From contig CM049319.1 of the NCBI GenBank assembly GCA_026874595.1, positions 3,564,601 to 3,628,600 of the forward strand: a stretch of 64,000 nucleotides of DNA, given 5' to 3'. The stretch comes from Sipunculus nudus (Eukaryota; Annelida; Sipuncula; Golfingiida; Sipunculidae). Shown here in pieces: positions 1 to 64,000 of the stretch. A model generated the notes under the pieces. That model did not search any database. It worked only from the letters and a program-made list of their open reading frames with translations, and was not told the DNA's origin. How positions within the stretch are numbered: position 1 is the first letter of the stretch; each line of letters opens with the position of its first letter. The position numbers were made by a program, and so were the translations under genes.

Positions 1-2280
1 ACTTAGTTATTGTATTGCATGTTCTAGTAGGGTATAACAAGATGATTGTTTTCATAATTTATTGTACATTTATATGGAGTATCATGTTTAGATATTAGCG
101 TGAGAGCTTTGTAAGAGACTACACGTGTCTCGTTTGATGTTAATTTCAGGACTATTTAATTCCGTCGGAGCCGTCTCTGTTTGGCAGTCTCTGTAGTAAC
201 GAGTGTTTGGTGTAGATTTCAAAAGATTAACACCTGTTTAGTTTAGTTTTCTCAGGGTTTTATTTCTGGAAGCGTCTCCATATTAAGATTCATGTAATAA
301 TTGACACTCTGCATAATAGGGAGTGGTGATTGGCCAGAGGACTTTCAGAACTTGTGATGTCGTGATGAAGGGGATGTTCGACACAAGTGCCCGGTCACCG
401 TACCCGTTTCGGTGTATAGCCTGACGATGTGTACAGACCAGGGGTAGGTCTGCGTGCACCAGAGTCGTATCATGCAGCTGAGAGATGATGTCTATAAGCA
501 AAGAAAGTCGATGTCTGGGGAAGACCACGGTCATTTTTCTCTGTAACGAGCTTCAGAGCGAAAATCGCACATTGCAGACGGACTGGTAATCTGGCGATTA
601 AACCTGTTGTGAGAGCTTCCAGGAAAAGACCGAGAACTTTATTTAAACGTATAATTGAGAGGTACTGGATATCGTTGTGTGGAAGCATATTCTGCTACCT
701 AGAGCTGTTTGATTCCATGAGACATCAGCTGTGAAAGATTTTGACTCTAAATCAAGACAGAATCGTCTGTGCACTAATTAGTGAGTACTGCGTGAACTGT
801 GCATTGAGAGTTTAACCAGTACGCTAGCGAAGGACTGTTGGTGTTCGGAGCTCCGTGTTTCTAAAAGCGGACTGATTGTCCTGTGAAAACAGCGCGTACA
901 AACGGTGAACCGGGCAGCGCAAAATTCCGATGTTACGTGTGTCATGTGATCAGGAGAAGTGTAGACAAAGGGGCTGATCTGTGCAGCGTGTCTAGCGGAC
1001 TTAATGCTTATTTCTGTGTTGATTATCGGTCGTTAGTAATCATCAGTGCTTGTACATATGGAAGGCTCTCCAGAGAATGTATCTTCTTTCTTTAATATAT
1101 TAATTTGTTGTTTTTTTTTAACTTATGTCTTCTTCAGTTTTTTCAGTGTACGTATGTGAGTGTTTCAGCCAGTTGGTTTGACTTTTAAAATAACCTGGTC
1201 GATCGCATCCCTAATGGTGTGACACTGGCAGGTTTTAGCATTCTTTGAGTCGAACCTTGTTGCAGAAAAAAAACCTGATACATATGTTGACGTAGAGCAG
1301 CAGAGCGAATCGGAATAAAGCGTCTTGGAAAGAGACGGATTCAGATCATGCCTTTTTAATACAAACTGACGGAGGATGTTGTTGTGACTTTGTTTTTCAT
1401 GTAATACAAAACGAGCAACTTCAGACTTTCAAGTCTCTTGTAGCAATGCTTTCACAGGATTAAGCGGGTTGCTTTGCGTCTATTCATGAATCGTGAAAAG
1501 GCAATAGAAACCAATCAAATGACTCGCTTACACTTGTTCTACATGCAGCTGCCGGAGCACTTCTGGTGCTTATTCTTCTATTATAAACAAACATTTTGAC
1601 AAACCAAATTAAGCCATACACTCCTGTCCTGTTTCTTGTGCAGTCTGTCTCCGTTAGATATGTTAACACTGTACTGTTAACATTTTGATAGTTGAATTTG
1701 ATATGAAAGTGTGATTTCGGCCAGATCAATTGTAGGCTTGCTCATTATTCACGAAATAGACGCCAGAGCGGCTCATTGAAACTAGGTCTGCGAAAGCGTA
1801 TAGTTGCCACAGCCATGCATTTCATCAAGATGACATGAAAACCCGAAACTCCTACCGAACGCTTTCTATTTCGACAGAAGGGAAAGGCTTGTCAGTGGTT
1901 TTCCATGTTATATTGTTACACATCGCTTCAGTTGGAATGAATAAAATCTGTTCAGTCTCTATCTTCAAGCATCTTTCTTACAAACGAGAAATTTTCCGTC
2001 TCGACTGTTATTGTGGTTGCGTCATTTAATTTTATACAGACAGGGTTTCTCCACTAAAATACTCATAGACTAGAGCATTTATTTCGTCATCAGGCTCTTG
2101 CTTGAGTAAGGGGGGGGGGTCCTTTATGTAAACTCCCACGCAATTGATGTGACGGCACTGACAAAGCGGTCTAACTGAAAGTTACAACAATCGATTGCAT
2201 CAAGCTGTCTCTCCATCATGCCTTGTTTCCAAATTCCATTAGTAATGAATCACGAATTAATACTGATATGCCAAAGACGT
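1..2280. other. Unresolved non-repetitive region
   Basis: I see no long open frame and no splice-supported exon. The first 1 kb is visibly richer in CpG than the rest of the window, which could mark a promoter, first exon or 5' UTR of a neighbouring gene on either strand. The longest frames (283-534 minus, 883-1095 plus) have no recognisable domain or conserved look. Left open. Confidence 0.3.
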
Positions 2281-2286
2281 TGGTAA

Positions 2287-3626
2287 TAACGGAAGCGTAC
2301 TGCTGCCACCTGTTAAAAGAATAAATAATTATTTATCTCGTAGGTACGACACACTATCTCATACGTACGTGATACGTTTCGTAGGTACTTAGGTTCAAAT
2401 TATTCTGAGGGGTATAATCCAGACTGCAAAAACGGCTGCTGATAAACTTACAAGTAATATATACATATATATGAGCTAAACCATGTTATCACCCTAACTG
2501 TACAACATCCCCTCCTTACCATTTTTTTATATAATATATTGTTACAGATGTCTCTTTTGTTTTGCGCTGTTGAAATTCTAATTCGTGTTAGGCAGGCCCT
2601 GGTTTGTTGTGCGTGTTAGGCAGGCCCTGGTTTGTTGTGCGTGTTAGGCAGGCCCTGGTTGGTTGTGCGTGTTAGGCTGGCCCTGGTTTGTTGTGCCTGT
2701 TAGGCAGGCCCTGGTTTGTTGTGCGTCTTAGGCAGGCCCTGGTATAAGTCTTTATATCAGTCAACTCTGCGAACGTCCTAACCAGTCCCGACAGGTTTGC
2801 ATTAAACATTCCTTGGTGATAGTTTTTTAATGTGGGCCTGACGTGGGCATGTAGTTCAATTTTTGATCAAATACGAGATGACCACCCCTGTTGAATACTA
2901 ACACTGGCGGATACAGGATTTCAGATTAGGGAATGGGTAGATGGGGAGGGTATTGAAGTAGGAAAAACCCTCTCATTTTGTAGAAATTTTTCGAAAATTT
3001 CTGCTGTCATAGCGTTATCTCGAGTTGTATTAAGATGCAGAATCTTACCAGGTTTTTACAGCATTGCAGGTCACTAAAGACTAGTCGCTCCTCGTGTTAG
3101 AACTGTTACTATTGGCAATAAATGTTTGTATTTAGTCTGTGGAATAACCTACCAATCCATATCAATAGGCCGGTTCGGTAGACACTTTTAAACGTTCTAA
3201 ATAGACACACCTGCTTTTAGGATATTACAATGAATATATATATTCATGTATATACATACATTTCAGGACTTAAACATCCTTACTTGTGTTTGACAGCTCT
3301 GTTTCGAAAGGGACTCGTCAGGAACACTGAGTGGTCTTGCCGGGGCTCTTTATAGTTAGGAGCACTAAATTGTCAATTTTTTTAAACATGTTCAAGATAC
3401 CTGCGACAAGGGAGCGACACTGCGAATAACTCGAAGACATGTTCGTGGCGAATGTTCCAAGACACTTTTGCAACTCTCTCGCGAATTTCGTTCGCAATTT
3501 GTCGCAACCCAGTGAGATACAGGCTTTACTTACGTGATATGTTGCACTTAGAGATAGTATGTCGTACGTACGAGATAAGTAATTATTTTTATCTTTTAGC
3601 AGGTGGCAGCTATACACTTCCGTTTA
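2287..3626. mobile_element. 1.34 kb element with terminal inverted repeats of about 100 bp
   Basis: Left end TAACGGAAGCGTACTGCTGC matches the reverse complement of the right end, TAAACGGAAGTGTATAGCTG. The match extends inward through CCACCTG, TAAAAGA and TATCTCGTA.GTACGACA.A. GGTAA(TAA) lies immediately outside both ends (2282 and 3627) and is a possible target-site duplication of 5-8 bp. No transposase frame is seen, so it is non-autonomous. It contains the minisatellite at 2584-2744. Confidence 0.7.
2584..2744. repeat. 28-bp minisatellite, about 6 copies
   Basis: Unit core TTAGGCAGGCCCTGGTTTG, period 28 bp, nearly identical copies with single-base changes. It sits inside the TIR element at 2287-3626. 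Confidence 0.95.
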
Positions 3627-3639
3627 GGTAATAATCTTT

Positions 3640-5380
3640 TCACGTTGCCTTTTATTCCTTTGCGTTTCCATCTTGTATTCCTCTAATTATGATAGCTTCA
3701 ACATATAACTTTATAAGTTGTGACGTCTTCAAGATCATCACATTCGTTTCTCTTCCTCAAGGTTTCAATAAATTTAAATCTCTTTCTCTATACTGCTATG
3801 ATAGAAGACTAAAAATACATGATCTATGGATTAGTCACAATATATAATTTGCAATGCACGAACTACACCTGTTCTTATCGTCCTTTCTCTCTGGATCTAA
3901 AATCTGCACTTTTGACAAGCCTCCTCAACTTTGATAACTCATTCGCAAGCATAAGGTGGTGATATTTAATCAATTTAGACATTTCCAAATAGACATGAAA
4001 AATTTTCCCTGAAATTTGTTAATGTTAACATTTTCAGTTAAAGACTGCGGGCATAAAGGAAACCACGATATGACATATAAATGGAAGAGCATAAAACAAC
4101 TCCAAAGCACAGAAATATTAAGAAAAATAAATTTATTTCCAAGTATAACTTCTTCGTTCTGAAAGAAAATAATGCAATGACTCATGAAAAAAAAAGCTGA
4201 ATTAATAACTGAAAAGTATGAAAATTCTCCAATATCAACTGATCGTGTAAAAACAGCCCTCAAATTCCATACAGCTGATACAATCACTATCAGATCACTA
4301 TCAACACAAGTTTTCCACCACCTGTTCATGATTTACACGTTGTATATGATGCCTGACGTTCCATAAACCAAATCTGAAAGATTCAGCAACAGTGGTTCTG
4401 ATACTGCATGGCGCTGAACTTTGGTTTAATATTTAAAATGAAATTTTGGCTGTCCCTAAAAAAAGGCTTTTGTTTGTTTCCAGGCTTATAAGAATATCCT
4501 TGTAACACCAGGTTAGCCTGTAGGCATACAGTTGATGGTCATATGACTAATGAATGGATCAACCCCACAGTCGACGGATCACGTGACCTGTCAATTTTAA
4601 CATATAACAGATTGGTCATTTGAGCTGTCAGGCTGTTTGGCAGGAAGCCAATATCATATTCCTGTAATGTGGTCACGAGATCTGACCAACCTACAATGTA
4701 TTAATTCCGATAGCAATACAACTTTATGTTGCTTGTATTTTATTCGTGCAACTTGACAAGTCACCTGACCCTGCCATATGACCTTAAAGTGGTCTTGCCC
4801 TACAGAGTTTTAAAAATTCCTATTTCAGTTCTGAGTAAATTTTTAGTGGGCTACACTATAAATAATCCCCTATCGATAAAGTGAACATATTTATTCTTTA
4901 TGTACATGTTTACAACACAAGCAACGTTTTTTTCATCCATGAAAACTCTGAACACCTTAGTGAATTGCAATGGACATGTCCATAAAATCTGTTATAACAT
5001 GGAAATTTGCGACTAGAAAACAGTTTTTATTCAAAGTTTTATGCGGCAGGGTATCTGTTGCCGTCTTCTTTGTGGCAAGATACTGAACGAGTAAAAGCAG
5101 CTGCACCTAATACAATGTTCACATTCAAAACATGCACCACAACCTAGAATGTTAAAACAACGTCAAAATCTAGAAAACAAACGAGAGAGAGCAAATGCCA
5201 TCAGAATGTGTATAGGTCTTGGGACAATAAGCTTCACAATACTCTGACAGTGCAGGAACTGACAATCGCTGTCATGTTTTCTGAGCATGTTTTCACTGGA
5301 AAAGCAATGATGATAAAAGTAGTTTCTGGTTTATCATTTTACTTCTTATGAAACAAATAAAAGCAGTACTTCAACTGCTC
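3640..5380. other. AT-rich non-coding stretch
   Basis: No repeat family shared with the rest of the window and no convincing exon on either strand. It may be intergenic. Confidence 0.4.
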
Positions 5381-5383
5381 TTA

Positions 5384-5487
5384 CTAAATAATAGGTCATA
5401 TGACGTTTGCACTTTTTCCCCCGCTTCATTGATAGGGTTCGCGGGAAAAAAATTAAGTGGAGTAAGTAATATGACCTATTATTTAAT
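5384..5487. mobile_element. Hairpin MITE / fold-back element, about 104 bp
   Basis: The left arm TAAATAATAGGTCATAT is the reverse complement of the right arm ATATGACCTATTATTTA. Pairing continues inside with CCCGC against GCGGG and a T-rich/A-rich stem, with a loop near 5430. The small size and perfect ends fit a palindromic MITE; a hairpin RNA gene is less likely. Confidence 0.75.
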
Positions 5488-5489
5488 TA

Positions 5490-8400
5490 TGGTATTCTTA
5501 AAAAAAATAAATGTATTGATATATCATATCATTTCAAGCTGTTAAAACAATGCTTTACTTATTTTAACCATTTTGCAAACTATGACAAGCAACAGTTCTT
5601 CAATATACAATTTACCATCTACCTATGTACATGTATAATGAGATAATAAAAAATCTACTTTAATGAAAAACTATTATGAAATGGTAACACTTTCTATTTC
5701 TGATATAAAAAAGAAAATAACCAGAATTAAAGTATACCTAATCAAAGCATTCATGATAATAAATGAACATATGATGCAAACCTTACAAGCGTGGCTGATA
5801 ATTATTAAAACCAAAAACAGAGACTTTTCTTTCAAAACATATTCGTCTACTATATCTGAACGTGCATCAGATCTACATATGGAGTTTTGTATCATGGTCA
5901 TGATAACAAAAACTCACCGTATTTATCATAACGAGTATCTTTGCCATTGTATGTAATAAAAAGTTATAAATAACTTTTAACCACTTTTACCAGTAAAAAT
6001 TAGAATTTGGATAATTCTGGATACTCAAGACCAATGTAAGTCCAAGTCTGTGTGGTTTACCTTATTACTGACTGTCAACCAATGAAAACTAAACTTCTCC
6101 CTGTGCAAGAACTTTAAATTACTAAAGGGTAAATGACAGGCATATATAATTACAAAGTTCCAAAATCGTTTACAGATAAACAATGGTCCTCAGGACCCAA
6201 TGCTAAGCTGCAAACTTTTTGCAAATGAAAATATCTGAAAAGCAAAATTGTGATTCAGTGTGATTCTTCGCCGGCAGGTGGCACAACCAAGGTTGGAAAG
6301 ATCTATAAGGAGATGTTGAGATTCTCATTGTTCCTTTAATTACATTCTAAAGAATAGGTCAGACTGGCATTTTCAAACCTTTGCATGATAAATTATACAT
6401 GGGTGTGATGAACATATTTCTACTCCTCTCATGGTTTGCTAGATGTTGGAGTATTGTGTCAAAAATACATTATTTTTAAGATGGCACTTTTTCAAAGATA
6501 AAAAAAAAAAAAAAAAGAAATGAACACACAGATGGCATATACATATATCTGGTTCAAAATTTACTATGTCATGGTAAATTCAAATACTGCATTTAACTTT
6601 CTATATCATGACCTATAATTCTGTAAATATCACCAAACTATTTTTTTACTGTGCTGCCACTCAAGATTTAAATGTAATGAATTAATTCTTGACTAAAGCA
6701 GCATGTAAATTAGTGTCAAATCCCCAACATTTTTAGTTATGTGTCACAGTATGGACTGTGTACTATCATGCTTGAGGTATGATGTTCAAAGATGTGGAGA
6801 CTGTGCTTTGGCCCTCTGTCTTTATATTTTGGTTTTGAAAAACACAAAACTTTGATTGCCACAAGTGTGCTATGCAACAAACATCTGTCTAGCATCTGAT
6901 TTTCAGAACAACCAAAAAGTCTTGAGTTTTTCAATTAATTAATTTTATTGTTTACTCCGTTGTAAAGTGGCAGTGAACAGGTACTAAACATCACAAAAAC
7001 AGTAACCCACTGAAGATGGCATAACTAATCTTTCATACCTGATAAAACTGTCCAATATCTTTTGTCATCCCCGAGTTTCTGAACAATTCACCAAGCTATT
7101 CTTGAGACATCTAATGTTCTGTGTGATATTTCACCAAAAATGGACCTATTCCTGGTCATGAAAACTTTTAAAAGTACTGATAAACTTTTCCCTCTCCCCA
7201 ATATCTATATACATATAATGATCCGTAAAATATATTTTAGTTATATTTTAGTGATCTTGTTCAGATCATTTACCTGTAAGCGCTGCAGTGCGACCAAGCT
7301 GACACGTCAGCCCAACTTTATGTCAGGGGACACTACCCTGCATTCAGGTTTTAGTGTATAACAAACTGGCAGATCCATTTACATTTTCTTTTGTACATAA
7401 AACATAACTTGTCATCACATTTATGAATCATCATTCATGACTACACCATGCTCCTCACACATGCCACACCTGCTCACGCTGGTCTGATTCTGGGCCCTGT
7501 GCCAGACCCGGTGTAATCTGAAAAACTAAGTGTCCCATGTGTCAAATTTTGAGCTGGATGACCAAAGTGACACCATGCCTTCATTGGTCTAATTACAATT
7601 CTTTGCTCTCTGTCATCCATGGTGACAGAACCCAGAGAATCTTGCTATACATGGCAAGTTAAAAAGTTAAATGTTAAAATGAATGGGATATGGGAGACTA
7701 CAGTATGTAACTGCTGCACGAGGAGCATAGATTACACAAGTGAAGCCCTTCTACCATTCTAACAGATCTCTTGAGCTTGTGCATTAAGTATATTGTTCCT
7801 GAATACCAATTATGTACACAATTCTCATCTATCCTGCTTTCCTTAACTGAGATTCGTGAAACCTTACCCAGTACAAAAATCATAATATTGTGAGAATGAA
7901 CACATTGGCTGATGTGTTATACAATAAAGATCTGAAACCCTGTCCTAGATTCAAAATTACCAACTTGAGTTTAAATATCTGAAATTATTTCACAAATGTT
8001 TATATATTTTTGGCCTTCCCATGTATATAATATTTTTGCATGTTTTTAACACAAATGATTGCACATTGCATAATGGGATTCTCATTTTTTTACAATCCTT
8101 ACAATGCATATATTTTGAACAAAATAAAAGAAATTAGCACCATTTTTCATATCTTTTAAAAAAGAAATATATTATATATACTGACAACTAAATATATATA
8201 CATTCAGAAATACTCACTTTCTTTAATCAAAAGCACTAAATCCTAATATATTTAAACAGTATCTAATAAACACACAATTTTATAAACTGATCAAATAAAA
8301 CTAAGTTCAAACCTTGAAATCAAATGAGATTCCACATGTGTAAAATGGTACCAACAGCCCATCACTTAATTAACATTTGTTAATAAATGCATTATAAACC

Positions 8401-9040
8401 CGTCTACAAGTCATAAAACTTATTTGCACACATATGGTGGAGAACCCTAGCACAGACAGTGAGCAAAGACATTCATACAATCTTTGTATGCATTCACTAA
8501 TTGGTGACTTATATGAGCTTTTACTGTATTTGTTAAATAATCAAAGGCCTTTATGAAGTATAATGTAACCAAGTGACCAAATTTAATGTCAACAAAAATA
8601 AACTAAATTTGCCAACATTTTTTCAGGGAAATAAATGTGATGCCTGCGCTGTTCATATTCTTTTCATATACACAGGTTTTGAGGTTACTGAGGTTATTGT
8701 TACGAGGGGATCATGACACATGTGGAACACTGGCAAAGAAGAGAGCCACACTGTTACCCTGAACCAACAAACCCAAAATAAACTGCCACAGACTACCATT
8801 AAGCACATAAAAGTAACATAACAGACATAACAGGTAAAGGCAGTGTACATGGTTCAATGATAGAATACAGGAATAAACAAAAAATATTGGCTCTACAAGT
8901 GTTGATGTCCAGATAAACTGAACCAACTAAAGGCTGTTAACAAAATACAAAGTTTGCAGTGTAACCACTGAAACCATGATTTAGCTTCTCAAAGATAAAA
9001 CTCACCAAATATTTTGTCGGATTACAATCCAATTAAATAA
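5490..9040. other. AT-rich non-coding stretch downstream of the gene
   Basis: No coding signal on either strand. It lies on the 3' side of the minus-strand gene and could include a long 3' UTR. AATAAA in the sense orientation is present, for example at 6942-6947 and near 4737, but nothing picks out a real poly(A) site. A poly-A run is at about 6501-6515. Confidence 0.35.
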
Positions 9041-10730
9041 TCCCATTGTAACTCTGACTGCATCAATTTGTCTGCTGCACACAGCATATGTTAGCACTTT
9101 TTTTTGTTACTTGTAAGTCATCCCATACACCATTAATTAATCTCCAAACACAATCTATGACTGCATTCAATTGACACTACTTGTAAGCACTATATGATCA
9201 CACTGGAATAAGACTAAAAATGTAACGACTAACTGAACTACTGATAACACCAGAATGACAAATAAATGATAGCACTGCATGACTTCAAAGACAGATGGCA
9301 AGCTGTTTGACAACACAATGATGAAATTCTGCAAGTTAGCACAGAGGGATGATTAAAGAATAAATGTTTGCACCATATGACTACACTAGAATGAAACACT
9401 GGATTTTACAACTCTTGTTTATACAAATAACTTGGCCCTACATGTTAGCATAATCTGGACTCTACAATGAGACTTGATATGTTAGCACTGTGTGATAACC
9501 AGAATGTAACATATCAGCACTATGTGACCACACTAGAATGAGACATCACATGTTAGCATTATGTGATTTTATCAGAATCTTTCTCTAAACACTGGTGCTA
9601 TGCAACTACACTTGAATGAGACATGACCACACTTGAACGAGACAATATGTAAGCACTGTATGATTATTCCTGAAAGCCACTCAATAGGTGAACACGTGGA
9701 ATATTATGATTTCACCAAATGGCACTTCTACCTCTGGGATTACTGCTAAGTGTGATTCCACATGTAGTACTGTATGACTATACATTAATATGACAATTAC
9801 ACTAAAGTGTCAACTGTTAAGCTGGAAAAGGATGATTACACCCATGTAGTGTAGTTATTTGTTAGCACTTTGTAACTTCACCTGACCCAACATGTTAGCA
9901 GTGTAAAATTACACCAAAGTGTAACAATAAATGTTAGCATTCTTTGGCTACTTAGGAATGTGACTCTTGACTCACCTACATGACTACAAGAGGATTTGAC
10001 ACATCAGGTTGGCATTGCCTAATTATATCAGGATTACAAGACCACTGTGTGACACTACGAGATTACACCATTTAAGTGTGACTGCATGTGAGACAGCATA
10101 TTGACCTGTAACATTATCGATTACTCCATTTAAGTGGGACTCACATGTGAACACTATGTCAAAATTAAGTGTGACAGTATTTTAAAACTATATGATCACA
10201 TCATTTAAGTGTGACAGCATGTTAGCACTGTGTAATTACACAGTTGATGTAACACATCAGTTACAACACCTTTTTAAGTGTGAATCTTCATGTGAGCACT
10301 ATATGATGACATCATTTTAGTATGATGGCATGTTGGCACTGTGGAATTACATCATTTAAGTGTGACTCTGTATGTTAGCATTGTGGAATTACACCATTTA
10401 AGTGTGACTGTATGTTTGTTCTGTGGAATTTCATCCAAGCATGACTCAACATCTGAGCACTGAGTAACATCAGATGAACCTGACAGTACAAGCAGGCATG
10501 GTGTGCTAACACAATTGTGCAAGTCTACATGATGGCATTGTCATAACCATCGAGTATGACTCTTACAATAAGCCCTGTGGGATTACTACAGTATTATGTA
10601 AACCTAAAAATTCAAACTGTTTCCCTATACTTAAGTGTGGCTCTAGATGTTAACATTGTGTGATTACACTTAAGTGTGTTGTTCCCCTACAAATTAGCAC
10701 TGTCTTTACACAATGCATCTGAGCACTGCA
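9040..10730. repeat. Degenerate tandem field (GTTAGCACTGTGTGATTACA-type units)
   Basis: Short phrases such as ATGTTAGCACT, GTG(A/G)TTACACCA and TTTAAGTGTGACT recur dozens of times at irregular spacing of about 40-60 bp over 1.7 kb. It looks like an old, decayed satellite with drifted period. It lies 0.7-2.4 kb downstream of the stop codon and may be part of the 3' UTR or intergenic. Confidence 0.8.
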
Positions 10731-11455
10731 CAATTTCAAAATAAAGTTATAAAGTACTTTGTTGGCACAGGACCTGTAACATAATCATTATCTATTTTAA
10801 CCTCAGTGATTACCCAAACTGAAACCACAGGGGCTAACAACCTCAGGATGAGATGTTTCTTATGACTCCCGTCTCTGTGATCAAAACAGAATGAGTATAC
10901 AACCTGCACCTCACCAACACAGATGTGATTTGAGTAAGCCCATACTTGCATATATATCAGATGAGACATGTTACTCCAAGACCTACTTTGCATTTTTACA
11001 GCATCTGAACTAATTAAATTCTGGCGTATGAAGTAGTCTTGAATACCATAAATCCCTCAGGTATTACAAAAAACAAACTGAACACAAAACTTTGAACACT
11101 TTGGTATCTTCTCCATTCACTTGACACAAATTTCATTTAATAAATCCCTACCTCAAACTAACAGTGCTCATCTATGCTAAATCATCTACAATTTAAATGT
11201 CAATAAAACATAACTGGAACTAGTGTTTAACTCACATAACCTGGATAACATAATATGTTGAACACAACATCACCATCAACTTCTGATTTAGCACACTGAC
11301 ACACACCTCCAGTGTCTTCTAAGGCACTCTAAACGAATGAATAGGGTGATGCTCCATGGTGTAACATCATCCCTCAGGCTCCATGCATCGTTCTCCAGGA
11401 AACTGCCAGCCTTCCATGGGGATGTAATGATCTTATGCTGAACTTTCTGAGATGT

Positions 11456-11554
11456 TCAAGTCGACCCCAGGGCAGGGAACTCGTCATGCAAGAGGGCGTG
11501 GGTGCGACATGTTGGACATGTCCTTTCCTCCCCAAGCAACCAGCGCATAATACA
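11456..11554 (-). CDS. Exon 22 (last): RING-H2 finger, second half, and stop
   Basis: Residues 2376-2407 and stop TGA at 11456-11458. Acceptor cttgttacag. CIMRWLLGEERTCPTCR completes the RING (C2376, C2389, C2392 by spacing), with the conserved Trp after the sixth ligand and the Pro between the last two Cys. The tail THALLHDEFPALGST closely follows the RING. The pattern CPTCRxHxLLxxEFP is what I recall for DZIP3/TTC3-type RING proteins, and is the main basis for that suggestion. Confidence 0.95.
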   Translation of the reverse strand, partial: CIMRWLLGEERTCPTCRTHALLHDEFPALGST

Positions 11555-14500
11555 CTGTAACAAGAAATCAAGGTCAAACAACATTACTGCTGTACAGTTA
11601 TTATGTCTCTTAGATACCAGTCATGTACAAATGATAAAGCCATACTAACACTGGCTGATTAACTAGAATATCAGCAGAAGCTGACAAAAGCCCTCAGCCA
11701 AAAGAACAGTGTTTAGAGGTGGTAACAGTAACAGATACTAAACACGTGTTCTCACATGGATGTATATCTGTACATGTCTCAGTTTTAAATTTAAAATGGA
11801 GAGGTATGTACCATGATTCATAACAATCCACCAAATGCTTCCTGAAATATAAGCTTCTAAGTGTTATTCTATTATAAGCTCTGTGACCTTGAAAAGTAGG
11901 TCAAGGTCACCCATCTTCGAACCTGACCGAGATTTTGTCCATATACATCTTCACCAAAGAAATACAATTCCTATTGTGAATCATTTAAGAGATTTCCCGC
12001 TCACAAGGACAAAGTTGAAAAATCCAAGAAAAATTCATTAAAAATCAGAAATTGTAGGTGGTGCTCCCAAACTCGTGCAGCAGTTACAGACCATCAGTCC
12101 CTATGATCATAGTAAGTATTGTGAAAATCCACCATATGGTTCCTGAGAAATAAGCTTCTAAATGTTTTTTCTATAATCAGCTCTTAAACGTAGAAAAATA
12201 GGTCAAGGTCACCCATCTTCGAACTTGACTGAGATTTTGTAAATATACATCTTCACCAAAAAAATAATATTCCTACGGTGAATCCTTTTAGAGATATCCC
12301 GCTTACAAGCCCAAAGTTGAAAAATCTGATAAAAATTCATCAAAAATCAGAAATTGTAGGTGGCGCCACCAAACTTGTGTAGCAGGTACAGACTATCAGT
12401 CCCAATAATCATAGTAAGTTTTGTGAAAATCCACCAAATGGTTACTGAGTAATAAGCATCTAAGTGTTTTTCTTTAATCAGCTCTAAAATGTAGAAAAAT
12501 AGGTCAAGGTCACCCATCTTCGAACTTGACTGAGATTTTGTCGATATACATCTTTACCGAGGAAATAAAATTCTGACGGTGAATCCTTTTCAAGATATCC
12601 CGCTCACAAGGTAAAAGTTAACGGACGCCGGACGGACGGATGGACAGCTTGGGTGACGACAATAGCCCATCAGCCTAAGGGCTAAGGGCTAATAAGTGAC
12701 CATTAAAGATCTGAACATACCATGATGACTGAACATACCATTACAATCCAAGTCTTCATTGAAACAGACTTTCTTAGCCAACATTTTTATTATGGCTGGT
12801 CAAACAGCTGTCTATGATTATAAAAGCACAAAATTGAGAACATCATTTTAGTCAAATATATTGACAAATAGCTGTTTTACTTTTTTGTGTTAAGTTATAT
12901 GTGATGAATATGTATTTACATGCAGTCATTTCCATAAAATTAAAACCTAGGATACTGACAGGTCAGGAAGGGCCTTGCTAAAAGCCCATAAACTTTCCCT
13001 GTAGACTGAGTGATGCTTGATAAAATATAATAAAGGACCTGATTACATGCAGAGACAGAAGGAACTGACCCGAAACAGTGTTTAAATATCTGAACCAAGA
13101 TGTGAAGGTTTGAATCAGTGATAGTCGTGTATGAAGGTGTATAAGTAGAGCATCCCAAGCAACACAGTCATAATTAAATCTGATGTATAAAACTGTAAGT
13201 CTGGTCAGCATATAAATAAGTAGGATGGTCCTGTGACCTTGACCTTTGAACTTGGGATGTCAAGATGGAGTTATCATCCTGAAACAAATTTGAGGACAGA
13301 TGGCTCCTGCCCCCTTGACTTTGTGACCACAAAATCGACAGGGATCTTCCTATATTGGCAGATGAGCTATGTTTACAAGATGGAAGGTCTGGGATAAAAA
13401 GTTGGGCTTAAAATGCATCCACAAATTTTTTAAAGACGTGGGTCCTGTGACCTCATGACCCTAAAATCAATAGAGTTCTTGCAGTAGTGGTTGGCCATAT
13501 TTAAGTAAAGTTTAAAATCCGTATGTCAATCCAAACTGGACTTATCATCTTGAAACAAATTTGTGGACAGACAGAAAGACAGTCGCAGCTTTAACTATAG
13601 GATACCTGCTATTCAAGTGGGGCCCTAATAGGGACCTTATCACTTTTGATTAGAGTTCTTTTGTTTTGGAAATAAGATTGAAGCACAGCAGTTTTACTGA
13701 ATGTATTAATGATATGAACATTTTGAACAATTCAGCCATGCCTCATGAGTGAATATTTGAGAGAAATACTCACCGGTTCATGGAACTCGTGGCCACACTC
13801 CAGTCGTTTCCCGCGACCGTCAGGAATGTTATCACAGCAAATCACGCAGGTCTCTAGATCTTCATCCTGAAATATTACATGATGAAAGATAAGTGACCCA
13901 TGGGTCATGACACTTAGCTGCCAATATTACAAAGTAATAACAAGTGACCCATGGGTCATGACACTCAGCTACCAATATTACAAAGTAATAACAAGTGACC
14001 CATGGGTCATGACACTCAGCTACCAATATAACATGATATCAGAACAGTGATGCTATGTCTGAATCCTATAAATATAAATGTTCATTTTTCCTTTCCCAGG
14101 TGCCCATCCTATGTGACACTTTTACAGGGATATTCTCATTATATCACAGGGGTGAGAAGTTGTTCATCATATCTCTGGTGGATTACAAGTAAACCCATCC
14201 CAGAGAGTGTTGTTTAGTTCTTAACTGAATTAAAGGAGAACCCAATGGCCAGAGTCCCCCATCCCCCCCTCCCAGGGACCCTTGACATATGAGTCTGGAA
14301 ATCTCTTATTTGGCTAGATTTTCCTATGTCAAACATTTTGCACATTTATTTTCAGTTTCAAAGATTTCCAATACCATTATTGTTCTTTAAGAAATATTCA
14401 TTTTCTGTTAAAATATAAAGACCTCTGAGCAAGATATCTGTTAGAACAAATTTTTAATCTAAAATTAATCTGAACAGAAATGGGCGAATTTCAAACCCGG

Positions 14501-17500
14501 AGCATCATCATGGTTGAAATAAAAAAAGAATGTAGATGACTTGGTTTTTGGTTTAGTTTGTAATCCAAAGATTGGATCATATATATATACATACATCATC
14601 CAGGTCCAGTGCTCCCGTAGCAGACAGCGGTACACCAGGGATAGCCAGCACTGGGAAGTCTGTCTTACTGGGCCTGCTGGCTGATGCAGCCTTCCTTGCT
14701 GCCTGGGCAGCACTGGTCCTGGCTTTCTTCTTGGCTGCTTGTTCAGCCTCCATTGCTTTCTGTCCTGCCATCAGTTCTTCAATGGTGTGAGCGAAAATGC
14801 ACTGAAAAATGAGAGACCATTAATCTAACCTGGTTGCCTGTTGAACTGTGCACTATAAATCCAGTGCTTACCTTCCACAAGCACTGAATCACCTCACAAC
14901 ATTAATCAAGCTTTAGTGATTTGAATGACAGTGGGTTAGAAATTTAAACTGTAATACACCTTGTAAGTATTGTATCACATGTACGTATTGTAATAAGAGC
15001 GGTACAAAGTATATATGAGATACTGGCCAGTGCTGCTTCAGGCCCTTGAATCAGGAGCAAAACAAGAATTCAGATAAGCCAGCAGCAGCACCCACGGCAC
15101 TTGGGGATGAATGCCTGAACACCTGTCCCATAAGCACACGGACAGGCATGTGTCTAGCACCCTTACACAGAATGACTGAGAACAATCTTTCGTTATCATC
15201 ATTAGAATGCCATATATAGCAGGTCAGGAGTAACACCATTGTCAGAAATTAGTTGAACAGCGAGTGATTGGCTGATTGATTGGTAACAAGTATTTTTTTT
15301 TAAGTTTCAAAATATTTGATTAGAAGTTTGGTTACCTATGACACCCTCTCTGGTCTGGTGCTATACTTATATATTCTAGGCATTTGAAGGCAGGAAACAG
15401 TGACTCTGGGTTTATCATAGGACAACTAAAGGTTTAATGCTAACCTTATCCTTATAGGTACACCCACCCTTGGCGACCTTTGAGCACATGATGTGTTTTG
15501 GAAGACTCCGGAGTTCATGTCGACCATGGGCATACATACACTGGTCACCACTCGTACACTTGCCAGCCTGCCAGAAACCACAGATCTGTGTCTTGTATAT
15601 ATAATTCTTCCTGACATCAGTTACGTATTCCGGTAAGAAATCTGCGGTGCTACTGGCAGCCGGTTTACTCTGTTTAGACCTCTCACTGACCAGCTCCTTG
15701 AAATCATTCATGATGACATTTAATGAGAGGCCTCGCAGACCTCCGTGTTTCACTCGGATTTGCTGAGTCAGCTGAAGGACGTCATTTCTCGTCAGGTGTG
15801 GATATGTATCAAGAACTCTCTTCACTAGACGTTCAAAGTTGTCCCCCTTGTGATGGCCTTCAGGGGCTGCTTTGGACCTGGACTGCTCTGGCTTTGTGCT
15901 CTCACCTTTCTTCTTCTTCTTTGTAACCTGATAACAAAAAAAAAGTAGTGCCCTGATTACATAGTAAGTAGTAATCTGATTACATAGTAAGTAGTAACCT
16001 GATTAGATAGTAAGTATTACCCTGATTACATAGTAAGTAGTACACTGATTACATAGTAAGTAGTACCCTGATTATATATAAATAGTGTTACTTTATAACT
16101 TATAAGTCATAAAGTATTACCTACTTACAAAATGATAATAATTAGTTCCCTGATTATACTATAAAGCAGAAGCATAATGTTAAGACAGATGATATACATG
16201 ATTACATAGTAAGTAGTACTCTGATTACATAGTAAGTAGTAACTTGATTAAATAGTAAGTAGTACCCTGATTACATAGTAAGTAGTAACCCTGATTACAT
16301 AGTAAGTAGTACCCTGAGTACATAGTAAGTATTAACCTGATTACATAGCAAGTAGTAACCTGATTACATAGTAAGTAGTACCCTGATAACATAGTAAGTA
16401 GTACCCTGATTACATATTAAGTAGTACCCTGAGTACATAGTAAGTAGTACCCTGAGTACATAGCAAGTAGTAACCTGATTACATAGCAAGTAGTACCCTG
16501 ATTACATAGCAAGTAGTACCCTGAGTACATAGCAAGTAGTACCCTGAGTACATAGCAAGTAGTAATCTGATTACATAGTAAGTAGTACCCTGATTACATA
16601 GTAAGTAGTAGCCTGATTACATAGTAAGTAGTAGCCTGATTACATAGTTAGTAGTAGCCTGATTACATAGTAAGTAGTACCCTGATTACATAGTAAGCAG
16701 TACCCTGATTACATAGTAAGCAGTACCCTGAGTACATAGTAAGTAGTACCCTGAGTACATAGTAAGTAGTACCCTGATTACATAGTAAGTAGTACCCTGA
16801 TTACATAGTAAGTAGTACCCTGATTACATAGTAAGTAGTAACCTGATAACATAGTAAGTAGTACCCTGAGTACATAGTAAGTAGTAACCTGATAACATAG
16901 CAAGTAGTAACCTGATTACATAGTAAGTAGTACCCTGAGTACATAGCAAGTAGTAACCTGATTACATAGCAAGTAGTACCCTGAGTACATAGTAAGTAGT
17001 ACCCTGAGTACATAGTAAGTAGTACCCTGAGTACATAGCAAGTAGTAATCTGATTACATAGTAAGTAGTACCCTGATTATATAGTAAGTAGTACCCTGAG
17101 TACATAGTAAGTAGTACCCTGAGTACATAGTAAGTAGTACCCTGAGTACATAGTAAGTAGTACCCTGAGTACCTAGTAAGTAGTAGCCTGATTACATAGT
17201 AAGTAGTAGCCTGATTACATATTAAGTAGTACCCTGATTACATAGTAAGTAGTAGCCTGATTACATAGTAAGTAGTAGCCTGATTACATAGTAAGTAGTA
17301 GCCTGATTACATAGTAAGTAGTACCCTGATTACATAGTAAGTAGTACCCTGATTACATAGTAAGTAGTACCCTGATTACATAGTTAGTAGTACCCTGATT
17401 ACATAGTAAGTAGTACCCTGATTACATAGTAAGTAGTACCCTGATTACATAGTAAGTAGTACCCTGATTACATAGTAAGTAGTACCCTGATTACATATTA

Positions 17501-20500
17501 AGTAGTACCCTGATTACATAGTAAGTAGTAGCCTGATTACATAGTAAGTAGTAGCCTGATTACATAGTAAGTAGTAGCCTGAGTACATAGCAAGTAGTAA
17601 CCTGATTACATAGCAAGTAGTACCCTGAGTACATAGTAAGTAGTACCCTGAGTACATAGTAAGTAGTACCCTGAGTACATAGCAAGTAGTAATCTGATTA
17701 CATAGTAAGTAGTACCCTGATTATATAGTAAGTAGTACCCTGAGTACATAGTAAGTAGTACCCTGAGTACCTAGTAAGTAGTAGCCTGATTACATAGTAA
17801 GTAGTAGCCTGATTACATAGTAAGTAGTACCCTGAGTACATAGCAAGTAGTAATCTGATTACATAGTAAGTAGTACCCTGATTATATAGTAAGTAGTACC
17901 CTGAGTACATAGTAAGTAGTAGCCTGATTACATAGTAAGTAGTAGCCTGATTACATAGTAAGTAGTACCCTGAGTACATAGCAAGTAGTAATCTGATTAC
18001 ATATTAAGTAGTACCCTGAGTACATAGTAAGTAGTACCCTGAGTACCTAGTAAGTAGTAGCCTGAGTACATAGCAAGTAGTAACCTGATTACATAGCAAG
18101 TAGTACCCTGAGTACATAGTAAGTAGTAACCTGATTACATAGCAAGTAGTACCCTGATTACATAGTAAGTAGTACCCTGATTACATAGTAAGTAGTAGCC
18201 TGATTACATAGTAAGTAGTAGCCTGATTACATAGTAAGTAGTACCCTGATTACATAGTAAGTAGTAGCCTGATTACATAGCAAGTAGTACCCTGATTACA
18301 TAGTAAGTAGTAGCCTGATTACATAGTAAGTAGTAGCCTGATTACATAGTAAGTAGTAGCCTGATTACATAGTAAGTAGTACCCTGATTACATAGTAAGT
18401 AGTACCCTGATTACATAGTTAGTAGTACCCTGATTACATAGTAAGTAGTACCCTGATTACATAGTAAGTAGTACCCTGATTACATAGTAAGTAGTACCCT
18501 GATTACATAGTAAGTAGTACCCTGATTACATAGTAAGTAGTAGCCTGATTACATAGTAAGTAGTACCCTGATTACATAGTAAGTAGTACCCTGATTATAT
18601 ACCTAGTGTTACTTAATAACTTATAAGTCATAAAGTATAACCTAATTACATAATGATAATAATTAGTTCCCTGATTATACTATAAAGCAGAAGCATAAAG
18701 TTAAGACAGATGAAGATTAAGTTTAATAAATAATACAAGTCACATGACTGGAAGTATTAAAACTGCCCATCAGCTGGAACTGTTTTAAAGTTTATCAATA
18801 TTTTCACAAGTGCTCTATGATTTCTCATAAAATGTTAACAACATACAGATGGGCAGACAGACGAGTGATACCTAAAGGGCATTTGCTTTTTGAAGCAAGC
18901 CCCCCTCCCAAAAAAAAAACAGTTTTAGGGTTTATTTTTATTATTGCATATTACTATGAAGGTGTCTCCATCTCTACAAAATTTTGATAATGTTGGCAGG
19001 AAAAAAGGATAAAAGGTATGTAAATCTGCTGGTAATATGTCACTAGAATATTACAATAAATTCTACAAACTGAATCTGTTTTATTAAGGATATCTTGATT
19101 GTTAACAGGTTTATTCAAAATGAATATTCATGTATGATTATTGGTCTGTAAAAGCTGCTTCACCAGCTCCCATTCACCCTGCTTTGATATTAAATGATTT
19201 TTCCACTCGGACTGACCATTTACTTGAATATTCATGAGCTCATTCATATACAATGATACAACCTACTCCTGCTGGTGCTTTGTCAAGATGTGCAGTTCTT
19301 TACTGAGACTGACCTTTTTTTATGAATTATGATTCACATGATAATTTATGTAATCATTAGTATGCGAGTGAGGCCTTACCTGTTGCCATTCATCATGTTC
19401 TGTCATCATGTCAAGTTCTCTGGTCAGGCTGATCTCTGACATCTGTGAGGCGGAGGAAACATCTGGAGATGATCTGGAGTCTGAAATGTAACACTGCAAT
19501 ATTAACATTATAACTACAGTCCATCATATGATGACTTATAGTCAGCTGAGCTAAAAAAACAAGGGGACAGGGGATGATGGAATGAATTATATCATCAAGT
19601 AAAATTTCACACACATCCTTGACCTATTAAATTTAAATTTGTTGTTTCATAGGACTGACAACAATCTGATCAAAATATCGTGTATAAAAATTTGGTGAAA
19701 CAAGATGTGAATATACAACACCATGGCTACATACTGCACAGGTTTATAAAATTAAATTTTTCTGGATTAATATTTAAGGATTATATCATGATAAGAGCTA
19801 CTTCCAATATAATGAAATTTTCTAGATAAGTAAACTGAAATCATCACACTAAAAAAAGCTCTCTACAAAGGCCTGTTCATATTAGAGAGACAGCAAGAAA
19901 TAAGCCAAACCATGACAAAGATATACAACCAATATTTCTGAATGTTCACTGCATCATGAATAACAGTTTTGAGTGAACTTTTTGGGCTGAAATATATTTT
20001 CTGAATTGAAAAGCATCTTTTTCTTCCAATAATCACCACATTTTTTGGTAACACATACTGGTCATTGCAGAAGAGCCATCGCCTCTACCCCTGGTCTGTA
20101 GGAGGGGGTTGGTGGAGTCGGCATCCTTCATCTTAATGCACGGAGTCACAACTGTAAAAGAGATATCATAAATATAAGATAATGCATAATATTATAAACT
20201 AGATGTATGAAATCACCAAGCAATCAATGGAAGCCTCCCATCCCAGGACTCAACATTAACGGTTAACCGCTTGCCCAGGGCAAGTAAAAACAGTGGTAGG
20301 GCAACCATCAGTGGGTTCCTACTTGTCCAACTGGGCCAGTGGGTGCAACATAAACTTTTACACATTTTAAGGCCTGAATCTTGACCAATCTTATGTTGGC
20401 CACTTTCTTTTTCAGGAGAAGTGAAATATTTTAATACTGTTAGCTTTAATTACATGCATGTTTTAATCTATGCAAATGCCAAAGAGAAATATAATTAACA

Positions 20501-23500
20501 AAATAATCATGGGGATTGCATTTTTTGTGGTTGTGGCCATGATTACTGATTTTCGTGGGGCAATTAAAAATTCATGTAGGGCAAGTAAAATCAAGTTGTC
20601 ACTTGCCTTACTTGGCAGATACTTTCAAAATTTAATGTTGAGCCCTGCATAAGGGAGGATAATTGCATTAGAGCAGAACTAACTGCTGGAAATAACATCT
20701 CAAATCTAAAAAGACTTTATAATACTGCAAAAATTCTATTAATATGTGATGCAAGACTATACAAGGGCCAAAATAAAGACTAGTTATCTTAGAGGCTTGA
20801 CAACAAAAAATTTCATAGTCATGGTGATGTCAGTTTATTAAAATTATCCATATCTATTTAAGCATGGATTAGACTGGTCAGGGGTTGAAAGAAGTAAAAG
20901 CATTTTTATAATATAAGAATGTTCAGAGCTATATCACTTACTTCTCCTCCCTCTTACCTTTCGGCTCACGTGACACCCTGGAGGGTTGATCCCCTGCCCC
21001 TCTGGTACCCTGCCTGGACTGTCCTGGTACAGTTGGCTGTGCTGAGAACATGGAGCTGTAAGTGATGGGCTGCCCTTTGCCGGCCTGAGAGGATCCTGAC
21101 TTTGGTTTGCTCATTGTTGGGAAGTCTTCCTCATAGCTGGACTGTTTAACAAGAGCTGCAGGAAACACAGCCAGTCTTAAATAATGTCATGACAAGATTT
21201 GCATGATATCAAAACAGTCAATCACAAACCATGTTATGTCAGTATGTACAATGATTCAGTATCTGATCCAGTTAATGTATCTTCTTTATCAAATGTTACA
21301 ACAATGGTCTGCACTTGACTTTGAAGCCAACAATATGACAGGTTTTACACTGCAAGCCATACGTACACACATTTAATTTTTCATGGTGATAATAAACATA
21401 CAACCAGGCAGCCACTTCAAGTTTCTACACTTGTGCTAAACAGCACAAAAGAAATGCCAAGCACACCTGCTCATAGCCACCTTGCTCAGCACATCCCTGT
21501 AATTGGCATTCTCGATTTTAGGTTTTAAAGGGTCAGAAATAATCAAGAATTTTGTTATAGCCCTTAATGGTACAAAAACACTTGTTCATGGATATCTTTT
21601 TAATTTTTTTGAGTGAATGTAGGAGTTGCTTTAAAAGAACTAATTTATACTTTAACACCTTTTTCTGCAAAGGAGTGTTTAAACCTGTGGACATACAATG
21701 ACTTTATCACATATAACGCACTAAATATGAACTTACCTTTACCAGACAGTCCATGTGATGAAGCTAAGGTTACTAGAGAAGTTGGAGGTGCCCATGTCCC
21801 TGATGTTGGAACACTGCAGGTGGTAAAACTAAATGGAGGAGTTATAGATCTTCCTGGTCGATTAACCATACTTGTTGACGTGGGTGGAGTCACCGATCGT
21901 CCTGACTGCTGATTGGCTGGCTGCTTGTCAGTCTTTTGCTTCTTGTTACCAGTATTAGCACCAGAGTGAGGAGGAGCTTTTGACTTAGTCAACCCGGGTA
22001 TTGAATGTTCTTGGGGTTTGGTTGCCAAGGGCAAAGGCTGTGAGTGACGGAAGTCATAATGGTCTCCTAGCGACCACACCGTTTTCTCACTGTAATCATC
22101 TGGCTCATCCCAGGCTTCTGTACTCGATATGGACGATGGCGTTTTCGTCTTTTCACGTTCTGAAGCTGCCGAGGTAAAATCTGTCACCGGAGGTACAGAA
22201 AACGACAGCATGCTACTGGTCGTGTTAACACTGTGAGCAGTTTTCTTGGTTTTGTCTGACTTCTTCTTTTTCTTCTTTTTCATCAGATCACTGGCTAAAA
22301 CACCTCCTGACGCCACCTGCTGCTTACTCTGAGAACTATTTGAGGCCACTGTAACAGGCACAGTTTTTGAGGGGTCAGAGGTTGCAGCCTTCAGTGTTTT
22401 GTCACTAGTTTGATTCACATCATTACCATCTTTCTTATTCACTGACTGCCAGGTTTTCTTGTCATCTTTTAATGACTGCGAGGTTTTCTTGTCATCTTTT
22501 AATGACTGCGAGGCTTTTTTGTCATCTTTGACAACCAGCTCCTGTCTACCTACATCAGGTGACTGTGTCTGTGACCTTGACCTTGAGGCTGCTACAGTTT
22601 CAACATCAGTCTTTTTCTCCGCACCATGGGGAACATCCCTTGTTTCTGAACTCTGTCGTGCTGTCTCTGCAGCGGAGGGTTTGGCTTCATCACTCCTTTT
22701 CCAGGCATCCCCTGGTACACTTCCTGCATCAGAACTAGGATGCTCCAAAGCTGCAGTTGGGGGCATTCCAGCTGAATTTTGACCTTGCAGCTGTTTGCTG
22801 TTTGCATCTTGATGAACACTGCCCCCTGGTGGCACTCCCTGGAACTGTTGATGGGCTGGAGCAGGCCCACGCAGCTGAGTGAGATGCTGCAAGGTAAGTT
22901 GATGAAGTAACTGTGAATTGCCTGCCAGTTCTGGTTGATGCTACAAATATAATCAGAATACACTGGGTTCAAGCGTAATGGGTGGTGGCGTAATGTGTGG
23001 TGGACTTGTGACCACAAGGTTGTGGGTTCGTAACCCATTCTGACCACCATCTGTGTTAAAGACACCTATCCAAAATCTTTACCACAAGGGTGTGCTCTCA
23101 AGACCCATGGGTACTGGTTTTGGACCCCATGTCTGATTACTCAAAATCACAGAATATTCAGCATGTCAAATAACTGAAGACACAAATTCCTGGGATAATT
23201 TGTGTCATAAATTATGACATCATTGCTAAAACACTGCTTTGCATTTTTGTATAATATACTATCAATCTTTAATTTTATTTAAATTAGAACTTCTTGGGTT
23301 ATGAAACACCTGTTACTTTATGTAATGATATAAATGATTTATATGAATTTTTTATTTATACATGCAAGGCATAAGAGGCTACCTGGACAATCAAGGTAAC
23401 ATGTTCATCTCTCTCAGCTGGCAACCTGGGTTTGATCACAGGCATGGCTATGAGAATGGTTGCAGTTGCCTGTTCCAGGCCCGTGTTCTTTTCCTGGTTC

Positions 23501-26500
23501 TCTAGTTTCCTCATCCCCAACATACTACTGAACAACACCTTATAAGCCAGGGTGAGTGCCATGTTTAGTTATAATTACTATTTGTACAATCCATATAAAG
23601 CTTATATTTACATTATATTCATGTCTAAATTCCTATTTTATTAATTTTATGCAATTAGAAAGCCAATGTTAGAAAGTTCTTATTTAGAATTATTCACTTT
23701 AGTTAATTTACCTGTAGCAGAGCTGAGGCAATCGTCATATAATGCTCTCGCATTGTCTGACCGCCTGCAGCAAAAGGTGGGGCTGGTACTGGTGCCATCT
23801 GTTGAGAGGAAATCACATGACCCATCTGTTGTGCAGGTGGACCACCCATCTGTTGGGATTGTATTTGTCGACCCATCTGCTGCTGGTAAAACACAGGCTG
23901 GCTCATAAGTGGTGATGGAGCTTGGCTCATCTGTTGTGAATGTACTAAATGACCCATCTGCTGTGGCTTTGGACCCATCTGTGATGAAGTTGGCAAATTT
24001 AGATTTGGTTGCCTCATTAGTAGCTGGTGCATCCTCTGTGCCTGCTCCATCTGACCCATCTGTTCTATCTGACCCATCTGTTTCTGTTCTATCTGACCCA
24101 TCTGTTTGCTTGTAGGGGCACTGGTTACTAAAGTAAGAAGGAAACAAACATATGCAGACTGGTGTAATACAAAATATAGGAGTTGCACTGTACACCAGAA
24201 TTTAAAAATTTTATGTTTTTTTTTTGTTTTCATTAAACACTTGGTAAGTAAAGTTGGTTTTTATAAAAGGTTCCATTTACATTAAGTTTATTTTGGTAGA
24301 TTCTTTATGAAAATAAAATTCTTAATCTCACCAAAAATTACTGATGGATATTAAACGCTGAACTTTTAGCCGTAAAAAAAAAATAAAATGTAACATTTAG
24401 AAAGCCTCTGCATCACTCACAGAAACAATATACGACATACTAACAGGTACATTATCTAAATTCATTAAATTCCTTGTTCAGTAAAATTCCTTATTTAACT
24501 TAAGTGCATAAGTAAGAGATGTCAGTCTGAAAATACGCACAAAGGTTTGTCAAATATGAAGAAATAACTAGCTGCAGTGATATCAGTTAATATTCAAGAA
24601 ATAAGTTCAATGTAAAGCATACCTTGAGCTGGGGAAAGATTGTGTCTGACATCTTCAGATGTTCCACTATCATCCTGTTAATATAAATAGATTAAATACA
24701 TGCCGTTACAATACTTTTTCCTAAGCAAAGCATATTGTGTGTGCTCAGACAGACAACAATTTTGCCAAGTACTTTGTGGAACCACATAAAGTACCATTTA
24801 AAAAATTTTTATTCTTCCCTGATTTCCTTAATTCTCATCTCATTTAAATGCATAATATACAGTTAAGCACCATAAATTTTTCAGTAGTGAACTGTTTTAC
24901 TTTTCCAAACAAAAGTATGAAAATGTTTCCAAGAAAACAGGATAATTCAGAACATACTTACATATAAAATCTCAAACTGCACTGAAAAATAATTCCCAAA
25001 AACTAATCTAGACAGTAGCATGGTATACCAAAACAGAAAACTACAGGTGCAAGAGAAACAGCAGTTGACAAACAAATGCATAAAACCAAAATGGTAGCAC
25101 AAACATATGCTGTGCCACAGAAACTTGACAAAGGAGGACCATAAAGCTAAACTCACCAGAATATTGGTAAGACCAGGAGGTTTCCTGGTTGATTTAGAAC
25201 TCTGGCTGATAGTGTGAACCACAGGAGTTTCCAGGCACGTGGTGACTATAGCGACTGCTGCAGTTCTCGCTGCACTTACGGGCGCTGATATGGACACCAA
25301 GTTGCTGGGTACGCCGGAACCACTGGTGTGATGGTTATGCACATGTAGAGTGCTCAGCCCTTGAGTTTGGTACACACTTGGTAAGAAACTTCCAATGCCT
25401 GATGTGTTACTATTTGGTTGTCCCACTTGAACATTTTTGTTTGGTACAGTCATTCCAGCATGGCCACTGGTACTCACTTCCTCTTGGGGCGTGTTTTGGG
25501 ATGATTCACCGAGTCTGTTGTTTACTGCGCATGACAACTCAGCCGTGGCATCAGTTGTGTCCGTGGCATCAGTTGTGTCCATTTTCTGACTATCCCTGCC
25601 CTTGCTGTTTACAGGTGCAGGTTTTGACTGTATCTCTGATGCTGGCCAATATGGCAACAACTCATCAATGACAGCAGATCCAGTTTTACCCGTCAGATAT
25701 GGCATGTTAATGTCATCCAGTAACTCCCCTCCAGAAACCTGAAGTGAACCAATGATCACATTACTTAGTGCTGTGGAGAAATTCAATGTGGAGGTTAGCA
25801 AGTATACTCTATAATCAACTAAACAAGTGACCCATGGGTCAAGACGCTCAGCTGACTGGGAAGAGATTATCTGAATGGTAGTATATACCCATTCAACTGA
25901 ATCATCAAACAGATTAACCAACAGGCCAAGATTGTGATTGTATTTATACATCTCAAAAATAGAGAAAAAATGCATAAACTTAAAAAAAATACAGGTGGTT
26001 CCACTAGTCTGCAGAAACTAATAAAAACACTTAATGGTCAATATCCATGCAAAGAATCATGGTGATCTCTGCATTAGTTGTTCAGATACTTCAGCTTTTG
26101 TATCAAATTTTCCATTATTCTGAGAGGTACTTCGGAGTCCTATAGCTTGAAGGATATGGGTAACAGAGACCTAATTACAGGTTTCCACAAACACTTTTCA
26201 TGGGCCTCCGTACATGACAAGAATGAAAATTCTAGGTCTGTTGTTACAATTTGTGCAACGTTAACAGATGACAGCATCCTCAAAGGTCTCAAAAATAGAG
26301 AAAAAATGCATAAACTTTAAAAAAAATACAGGTGGTTCCACCAGTCTGCAGAAACTAATAAAAACACTTAATGGTCAATATCCATGCAAAGAATCATGGT
26401 GATCTCTGCATTAGTTGTTCAGATACTTCAGCTTTTGTATCAAATTTTCCATTATTCTGAGGGATACTTTGGAGTCCTATAGCTTGAAGGATTTGGGTAA

Positions 26501-29500
26501 CAGAGACCTAATTACAGGTTTCCATGGAGACTTTTCATAGGTCTCTCACTGTGTGAGGAATGAAGAATCTAGGTCCAGTCTTTACAATTTGTGCCCTGTT
26601 GACAGATGTTCACATTTTTAAAGGTCTCAAAAATAGAGAAAACAATTTGTAAAAAATCGAAAAATACAGGTGGCGCCATCAGTCTGCAGACACTGATGAA
26701 ACATCTTATGATCAATATTTATGCAAAAAATCATGACCATCAGTGATGTAGTTAATGAGATATTGAAGTTTTTGTATGAAATTTTTGACTATTCTGGGGG
26801 GGGTACTTTGGGGCCCCATAGCTCAAAGAATATGGGTAACAGAGACCTAATTTCAGGTTTCCATGGAGACTTTTCATAGGTCTCTCAGTGTGTCAAAAAT
26901 TAAGATTCTAGGTCCAGTCTTTACTATTTCTGCCCTGTTTACAGATTTTCACATTTTTAAAGGTCTCAAAAATAGAGAAAAAAATTCATAAAAAATCTAA
27001 AAATATAGGTGGCGCCACCAGTCTGCAGGAACTAATAAAACTTCTCATGATCAATATTTATGCAAAAAATCATGACCATTAGTGATGTAGTTAATGAGAT
27101 ATTGAAGTTTTTGTATGAAATTTTTGACTATTCTGGGGGGGGTACTTTGGGGCCCCATAGCTCGAAGGATATGGGTAACAGAGACCTAATTTCAGGTTTC
27201 CATGGTGACTTTTCATAGGTCTCTCAGTGTAACAAGAATTAGGATTCTAGGTCCAGTCTTTACGATTTGTGCCCTGTTTACAGATTTTCACATTTTTAAA
27301 GGTCTCAAAAATAGAGAAAAAAATTTGTAAAAAATCTAAAAATATAGGTGGCGCCACCAGTCTGCAGGAACTGATGAAACTTCCCATGATCAATATTTAT
27401 GCAAAAAACTTATGACGATAAGTGATGTAGTTAATGAGATATTGAAGTTTTTGTATGAATTTTTTTAATATTCTGGGGGGGGGGGGTACTTTGGGGCCCC
27501 ATAGTTCGAAGGATATGGGTAACAGAGACCTCATTTCTGCTTTCCAAGGAGATTTTTCATGGACCTCTCAGAATGTAAAGTTACAAGATTCTAGGTCCAG
27601 CGGTTACGATTTGTGCCAGGTTAACGGACAGACGTACGGACGGACAGACGGCACGGCAGATGGACAGACGGATGACGGACAAAGAGTGATCGCTATAGCT
27701 CAGATGACTTACAGTCAGCTGAGCTAAAAATGCTGCAAATATTATGTACTAGTAATATTGATCATAACCTGAAGATGCCTCACAAAAAGTTATTTACAAA
27801 CGTGAAAGTTTTTCTCAAAGGTGATGAACAACATCAACTCAAAGAAGATTACAGCTTCATTTAAGAGACAGAAGAGAATGAAATATTAAAGGACAGAAAT
27901 CAAAACACTCCCTACCCACATCTACCATATCTATTTAATTTAACTTCCATTACTATTTATCAAAATATAAAAATAAAGAATTTTAACCAATGCTTTGTCC
28001 ATGTAAAAATAAATGATTACACAATCAGCATATAATTCTGAACTGTCAATGGCAGCATTGCCCTTAGTTTTCATATCACTTGATTTCTGGTATTCTTGCA
28101 ACATTTCTGCAAAACAAAGATGTTTCAGTCACATCAGTATCGACTTGTCACTTATACACCCACCCGTTTGAGATAAGTTGACACCTTCTCGCAAGACGTC
28201 ATGTGTTCGTTCATTACCCGGATCTCGTTCAGCTCCCGCAGCTGCTTTCCAGCTCGTAACTCCGTCAGGTTAGCTTCATACTGGACCTGTCAATAAATAA
28301 TATATATGACCAGTTTAACAATAATTATATTAAAGGACATGACCAGCGAAATATACCCCATTTGTGTAGAGTGCATCTTACCCCTATTAAAGTGACATAT
28401 CGCTGGTGACCTGTGCTGACTGAGCTTGATTAATGAGCAATTAGGCAAATATGTGGCTACTCGCCTCGGGGTCAGTGCTACAGAGCCGCTCGGGTTCTCA
28501 AGTGCAGGCACAGGCTGTGACGTCAGCTCAGGAACTGCAGGCTTACTACGGCAGTCACCCTGTGAATACACAATTGCACAGCAATTTTTAATACGTCAGC
28601 TGTGAATGATAAAATCTCCACGTTAATATCGTCCCGCGTGAGAGAAAGGTGTGCAAGTCCTTTAAAATAATGCGAATGACTAACAGACGGGTATCCTTAT
28701 CTTATTAATATAATGCTTGATAATTTAATTTGCATAATATGCGATACATTTAACCAGGTCAGGGCTGACCGCAGTTTTAAGACGTCCTTCAATTTAGGTA
28801 TACGTATACTTCAAAGGAAGGACGGTCGTCCTTCGAAGTACGAAACCCACAGCCTTCGTGTTGCCAACTTGCGATTACTTTATCGGTATTTTCTCCATAT
28901 TAAGTCAATGTTTATTGGTCAGTTTTTAGCTCAGAGCCACTGCCAATGAATCGGGCAACTTGATTGGATGCCAGATGACAAGAACGCATTTTGCCCAAAG
29001 TGGCGGACACGAGACGATCTTTGACGAGGTTCTTTGCACACAACGTTTAAATTGAGCTATTATGAGCGTATTATCAAACGGGCAACATAAACTTTATGTT
29101 AGTATGAAGAATTAATTACTATTTTAACGGAATTCGGATAGTTAATTAAGATTCTATCGTCAATTTTAAAGCAATCTACTGTTATCCATGCATTGTTTGT
29201 AAGTTGTGTATATTCGCGTACTTAAATTGACTGCGCTAGCATGCCGTGAAAAACGATTAAAAATATGTAAAAATATAAATAAAGATATAGCTGTCAGATA
29301 TTTTGTGGAAATTATTTATTTTGTTTATTTAATAAACTTAATAATATTAGAAGTATATGATGTTGATATGTTACATGTAGGCCTATACCGGTGCATGGTG
29401 CAGTGTTTATGCACAAGACGCCCGTGTGTGTTTGCAAAATGTCAGTTAAATATTCTGTTTGCTTATTCAATTTAGTTATAAATGATATATTGTAAAAAAA

Positions 29501-32500
29501 AAATTGTATATTTAAAAAATAAAACTGTACATATGAATTAATGTACCCACGCAGGAAATTTGTAATACTTGCCATCACAATGTCCATGGTGGACATAAAT
29601 ATATTTATATACTTTTTTATTTGTAATGGGTTATATTTATCCTGCAGGAACAGATGATAACAGCTATGTATCTTCACAGCTGTGGTCGCGGCAGCAAACC
29701 TTGGTGTGCAATTGTGCATGCCTCCGGGCTTCCGATGAACTCCAGTTAACACTTCAGATCTTTTAAATCACGTTCATTCATTATACATTAAATCCATTTG
29801 TAATGTGTTTTTCATATTTTTTTGTTTCTGATAATAAAATAATACATCATTGTGAAAAGGTTCAATTGATTTTTTATTCAACATTTCAGGTGTTTATATA
29901 TCACATGATTGAAAAATTAAACAAGATGTGTCATCATCTGGCTTTAATCATCTGGCTTTATTAGTTCGTTAATAAAATCTGCAAACAAAGAGACATATAT
30001 GAATAATGATTTTTATGAATTTATTTTTATAATTTTAGGTCTTCTATGAATGAACATTGCAAAAAAAAAAATGTTGCCAATTTTAATCATGTGTTAATTC
30101 ATTACACAGAAGTCTAGTAAATTACCGTATATTTTAAAATATACATAAAAATCGCTCTAAGAAAGAATTTAAGAAAGCCTTTTTCCAGTTAAATCTGCCG
30201 TGGAGCCTTTGTGCATCACATGATGTTGTCATTTTCAGCGGAACTTGTATAAATACAATGAACTAATTCTTTTATTCATGCAGAATTGAACACAAAGACA
30301 CGTTTTGTAAAGAAATTGCTATGTCAATTCTTGGTATAGTCATACTTGAATTATTTTATAGGCGCACTTCAAAATGAAATATATCCAGATATTAATTTGT
30401 TTAATTATGACACGAATGATTCCTATATGAAATCCATATGTTAATATCAGTGCCTGAGGATTTCCTTTCACTGTTATTGGAAGGAAGACATACTTTTGGT
30501 AAGTTATCTAGAGGCGTACTTCGATTTTAGCACGTGACTATATACAACTTACAAGCAATGGAGAAACAGTGGATTGCTTAAAGTCGGCAAAAAAACGCTG
30601 TACATCACCGGTAGGCCTACATATCAAAGTTATATTTTTATAATATTATTGGAATTATAAAATACACAACAAAGCAATTTCCCAAAAATATACCTGGCAG
30701 CCAGATCTTAATTTATATATATTTTTACATAATTTGTACGAGGGGCTTCAATTTTTATTGTTTTTTAAGGCATGCTTGCAGGATGTTATAGAGGTGTACT
30801 TATGTGTTAAGTACGCGACTAAATACAACTAACAAGCAATGGGAAACAGTGGATTGCTTTTAAATTTGCAATATAATTTTAATAAACTATCCAAATTTCG
30901 TTAAGATAGTAATCAATTCTTCATTCTAATATAAAGTTGATGTTGCCTGTGTTATAATACGCTGACAATGGCTCGATTGTAAAGTGGTGTGAAGGCTAAG
31001 CACAAAACGGAACGAGCTAATGGCCCCTCCCAGCTTGCTCGCCTCACGCAAACAAAGTTGACCCATTTCTTCAAACGTTCTGGCTGGCTCAAAGGAAACC
31101 TGTGTAAACTCACACCATCATTATTTTAACTATTAACAATCGGACGCAATACAGGAAAAGGTACACCTGTTGTCATGAATTCTCACATATGGCTTTGTTA
31201 TGACCGACTGCCGTTCCTGAGCTGACGTCATTCCGAATATTCATGAGGCACGGAACCGATCATTGCCGAACGCGGACAGGGTAATACCAAGCATCTTAGA
31301 GCTCTTATTAGATGCGTTTTTAATTACTTTAGACCTGTAGTAACGACTACACACAGAGCCAAAAGTTACAAAAACAATTCATTTACGGGATAATATGATC
31401 AAATTGCGGTTTTATTTACGCTGGTCATGTCCTTTAACAATCAGATTTAATTATAGCATTATCTGAAATTATCTCTCTAAGAATTTCATGGGTTTTTTTT
31501 TGCACTTTAAAGAAATGTGCACCTGGTCCAGATTAAAAGCAAGGTATCGTTAAAGTGTATGATAAAACTTAAGCAAGAGATTCACTTTGATACCTTGATA
31601 ACTGTCAGGACTTTGGGTTTTATAAAGGAACATGAAAAGAGAGTGGGCAGCAAGAAAATGTGACATTTAAATGTTGTATGTTTAATCTTTATTTTGCATT
31701 TAACTGATGGAAATTACCATTAAGTTCGGGGATTCCACCTGACCTGACTTTGCATAGTTCATTATTGTACTGGATAGTTAGCACACCTGTAGACACCTGA
31801 TGATGATTAATTTTGACATTATGTATACGTTGCATGATGCGTGCTTAATGAATACTGTATATCCACCTGAACTCTCATGATTTCAACTTCTATTTCTTCT
31901 TTGGCATCAGCAAACAGGGCACTATCCAGCTCTGAATTGTCAGACCTACAAAACAAGATTACTGGCTCATTTATACATGTATCACTGCCCACATGGTCCT
32001 GAAATTTCAAACCCACTCAGTAGAAAAATTTGCAAAGTTCTTTATGAGACACACTCCTCCCCCCCCCCCCCCCCCCCACACACACACACTTTCAAAAGAA
32101 TACACACGTACTGCATGTGAAAAACTAAAGAGCCTGTGAATACAGTGGAACCTGTGATAAGAGACCACCCGTGGGACTGGCTGTAATTCACAGGTGGTCC
32201 TGTTACACAGATCAGTTATCAACCGAGTGAATACTTTCAGTCCACTCAATTATGGTCCCAATAGACAGGTGGTCTATTCGACAAGTTCCACTGTATATTA
32301 ATTGAGGATATTTATCACTGACCTAGGTTGTTTATTTTCAGGTAACATTTTCTCCCTTAAATAACAAGATTACAAAACTGATCAGACAGTAGGTGACGAT
32401 TATTATAAATGTGACCACAATCCAAATGCTGTGCTGTTAAAAATACTGTCATGAACAAGGCTACACAATTCACTGATTTAAAACTTTAACATACTTAGTA

Positions 32501-35500
32501 ATTCATGAGTCTAATACTGGTGATATAATCAATATCATACCTGAGGTTTAACTGGTTCAGATATTCTACTTCATGCAGATTCTTCATCAGTTTAGTGATA
32601 CACACCTGGGCCTGTAGTCCTAGCAAAGTTTCCTGTAGTAATAAAACATGAAATAGAGACAGGTAGTCCAAACTTCTAAGGTTTCCTGTAGTAAATACAG
32701 ACACACACACACAGTCTGGTAATCTTGCTGAAGCAATCGAGCTTTGTCTAATGGCTTGTAAGGAGGGTATAAGCAAATAACCAACTTCAGTACAGACATA
32801 GCTGGAACGATTTTACAGATTTATTTATTCCTCTAGCATATATCTTATACAGCCGTCACATCAGTTTGTAAAATATCACAACACTTGTTTGACAATTTTA
32901 CCTTAATAATTGTTTTCAATGGCCAATTGGGCTAGGAACTGCAGACTTATTCACTTCCAGAAATGAAAAGTGCTGAAAATATGCCACTGAGGGTACATAT
33001 CAGCCAGAATCTTGAACACTGCCCATCATGCTAGCACTTACAACACTGATTTAAGCTTGCTGTTGTGCCTGCTATGGGCTACCAAGGCAACTAGTGGCAC
33101 ATGTGCAATGGTGCTCAATTGAAGCCAAATCAGTTACTAGAGGCCATACCACATAAACATAAGCTATAGTGACTTAGTCTTGAGTTTCCAAGATAATTTC
33201 ACCACAACCTGTCTGCCTTGTTTCCTACTGTAGGCTTAGCTTCTGAGGTGCTCAAACATACCTTTTTGGTTCTGTTTGTCACAGAACATAGATCACAGTG
33301 ACCTTATTCTGGATTTCCAAAGAAGACCTATCAACATGTAAAGTTTGCACTTCCTGGACCTTGCAGTTACAAAATGTGCCTTTTTAGCAGAAAAGATGGC
33401 TGGGCGGACAGGCAGAAAATGGAGAAAGGACTCTCCCCCCACAGGTCAGATGATATTCAGTCATCAAACCTTATTAAATGAAGGAAAGCACACTCCTTGG
33501 CAGATCAGCAAGTTTTGTGTGGTCTTACCTCAGCTTTGACAGCCCTGTTCAGCGCCTGCTGGAACTGGAGTTGTGAGATGGAGCTCCCTGGTTTAGCATC
33601 CTTGTCTTGGCCGTCAGTCATGGTGGCCCGGTTTCTCATAGCTTTCTTGAAGAAGAGTGGTGTCTGAACTCCAACAGTTACCGTTTCCACATCATCAGTC
33701 ATCATCGATCCATCAGTCAGATCGATGCGAGGAATGTCAGATTTTTCAGTGTTTATTCCTACTTCACACATGTTAAATGCGTAGCAATGGACGCCGAAGT
33801 CTGCAGTTTTGACACGTTTAGTGTTCACTGATTTGTCAGTTTTTTCCACCTCCTTTGGTTTACTAGCATCCTTGTCTGATTTTGTACACTTATTTCCCAT
33901 TGGCTCAAACACTGGTGCATTAGTGTTAAGCGAACTGTCCAGTTTCTTCATACCAGGAGCAGTGGGCACAGGTAGTGGTATGACAGGATGAACGGGCACC
34001 CTCTGACAGACCAGTCGGTTAACAGCGGGCGGCTGGATTAACTGTGGGGGTGTCTGTAACAACAACACACGCTGGGCTGGTTCTGGTCTGTTTAAGTACA
34101 CCGCCTTACCCACACTCTCTGATCCTGGGTCATTGTTCCCACTGACCGTCCTTGGTTTAAATTCAGGATAACTGCTGATACTGCCTGGCTTAGGTTTAAA
34201 TTCTGAGTCGCTGTTAACACTGCTTGATTTAGTGACATTGTCAACACTGCTTGGCCTAGGTTTAACTACAGAATCACTGTCAACACTGCTTGGCCTAGGT
34301 TTTTCTACAGAATCTTTGTCAACACTGCTTGCCCTTGGTTTCAATTCAGAGTCATTATTAACACTGCTTGGCCTAGGTTTAAAGTCCGAGTCACTGTTGA
34401 TAGCTGTGGTTCTAGGTCTAACTCGAGCATCACTGTTGGCACCGCTTGTTCTGAGCTGAACGTCAGATTCATTACTGCAAATAACTGTTCTTGGTTTCGA
34501 GTCAGAGTCACTACTAGTCACAGGTTTAACCTCAGAGTCACTTTTAATCACAACTCTTCGGTGTTTATATTCAAAATCAATGCTGGTGGCTTTCACAGTT
34601 TCAGGTTTCATCTCCGAGTCACTGCTGATGACCACCGTTCTTGGTTTAAATTCTGGTGAATCAATGTTCAGTGCATGTGTACTTTCAACCTTCCTTGTTA
34701 AACTTGGTATGAATACAGGCGAGGATGGATCAAGGTGAAAATCACTGGTTATTTTATCCACTGGGTCAACATTTTTGTTCATATTATCTATACTGGAAGG
34801 GGTCTCTGCTTGGCCTTCAGTCACTGAATTTCTCTCTATTTCAGAATCATCCATCTCTAAAGCTTGTGTTTTCAAATTAACGGTTCCAGAATTTTTTTCT
34901 GTCATTTCTGAACACAAATGGGGGTCTTCCTCAATGGTAGGTTTCATATGTTCTTGTGTTAAGGTTTTACTATCAATGGAAATGCAGGATTCTTTTTGGG
35001 CATCACATGCTTCACCGGTAGACTGTGTGACCCCTTCATTTGGAGTTATTTCATTCCCAGTCTGGTTGTCAGCATCATGCAGTTTCTGCTTGTCGAGCAT
35101 TTCAGTGATTTCAGTTATTTCTGTATCAGCAGTGCCCTGATTGATAACATTAGACAAGTTTTTCACTGTTTCATTTTCAACTGATTCATCGTTCTGGCTC
35201 CAGGGTTCATACCCTGATACGCCTGCCTTTAATTTTGCGCTTCCAAATATGTCCTTCATCTCCCCGGTTTCCCAAACCTCATGAATGGACTTCCCAGTCA
35301 TAGCAGATTTTATTCCAGCCTCATGCTCAATATGATTATTATTAATGGTCATTTCACTGTTTTCCATGTCCATTTCACCAGCAGGCCCACTAGGTGGAGC
35401 TACCCAAGTGACAGTGTCTTCATTTCTAGCATTGCACTCGTCAGCCACTCTCTCCTCTACAAATGCCATGTTGATCTGATTTACATTATCACTGAAGGAT

Positions 35501-38500
35501 CCACTTTCTGACGGAGTTAGACTTCGTGAAATATCTGTGTAGAAGTCACTCATACTGGATCTCCCCAGTGCTTGGGAGAGATTGTAAAACTCTTCTTTAC
35601 TGGCCGTGAGGTCAGCGAAGATATCTGTAGCAGCACTGTCACTGGCTGCCACAGCCTTCTGTTGTTTGTGGAATTCTTTACTCGCTGAAAGGTTTGTGAA
35701 GGTATCGGTAGAAGCTGCTTTCACATTGCTTACAACAGGCTTCTCTTGCTGCATGTAGAACTGTTCTTTACTGGTTTGGAGAGTTGTGACAGTATAAGCA
35801 GCTGCACTCTCAGTGGCTTTCACAGCTGGTTGCTGTTGTTTCTGAAACTCACTTTTATTGGCTGACAGGTTGCTGGGGGTGTCGCCTGCAGCATTCTCGT
35901 GGACTTTTGCAGGTTTGAGCTGATGTTTTGGTGCTGCAAGTACAATAACATCATTTATTTTATAGATGCCCATTCAGTCGTAATGGTATAAAAGAACCAG
36001 GCCGATAATACAACAGCTGTATATTAGATGTACAAATGAAACCCTTAATTCACAGTAATTCAGATGGTGATATCTTTCTGAAGCAAATACAAACAGACAA
36101 ACAGAAAATGGTTCTTCATTATTTAAGATAAGCTAAATTTACTTATCCTTTGCTGTATAAATTATGCAGTATGCAGAAAAAGACGAGTTTACTATTGAAA
36201 CAAAACTAAATTGGTTTATAACACTGCATATTAGTGTCATTATCATTATTTATTTGAAAGGTACTTGATACAGTGCAGACAGTGGTACATGTTCAAACTC
36301 ACCTATAATAAGCGTGTAATAGAATATGAAATCCTTTCAAGGTGGAACAGTCTTTGTATTATGTCCTTGTACCTCTTGTCAGATTCAATAATACTATCAG
36401 TAAGTTGAGGTTTGGTCATTAAAAAGCAGAATAGCTGGTCCTAGCTGTAAGGTAATGTAGTCATCTATGTCTGTTGGTTGGTTTGTCTGTAGGTTAGTTT
36501 CACCTATGTAAGCGAATATGTAATGCTTACAGTTGGTAATCTGGTGTTAAGGATATTTTTATTAGACAGCAAAGTAACAAAAATGCTCAGCTCTCTGCAC
36601 TGGCTGTCCGGGGTTCAATCCCCAGTGTGGCTATGAGAGTGGGTTGTACCAGCCCATCCAAGGTCAAGTTGTTGGTTTCTCTGGTTCTCTCCACCTATAA
36701 ACAGTACCACCTAAAACCTGGGGAGTGCCTTGATTAAGTACAACAACTATTTGTACAATCTGCGAAAATAATTAGAGTTTTAACTGTGGATGTAGCAACA
36801 AAACATCTACCAGCGGGTTCTGATACGACTATTCCCAGGCTCTCAGCAGTGCATCTAAACTGGTCCTCCATCTTCTGTCTCCTGACATCGTCCTCATTTT
36901 TAACTTGTTCTGTAAAGAATAAATGTAACATTTATAAAGGATTACATCCATTCCTCATCAGGTCTGTTCATCTGTTACAACTGATCCTACTATCCACACC
37001 TTGTTCAACAAGTGACCCATGGGTCATGACGCTCAGCTGCCATGCATGACCTGTGACATCATGGACTGAGATTCACAACTTCCAGTCAAATTTTGAAGAA
37101 CCAATTTGCCAATTTGTTGAAAATTTTCTATGACAACAGAAATATATATCACCTATGTCTGGTTAAAACACAGTGAATTGATGGTCTGAGGAAAATGCAT
37201 GATTGTTAAGCTATCAGGAACTATTCCAACAGCTTGCTTGAAACCTGTCAGTCTCATAAGGAACTTCACAAAGGGCAAATATAAGATCAAAATATATAGC
37301 AAAAATCAAGGAAATACATGCCAGAACTAGAATACAGGTAGTCGACAAGCGACTACGTGTATCCGCCTAAATCAGAGTGGAACTGGTGAAGTGAGGCATG
37401 GATTGAGTGGCAAGGGGAAATAGAGTGAAGTGTTGCATATTAGCATGGATGTCTGCAGCCCCATTGTGTATGTAGGTTGCGCCACCTACCACAAAATCCA
37501 GAAAGCTGTCCAAGTTGTATACATATGCAAAATTTAAGGCAGATAAGTCAAACCACTACATGTATATGAGTGATTTTTGCCCTTGGCAGACAAACAGTTG
37601 GACGCTGTGCAAAAATGGCTGCAGGTGGTGCCACCAGTTTTGCGTATGATAAAGAGCTATGTGAGAACTATACACATGCAAAACTTTGGCCCAATCGGTC
37701 AAACGGTTCCCAAGATATGATCTTGGATATCTGCTGCATAAATGTAGAATGTAGGTGGCGCCACCTGTCATAAAATCAAGAGAGCTGTCGGGGATGTATA
37801 AACCTGCAAAATTTTAGGCAGATATGTCAAACCACTGCAGAGATATGAGTGATTTTATCCCATGGCAGACAAATAGACGGGAGCTGTGCAAAAATGGCTG
37901 CAGGTGGCGCCACCAGTTTTGCGTATGATACAGAGCTATGTGAGACCTATACACATGCAAAATTTTGGCTCAAGCGGTCAAACGGTTCCCGAGATATGAG
38001 CTTGGATGTCTGCAGCGTAAACGTTAATGTAGGTGGCGCCACCTGTCATAAAATCAGAAAAGCTGTCTAGGATGTATACCCATGCCGAATTTTAGGTGAA
38101 TTAGTCAAACCACTGCAGAGATATGAGTGATTTTAACCCCAGGCAGATGAACAAATGGACACTGTGCAAACATGGTTGCAGGTGGCGCCACCTTTTGTTG
38201 TATATGTTATAAAGCTATCCCAGGGCTATATTTGTATACGCATGCTGAATTTCAGGTGAATTAGTCAAACCACTGCGGAGATATGAGTGATTTTAACCCA
38301 AGGCATACAAACAGATGGACACTGTGCAAACATGGTTGCAGGTGGCGCCACCATTTTTTGTATGTTAAACAGCTCTCCAAGGGCTACATTTGTGCAAAAA
38401 AATTTCCTGATCGGTCAAACGGTTCCCGAGATATGTTGGTTTATGTGTGGAAACAGACACACAAACTGACGCAGTGCAGAAGAAAGGTCAGAGGTCAAAA

Positions 38501-41500
38501 CAAAATTGGGGTGCAGCAGTTCACATGTGAACTGAACATAATCCCGGGTTTCGTAAAATTCTGCCCAGGGGTTATGGAGGAGTTCTCCGGACACCTACGC
38601 GGCGGCAGCGGCGTGCAGCTGAAAACCTAGTATCTGCAAAACTCTGTTTTGGCGGATGCAATTATTGAGAAACAGGTGCTTCTGTATGAATTTTTATTCA
38701 ATACAAGCCAACTGTATTGCACTTTTATAAATGATGGTAATATTTATTCAGAAATATTTGACCCAATCCTTTACAAGATTACATAAATATACATCCAACT
38801 GCATTCACTTTAACTGTTCTTGAGATAATATGATCAAAAGGAATTAAAAGATGGTTGCCTGGTGGCCATATTGGACTTTTGACAAGTCTGAAATCAGACA
38901 ACAAACATTCTCTAAATCGGACCAAACATTAAAGAAAAATTACTGAAACTGCACTGAAGAAATAATTTCTAAGGTGGCTAACTGGCAGACATAATGGATT
39001 TCTGACAAGTATGACATTTGATATCCCACATTCTCCAATAAGAGACCAAACTTGGGGCAAATTATCCAGTAATGAATGCCCAAAATAATTCAAAAGGCAT
39101 GTCCAGGCGCTCATATCAGATTTATAGATATGCAAATGTAAAAAGTGTAAGTCCAATATTTTTTATTATCACTCTGCTTTTCAATGGGGTCAGCAGGGTA
39201 GGTAAACTGCCAAACCTGAAAGAAAAGAAATGCAGAAAGCATGACTAAGGGTCTTGAAATAAAACAAAAAGCCATCCTAAATCAAGGTACACTCCACATA
39301 TTATGAGAACAAACACTTGCTTTTATATGTGGTGATATATATTAAAATATTCAGATATCTAGGAAACTATGTTTATTGCTAGGATTCCATAAAATAAACT
39401 GCAAAATGTTCCCATCATCTTATAAATCAGTAGCTAAACCTTAATACTATACTCTCATAGTCTTAATGCCTGGCTGAAGCATTCAGACAACAGTGTTTTT
39501 GTTATGAAGTAACGAGGTACTTATCACTGATCCTTATCACTTAATAGGCTGAAACAAAAGGGAGTCATATGTCACCAGTGTCACTCACAATTACAGCCAC
39601 ACAGGGAGATTACCAGCTGGGGTGGGATGGTTATATATACAAGAAAAATAGAGATGGTCTATAAAATAAGTAATTGTGAACATCACTGACCTATAAAATA
39701 AGTAATTGTGAACATCACTGACCTATGACCTTGGCCTTTTGCCCACATATCAACTGGATTTTTTCTAAATGATGGGTAACTACTAACTACTTAAATCTGG
39801 TGTAATTACTTGGCAACCAATGGGTGAATAACTTTGACCTGCAACCTTTAACCTGCTGACCAGCTGACCCCAAAATCAATAGGTTATTTATTCAAGCAAA
39901 AAGACCCATAAATATGAAGTTTGAGTCAAACTGAGTGATGCATAGATGTGGTATATGTGAAAGACTGAAGGTTTGGGTTGAACAGTTACACTTGAAATAT
40001 GCTAACAAGCATTTAGAACAATTAAATATTGTGACCTTGACCTTTGACTTTTTGACCTCAACATCAATAGGCTTCTTCCCTTATTGGTAGGTAAGCCATA
40101 TATGACAGATGGAAGGTACAGATTGAAAAGTTTGCCTGAAAATTACTCCATGCAAGAAGTGGGTGCTGTGAACTTGACCTTTGACCTCAAAATCAACAGG
40201 TCTTTTCCCCTGTTGGCAGAGAAGCCATATCAGTGCTGAAAGGTTTGGAATGAAAAGTCTAGCTTGAAATGTGTCCACAACCTTTTCAAAGAAGTGGATC
40301 CTGTGACCCTGACCTTTGACCTTGTGACCTCAAAATCTATAGGATTCTTCTCCAACTTAGTAGGTGAGCTATATGTGAAAGATCAAAGAATTGGGATGAA
40401 AGGGTTGGCTTAAAATGCATCCACAGGCTTTTCAAAGAAGAGGCTCCTGTGACCTTGACCTTTGACCTTTTGACCTAAAAAAAATTATGGTTCTTCCCCT
40501 GTTGGTAGGAGAGCTGTATGTGAAAGATGGAAGGTTTGGGATGAAAATTTTGTCTCAAAGAGTTATTTCTGGGGGGTGCAAACACACCCCATAACTTCAA
40601 GAATATAGGTCACAGTGACCTAATTTCAGGTTTGCAAGGAGATCTTTTTATAACCTCTAAGACTGCATAGGGTTCATGGCCCTAGCCCCTACGGTTACGA
40701 TTTGTGCCCTGCTAACGGATGGACGGCCGGCCGGACGGACAGACGGAAGGACGACGGACAAAGACCCATCGCTATAGCCCAGCATGACTGAAAGTCAGCT
40801 GAGCTAACAAAAAGGGATGTTTAAGTACTGTTTTATTTTACCAGTAGGCTCTGGTCTGTGACTTTTTATCATGCTTTATAAATAATCTACTACTTACACG
40901 GATGTACGACTATTAATAGAACAGTAAAATGTTGTAAATAAAAAATTTTGTCTTATTTATTTTAATTTCACTGCAATAATGTATGATCCCTAGTACTTTC
41001 CCTTCTTCATTGTTTAGTCTTCATCTTTCCAAGTTTTTATCAAATCCTGTCAAAAGTTGTCGATATCACAGGAATATAAAGGCTTTTGGTCACTTTTCTA
41101 TTTTGATTTGCTACCTCTTACTTGCTGGGAATCGGAACAAGAGACCCATGGGTCATGACGCTCAGCTGAATGGGAAGAGATTCCCAAAAGGAAATTTTAT
41201 CATCAGAATGGTAGTATATACCCATTCAACTGAAGCATCAAACAGATTAACCAACAGGCCAAGATTTAGTCTGTATTTATATATCTCAAAAATAGAGAAA
41301 AATTGTGTAAACTTTAAAAACTAGAATACGGGTAGCCGACAAGTGACTACGTGTATCTGCCAAAATCAGAGTGGAACAGGTGAAGTGAGGCATGGATTGA
41401 GTGGCAAGGGGAAATAGAGAGGTATGTTGCATATTAGCATGGATGTCTGCAGCCTAAATGTGTTTGTAGGTTGTGCCACCTACCACAAATCGAGAAAGCT

Positions 41501-44500
41501 GTCCAAGTTGTATACATATGCAAAATTTTAGGCAGAAAAGTCAAAACCACTACATGTATATGAGTGATTTTAGCCCACGGCAGACAAACAGACAGACCCT
41601 GTGCAAAAATGGTTGCAGATGGCCCCTCCAGTTTTGTGTATGTAAAGACCTATGTGAGATCTCAACACATGCACAATTTTGGTCCAATTGGTCAAATGGT
41701 TCCTGAGATATGAGCTTGGATGTGTGCAGTGTTAACTAGAATGTAGGTGGCGCCACCTGTCATAAAATCAAGAAAGCTGTCCAGGATGTATAAACCTGCA
41801 CAATTTTAGGCAGTTATGTCAAACCACTACAGAGAAATGAGTGATTTTAGGCCACGGCAGACAAACAGACAGACGCTGTGCAAAATGTGCAATAATTGTT
41901 GCAGGTGGCCCCTCCAGTTTTGCGTATGATAAATCTATGTGAGATCTATACACAAAATTTTGGCCCAATCAGTCAAACGGTTCCAGAGATATGAGCTTGG
42001 ATGTCATTAGCATGAACGTGAATGTAGGTGGCACCACCTGTCATAAAATCAAGAAAGCTATCCTGGATGTTTACGCATGCCGGATTTCAGGTGAATTAGT
42101 CAATTAACTGCAGAGATATGAGTGATTTTAACCCAAGGCAGATGAACAGATGGACACTGTGCAAACATATATACAGGTGGCGCCACCATTTTTTGTGTAT
42201 GTTATAAAGCAATCCAAGGGCTACATTTGTATAAATTTTATTTCCTGATCGGTCAAACAGTTCCTGAGATATGAGGGTTTATATGTGGAAACAGACGCAC
42301 AAATGGATGGTTGATAGAGAGGAAAGGTCAGAGGTCAAAGCAAATTGGTTAGGCACCAGTTCACATGTGACCAAATAATTGGTGTAAGTTTCGGAAAAAT
42401 CGGTCCATTAGTCTCAGAGGAGCTCTGTGGAAATGAACGTGGCGGCGGCGGAGGAACCCGGTCAAAAACACAGTATCCGCAAAACTTCGTTTTGGCGGAT
42501 ACAAAAAAATACAGGTGGCTCCACCAGTGTGCAGAAACTAATAAAAACACTTAATGGTCAATATCCATGCAAAGAATCATGGTGATCTCCGCATTAGTTG
42601 TTCAGATACTTCAGCTTTTGTATCAAATTGTCCATTATTCTAAGGGATACTTTGGAGTCCTATAGCTTGAAGGATATGGGTAACAAAGACCTAATTTCAA
42701 GTTTCCACAGGCACTTTTCATGGGCCACCTTGCATGACAAGAATGAAGATTCTAGGTCCAGTTGTTGCGATTTGTACCCTGTTGACAGATAACCACATCT
42801 TTAAAGGTCTCAAAAAAAGAGAAAAAAATTTGTAAAAATTAGAAAAAAATAGAGGTGGCGCACCCAGTCTGCAGAAACTGATGAGACTGCTCATGATCAA
42901 TATGTATGCCGAAAATCATGACCATCAGTGTTGTAGTTATTGAGATACTGCAGTTTTTGTATCAATTTCTCCATTATTCTAGGGGGTATTTTGGGAGCCA
43001 TACAGCTTAAAGAATATGGGTAACAGAGACCTAATTTCAGGTTTCCATGGAGATTTTTCATGGGTCTCCCTGTGTGTCAAGAATGAAGATTCTAGGTCCA
43101 GTTTATATTGTTCGTGCCCTGTTAACAGATGTTCATATCTTTAAAGGTCTCAAAAATAGAGAAAAAATTTGTAAAAAAACCTGAACAAATACAGGTGGTG
43201 TCACCAGTCTGCAGAAACTGATGAAACACTCCATGATCAATATCCATGCAAACAATTATGGTGATCTCTGCATTAGCTGTTCAGATACTTCAGCTTTTGT
43301 ACCAAATTTTCCATTATTCTGAGCTGTACTTTGGAGTGCCATAGCTCAAAGGATATGGATAACAGACCTAATTTCAGGTTTCCATGGAGACCTATAATGG
43401 GTCTCCCTTTGTGTCAAAAATGAAGATTCTAGGTCCAGTCTTTACAATTTGTACCCTGTTGACAGATAACTTCATCCTTAAAGGTCTCAAAAATAAAGGA
43501 AAAAAAAATGTGAAATTTGAAAAATTAAAGGTGGCGCCACCAGTCTGCATGAACTGATGGAACACCTCTTGATCAATATGTATGCCAAAAATCATGACCA
43601 TCAGTGTAGTAATTATTGAGATGTTGCAGTTTGTTTTTATTAAATTTTCCATTATTCTGGGGGGTTATTGGGAGCCCCCCACAGCTCAAAGGATATGGGT
43701 AACAGAGACCTAATTTCCGGTTTCCAAGGAGATTTTTCATGGGCCTCTCAGTGTGTCAAGAATTAAGATTCTAGGTCAAGTCTTTACGATTTGTGCCTTG
43801 TTAACAGATGTTCACATTTTTAAAGGTCTCAAAGATAGAGAAAAAAAATTCGTAAAAATAAAAAAATACAGGTGGCGCCACCAGTCTGCAGGAAGTGATG
43901 GAACATCTCATGATCAATATGTATGCCAAAAATCATGACCATCAGTCAAGTAGTTAATGAGATATTGATGTTTTTGTATGAAATTTTTGACTTTTCTGGG
44001 GGGTACTTTGGGGCCCCATAGCTCGAAGATTATGGGTAACAGAGACCTAATTTCTGGTTTCCAAGGAGATTTTTCATGGACCTCTCAGAATCCCAAGTAA
44101 CAAGGTTCTAAGTCCAGCGGTTACAATTTGTGCCTGCTTAACGGACCGACAGACAGACGGACGATGGACAAAGAGTGATTGCTATAGCTCAGATGACTTT
44201 CAGTCAGCTGAGCTAAAAAGGAAGTTTAATAATGAATACACAATTAGAAATAAAGCCTGTAGTATAACAAGATTTCCTTTATTAAATGTTTAAATTCACA
44301 GAAGAATAATCTTGGTATCCAGGGCAATCCCAAAAATTAAAATTATCAACAGGTATTTCATTTCCTTGTTTCTACCAGAGTACCCCATTTATCCTGTTCT
44401 GTTCTGATAAATCAAATATCTGAATTGTTCCTTTCAATATATATATATATCTTTAACAGATACCCATTGCATCTGTGTTGATGTTATAAGTAAAGATTCA

Positions 44501-47500
44501 GACCTGCAGGTTTGTGTGTTGATATTGAATCAACAGGTTTCTGGTTTGTGTCAACATAGGGGGTAGTATCCTTTGGCTGTTCAATTCTCTGCTCTTCCAG
44601 AACAACTCTTGTAGTTTTGGTGACAACTAACCCGTCATCATCATCATCTGTAACATAAAATTTAAGCATGTGACTGGTTTATACAAATCATTATTAATTA
44701 CCACGCTGAAAAGCTTGTTCAATAACAAATTAAGTACTTTGTATAACCACTCCTAACATGACTATATTTGTGATTATCTGATGAGCTGTTTATCTCATGA
44801 ATGTATGTCAAGCTCCCATATTATCAGTATGGACTGTAAAAGACTGGTTCTAATAGGAGTATGATTACATAACTTGAGTGGTTGTAAAGCAGGGTTTCAC
44901 AACATAATTCACTACATAAATTCTTCTGGTAATTTTAAACAAATTTTTTTCACAACTAGATGACCCTAGGTAGAACAGTTGCCAGAAGTTGAAATAAAAA
45001 GACAGACAAAAAGACAGGTGAACATCTGGAATTCATAAAATAAATAACCCTTTTTTTGGAGGAAGTAGAAAGAAATAATATGTATATGCAGCGATAATAA
45101 TTTCTAAAAGTTGAATTCCTAACAGACAGACGGAAGGACGTACAGAAGAACAAAGTCAAGGCCGGATCATTCTTTCATGTTATACTGACAGGTCAGGAAG
45201 GGCCCCACAAAAGGCCCACAGACATAGTGCAGGCTGAGTGATGCTTGGAAAAATATAATGAAAGACCTGATTACATGCAGAGACTGAGGAAACTGACCCA
45301 AAACAGTTTTTAAACACTGAACCAAGATAAATCAGTGACAGTCGTGTATGAAGGTGTAGGAGTGGAGCATTCTAAGCTATAGAGGCATCGTTACATCAGA
45401 CATATTAATCTGTAAGCCTGTTTAAGCATATAACCTCTGAACTTGTGATGATGAATCAATATGGTTCTACTGGTATTGTAAGGTAATCCAAAAGTGAAAG
45501 ATTTTTGATGAAACATTAACAAAGCCTCCACAACCTTTTTAAAGATTCTGATGTGGTGACCTTGACCTTTGACCCCCAAAATTTAATGGTTTCTTGCTAT
45601 AGTGATGGGCCATGCATAAGTCAACTTTGAAATCAATATGTCAAACCAAAATGTAGTGATAATCCGGAAATGAATTTGTGGACAGATGGCTCCTGTCATC
45701 CTGAACTTTAACCTTGTGACCCCAATATTGATAGAGATCTTCTCCTATTAGCAGGTCTCCTATATGTGCAAAAATGTGGGTACTGTGACCTATGACCTTT
45801 GCCCTCATGACCCCAAAATCAAAAGGGTTTTTCCTTTTGTGGTGGGCCATATTTTTGTAAAGTTTGCAATCCATATGTCAATCCAAACTTGAGCTATCAT
45901 CCAGAAATGAATTTATGGACAGACAGGGTGATTACTATAGGGCACCCTCTGAATAAGCAGGGCCCTAATAAGGAGTGAAATTAAACTTATGTTTGTAATA
46001 TTAAAGAGAGAGAAAGACTAGAAGTTTGCTCACGTATCACACAGGAACAAATAAACAATGTCAAAATACCTTTATCTAACAATCCAATGACAAACTGCTG
46101 AAAAGAAAGGGGGAGCAGGTTGAAAATTTCAATGACAAATATGCAGAAAAATATTTTTAATGTCCAAACAAGGGACCTATGGGTCACTGTGCTCAGCTGA
46201 CATTAACTTTGAAGGTAAAAATCTAAAATAATATCAAATGGAGATAAAGTGTAAGAGGAAGAGGTAATAAAGGCTATGGTTGGTTTATATGATTGGTTTG
46301 TATTGATGAGCAAGAAATTGTTGCAAAAAATATTCTGTGACCTGACCATGTGTTTCCTAATGTTGAAACTAAAGCATGTGAGCAGTTTGTGAACAAATGA
46401 TCTGTACTATTACCATGATCATTAGTTGGTTTTTCTATTAACTGTTGACATTTCAGTAGTTTACACATTTGTTCAATTGAATCTATTTTTTGGAATAATA
46501 TATATTATAAAATATATATGTATTTTTTTATGAAATGTATACAGTTGAAATATAGCTAATTAACAACATAAAACAGGGCAAACAAAGCCTGATCTCAAAT
46601 TCTGCTGAAAATAATGAACAAATGTTTGTATTAAATCCTCATTTTTTTATCACATCAATTATTTTCTAGTTTAAGTTTATATTTCTATACATTTCCAATT
46701 TAACATATATATCTGAATATAAAAGTTGATTCATAATTCTCAATTGCATCATCATAAATCTTAATCTTGTCAGATAACACCACATCATGCATACAAATGT
46801 TTATTAATTTTTCACCACAAATTTATATCTTTTAAATATGCAAAACAATAAATATCTAAAAATAATACTTGATTTAGATTTCACAATTTTTAATTGTGTC
46901 TTTATTTATCCATAATGTGCTCCATATTTTATAATAATTTAAGCATACTGATGGGTTCAATTATATTTGTTAAAATCATTTAAAAGAAAATTGATTTCTT
47001 TAAAAATGCTACATTACACAACATTGCATCTTCTGGATTACACCTTGAATTATTTTTTCAAGGAAAGTCTTTGCATATTGGAGTGGAAACAGCATTACAA
47101 TTAAGGAGATACAGGAAAAACAATAACAATTACTGCATAACACTTGGTGGGTTGGGTTTGGGGGGGGGGGGTTTGGTTGGGATGGTGATATGAGAATAAC
47201 TGTACACCTGTCACAGCAGGGGATCTCCCCCAGTGACTGTAACAAATCAGAAACCCTGGCATAGCTGACTTCCAGTGACCTGGAGTGGGACCCTGCATCT
47301 GTAATCAAAGCAAGTGACTACACAAACCATTTGAAAAGCTAAGAGAAAATGGCCCAGCTTAAATGAACCTCTGTAAATTATAGAATAATGGACATGAGCT
47401 AAAGCATATGGACTGTGTAATAAATGAAACCTTTGGCCTGAAACCATTTAGTGATGCACCAAGGGAAAAAATGGGCCTATGGTAAGTGTCATATAAAAGT

Positions 47501-50500
47501 TCCATTTTATAAACAAATAATGTGTGAAGGTAATTAAGTTTTCAAAAGTTAAATATATGGCTATATGAGTTAAAAATTAATCCCAAAAAGTTTGACCAAT
47601 ATTCCTAATTTTAAAACTAGGTTTAACAGTGTTATTCACACCCAGGCCCCGCCTACTTTAAGAGATATGAATGAAATGCTACCAAGTATTTATATCTTCT
47701 TAAATCTTGTCAGTTAGCACTTACATTGGGTCCTAATATTTTACCATATTTGAATATTAGGATTAAATTCCTGAAAATTTTTTTCTTTAAAAAAATCAAA
47801 ATTGTCCAAGTCTCAACAAAAAGAATTTTTTTAACATAAAAATTATAAGCTTTGTCTTGTATATTAGTCCTGAGTATCGAAGCGGTGGGTCAGGGAGGGG
47901 TCTCTGTTGTTACTGTTCATCGCTGAAAAAATGTGAAATTATAAGATTCATTTTTTTTAGAGTACACATCTGTCAACAGAATGGGGTGGGGGGGGGGGGA
48001 GAGAAAGGCTCCCTGTGGTATTATGCTGGCAGCCTGGTCAAGCTCAACAAGAGAGAGGGCTTGCCTGAGTGATGGGATTACATAATAGCCTGGGGAGCAT
48101 TGAGAGTTGCACTGAATGACCTACAGTGACCTCAGTGGACTGCTTGACAATGTGAGGGAATACAACCAGAGCCTCCAAACACATTAAATAACTAGCCTAA
48201 TTTTGCAGCTTTTATTTTCAAATTCAGATTTTAACAGATTAAATCCTTATGTGTACATGCTGTGAAAATAACATCCACAGTACTTACAGGAAAAAATTGT
48301 GCCGTGGCCAAAGTTGGGCAAAATCTAAGGTACTGATTTTATATTTATGCTAATAACTTAAAAAAAATTCATTTTTCAGATCTAATTTTCAGTATACAAT
48401 TGAATCTTGATTAAATGATGTTATATTCCTGATAAAACGTCTCAGCCATTCTTATTTTAAGTGAGTAAATATATATCCTGATTTTTTACAAGGTGCATTA
48501 TGTAACTTCAACAAATTATGCAATACTGACCGAAATTTTGGTATGTACATAGGAAATGTATGGAAGAATATGAATATTTACAATTACATCTAACATTATG
48601 CCAATTTTTGGATTACCAGGTAAACAAAAGTAGGGTCATGATGCTAGAAAATACAAATACATTAAGGCTTCTAAAAAACTTCAATAGCTAGACTAATTTT
48701 TAAGCTTATACTTTCAAATTCAAAGTTCATCAGATTAAATCCACATGTAAACTGGCTGTGAAAATTAAATCAAATGTACTTATAAGAAAAAAATGTGACA
48801 TGGTCAAATTTAGGCAAAATTTAAGGTACCAATTTTTTATTTTTGCTAATATTTTAAATTTAACAGATTTTGATCTAATTTTGGGTATACAATTTAATTT
48901 TGATTAATTAAAGATATATTACTGGAAAAAAGTCTTAAGCTTTAAAATGTTTTGTTTTAAGTGATCAAATATCTTTCCTGATTTTTTACAAAATGCATTA
49001 TGTTTGAGCGCATAACTTTTTTTAAATCACATAATACAGACCTAATTTCTGACATGTACATAGGAACTATATAGAGGAATATTTATGGTAAATATGAGAA
49101 AAAACAGGTGAGTGGTTGCGTAGTTAGGCTGTCCTGAAATGTGAAAATAGGTTTTTAATAAAAAAATTGAGGTTTTTCCTTAATTTCTCAAAGGAACAAA
49201 GTCGCAAAGACCCCGTTTTCAGCTTGGTAGGAGATCTTGGGGACATCTAACATTATGCCAACAATCTTGGGAGCATAGAGAGCTGCACTGAATGACCAAC
49301 AGTGACCACAGTGGACTGCTTGACAATGTAAGGGAATACAACAAGAGCCTCCAAAAAAATTCAATAACTAGCCTAATTTTGCAGCTTTTATTTTCAAATT
49401 TCAGACTTTAACAGATTAAATCCTTATATGTACATGCTGTGAAAATTAGATCCACAGTACTTACAGGAAAAAAACGTGCCATGGTCAAAGTTGGGCAAAA
49501 TTTAAGGTACCAATTTTTTATTTTTGTTAATATTTAAAAAAATTTTAAAGATTTTGATCTTATTTTGGGTATACAATTTAATTTTGATAAAATAAAGTTA
49601 TATTACTGGAAAAAAAGTCCATAGCTTTAATATGTCCTGTGTTAAGTGATCAAATATCTTTCCTGATTTTTTACAAAATGCATTATGTTTGGGTCCATAA
49701 CTTTTTTAAATTATATAATACAGACCTAATTTCTGGCATGTACATAGGAACTATATAGAGAAATATTTATGGTAAATATGAGGAAAAACAGATGAGCGGT
49801 TTCAATATAAGCCAGTCCTGAAGTGTGAAAATAGGTTTTTAATAAAAAATTGAGGTTTTTCCTAAATTTCTCAAAGGAATGAAGTCGCAAAGACCCAGTT
49901 TTAGGCTTGGTAGGAGATCTTGGGGACATCTAACATTATGCCGAATTTTGGATTCCTAGGTCTTACGGTTTCAAAACGTGCCACATCTACGGACGGACGG
50001 ACGGACGGACGGACGGACGGACGGACGGACAGACGGACGGACGACGGACAATGGACCACGACTATAGCTCAGATGACTTATAGTCAGCTGAGCTAAAAAT
50101 AAATCATTTTAAAACGTTTTAACAAACATAACTGGTAATATCTAGTGTACACTGGCTAGATGGCTTTTATAGACAGCATTTGTGTTCAGCTCTATCATCT
50201 CACCATTGTCCATGAGTTGGACATAACCGTTGTTGCCGGCAACTTCAGAAGATGACTGTTCCTCTAGCTTACTGCAACAATGTATTACAAACAACAATAA
50301 ATAAACCCACACAGTAAACATACATCATGTTTGTAGATGTAACTTTCTCTCTTTATTTTACTTCTAATAACAATAATATTAACACAAATTGATCCTTGAA
50401 CCATGTAACATTTATTAATTTTCTAATTTCCTAAAACTACTCCCTGCTTTCTTTACACTGCTGCCACACTGGGAATTATGATACATGAGTACAAATATCA

Positions 50501-53500
50501 TTCAGATCTGTTAGAATAAGATTTTAAAATAATCTTGTGTCATGGCACAATGGAATGAAATGTACCTGTGTGTAACTTTTAAACAAGCTTTAGTAATACT
50601 GACAATTACCTGTGGAAGGTTAGCTCACGAGTCCTTTATTTTGCATATTTCAGTCAATTTGTAATTAACTGCAATGTGCGCAATAAACTTCACTATATTA
50701 AACTGAATGTCACTTTTGTGAAACACTGAAAGAGCATATTGCTCAGTCTCACAGAACATGTTGTGTCGAGTTTAAAATCACCTTAAAGATGATTCTTATA
50801 ATGTACTTAATGGCAGCACAGAAATAGAGAAAACAAACAATTATCATGAACAAAATGAAGCATCACTTCCTTAAACTATTAAGCCTGATAAAATAGGTCT
50901 AACAAAACAAGTGGCCCATGGGCCATGATGCTTAGCTAAATTTGACTTGGTACTCATTTCTTTTATTAATGTTATATATTGTCTGTAAGAATAGCCTATG
51001 GCTAATGTTACTATGTTGAAAAATGGACAGAAAAACTAGACATTTCTTGGCACCGCAGGTGAAAGAGTATCCCCAGACATAGTAGGCCCCCCCCCCTTTA
51101 AGAATAGTCCCCATTTTTAGCAGCATATACTTACACTTGGCATATTTATTGTTTCTTCCATCTTTCAATCCACAATCTTGTTGAAGATGTTGGTCCTGTG
51201 ACCTTGATCTTTTTAAAGATGTCTCCTGTGACTTGACCTTTGACCTCATGACCCCAAAATCAATTCCGGTCTTGCTTTTCCAATGGGACATATACAAGTC
51301 AAGTTTGAAATCTATACATCAATAAAGCAGGAATTATCATCCAGAAACTAATTTTTGGACAGATGGCTCCTGTGACCTTCACCTTTGACCTTGTGACCTC
51401 AAAATTGATAGGGTTCTTCCTCTCTTGGCAGGTGAACTATATGTGCAAGATAAATCTGAGATGAAATGTTTGGCTGAAAATGCATCCACATCTTTTTAAA
51501 GATGTGTCCTGTGACCTTGACCTTTGACCTCATGACCCCAAAATCAATTGGAGTCTTGCTTTTCCAATGGGACATATACAAGTCAAGTTTGACATCCATA
51601 CATTAATAAAAGCAGGAATTATCATCCAGAAACTAATTTTTGGACAGATGGCTCCTGTGACCTTCACCTTTGACCTTGTGACCTCAAAATTGATAGGGGT
51701 CTTCCACTCTTGGCAGGTGAACTATATGTGCAAGATGAAAGATCTGAGATGAATTGTTTGGCTGAAAATGCATCCACAATCTTTTTAAAGAGGTTTCCTG
51801 TGACCTTGACCTTTGACCTCATGACCCCAAAATCAATTGGAGTCTTGCTTTTTCAATGGGACATATATAAGTCAAGTTTGAAATCAATACATCAATAAAA
51901 GCAGGAATTATCATCCAGAAACTAATTTTTGGACAGATAGCTCCTGTGGCCTTGACCTTTGACCTTGTGACCCCAAAATTGATATGGATCATCCACTATT
52001 GGCAAGTGAGCTTTATATTCAAGATGGAAGACCTGGGATGAAAGTTTGGCTTAAAATGCATCCTCAGTATCTTTTAAGATGCCAGTCCAGTGACCTTGAC
52101 CTTTGACCTCATGACCCTAGAACCTATAGGGTTCTTACTTTAGTGGTGGGCCATACATAAGTCACGTTTGAAATCCATATGGCTATCAACACTGGAGATA
52201 TCATAAGAGGTGTGTGATTTTCACCATATATGGCAATATTCAAGGTCAAGGCCACTCTCATAGGAAAGGTCATGACCACAATTTAAATAAACATCATCCC
52301 ATAACCCATACCTATGTATATGCATAATATAAAAGAAATCTGTCCATTAGTTTTTGACTTATAATGCTCACAGTACTGTAAGGTGGCAATTTTGGGGGTA
52401 TTAAACGGCACTAAAACAAGTAAAGAATAACAGGTGGCGCCAAGAGTTTCCGGAACATGACAACCCTATCCATGATCTTCCATCAACTTGATTTTGGGAT
52501 AAATCCATGCAAGATTTCTTGAGATATTAAAGAATTTGTGTGAATTTCCCCAAAATTGGACCTATTCAAGGTCAAGGACACTCTCCTAGTAAAGGTCATG
52601 ACCTCATTTTAAATAGGCGTCGTCCTCTTACTGATATCTATACATATACCAAGTTTGGTAAAGTTACGTGAAATATTTTTTGGGTTATCGTGCCAACAAG
52701 ATATATATGCGGCGGCGGCGGGACCGGTATGAAAACAGTATCCCTGTCTGGGGATACAAAAATTTCAGGATTCATAGGAGACCTGCCCAGTCCCCACTGG
52801 ATTTCACAAGAGCACAAGAGGGGGTTCCAAGGAAAACAGATACAATATGTACCCTGTCTGTCTGCTCAAAATCATGTTTCTGGTCCATAGCTCACAGAAT
52901 ATAAGTCACCATGACCCAATTTCAGGTTTCCAGGAAAATTGCCAAGGACTTCTCTGAATGTCATGTTAGAAGAGTCTAGGGCTAATGAATAGTCTCAGCC
53001 CTGTCGGACTGGCCAATATCATGCTTCTGGCCAGTAAAACTTCCCTGGCTTTTCTGATAGAAGATTCTGGATTTAACAGACAAGATTTGTGCCTATCTGA
53101 CATTCATGGTGCTAATATGACATCTTTTTCCTATAGACTGCAGAATATAGGTCACCATGACCTACTTTCAGGTTTCCAAAGACATTTTCCTAGGACCTCC
53201 CAGATTTTTATGTTAGAAGGTTCTAGGCATAATAGATACAATTTTTGCCCCGTCTGACTGTCTTGGTGCTTATATGACATCTTGGTTATAGGTCGCACAA
53301 TATAGGTCATGGTGACCAAATTTCATGTTTCAAAGGACATCTGCCAAGGACATCTCAGAATGTTACTGTAGGAGATTCTAGACCTAACAGATACAACTTG
53401 TTCCATCTGACTTACTGGGTCCTTAAATTCCTGTTTTCAGCCTGTAGGTCACAAAGTGTAGGTCACCATGACCTCATTTAAAGATCAAACAGAGATTTGC

Positions 53501-56500
53501 TAAGAACCTCCCAGAATATTGTGTTAGAAGATTCTAGGCCTAACAGATAGGTTTGTGCCCATCTGACATTCAGGGTGCTCAAAATCATAATTTCTGCCTG
53601 TAGACACAAAATATAGGTCACCATGACCTTCTTTCTGAATTACAAGGAAATGTGCCTAGAACCTCCTAGGATATTGTGAAAGAAGATTCTAGGCCCAACA
53701 CATACAATAAATTTGTCCCAATCTGACATTCAGGATGTTCTAATGACATATTTTTCCTATAAGTTGCAGAATAAAGGTCTCAGTGACCTGATTTTAGGTT
53801 TTCAAGGTCTTAATTAACAGCTATTCTTAGCAGACAGGTCAGTTATAACCAATGTGAATGCTTTTGGTTCACCCAAGGGTGGTCTTAATAGACAGGTGGT
53901 CTTTCAGACAGATTCTACTGTCAGACTTCTTAAAACTTTGAGGCCTTACAAAATAGGTCTATTAGATAAACAGGAGCCAGTCGTAATACTGATGCAGTGT
54001 TACTTACTCCTCTGTGGGTGTGAGAGTCGGTGATGACATGGTCGTAAGTCCTGGTGGTATGGACTTCAGTATCAGCAGGTTGCCATGGCTCTCGATGTAA
54101 TCAGAACGCATCAGGAACGTCTTTATGTTGCCGTGTGCCATGACGACTTTGCGTTCGTAAGCAGGCAGCTTGATGAACTGGTTGAGAACGTGTTCACTGG
54201 TTGTCTCCAACGGACCATGCGACAAAAGCAGCTTGCAGAAAATTCTGTTCAGATAAAAAAGTATTAATTTTATTTATTTTAGACATGTAAGCTTGGCACA
54301 AGGAGTGCAACAAAAGAAGGTTCAACAAAAGATTGTTCCCAAAAATAATACACACAAGTCCTTATTAGGGGTATTACTGGCTAACACAGACCAAGCAGAG
54401 GGCAAGTTTACTGTTGCCTGGAATTATTTCTTTCCTGACCTATATCTTACCTGTAGATTTTTTCTTGTGTTTCTTTCAGATTCAAGCCTTGGTTCATAGA
54501 ACCAACTCTCTCTACAACATAAAGAATGAGGAATACATTTGCCAAGGTTAACATGTCTCTTTCATTAGTGACAATGTCTGTAATAAATTTATGACATTAT
54601 AAACCAAACATCACAAAGATTGTTTAAATATGCAGAAATATCTGGGACACAGAAAATAAGTTTTTTTAAGCTGAGCAGAAAATTCAATTGAGTGGACAAT
54701 TTTTTTACCTTAAGATAAGCACTGGGTAACTACTACTGAACAGTTTTGGGCTGTATGTAATGTTTCACTAATGATATATTCCTGTTGTTTCTTCCCATGA
54801 TTTTGAGTCATTTTAGAACACTTTTTTTACAGGATTTACAATAAATAGTGTTTCTACTTAAGGCAATAAACTTCTGCTTTCATGAGTTCAGTATTTGGTT
54901 AAGTAACGTCACAAAGTGAAACAGGGATTCAGTGAAAATAATATAGAATAACTAAAGAGGCACACTCAAATTTTAAGTAGCAAGTGACAATAGTTAAAAT
55001 ACAGGTTGAAATATATGTTTGCTTTAAATTTTCACCCTAATTGATGGTTAATTGACCTTGACCTACCAGCAGTCTCGACTCCCATAAGGCAGCTCTGGAT
55101 GGGATCTAATGTATCTCGTAAATCTTTGGATCCTGGAGAAGATAAATATGGCGAATGGCTCTCACGCTTGGTTATGCGGCGGCCAGAGTTCTGCATGGAG
55201 GATGTGGCACTAGGTGAGTTTTGTGGAGGAGTGTAGCTCACTTGTCTTTGAACATTTGTAATATCTGCAAGTACAGATCCAAACAGTTTCATTGTAAGCA
55301 AAATATCAGGATCATCAGGCATAATTAACACACTAAACAAATTAAACAAAATGAATAAAGTCAACATGCTATATAATTTGTGCATTTCTGTAGAACTGCT
55401 GAATTACAAATTTCAGTAAAATAACCTTTAATTATGCCATATACTTAACATTTCACAGCTCAGCAAACTTTAAAACTATATCTGCATGGAAGGCAAATGA
55501 GCAATTTATGAAAACAACAATCAACTGTTGTCTTGTTGGTGAGTATGAGAAAGGGTGTTTACCTGATGTTGTTGACTGTTGTCTTGTTTGTGAGTATGAG
55601 ATTTCATGTTTACCTGTTGTTGTTGACTGTTGTCTTGTTGGTGAGTGAGATGGGGTGTTTACCTGTTGTTGTTGACCGTTGTCTTGTTGGTGAGTGTGAG
55701 ATTTAGTGTTAACCTGTTGTTGTTGACCCTTGTTTTGTTGGTGAGTGTGAGATTGGGTGTTTATCTTTGTTGTTGACCATTGCCTGGTTGGTGAGTGTGA
55801 GATTGGGTGTTTATCTGTTGTTGTTGACCGTTGTCTTGTTGGTGAGTGTGAGATTTAGTGTTTACCTGTTGTTGTTGACCGTTGTTTTGTTGGTGAGTGT
55901 GAGATTTGGTGTTTACCTGTTGTTGTTGACGTTGTCTTGTTGGTGAGTGTGAGAAAGGGTGTTTATCTATTGTTGTTGACCATTGTCTTGTTGGTGTGAG
56001 ACAGGGTGTTTACCTGTTGTTGTTGACCATTGTCTTGTTGGTGAGAGACGGGGCGTTTACATGTGGTTTTTGACCGCTGTCTTGGAAAGTGTGAGATTTG
56101 GTGTTTACTTGTTGTAGTCGGCTGTTGTCTTGTTGGTGAGTGTGAGATGGGGTGTTTACCTGTTGTTTTTGACTGTTGCCTGTTTGGTGAGTGTGAGATG
56201 GGGTGTTTACCTGCTGTTGTTGACTGTTGTCTTGTTTGTGAGTATGAGATTTCATGTTTACCTGTTGTTGTTGACTGTTGTCTTGTTGGTGAGTGAGATG
56301 GGGTGTTTACCTGTTGTTGTTGACCGTTGTCTTGTTGGTGAGTGTAAGATTTAGTGTTAACCTGTTGTTGTTGACCCTTGTTTTGTTGGTGAGTGTGAGA
56401 TTGGGTGTTTATCTTTGTTGTTGACCATTGCCTGGTTGGTGAGTGTGAGATTGGGTGTTTATCTGTTGTTGTTGACCGTTGTCTTGTTGGTGAGTGTGAG

Positions 56501-57606
56501 ATTTAGTGTTTACCTGTTGTTGTTGACCGTTGTTTTGTTGGTGAGTGTGAGATTTGGTGTTTACCTGTTGTTGTTGACGTTGTCTTGTTGGTGAGTGTGA
56601 GAAAGGGTGTTTATCTATTGTTGTTGACCATTGTCTTGTTGGTGTGAGACAGGGTGTTTACCTGTTGTTGTTGACCATTGTCTTGTTGGTGAGAGACGGG
56701 GCGTTTACATGTGGTTTTTGACCGCTGTCTTGGAAAGTGTGAGATTTGGTGTTTACTTGTTGTAGTCGACTGTTGTCTTGTTGGTGAGTGTGAGATGGGG
56801 TGTTTACCTGTTGTTGTTGTTGACTGATGCCTGGTTGGCTAGTGTGAGATGGGGTGTTTACCTGTTGTTTTTGACTGTTGCCTGTTTGGTGAGTGTGAGA
56901 TGGGGTGTTTACCTGCCGTTGACGACCGTTGTCTTGTTGGTGAGAGTGAGATTGGGTGTTTACCTGTTGTTGTTGAGCCTTCTTGTTGGTGAGTGAGATG
57001 GGGTGTTTACCTGTTGTTGTTGACTGTTGTTTGTTGATGAGTGAGAGATGGGGTGTTTACCTGTTGTTGTTGACCGTTGCCTGGTTGGTGAGTGAGAAAT
57101 GGGGTGTTTACCTGTTGTTGTTGACTGTTGTTTTGTTGGTGAGTGTGAGATTTGGTGTTTACCTGTTGTTGTTGACGTTGTCTTGTTGGTGAGTGTGAGA
57201 AAGGGTGTTTACCTATTGTTGTTGACCATTGCCTGGTTAGTGAGTGTGAGATGGGGTGTTTACCTGTTGTTGTTGACCGTTGTCTTGTTGGTGCGTGTGA
57301 GATTGGGTGTTTACCTGTTGTTGTTGACTGTTGTCTTGCTGGTGCGTGTGAGATTGGGTGTCTATGTTGTTGTTGACTGTTGCCTGGTTGGTGAGTGTGA
57401 GATGGGATTTTTACCTGTTGTTGTTGACCGTTGCCTGGTTGGTGAATGTGAGATCGGGTAGTTGACAGCCTGGCTGGCTGGAGGTAGGACTAGTGGTGGT
57501 GGGGGGCTATGAATGACTTGAGGATGATGACAGTGAGACATTTGCTGATGGTTGTACATAGGTTGACTGGCAACTTGAGGCTGGTAATAAGCATTCTGGA
57601 CAACAA
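11456..57606 (-). CDS. Large CCCH / RING-H2 protein, probable E3 ubiquitin ligase (22 exons, 5' end missing)
   Basis: Spliced gene: exons 57415-57606, 55067-55264, 54451-54511, 54008-54244, 50204-50271, 44504-44647, 36811-36909, 33529-35933, 32541-32632, 31867-31945, 28164-28286, 25157-25738, 24623-24674, 23712-24127, 21737-22940, 20958-21155, 20059-20151, 19380-19480, 15445-15927, 14595-14801, 13774-13866, 11456-11554. All borders are GT/AG and all phases agree, giving 2407 codons plus stop. Residue numbers start at the first whole codon of exon 1. Seen: three PAM2-like motifs (about 733, 754, 1001), a coiled coil (about 1120-1232), CCCH fingers (2230-2248 and 2262-2280, both C-x7-C-x5-C-x3-H) and a RING-H2 finger (2351-2395). 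Known: RING-H2 domains recruit E2 enzymes, CCCH fingers often bind RNA, and PAM2 binds the PABP MLLE domain. Inferred: an E3 ligase acting on mRNA-bound complexes. The tail after the RING (CRTHALLHDEFP) recalls the TTC3/DZIP3 family. Makorins also combine CCCH, RING and PAM2-like motifs but have a different layout and are far shorter. No start codon or promoter is visible. Confidence 0.85.
11860..12695 (+). mobile_element. Pearl-like element fragment with 3 tandem cores of about 305 bp
   Basis: Three diverged copies of a unit containing AGGTCAAGGTCACCCATCTT and GAAAATCCACCA (starting near 11870, 12175, 12478), then ACGGACGCCGGACGGACGGA and an end GACGACAATAGCCCATCAGC. Tandem core, ACGG microsatellite, then a fixed 3' end is the layout of other elements in this window. 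In the intron between exons 21 and 22. Confidence 0.75.
12953..13640. mobile_element. Dispersed repeat, copy A (paralogue at 45182)
   Basis: Starts ACTGACAGGTCAGGAAGGGC and ends GGGGCCCTAATAGGGA. It has the same order of blocks as 45182-45976 (GCTTG.TAAAATATAAT, CTGATTACATGCAGAGAC, CAGTCGTGTATGAAGG equivalents, then TGACCTTGACCTTTGA-type units). Non-autonomous, with no coding frame. In the intron between exons 21 and 22. Confidence 0.7.
13774..13866 (-). CDS. Exon 21: RING-H2 finger, first half
   Basis: Residues 2345-2375. Acceptor tttcag, donor GAACCG|GTGAGT. The sequence ETCVICCDNIPDGRGKRLEC is followed by GHEFHEP. It supplies the ligands C2351, C2354, C2368, H2370 and H2373 of a C3H2C3 (RING-H2) finger. 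The fifth and later Cys ligands are in exon 22. The Ile between the first two Cys is the usual E2-contact position. Confidence 0.95.
13891..14042 (+). repeat. 51-bp direct repeat x3 carrying element 5' ends
   Basis: Three copies, starting at 13891, 13942 and 13993, of AAGTGACCCATGGGTCATGA plus CACT.AGCT.CCAATATTAC. The unit contains the 5' terminal palindrome TGACCCATGGGTCA found at the start of pearl-like elements elsewhere in the window, here without the rest of the element. Confidence 0.92.
14045..14590. other. Intron between exons 20 and 21, no feature
   Basis: Apart from the short repeat beside exon 21, this intron shows nothing recognisable on either strand. Confidence 0.4.
14595..14801 (-). 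CDS. Exon 20: end of second CCCH finger, Ala/Lys-rich helix
   Basis: Residues 2276-2344. Acceptor tttttcag, donor GATGAT|GTATGT. The first residues CIFAH supply the third Cys and the His of CCCH finger 2, so the intron cuts the finger exactly before its third ligand. A long Ala/Lys/Glu/Arg helix follows (EAEQAAKKKARTSAAQAARK), then a Pro-rich stretch and an acidic DLDD that leads into the RING. Confidence 0.92.
15445..15927 (-). CDS. Exon 19: UBA/CUE-like helices and first CCCH zinc finger
   Basis: Residues 2115-2275. Acceptor gttatcag, donor GATAAG|GTTAGC. It starts with VTKKKKKGE. It then has a helical segment, KRVLDTYPHLTRNDVLQL plus a following HGGLRGLSLNVI. The spacing resembles a CUE/UBA-like three-helix fold (inference, not tested). 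CCCH finger 1 is KTQICGFWQAGKCTSGDQCM plus YAHG (C2230, C2238, C2244, H2248). The second finger starts here (C2262, C2270) and is completed in exon 20. A long 23-bp satellite begins within about 15-20 bp of its acceptor. Confidence 0.93.
15941..18600. repeat. 23-bp satellite array, about 110 copies
   Basis: Unit CCCTGATTACATAGTAAGTA plus GTA, with common variants (GAGTACATAG, AGCAAG, AGCCTG). On the sense (minus) strand each unit reads TACTACTTACTATGTAATCA plus GGG, so each contains an AG preceded by pyrimidine-containing sequence. It is interrupted at 16075-16200 by a non-repeat block and abuts the acceptor of exon 19 (15927/15928). Confidence 0.97.
16068..16192. repeat. Direct repeat bracketing the satellite, left copy
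   Basis: About 125 bp including GTTACTT.ATAACTTATAAG, AATGATAATAATTAGTTCCC and ACTATAAAGCAGAAGCATAA. Its partner is at 18590-18712. The main array lies between them. Confidence 0.9.
18590..18712. repeat. Direct repeat bracketing the satellite, right copy
   Basis: Near-copy of 16068-16192, same orientation. It suggests that the array and its boundary were duplicated together and that the inner array then expanded. Confidence 0.9.
19380..19480 (-). CDS. Exon 18: acidic, helical end
   Basis: Residues 2081-2114. Acceptor acatttcag, donor CAACAG|GTAAGG. A Ser-rich beginning is followed by an acidic amphipathic helix, TRELDMMTEHDEWQQ. It joins the Lys-rich start of exon 19 in phase 0. About 45 bp upstream of the acceptor lies a solo 3' end of a pearl-like element (19524-19558). 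Confidence 0.78.
19524..19558 (+). mobile_element. Solo 3' end of a pearl-like element
   Basis: CATATGATGACTTATAGTCA plus GCTGAGCTAAAAAAAC matches the 3' terminus of elements ending at 27730, 40806, 44218 and 50098. No core repeats are attached. Confidence 0.7.
20059..20151 (-). CDS. Exon 17
   Basis: Residues about 2050-2080. The acceptor is cttttacag and the donor ACCA|GTATGT splits an Asn codon with exon 18. The sequence VTPCIKMKDADSTNPLLQTR is followed by a Gly/Ser stretch. No domain is recognised. Confidence 0.76.
20244..20647. mobile_element. 0.4 kb TIR element in the intron between exons 16 and 17
   Basis: Left end CAGGACTCAACATTAA and right end TTAATGTTGAGCCCTG are inverted copies with one mismatch. 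The inside has several GGGCAAGTAAAA-type motifs in both orientations. There is no transposase. The target-site duplication is not clear. Confidence 0.7.
20958..21155 (-). CDS. Exon 16: polar linker
   Basis: Residues about 1984-2049. Acceptor tcctgcag, donor CCGAAAG|GTAAGA. It contains QSSYEEDFPTMSKPKSGSSQ, then a Gly/Gln/Arg-rich stretch (GQSRQGTRGAGDQPSR) resembling an RG-type RNA-contact region. It is likely disordered. Confidence 0.82.
21737..22940 (-). CDS. Exon 15: Lys/Ser/Gln-rich disordered segment with basic cluster
   Basis: Residues 1583-1983. Acceptor atatttgtag, donor GGTAAAG|GTAAGT. It starts HQPELAGNSQLLHQLTLQHL and has three 11-residue repeats of the SQSLKDDKKT type (about 22440-22520). 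A KKKKKKKSDKTKK cluster near 22270 could act as a nuclear localisation or RNA-binding patch. A W-containing acidic stretch (EAWDEPDDYSEKTVWSLG) and Ser/Thr/Pro-rich repeats near the end (SVTPPTSTS, SITPPFSFT) follow. No globular domain is seen. Confidence 0.88.
22965..23110 (+). mobile_element. tRNA-like SINE fragment
   Basis: Contains a B-box-like GTGGGTTCGTAACCC and, about 40 bp upstream, an A-box-like TGGCGTAATGTGTGG, followed by a non-tRNA body with ACCACAAGG repeated. It starts about 25 bp upstream of the exon 15 acceptor. tRNA folding is not complete, so it is not a functional tRNA gene. Confidence 0.5.
23350..23612 (+). mobile_element. SINE-like repeat, copy A
   Basis: Shares blocks in order with 36586-36776: CTCTCTC(A/T)GC...CTGG, (G)GGTTTGATCACAGGCATGGC, TATGAGA(A/G)TGG, CTCTGGTTCTCT-like, a GGGTGAGTGCC block, and the tail ACTATTTGTACAAT. 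The B-box-like GGGTTTGATCAC sits near the 5' part. Between exons 14 and 15. Confidence 0.65.
23712..24127 (-). CDS. Exon 14: Gln/Met-rich (QMG repeat) segment
   Basis: Residues 1444-1582. Acceptor tactttag, donor CTACAG|GTAAAT. It contains many spaced QMG or QQM units (QMGQIEQKQMGQIEQMGQ, QQMGH, QQMSQ, QQMGR, QQMGG, QQMAP), then a Pro/Ala stretch and a probable helix MREHYMTIASALLQ. The composition is prion-like, typical of proteins that enter RNP condensates (inference). Confidence 0.85.
24623..24674 (-). CDS. Exon 13: 52-bp micro-exon
   Basis: Residues 1427-1443, reading DDSGTSEDVRHNLSPAQ. Acceptor attaacag, donor CTCAAG|GTATGC. It is very short but has good splice sites, and its phase fits exon 12 (phase 0) and exon 14 (G+TA gives Val). 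Confidence 0.8.
25157..25738 (-). CDS. Exon 12: Ser/Thr-rich disordered segment
   Basis: Residues 1233-1426. Acceptor ttcacttcag (25739-25740), donor ATTCTG|GTGAGT. A second AG 32 bases upstream (exon start 25770) was rejected because its phase does not match exon 11. It contains DELLPYWPASEIQSKPAP, a short TDATDTTDAT repeat, an HVHNHHTSGSG stretch and RKPPGLTNIL at the end. It is probably unstructured. Confidence 0.83.
25824..27730 (+). mobile_element. Complete pearl-like non-autonomous element (family 1)
   Basis: The 5' end CAAGTGACCCATGGGTCAAG plus ACGCTCAGCTGA is followed by five tandem units of about 337 bp (near 25990, 26328, 26664, 27003, 27343), each with CAGGTGG.(G/T)CCACCAGTCTGCA. 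Then come a degenerate ACGG tract (27622-27680) and the 3' end CGCTATAGCTCAGATGACTT plus ACAGTCAGCTGAGCTAAAAA. GCTCAGCTGA occurs inverted at both ends. This layout is that of pearl/HINE elements of molluscs, thought to be mobilised by Helentrons. No coding capacity. It lies in the intron between exons 11 and 12, 86 bp from exon 12. Confidence 0.88.
28164..28286 (-). CDS. Exon 11: coiled coil, basic end
   Basis: Residues 1192-1232, exactly 41 codons. Acceptor attgacag, donor CGG|GTGGGT. The sequence includes YEANLTELRAGKQLRELNEI with strong heptad-like Leu spacing, and ends in YLKR. The preceding intron (28287-31866) is largely one 3.1 kb TTAA-flanked element. Confidence 0.85.
28334..31433. 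mobile_element. 3.1 kb TIR element flanked by TTAA, fills an intron
   Basis: Terminal inverted repeat AGGACATGACCAGCG at both ends, flanked by TTAA at 28330-28333 and 31434-31437. A second inverted block, TGACGTCAGCTCAGGAAC, lies about 200 bp inside each end (near 28530 and 31217-31234). TTAA target sites are used by piggyBac and Kolobok transposons (known). No transposase frame is seen, so it is non-autonomous or decayed. The inside is AT-rich and contains an internal duplication (30510-30583 and 30788-30860). Confidence 0.82.
30510..30860 (+). repeat. Duplicated 72-bp module inside the TTAA element
   Basis: TAGAGG(C/T)GTACTT..., GACTA.ATACAACT.ACAAGC and CAGTGGATTGCTT appear at 30510-30583 and again at 30788-30860, 278 bp apart, about 85% alike by eye. 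Confidence 0.8.
31867..31945 (-). CDS. Exon 10: coiled coil, acidic
   Basis: Residues 1165-1191, reading SDNSELDSALFADAKEEIEV and onward to IMRVQ. Acceptor ttttgtag, donor GTTCAG|GTGGAT. The first base completes the Arg codon started in exon 9 (AG+G). It continues the helical, charged pattern. Confidence 0.78.
32059..32090. repeat. Poly-C and (CA)n microsatellite
   Basis: A run of about 19 C followed by (AC)7. Length is likely to vary between alleles and to be prone to assembly error. Confidence 0.97.
32143..32293. mobile_element. 151-bp MITE with CAGTGGAAC termini and TA target site
   Basis: Left end CAGTGGAACCTGTGATAAG, right end GACAAGTTCCACTG (inverted), flanked by TA on both sides. Inner GGTGGTC motifs are also inverted. 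CAGT...ends with TA duplication fit a Tc1/mariner- or pogo-like non-autonomous element. A decayed relative is at 53810-53930. Confidence 0.8.
32541..32632 (-). CDS. Exon 9: coiled coil
   Basis: Residues 1135-1165, reading ETLLGLQAQVCITKLMKNLH and onward. Acceptor tactacag, donor CCTCAG|GTATGA. It is a Leu/Glu/Lys-rich helix in register with the end of exon 8 and with exons 10 and 11, forming one predicted coiled coil of about 110 residues. Such a region could mediate oligomerisation, as in many RING ligases (inference). Confidence 0.82.
32800..33500. other. Intron between exons 8 and 9, no clear feature
   Basis: Single-copy-looking sequence without recognisable repeat or second coding frame. 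Confidence 0.4.
33529..35933 (-). CDS. Exon 8: 2.4 kb exon, disordered, repeats and PAM2-like motifs
   Basis: Residues about 333-1134. Acceptor tacttgcag, donor GCTGAG|GTAAGA. Parts in order: four degenerate repeats of about 29 residues built on NLSASKEEF and a QQ stretch (roughly 35570-35910); an acidic Ser/Thr/Glu-rich stretch; PAM2-like LDPSSPVFIP (34705-34734) and LNIDSPEFKP (34642-34671); about twelve 14-16 residue repeats around NSDSEFKPRPSSV (34120-34640); a Pro/Val-rich stretch; a canonical-looking PAM2, LNTNAPVFEP (33901-33930); then three VG[VI]-type motifs (FGVHC, VGINT, VGVQT). The coiled coil begins near the end. I know no named family for the whole exon. Confidence 0.9.
33901..34734 (-). 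other. Three PAM2-like motifs in exon 8
   Basis: Sense-strand peptides LNTNAPVFEP (33901-33930), LNIDSPEFKP (34642-34671) and LDPSSPVFIP (34705-34734). The known PAM2 core is L-N-x-x-A-x-x-F-x-P, which binds the MLLE domain of cytoplasmic poly(A)-binding protein. The first matches every key position; the second has Ser for Ala; the third has Asp for Asn and Ser for Ala. Confidence 0.75.
34120..34640 (-). repeat. Coding tandem repeat, 14-16 residues, about 12 copies
   Basis: Units of the type NSDSEFKPRPSSV, NNDSELKPRASSV, KDSVEKPRPSSV, in frame within exon 8. They adjoin the PAM2-like LNIDSPEFKP and share its EFKPR core, so they may have grown from a PAM2-like motif. DNA copies share CTAGGTTTAA and TCACTGTCAACACTGCTTGG. 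Confidence 0.85.
35570..35915 (-). repeat. Coding repeat, about 29 residues, 4 copies
   Basis: NLSANKSEFQKQQQ, LQTSKEQFYMQQ, NLSASKEFHKQQ and DLTASKEEFYN, separated by Ala/Val/Ser-rich spacers, at the start of exon 8. Each has Leu and Phe six or seven residues apart, as in PAM2, but lacks the Ala and Pro of PAM2. Confidence 0.8.
36000..36585. other. Intron between exons 7 and 8, no feature
   Basis: AT-rich with nothing recognised between exon 8 and the SINE-like repeat. Confidence 0.4.
36586..36776 (+). mobile_element. SINE-like repeat, copy B
   Basis: B-box-like GGGGTTCAATCCCCAGTG, then GGCTATGAGAGTGGGTTG, TTTCTCTGGTTCTCTCCACC, GGGGAGTGCC and tail AACTATTTGTACAAT. Same family and strand as 23350-23612. 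The GTTCAATCCCC arm suggests a tRNA-derived head. Confidence 0.7.
36811..36909 (-). CDS. Exon 7: helical charged exon
   Basis: Residues about 300-332. QVKNEDDVRRQKMEDQFR is probably a helix, followed by CTAESLGIVVSEPA. Acceptor ctttacag, donor CGCTG|GTAGAT. The split Ala codon joins it to exon 8. It sits between a SINE-like repeat (36586-36776) and the element cluster at 37 kb. Confidence 0.8.
37007..37037 (+). mobile_element. Solo 5' end of family 1 element
   Basis: CAAGTGACCCATGGGTCATG plus ACGCTCAGCTG, without the family 1 core behind it. About 290 bp downstream begins a family 2 element. Confidence 0.8.
37327..38660 (+). mobile_element. Complete family 2 element (GTATCCGC hairpin ends)
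   Basis: The 5' end CTAGAATACAGGTAGTCGAC plus AAGCGACTACGTGTATCCGC is followed by tandem units of about 280 bp with AATGG.TGCAGGTGGCGCC and GGTTCCCGAGATATGAGC. A unique 3' part with GGCGGCAGCGGCG ends in GTATCTGCAAAACTCTGTTT plus TGGCGGATGC, an imperfect hairpin. No ACGG tract and no coding frame. Other copies are at 41321-42503 and 57915-61471. Confidence 0.85.
38665..39655. other. Intron, no feature
   Basis: Two similar phrases about a neighbouring 'ATAATGGATTTCTGACAAGT'-type motif recur at 38870 and 38995, probably one old decayed repeat. Otherwise nothing is recognised. Confidence 0.4.
39656..40806 (+). mobile_element. Element with TGACCTTGACCTTTGACC cores and family 1 3' end
   Basis: It starts with an exact 38-bp tandem duplication (39656-39724), then four units of about 140-280 bp containing GTGACCTTGACCTTTGACC. 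A short family-1-like block, an ACGG tract (40716-40758) and the terminus CTATAGCCCAGCATGACTGA plus AAGTCAGCTGAGCTAA follow. The mixed cores show that different tandem cores share the same 3' end. Confidence 0.78.
41138..44218 (+). mobile_element. Family 1 pearl-like element carrying a nested insertion
   Basis: 5' end CAAGAGACCCATGGGTCATG at 41138. The leader matches 25824 onward up to AAACTTTAAAAA at 41320, is interrupted by a family 2 element (41321-42503), then resumes at AAATACAGGTGGCTCCACCA. Tandem cores follow to the ACGG-type tract (44140-44166) and the 3' end CAGTCAGCTGAGCTAAAAAG. Confidence 0.85.
41321..42503 (+). mobile_element. Family 2 element nested in family 1
   Basis: Starts CTAGAATACGGGTAGCCGAC and ends GTATCCGCAAAACTTCGTTT plus TGGCGGATAC. 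The 3' hairpin is GTATCCGC(C)AAAAC against its inverted copy. The host sequence on both sides rejoins as in the uninterrupted family 1 copy at 25980, within an A-rich run, so both ends of the insertion are well defined. Confidence 0.85.
44504..44647 (-). CDS. Exon 6: acidic / Thr-rich linker
   Basis: Residues about 252-299. It begins with a run of Asp from a GAT repeat (with exon 5 giving DDDDDG), then VVTKTTRVVLEEQRIEQPK, then a Pro/Thr-rich stretch. The acceptor is atgttacag and the donor is CTGCAG|GTCTGA, a non-consensus +3 to +6 that is retained because the phase fits on both sides. Confidence 0.75.
45182..45976. mobile_element. Dispersed repeat, copy B (paralogue of 12953)
   Basis: Starts ACTGACAGGTCAGGAAGGGC and ends CAGGGCCCTAATAAGGA. 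The central part carries GTGACCTTGACCTTTGACC and TGACCTATGACCTTTGCCCT. Same block order as 12953-13640. Confidence 0.7.
46168..46200 (+). mobile_element. Solo 5' end of family 1 element
   Basis: CAAGGGACCTATGGGTCACT plus GTGCTCAGCTGA, with no core. It shares the C-T change (ACCTATGGGT) with the solo end at 61472, which breaks the palindrome. Confidence 0.75.
46200..48090. other. AT-rich intron sequence, G runs
   Basis: No coding signal and no family recognised. Contains two poly-G tracts (about 47158-47171 and 47984-47999). Confidence 0.4.
48090..50098 (+). mobile_element. Pearl-like element with ACGG microsatellite (family 3 core)
   Basis: Tandem units of about 0.55-0.7 kb (starting near 48110, 48660 and 49285) contain CAGTACTTACAGGAAAAAA and AAAATTTAAGGTACCAATTT. 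They are followed by TTTCAAAACGTGCCACATCT, a pure GGAC/ACGG run (49989-50045) and the shared 3' end GACTATAGCTCAGATGACTT plus ATAGTCAGCTGAGCTAAAAA. Same 3' end as family 1 with an unrelated core. Confidence 0.85.
50204..50271 (-). CDS. Exon 5: short acidic exon
   Basis: Residues about 229-251, reading KLEEQSSSEVAGNNGYVQLMDN. Acceptor tgttgcag, donor CAATG|GTGAGA. One base enters the split Asp codon from exon 4 and one leaves into exon 6. It lies just past the 3' end of the repeat element at 48090-50098, which stops about 105 bp before it. Confidence 0.78.
50280..50905. other. Intron between exons 4 and 5, no feature
   Basis: AT-rich, nothing recognised next to exon 5. Confidence 0.4.
50908..52775 (+). 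mobile_element. Element with AGGTCA-rich tandem cores
   Basis: 5' end AAGTGGCCCATGGGCCATGA plus TGCTTAGCT, a compensated variant of the family 1 palindrome. Then at least five units of about 280-300 bp with CCTGTGACCTTGACCTTTGA plus CCTCATGACCCCAAAATCAA. A terminal block GGCGGCGGCGGGACC and a hairpin-like GTATCCCTGTCTGGGGATAC match the style of the family 2 3' end. Confidence 0.8.
52776..53800 (+). repeat. Decayed tandem repeat, about 185-bp units
   Basis: Recurring ATAGGTCACCATGACCTA.TT, TTTCAGGTTTCCAA and TGTTAGAAGATTCTAGGC phrases, about five copies, with no ends. Probably a relic of an element core related to family 1 (shared CAGGTTTCCA and GATTCTAGG phrases). Confidence 0.7.
53810..53930. 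mobile_element. Decayed relative of the 32143 MITE
   Basis: Shares CAGTTATAACC-, ATAGACAGGTGGTCTTTC- and ATTCTACTGTCAGACTT-type blocks with the right half of 32143-32293. The left end is not recognisable. Confidence 0.5.
54008..54244 (-). CDS. Exon 4: small folded helical segment
   Basis: Residues about 150-229. Acceptor ctgaacag, donor GAGGA|GTAAGT. Unlike most of the protein it is rich in hydrophobic residues and looks folded: KLLLSHGPLETTSEHV, FIKLPAYERKVVMAHGN, then IKTFLMRSDYIES. The pattern 'xxHGxIKxFLxxSxxF/Yxxxxxxxx L' reminds me of a segment in large TTC3/DZIP3-type RING proteins, but this is from memory and not tested. It becomes Ser/Thr/Pro-rich at its end (SSPTLTPTEE). Confidence 0.82.
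54451..54511 (-). CDS. Exon 3: short charged exon
   Basis: Residues about 130-150, reading RVGSMNQGLNLKETQEKIY. The acceptor tgttgtag lies in a short AG repeat (AGAGAG), so other AGs are possible. 54511 is chosen because only this keeps the frame with exons 2 and 4. The donor is TACAG|GTAAGA. It leads directly into the helical segment of exon 4. Confidence 0.7.
54545..55060. other. Intron between exons 2 and 3, no feature
   Basis: AT-rich sequence without a recognisable element. Confidence 0.4.
55067..55264 (-). CDS. Exon 2: Ser/Pro-rich linker
   Basis: Residues about 64-129. Acceptor cttgcag, donor GCTG|GTAGGT. The phase fits exon 1 (G+AT gives Asp) and exon 3 (G+AG gives Glu). It contains a short basic SGRRITKRES stretch and SHSPYLSSPGSKD, both suited to phosphorylation. 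It ends in an acidic, probably helical DLRDTLDPIQSCLMG. No domain is recognised. Confidence 0.78.
55555..57460. repeat. About 50-bp minisatellite derived from the end of exon 1
   Basis: About 38 units. On the sense strand each reads like the end of exon 1 plus its donor: CACTCACCAACAAGACAAC, then TCAACAACAACAG|GTAAACACC. So nearly every unit carries a CAG|GTAAAC donor. The array fills intron 1 and continues into exon 1 (57415-57460). A higher-order 648-bp duplication is present (55565-56212 and 56213-56860). Confidence 0.93.
57415..57606 (-). CDS. Exon 1 in window: Pro/Gln/His-rich segment
   Basis: Residues 1-63. The acceptor is tttgccag at 57607 and the donor CAACAG|GTAAAA is at 57415. The exon begins with two bases of a split codon and ends with one. 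The sequence is low complexity, with HHPQVIHSPPPPLVLPP and a Thr/Arg-rich end, so it is probably disordered. No upstream exon with the required phase was found, so the gene continues beyond the window. The last 40 or so bases of this exon, with its donor, are the template of the minisatellite in the next intron. Confidence 0.75.
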
Positions 57607-57914
57607 CTGGCAAATACAAATTTACAAAATAATTCAAGAGCTATGACATAAAATATCAGTATGCATTTGTCATATGCACCAAAACAGGGTTTGTGCACAT
57701 TAAGGAACAAAAAAAATCAAAGACTTTTCCTGAAAATTTTAACAAGGCCTACAGGCCTAATGCAAACCTGTGCAAAGTTTGGGAGTATGAATGGAGGATT
57801 ATTTTTAAAATTTAATATTGATCCTCTTATGTCCTGCATATCTTCCTTAGTCATTATGATTTCAGCAAAATGGACCTTTGGGACCTTGAAGTTTCGGAAT
57901 AGGACATTTTAAAA

Positions 57915-60900
57915 CTAGAATACTGGGAAGTCGCTTGTTGCGACTACGTGTATCCGCGGAAATCAGAGTGGGACGGGTGAAGTGAGGCATGGATTGAGTT
58001 GCAAGGGGAAATAGAGTGATGTGTAATGCATATTAGCATTGATGTCTGCAGCTGATATGTGTATGTAGGTTGCGCCACCTAATACAAAATCCAGAAAGCT
58101 GTCCAAGTTGTATACAGATGCAAATTTTAGGCAGATAAGCCAAACCATTACTTGTATATGAGTGATTTTATCCCACAGCAGACAAACAGAGGGACGCTGT
58201 GCAAAAATGGTGGCAGGAGGCGGCCCCAATCTTGTGTATGATTAAGAGCTATGTCAGATCTATTCACATGCAACATTTCAGGGGATATGTCAACCCAGTC
58301 CTGAGATATAAGCCTGAATGTCTGCAGTGTAAACAAATTTAGGTGGCACCACCTGCCACAAAATCGAGAAAGCTATCCAAGATGTATAAACATGCAAAAT
58401 TTTAGGCAGATAAGTCAAACCACTACTGAGATATGAGTGATTTTAGCCCACAGCAGACAAACAGACAGACACTGTGCAAAAAGGGTTGCAGGTAGCGCCT
58501 CCAGTTTTGTGTATGATAAAGAGCTATGTGAGATCTATACACATGCAAAATTGCAGGAGGATACAACGAACCAGTCCTGAGATATAAGCCTGGATGTCTG
58601 CAGCTTAAACATAAATGTAGGAGGCGCCACCTGCCACAAAATCCAGAAAGCTATCCAAGTTGTATAAACCTGCAAAATTTTAGGCAGATATGTCAAACCA
58701 CTGCCGAGATACGAGTGATTTTATCCCACGGCAAACAAACAGACGGACACTGTGCACAAATGGTTGCATGAGGCGTGACCAGTTTTGCATATGATAAACA
58801 GCTTTGTGAGATCTATACATACGTAAAATTTTGGCCCAATCAGTCAAACAGATTCTGGGATATGAGCTTTGATGTCTGCAGTGTAAACGTAAATGCAGGT
58901 GGCGATACCAGTCATAAAATTAAGAAAGCTGTCCAGGAATGTATAAACCTGAAAATTTCAGGTGGATAAGTCAAACCATTGCCAAATATGAGTGATTTTA
59001 TCCCAAGACAGATGAACAGATGGACACTGTGCAAAAATGGTTGCAGATGGCACCACCAGTTTTGCGTATGATGAAGAGCTATGTGAGATCTATACACATG
59101 CAAAATTTTGGCCAAATCGGTCAACGGTTCCTAAGATATGAGCTTGTATGTCTGCAGGTGGCACCACCAGTTTTGCATATGATGAAGAGCTATGTGAGAT
59201 CTATACACATGCAAAATATTGGCCCAATCGGTCAACGGTTCCCAAGATATGAGCTTCGATGTCTGCAGCGTTAACCTGAATGTATATGGCGCCACCTGTC
59301 ATAAAATCAAAAGGCTATCCAGGATGTATTCACATGCAAAATTTCAGGTGGATAAGTTAAACCACTGTCGAGATATGAGAAATTTTATTACAAGGCAGAC
59401 AAACAGATGGATACTATGCAAAAATGATTGCAGGTGGCGCCACCAGTTTTGCGTATGATGAAGAGCTATGTGAGATCTATACACATGCAAAATTGCAGGA
59501 GGATACAACGAACCAGTCCTGAGATATAAGCCTGGATGTCTGCAGCTTAAACATAAATGTAGGAGGCGCCACCTGCCACAAAATCCAGAAAGCTATCCAA
59601 GTTGTATAAACCTGCAAAATTTTAGGCAGATATGTCAAACCACTGCCGAGATACGAGTGATTTTATCCCACGGCAAACAAACAGACGGACACTGTGCACA
59701 AATGGTTGCATGAGGCGTGACCAGTTTTGCATATGATAAACAGCTTTGTGAGATCTATACACACGTAAAATTTTGGCCCAATCAGTCAAGCAGATTCTGG
59801 GATATGAGCTTTGATGTCTGCAGTGTAAACGTAAATGCAGGTGGCGATACCAGTCATAAAATTAAGAAAGCTGTCCAGGAATGTATAAACCTGAAAATTT
59901 CAGGTGGATAAGTCAAACCATTGCCAAATATGAGTGATTTTATCCCAAGACAGATGAACAGATGGACACTGTGCAAAAATGGTTGCAGATGGCACCACCA
60001 GTTTTGCGTATGATGAAGAGCTATGTGAGATCTATACACATGCAAAATTTTGGCCAAATCGGTCAACGGTTCCTAAGATATGAGCTTGTATGTCTGCAGG
60101 TGGCACCACCAGTTTTGCATATGATGAAGAGCTATGTGAGATCTATACACATGCAAAATATTGGCCCAATCGGTCAACGGTTCCCAAGATATGAGCTTCG
60201 ATGTCTGCAGCGTTAACCTGTATGTATATGGCGCCACCTGTCATAAAATCAAAAGGCTATCCAGGATGTATTCACATGCAAAATTTCAGGTGGATAAGTT
60301 AAACCACTGTCGAGATATGAGAAATTTTATTACAAGGCAGACAAACAGATGGATACTATGCAAAAATGATTGCAGGTGGCGCCACCAGTTTTGCGTATGA
60401 TGAAGAGCTATGTGAGATCTATACACATGCAAAATTGCAGGAGGATACAACGAACCAGTCCTGAGATATAAGCCTGGATGTCTGCAGCTTAAACATAAAT
60501 GTAGGAGGCGCCACCTGCCACAAAATCAAGAAAGCTATCCAAGCTATATAAACTTGCAAATTTTTAGGCAGATATGTCAAACCCCTGCAGAGATACGAGT
60601 GATTTTATCCCACGGCAAACAAAAGACGGACACTGTGCACAAATGGTTGCATAAGGCGTTACCAGTTTTGCATATGACAAAGAGCTTTGTGAGATCTATA
60701 CACACGCAAAATTTTGGCCCAATCAGTCAAACAGTTCCTGAGATATGAGCATGGATGTCTGCAGTGTAAACGTAATCGCAGGTGGCGATACCAGTCATAA
60801 AATCAAGAAAGCTGTCCAGGAATGTATAAACCTGAAAATTTCAGGTGGTTAAGTCAACCATTGCCGAAATATGAGTGATTTTATCCCAAGACAGATGAAC

Positions 60901-61471
60901 AGATGGTTGCTGTGCAAAAATGGTTGCAGGTGGCACCACCAGTTTTGTGTATGATGAAGAGCTATGTGAGATCTATACCCATGCAAAATTTTGGCCAAAT
61001 CGGTCAACGGTTCCCGAGATATGAGCTTGAATGTCTGCAGTGTTAACCTGAATGTAGGTGGGCCACCTGTCATAAAATCAAAAGGCTATCCAGGATGTAT
61101 TCACATGCAAATTTCAGGCGGATAAGTCAAACCATTGCCGAAATATGAGTGATTTTATCCCAAGACAGATGAACAGATGGACGCTATGCAAAAGTGATTG
61201 CAGGTGGCGCCACCAGTTTTGCGTATGATGAAGAGCTATGTGAGATCTATACACATGCAAAATTTTGGCCCAATCGGTCAACGGTTCCCGAGATATGAGC
61301 TTGGATGACTGCAGCGTTAACCTGAATGTAGGTCGCGCCACCTGTCATAAAATCAGGAGGGCTATCCAGGATGTATTCACATGCAAAATTTCAGGTGGAT
61401 AAGTCAAACCACTGCGGAGATATGAGTGATTTTATCCCAAGGCAGACAAACAGATGGACGCTATGTAAAAA
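57915..61471 (+). mobile_element. Expanded family 2 element with 942-bp tandem duplication, 3' end missing
   Basis: 5' end CTAGAATACTGGGAAGTCGC plus TTGTTGCGACTACGTGTATC, then about twelve core units. 58518-59459 and 59460-60401 are near-identical over 942 bp, and a third, partial, more diverged copy follows to about 60620. The element breaks off at CTATGTAAAAA and is followed directly by a family 1 5' end. Confidence 0.87.
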
Positions 61472-61502
61472 CAAGGGACCTATGGGTCACGACGCTCAGC
61501 TG
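61472..61502 (+). mobile_element. Family 1 5' end joined to family 2 core
   Basis: CAAGGGACCTATGGGTCACG plus ACGCTCAGCTG starts exactly where the family 2 core stops. There is no family 1 core behind it. Confidence 0.78.
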
Positions 61503-61504
61503 TT

Positions 61505-62700
61505 ATATATGATAAAAAAATATTATTTAGAAATGAGGCACATGCTGGTTTTGTGTGGTAATAAATATAAGCTGTATTATGAGTTGTTGTTGTTTAGCTT
61601 ATGTATGATTTTGATAGTACCTTTGGAGACAGGGAAGAGGATTGATTTCATTTATTTTATTAACAAAATGAGTACTATTGTCACACAGATTTTGACTTGG
61701 CCATATAACTTATAAGCAGAACATATAATATAAGAGTTTAACTATTTATTAAAAAAATACAAATATTGTCCCAAATATAATTTTTATTAAAAATAATAAG
61801 AGAATCATATGATTTTTTAAAATGAATTATAACTGATATGATTATTAAAATAATATTAAAGAATATATTCATGAATGCATTCATGAATACATTTTGAAAG
61901 TATCTGCACGAGTATTCATATATTTTCATTTTTACCTGAATTCCCATTCTTTATGCAAGAAATTTTATAATGGAGTACAAAATCATATTCGTATTTAAAT
62001 ACAATTACAAAGTATTTGCACCATGTCTGGAATTTATTCAGTTTTCACCAAACAATGATGTTGAGAATCCAGAATATACAAAATTCACACATTTAAATAA
62101 TGATCATAAGTACCTGGTTTTATGGCTTTTATTTATATTAAAAAATAACTGTAAAAAATTCATTTTGGACTAATTTCACATCAATGTACACACTAGACAC
62201 AGTAGGAATCTAGATTAATATTATCAACTGCATCTTTGTCTAATTTCCTTCATATGATCCCTAATGATTAGTAATGAATAATATGATTTACTTCTTTATC
62301 ATTAAAATTGAACTGAAAAATGCCATAGGTGACTGCATGGTGTTATTTGGAATATGTGACATTCTACCCATCGATACAAGATTCTTATATCATCAGTAAC
62401 TGCAAGTTAATTTCCTGTTATTAACAAATTCCTTTTCTATTTTTCTTTAATTTGTTATTAAAAACCAATAAAAATTTATCAATTTATTGTTTTTTGTTAT
62501 GTTCTTGGTTAAAACTACTAGATGAGTTGGGTTGGACACCTGGATCAACTGTGGCTTGCCATAAGCTGCCTGGATTCCATGTATGCTTTGCCTCAAGCGT
62601 GCATAATTTGATGAAAGGTCAACAAGGTCAACATACAAGTGACTCAAGAGGGGCTGGAGAGAGCCAAAGTCTGACAGGGTCTCATAAAAAACATTAATAA
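61505..62700. other. AT-rich non-coding stretch
   Basis: No exon with a phase fitting exon 1 was found. A possible open segment on the minus strand (62530-62672) has an acceptor-like cctgtcag but no donor in the needed phase. Confidence 0.4.
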
Positions 62701-64000
62701 AAGCTACAATTTTTGGCCAATTTCTTTCAGCTTTCTAAACTAAAAAGCTGAAATGCTTATGTGTACATGATATGAAAATTATATCAACAGTGCTCACGGG
62801 AAACAAACGTGCCATGGTCACAGTTGGGCAAAATTTAAGGTACTAATTTTATATTTATACTAAATAAAATTTGAAAAATTCAGAACTAATTTTGGGTATT
62901 CAATTGAATCTTGATTAAATAATGTTACATCCCTGACAAAAAAATCTCTAGCTTCAGCAATGCTCTTGTTAAGGGAGTAAATATATTTCTTGATTTTTTA
63001 CAAAGTGCATTATGTTTGGGCCCATAACTTAAAACAATTACACAATACTGACATCATTCTGGCATGTGCATAGAGAATGAAAAATATGTATATTATTTAT
63101 GATTAAAGTCAGATCAGTGGTTTTGATATTAGGCAGTCTTGAAGTGTAACAATGGGTTTTTAATGGAAAAATGAAGTTTTTCATGAATATCTCGAATGTC
63201 CTAGTGACCAAATTCTTGGCATGGTAGGGCATTTTGGAGACATCTAACTGTATGCCGAATTTAAGGAACTTAGAGCTGAAGCTGGGGAGCTGAGCTCTTG
63301 CAAACTGCATAACACTAGCTTGATGTAAACAATATGTTACATGGTGCTTGAAAACTTGATTTAAATGTACAGTTTTTGATCAACTGGTTTCAAATTTTTG
63401 GTGTTAACAGTTGAAAGGCTAACAAAAACATGCTGTGAAAATTAAATCCACAGTACTTACAGGAAAAAAACGTGCCATGGTCAAAGTTGGGCAAAATTTA
63501 AGGTACCAATTTTTTATTTTTATTAATATTTTAAAAAATTTAAAAGATTTTCATCTAATTTTGGGTATACAATTTAATTTTGATTAATTAAAGATATATT
63601 ACTGGAAAAAAGGTCCATAGCATTAACATTTTTTGTGTTAAGTGATCAAATATCTTTTCTGATTTTTTTTCAAAATGCATTATGTTTGGGCCCATAACTT
63701 TTTTAAATTAAATAATACAGACATAATTTCTGGCATGTACATAGGAACTATATAGAGGAATATTTATTGTAAATATGAGGTAAAACAGATGAGTGGTTTT
63801 GATATTAGGCAGTCCTGAAGTGTGAAAATAGGTTTTTAATAAAAAATTGAGGTTTTTCCTTAATTTCTCAAAGGAACGAAGTTGCAAACACCCAGTTTTC
63901 GGCTTGGTAGGAGATCTTGGGGACATCTAACATTATGCCGAATTTTGGATTCCTAGGTCTTACGGTTTCAAAACGTGCCACATCTACGGACGGACGGACG
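62700..64000 (+). mobile_element. Family 3 pearl-like element, cut by the window end
   Basis: Two core units (from about 62700 and 63425) with CAGTACTTACAGGAAAAAA and TTAAGGTACCAATTTTTTAT, then CGTGCCACATCTACGGACGG at the very end. It is a close copy of 49400-50000. The ACGG tract and 3' end lie beyond the window. Confidence 0.8.

Follow-up and report, generated by a model that had tools for sequence, protein, structure and literature searches.

A gene on the minus strand of the window analysed here (64 kb; nt 3564601 – 3628600 of contig C14, in a genome of 1.43 Gb and 153 contigs) is probably, though by no means certainly, a divergent RING-H2 ligase of the TTC3/DZIP3 family, a paralogue of the TTC3 gene on contig C17, the product of which would be tethered by RNA on poly(A) mRNPs. 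The gene encodes domains of this family, has the domain order of C17 TTC3, has an intron in common with it within the RING, and carries a pair of CCCH fingers and several PAM2-like motifs. What is new relative to the TTC3 family is the ZFP36-like finger pair, situated between the TTC3_9th domain and the RING.

The gene and its exon chain

The gene consists of 19 exons, running from nt 55264 down to 11459 of the window and coding for 2281 aa, with no stops before the terminal stop. In an exon-by-exon check the phase agreed at all junctions and every intron was GT-AG. The chain was taken from a gene finder using codon and splice scores, with some exons chosen by hand. Exon 54511–54451 came from two lower-penalty runs and exon 54244–54008 from the lowest-penalty run only; both were retained on account of their phase and of the Pfam score. 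The Pfam scan of the chain covered all exons but three short ones (24674–24623, 21155–20958 and 19480–19380). The features, all on the minus strand and in window numbering, are as follows.

55067–55264, minus: exon for aa 1–66 in the model, where the wHTH_TTC3 region begins; raises the wHTH_TTC3 score from 36.3 to 38.0 bits
54451–54511, minus: exon, wHTH_TTC3 continued; 36.3 bits when joined with exon 54244–54008 and the following exons
54008–54244, minus: exon, wHTH_TTC3 core; one of two places listed by the genome search; 26.2 bits alone
50204–50271, minus: exon, linker; placed by hand, phase-consistent, weak acceptor score (-0.4)
44504–44647, minus: exon, linker; gene finder and phase check
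36811–36909, minus: exon, linker; gene finder and phase check
33529–35933, minus: exon, 802 aa, low complexity; within an 822-aa open frame
34705–34734, minus: PAM2-like motif 1, LDPSSPVFIP; relaxed pattern
34642–34671, minus: PAM2-like motif 2, LNIDSPEFKP; relaxed pattern
33901–33930, minus: PAM2-like motif 3, LNTNAPVFEP; strict LNxxAxxFxP, Pfam PAM2 11.1 bits
31867–31998, minus: exon, helical stretch weakly resembling PF24525, the TTC3 helical domain; 16.0 bits (E 0.0085) and 18.3 bits, cut-off 27
28164–28286, minus: exon, continuation of the helical stretch; phase check and Pfam scan
25157–25738, minus: exon, low complexity; gene finder and phase check
24623–24674, minus: exon; gene finder and phase check
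23712–24127, minus: exon, Q/M-rich tract; gene finder and phase check, composition
21737–22886, minus: exon, low complexity; gene finder and phase check
20958–21155, minus: exon; gene finder and phase check
19380–19480, minus: exon; gene finder and phase check
15445–15927, minus: exon with TTC3_9th, the whole of CCCH finger 1 and the N-terminal half of finger 2; TTC3_9th 23.5 bits, zf-CCCH 24.5 bits
15667–15837 (C14:3580267–3580437), minus: probable TTC3_9th helical domain (PF24905); 22.5–25.9 bits, cut-off 27
14595–14801, minus: exon completing CCCH finger 2 (second half); two CCCH stretches once joined with the preceding exon
13774–13866, minus: exon with the first half of the RING-H2; 37.9 bits for zf-RING_2 once both RING exons are joined
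11456–11554, minus: last exon, second half of the RING-H2, TTC3-style tail and stop (11456–11458); 31 aa align with the tail of C17 TTC3 at 68% identity

The frame ends, as the initial annotation had read it, shortly after a RING-H2, 16 residues past the last RING cysteine. The same annotation had counted 22 exons and at least 2407 residues; the 19 exons and 2281 aa given here are in phase, while further 5' exons between nt 57606 and 55264 could not be confirmed because this stretch is occupied by a tandem array interrupted by stops. The array (nt 55527–57459, beside the 5' exons) has 38.6 copies of a 51-bp (17-codon) unit and contains 6, 12 and 31 stops in its three frames. Its long open frames resemble a Q/T/S-rich protein, yet none of the three frames is free of stops, and the pieces of it that the gene finder placed as exons were discarded for this reason. 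Beyond the window, the gene finder proposed a possible P/Q-rich exon at 66014–65869 (window numbering), and a scan for the N-terminus, by read-through of the upstream minus strand over window positions 64001–84000 only, had no Pfam hits at E<=0.05.

Prion-like low-complexity parts had also been claimed for the protein, and a Q/M-rich tract with 28 Q in 100 residues is indeed present. Three [DE]FPx[LM] motifs occur in the C-terminal part (EEDFPTM, KTDFPVL and DEFPAL, in exons 21155–20958, 14801–14595 and 11554–11459), the last of which, DEFPAL, is common to the C14 protein and C17 TTC3. A 12-bp palindrome, GGTGGCGCCACC, is found with at most one mismatch at 29 places from nt 12359 to 61342 of the window (mean 0.00 in 100 shuffles), nearly always within tandem arrays with units of about 110 to 390 bp. 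An intronic minisatellite with a 23-bp unit in about 116 copies (nt 15943–18601) stops 16 bases short of the TTC3_9th/CCCH exon, on its upstream side. Many near-identical repeat fragments, some more than 95% identical in translation, occur in the non-coding sequence of both the window and the C17 TTC3 locus and are probably shared transposable elements.

Relationship to the TTC3 gene on C17

Judged by its sequence, the C14 gene has a strong claim to membership of the TTC3/DZIP3 family, because of its wHTH_TTC3 domain, the ranking of its TTC3_9th match and its RING with attached tail. The wHTH_TTC3 profile (PF24812) is matched at positions 8–103 by the sequence of three joined exons, with 38.0 bits against a cut-off of 27. 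The score rises with each exon added, from 26.2 bits (exon 54244–54008 alone) to 36.3 (adding 54511–54451) and 38.0 (adding 55264–55067), which also supports the exon chain. Across the genome only two places were listed for this profile, C17:49221947 (77.7 bits) and the C14 locus, and among 14 control genomes one, a bacterium, had a match, which was below cut-off. A PDB search with the wHTH_TTC3 piece returned no match at E<=1.

For TTC3_9th, C17 ranks first and the C14 locus second of the 14 places listed at E<=10, followed by a place on C10 (21.4 bits). The domain and CCCH finger 1 are encoded within a single exon of 161 codons, so that their joining is independent of splicing. In a structure predicted for the piece encoded by this exon (nt 15445–15927, with no relatives in the input), TTC3_9th forms three helices with a confidence of about 85, and the CCCH fingers are unordered (mean 57.6). 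Foldseek gave no match to this predicted structure at E<=0.001, and in VIA-align comparisons UBA and CUE domains reached Z 3.0–4.5, below and among unrelated entries (best Z 5.2). A CUE/UBA-type identity, an idea of the initial annotation, is no more than a possibility for the modelled domain.

The C-terminal RING-H2 that had been claimed is borne out by a zf-RING_2 score of 37.9 bits, above the cut-off of 27.3, once its exons are joined. In a comparison of open frames its two halves are 39% (33 aa) and 68% (31 aa) identical to those of C17 TTC3. Two residues past the last RING histidine, the open frame of either gene reads on as VSI through a splice donor at the same residue, so that the RING intron has the same position in C14 and C17. 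When the joined RING was searched against the genome (69 matches), the C17 half (E 1.5e-4, 66% identity) ranked below a RING on C3 (3.9e-5, 38% identity), which is more complete than the split half of C17.

The C17 gene is taken here as the genome's own TTC3. Its TTC3_DZIP3_dom, wHTH_TTC3 and TTC3_9th all score above cut-off; its RING halves are each below cut-off, the split RING being matched one half at a time, and for the joined TPR stretch TPR_2 reached 20.9 bits (cut-off 27). Read-through of one C17 stretch had no Pfam hits at E<=0.05. The gene was compared by open frames because gene models missed the first half of its RING and the second half of its TTC3_9th. Upstream of it lies a long open frame with acidic repeats of the type VTEEEFTNKDT (C17:49243366–49245999), and a stretch of C15 (6876721–6876831) that is 81% identical over 37 residues to its TPR region is possibly a partial copy.

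The C14 protein thus resembles TTC3 and DZIP3 (hRUL138) in its wHTH_TTC3, its probable TTC3_9th and its C-terminal RING-H2 with a C17-type tail, in the order seen in C17 TTC3, which bears out an earlier hint at these two proteins. Exon-by-exon searches did not find TTC3_DZIP3_dom and the TPR region on C14, where the modelled gene may be incomplete at its 5' end: 3 of the 10 matches listed for TTC3_DZIP3_dom (PF19179) are on C17 and none on C14, and the C17 TPR region used as query matched on C17 and C15 only. A genome search with PF24525, the profile weakly similar to the helical stretch, listed neither TTC3 locus.

The finger pair and the PAM2-like motifs

The tandem CCCH fingers between TTC3_9th and RING set the C14 protein apart from TTC3 and DZIP3. 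Both of the fingers proposed at the outset were recovered, finger 1 directly (zf-CCCH 24.5 bits, cut-off 20.5) and finger 2 once exons 15927–15445 and 14801–14595 were joined, after which PF18345 (32.8 bits) and PF18044 (30.9 bits), both above their cut-offs, each matched two stretches. A match to zf-CCCH_UNK was below cut-off. Of 31 PDB sequences found with the pair at E<=0.5, the best (9y10, 8.7e-11) is named only as a C3H1-type protein, and is ZFP36-like by its aligned sequence; butyrate response factor 2 (1rgo, 3.2e-10) and tristetraprolin (1m9o, 2.3e-7) are far nearer than Unkempt (4.7e-4) or Roquin (0.018), with CPSF4 at 4.6e-6. Within the genome, where six candidates were scored, the CCCH exon has only one other listed match at E<=1, to a ZFP36-like gene on C3. 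The finger pair aligns with the protein of that gene with a score of 134, whereas 2000 shuffles that left C and H in place never exceeded 82.

ZFP36/TTP proteins have two CX8CX5CX3H fingers and an 18-residue linker, as does the copy on C3. The C14 pair shares with them the two CCCH fingers and, at finger 1, the YKTxxC lead-in and HELRSL linker, and retains aromatic residues at three of the four positions that we take to be base-stacking in ZFP36L2. Unlike them, it has CX7CX5CX3H in both fingers, a linker of 13 residues, no second lead-in (YKTEL) and a RING in cis. These changes of spacing, linker and lead-in make a ZFP36-like RNA specificity uncertain, and the pair perhaps works like a ZFP36 protein without being one.

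At the C17 TTC3 locus, Pfam found no CCCH finger in the 10-kb stretch containing TTC3_9th and the RING, and a CCCH pattern matched seven times in 60 kb of C17 (one minus, six plus), never between TTC3_9th and RING; a finger split between exons would escape both searches. In the open-licence literature we found no TTC3/DZIP3 protein with CCCH fingers, although an annotated or published orthologue may well exist; papers on TTC3 together with CCCH were, by their titles, expression studies only, none on TTC3 together with DZIP3 concerned architecture by title, and nothing was found on the evolution of DZIP3/TTC3 in invertebrates.

The initial annotation had spoken of PAM2 motifs. Exon 35933–33529 has one match to the strict pattern and two further matches to a relaxed one, while the Pfam PAM2 score (11.1 bits) is below the cut-off of 20. 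In 20000 shuffles of the protein a strict match occurred in 21, relaxed matches in 4 and three relaxed matches in none, the relaxed pattern having been defined after the motifs had been seen. A still wider pattern, applied to six frames of 94 kb of C14, gave the same three motifs and two upstream of the window; in 60 kb of C17 it gave one match (49217639), outside the exons of the C17 model. The PAM2 consensus is LNxxAxEFxP, and human TTC3 stands in the PAM2 alignment of PMC7356810; TTC3 is also listed as a PAM2 protein in PMC12898128. With human TTC3 in such lists, the combination of PAM2 and RING is a known trait of TTC3 and is not new here. The layout, which the initial annotation could match to no described protein, is accordingly not without a family, given the TTC3-family domains and the published PAM2 of TTC3; the CCCH pair is still unusual.

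Mechanism, alternatives and implications

The CCCH fingers, PAM2-like motifs and RING are consistent with the earlier proposal of an mRNP-directed ligase, and from them the protein is predicted to bind RNA and PABP and to have ligase activity. The finger pair would bind a short U/A-rich mRNA element, and the PAM2-like motifs would dock on the MLLE domain of PABP; together, with the element nearby, these contacts would anchor the ligase to poly(A) mRNAs. Held beside the mRNA, the RING could then recruit an E2 and, in the manner of Makorin 1, ubiquitylate proteins of the mRNP such as PABP or ribosomal proteins. The three-helix TTC3_9th domain may conceivably assist by binding ubiquitin or a partner, but the weak structural matches to its model are not enough to claim a ubiquitin binder.

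Makorins are short, with CCCH fingers around the RING in an order of their own and without TTC3 domains; in the C14 protein, by contrast, the two fingers found both lie ahead of a RING at the very C-terminus. PMC6805484 presents Makorin 1 as an RNA-binding ligase with CCCH fingers, PAM2 and RING, much like the parts found here; it binds PABPC1 by its PAM2, is positioned upstream of poly(A), and has PABPC1 and RPS10 as ubiquitylation substrates. The TTC3/DZIP3 family itself offers another precedent for ubiquitylation guided by RNA, in the binding of DZIP3 to the RNA HOTAIR next to its client Ataxin-1 (PMC5707401).

A relative of Makorin, Roquin or Unkempt rather than of TTC3 would likewise combine CCCH and RING, in Makorin 1 with PAM2 as well (PMC6805484), and the sub-threshold zf-CCCH_UNK match points the same way. 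This origin is nevertheless very improbable, as wHTH_TTC3 is above cut-off, the tail is TTC3-like and, in the PDB search, Unkempt and Roquin chains are far less similar to the finger pair than those of ZFP36 type. Roquin and Unkempt unite RING and CCCH in one protein with an order and other domains that differ from those of the C14 protein, and their finger similarity to the C14 pair is weaker. A misjoining of two adjacent genes, one for a wHTH/PAM2 protein and the other for a TTC3_9th-CCCH-RING protein, is suggested by the long low-complexity middle, the roughly 7.6-kb intron that separates exons 44504 and 36909 and some weak splice scores, but we regard it as improbable: wHTH_TTC3 and RING lie on one strand in the order of C17 TTC3, and all junctions are in phase. 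For the CCCH part in particular, separate transcripts for exons 1–18 and 19–22 (numbered as in the 22-exon model) are unlikely, because TTC3_9th and the first finger occupy one exon.

The remaining alternative accepts the same TTC3-family gene, with the CCCH pair as a protein-binding or structural zinc module instead of an RNA reader, and the ligase acting on protein substrates in the way of other TTC3 proteins. The shorter linker and lost finger 2 lead-in, relative to the genome's own ZFP36-like protein, speak for it, whereas the ZFP36 lead-in and linker of finger 1, and the aromatic residues at three of four presumed base-stacking positions of ZFP36L2, speak against it; on balance it appears unlikely.

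The RNA-tethered ligase of the TTC3/DZIP3 family that we prefer can be taken a step further, in a form we hold tentatively and with considerable doubt: an mRNA-sequence-guided ligase, in which a TTC3 scaffold with a ZFP36-like reader could be in simultaneous contact with a 3' UTR element and the poly(A) tail, ubiquitylating whatever lies between them. If true, a ZFP36-like finger pair has been set beside an E3 module. TTC3 and DZIP3 have been studied mostly as ligases of protein substrates, and a paralogue with fingers of the RNA-reading type would tie their family to mRNP control. DZIP3 was first identified as an RNA-binding protein (PMC4645096). If the finger pair is old in the family, it would be an ancestral source of the RNA binding reported for DZIP3/hRUL138, the fingers having been lost from the C17-type TTC3.
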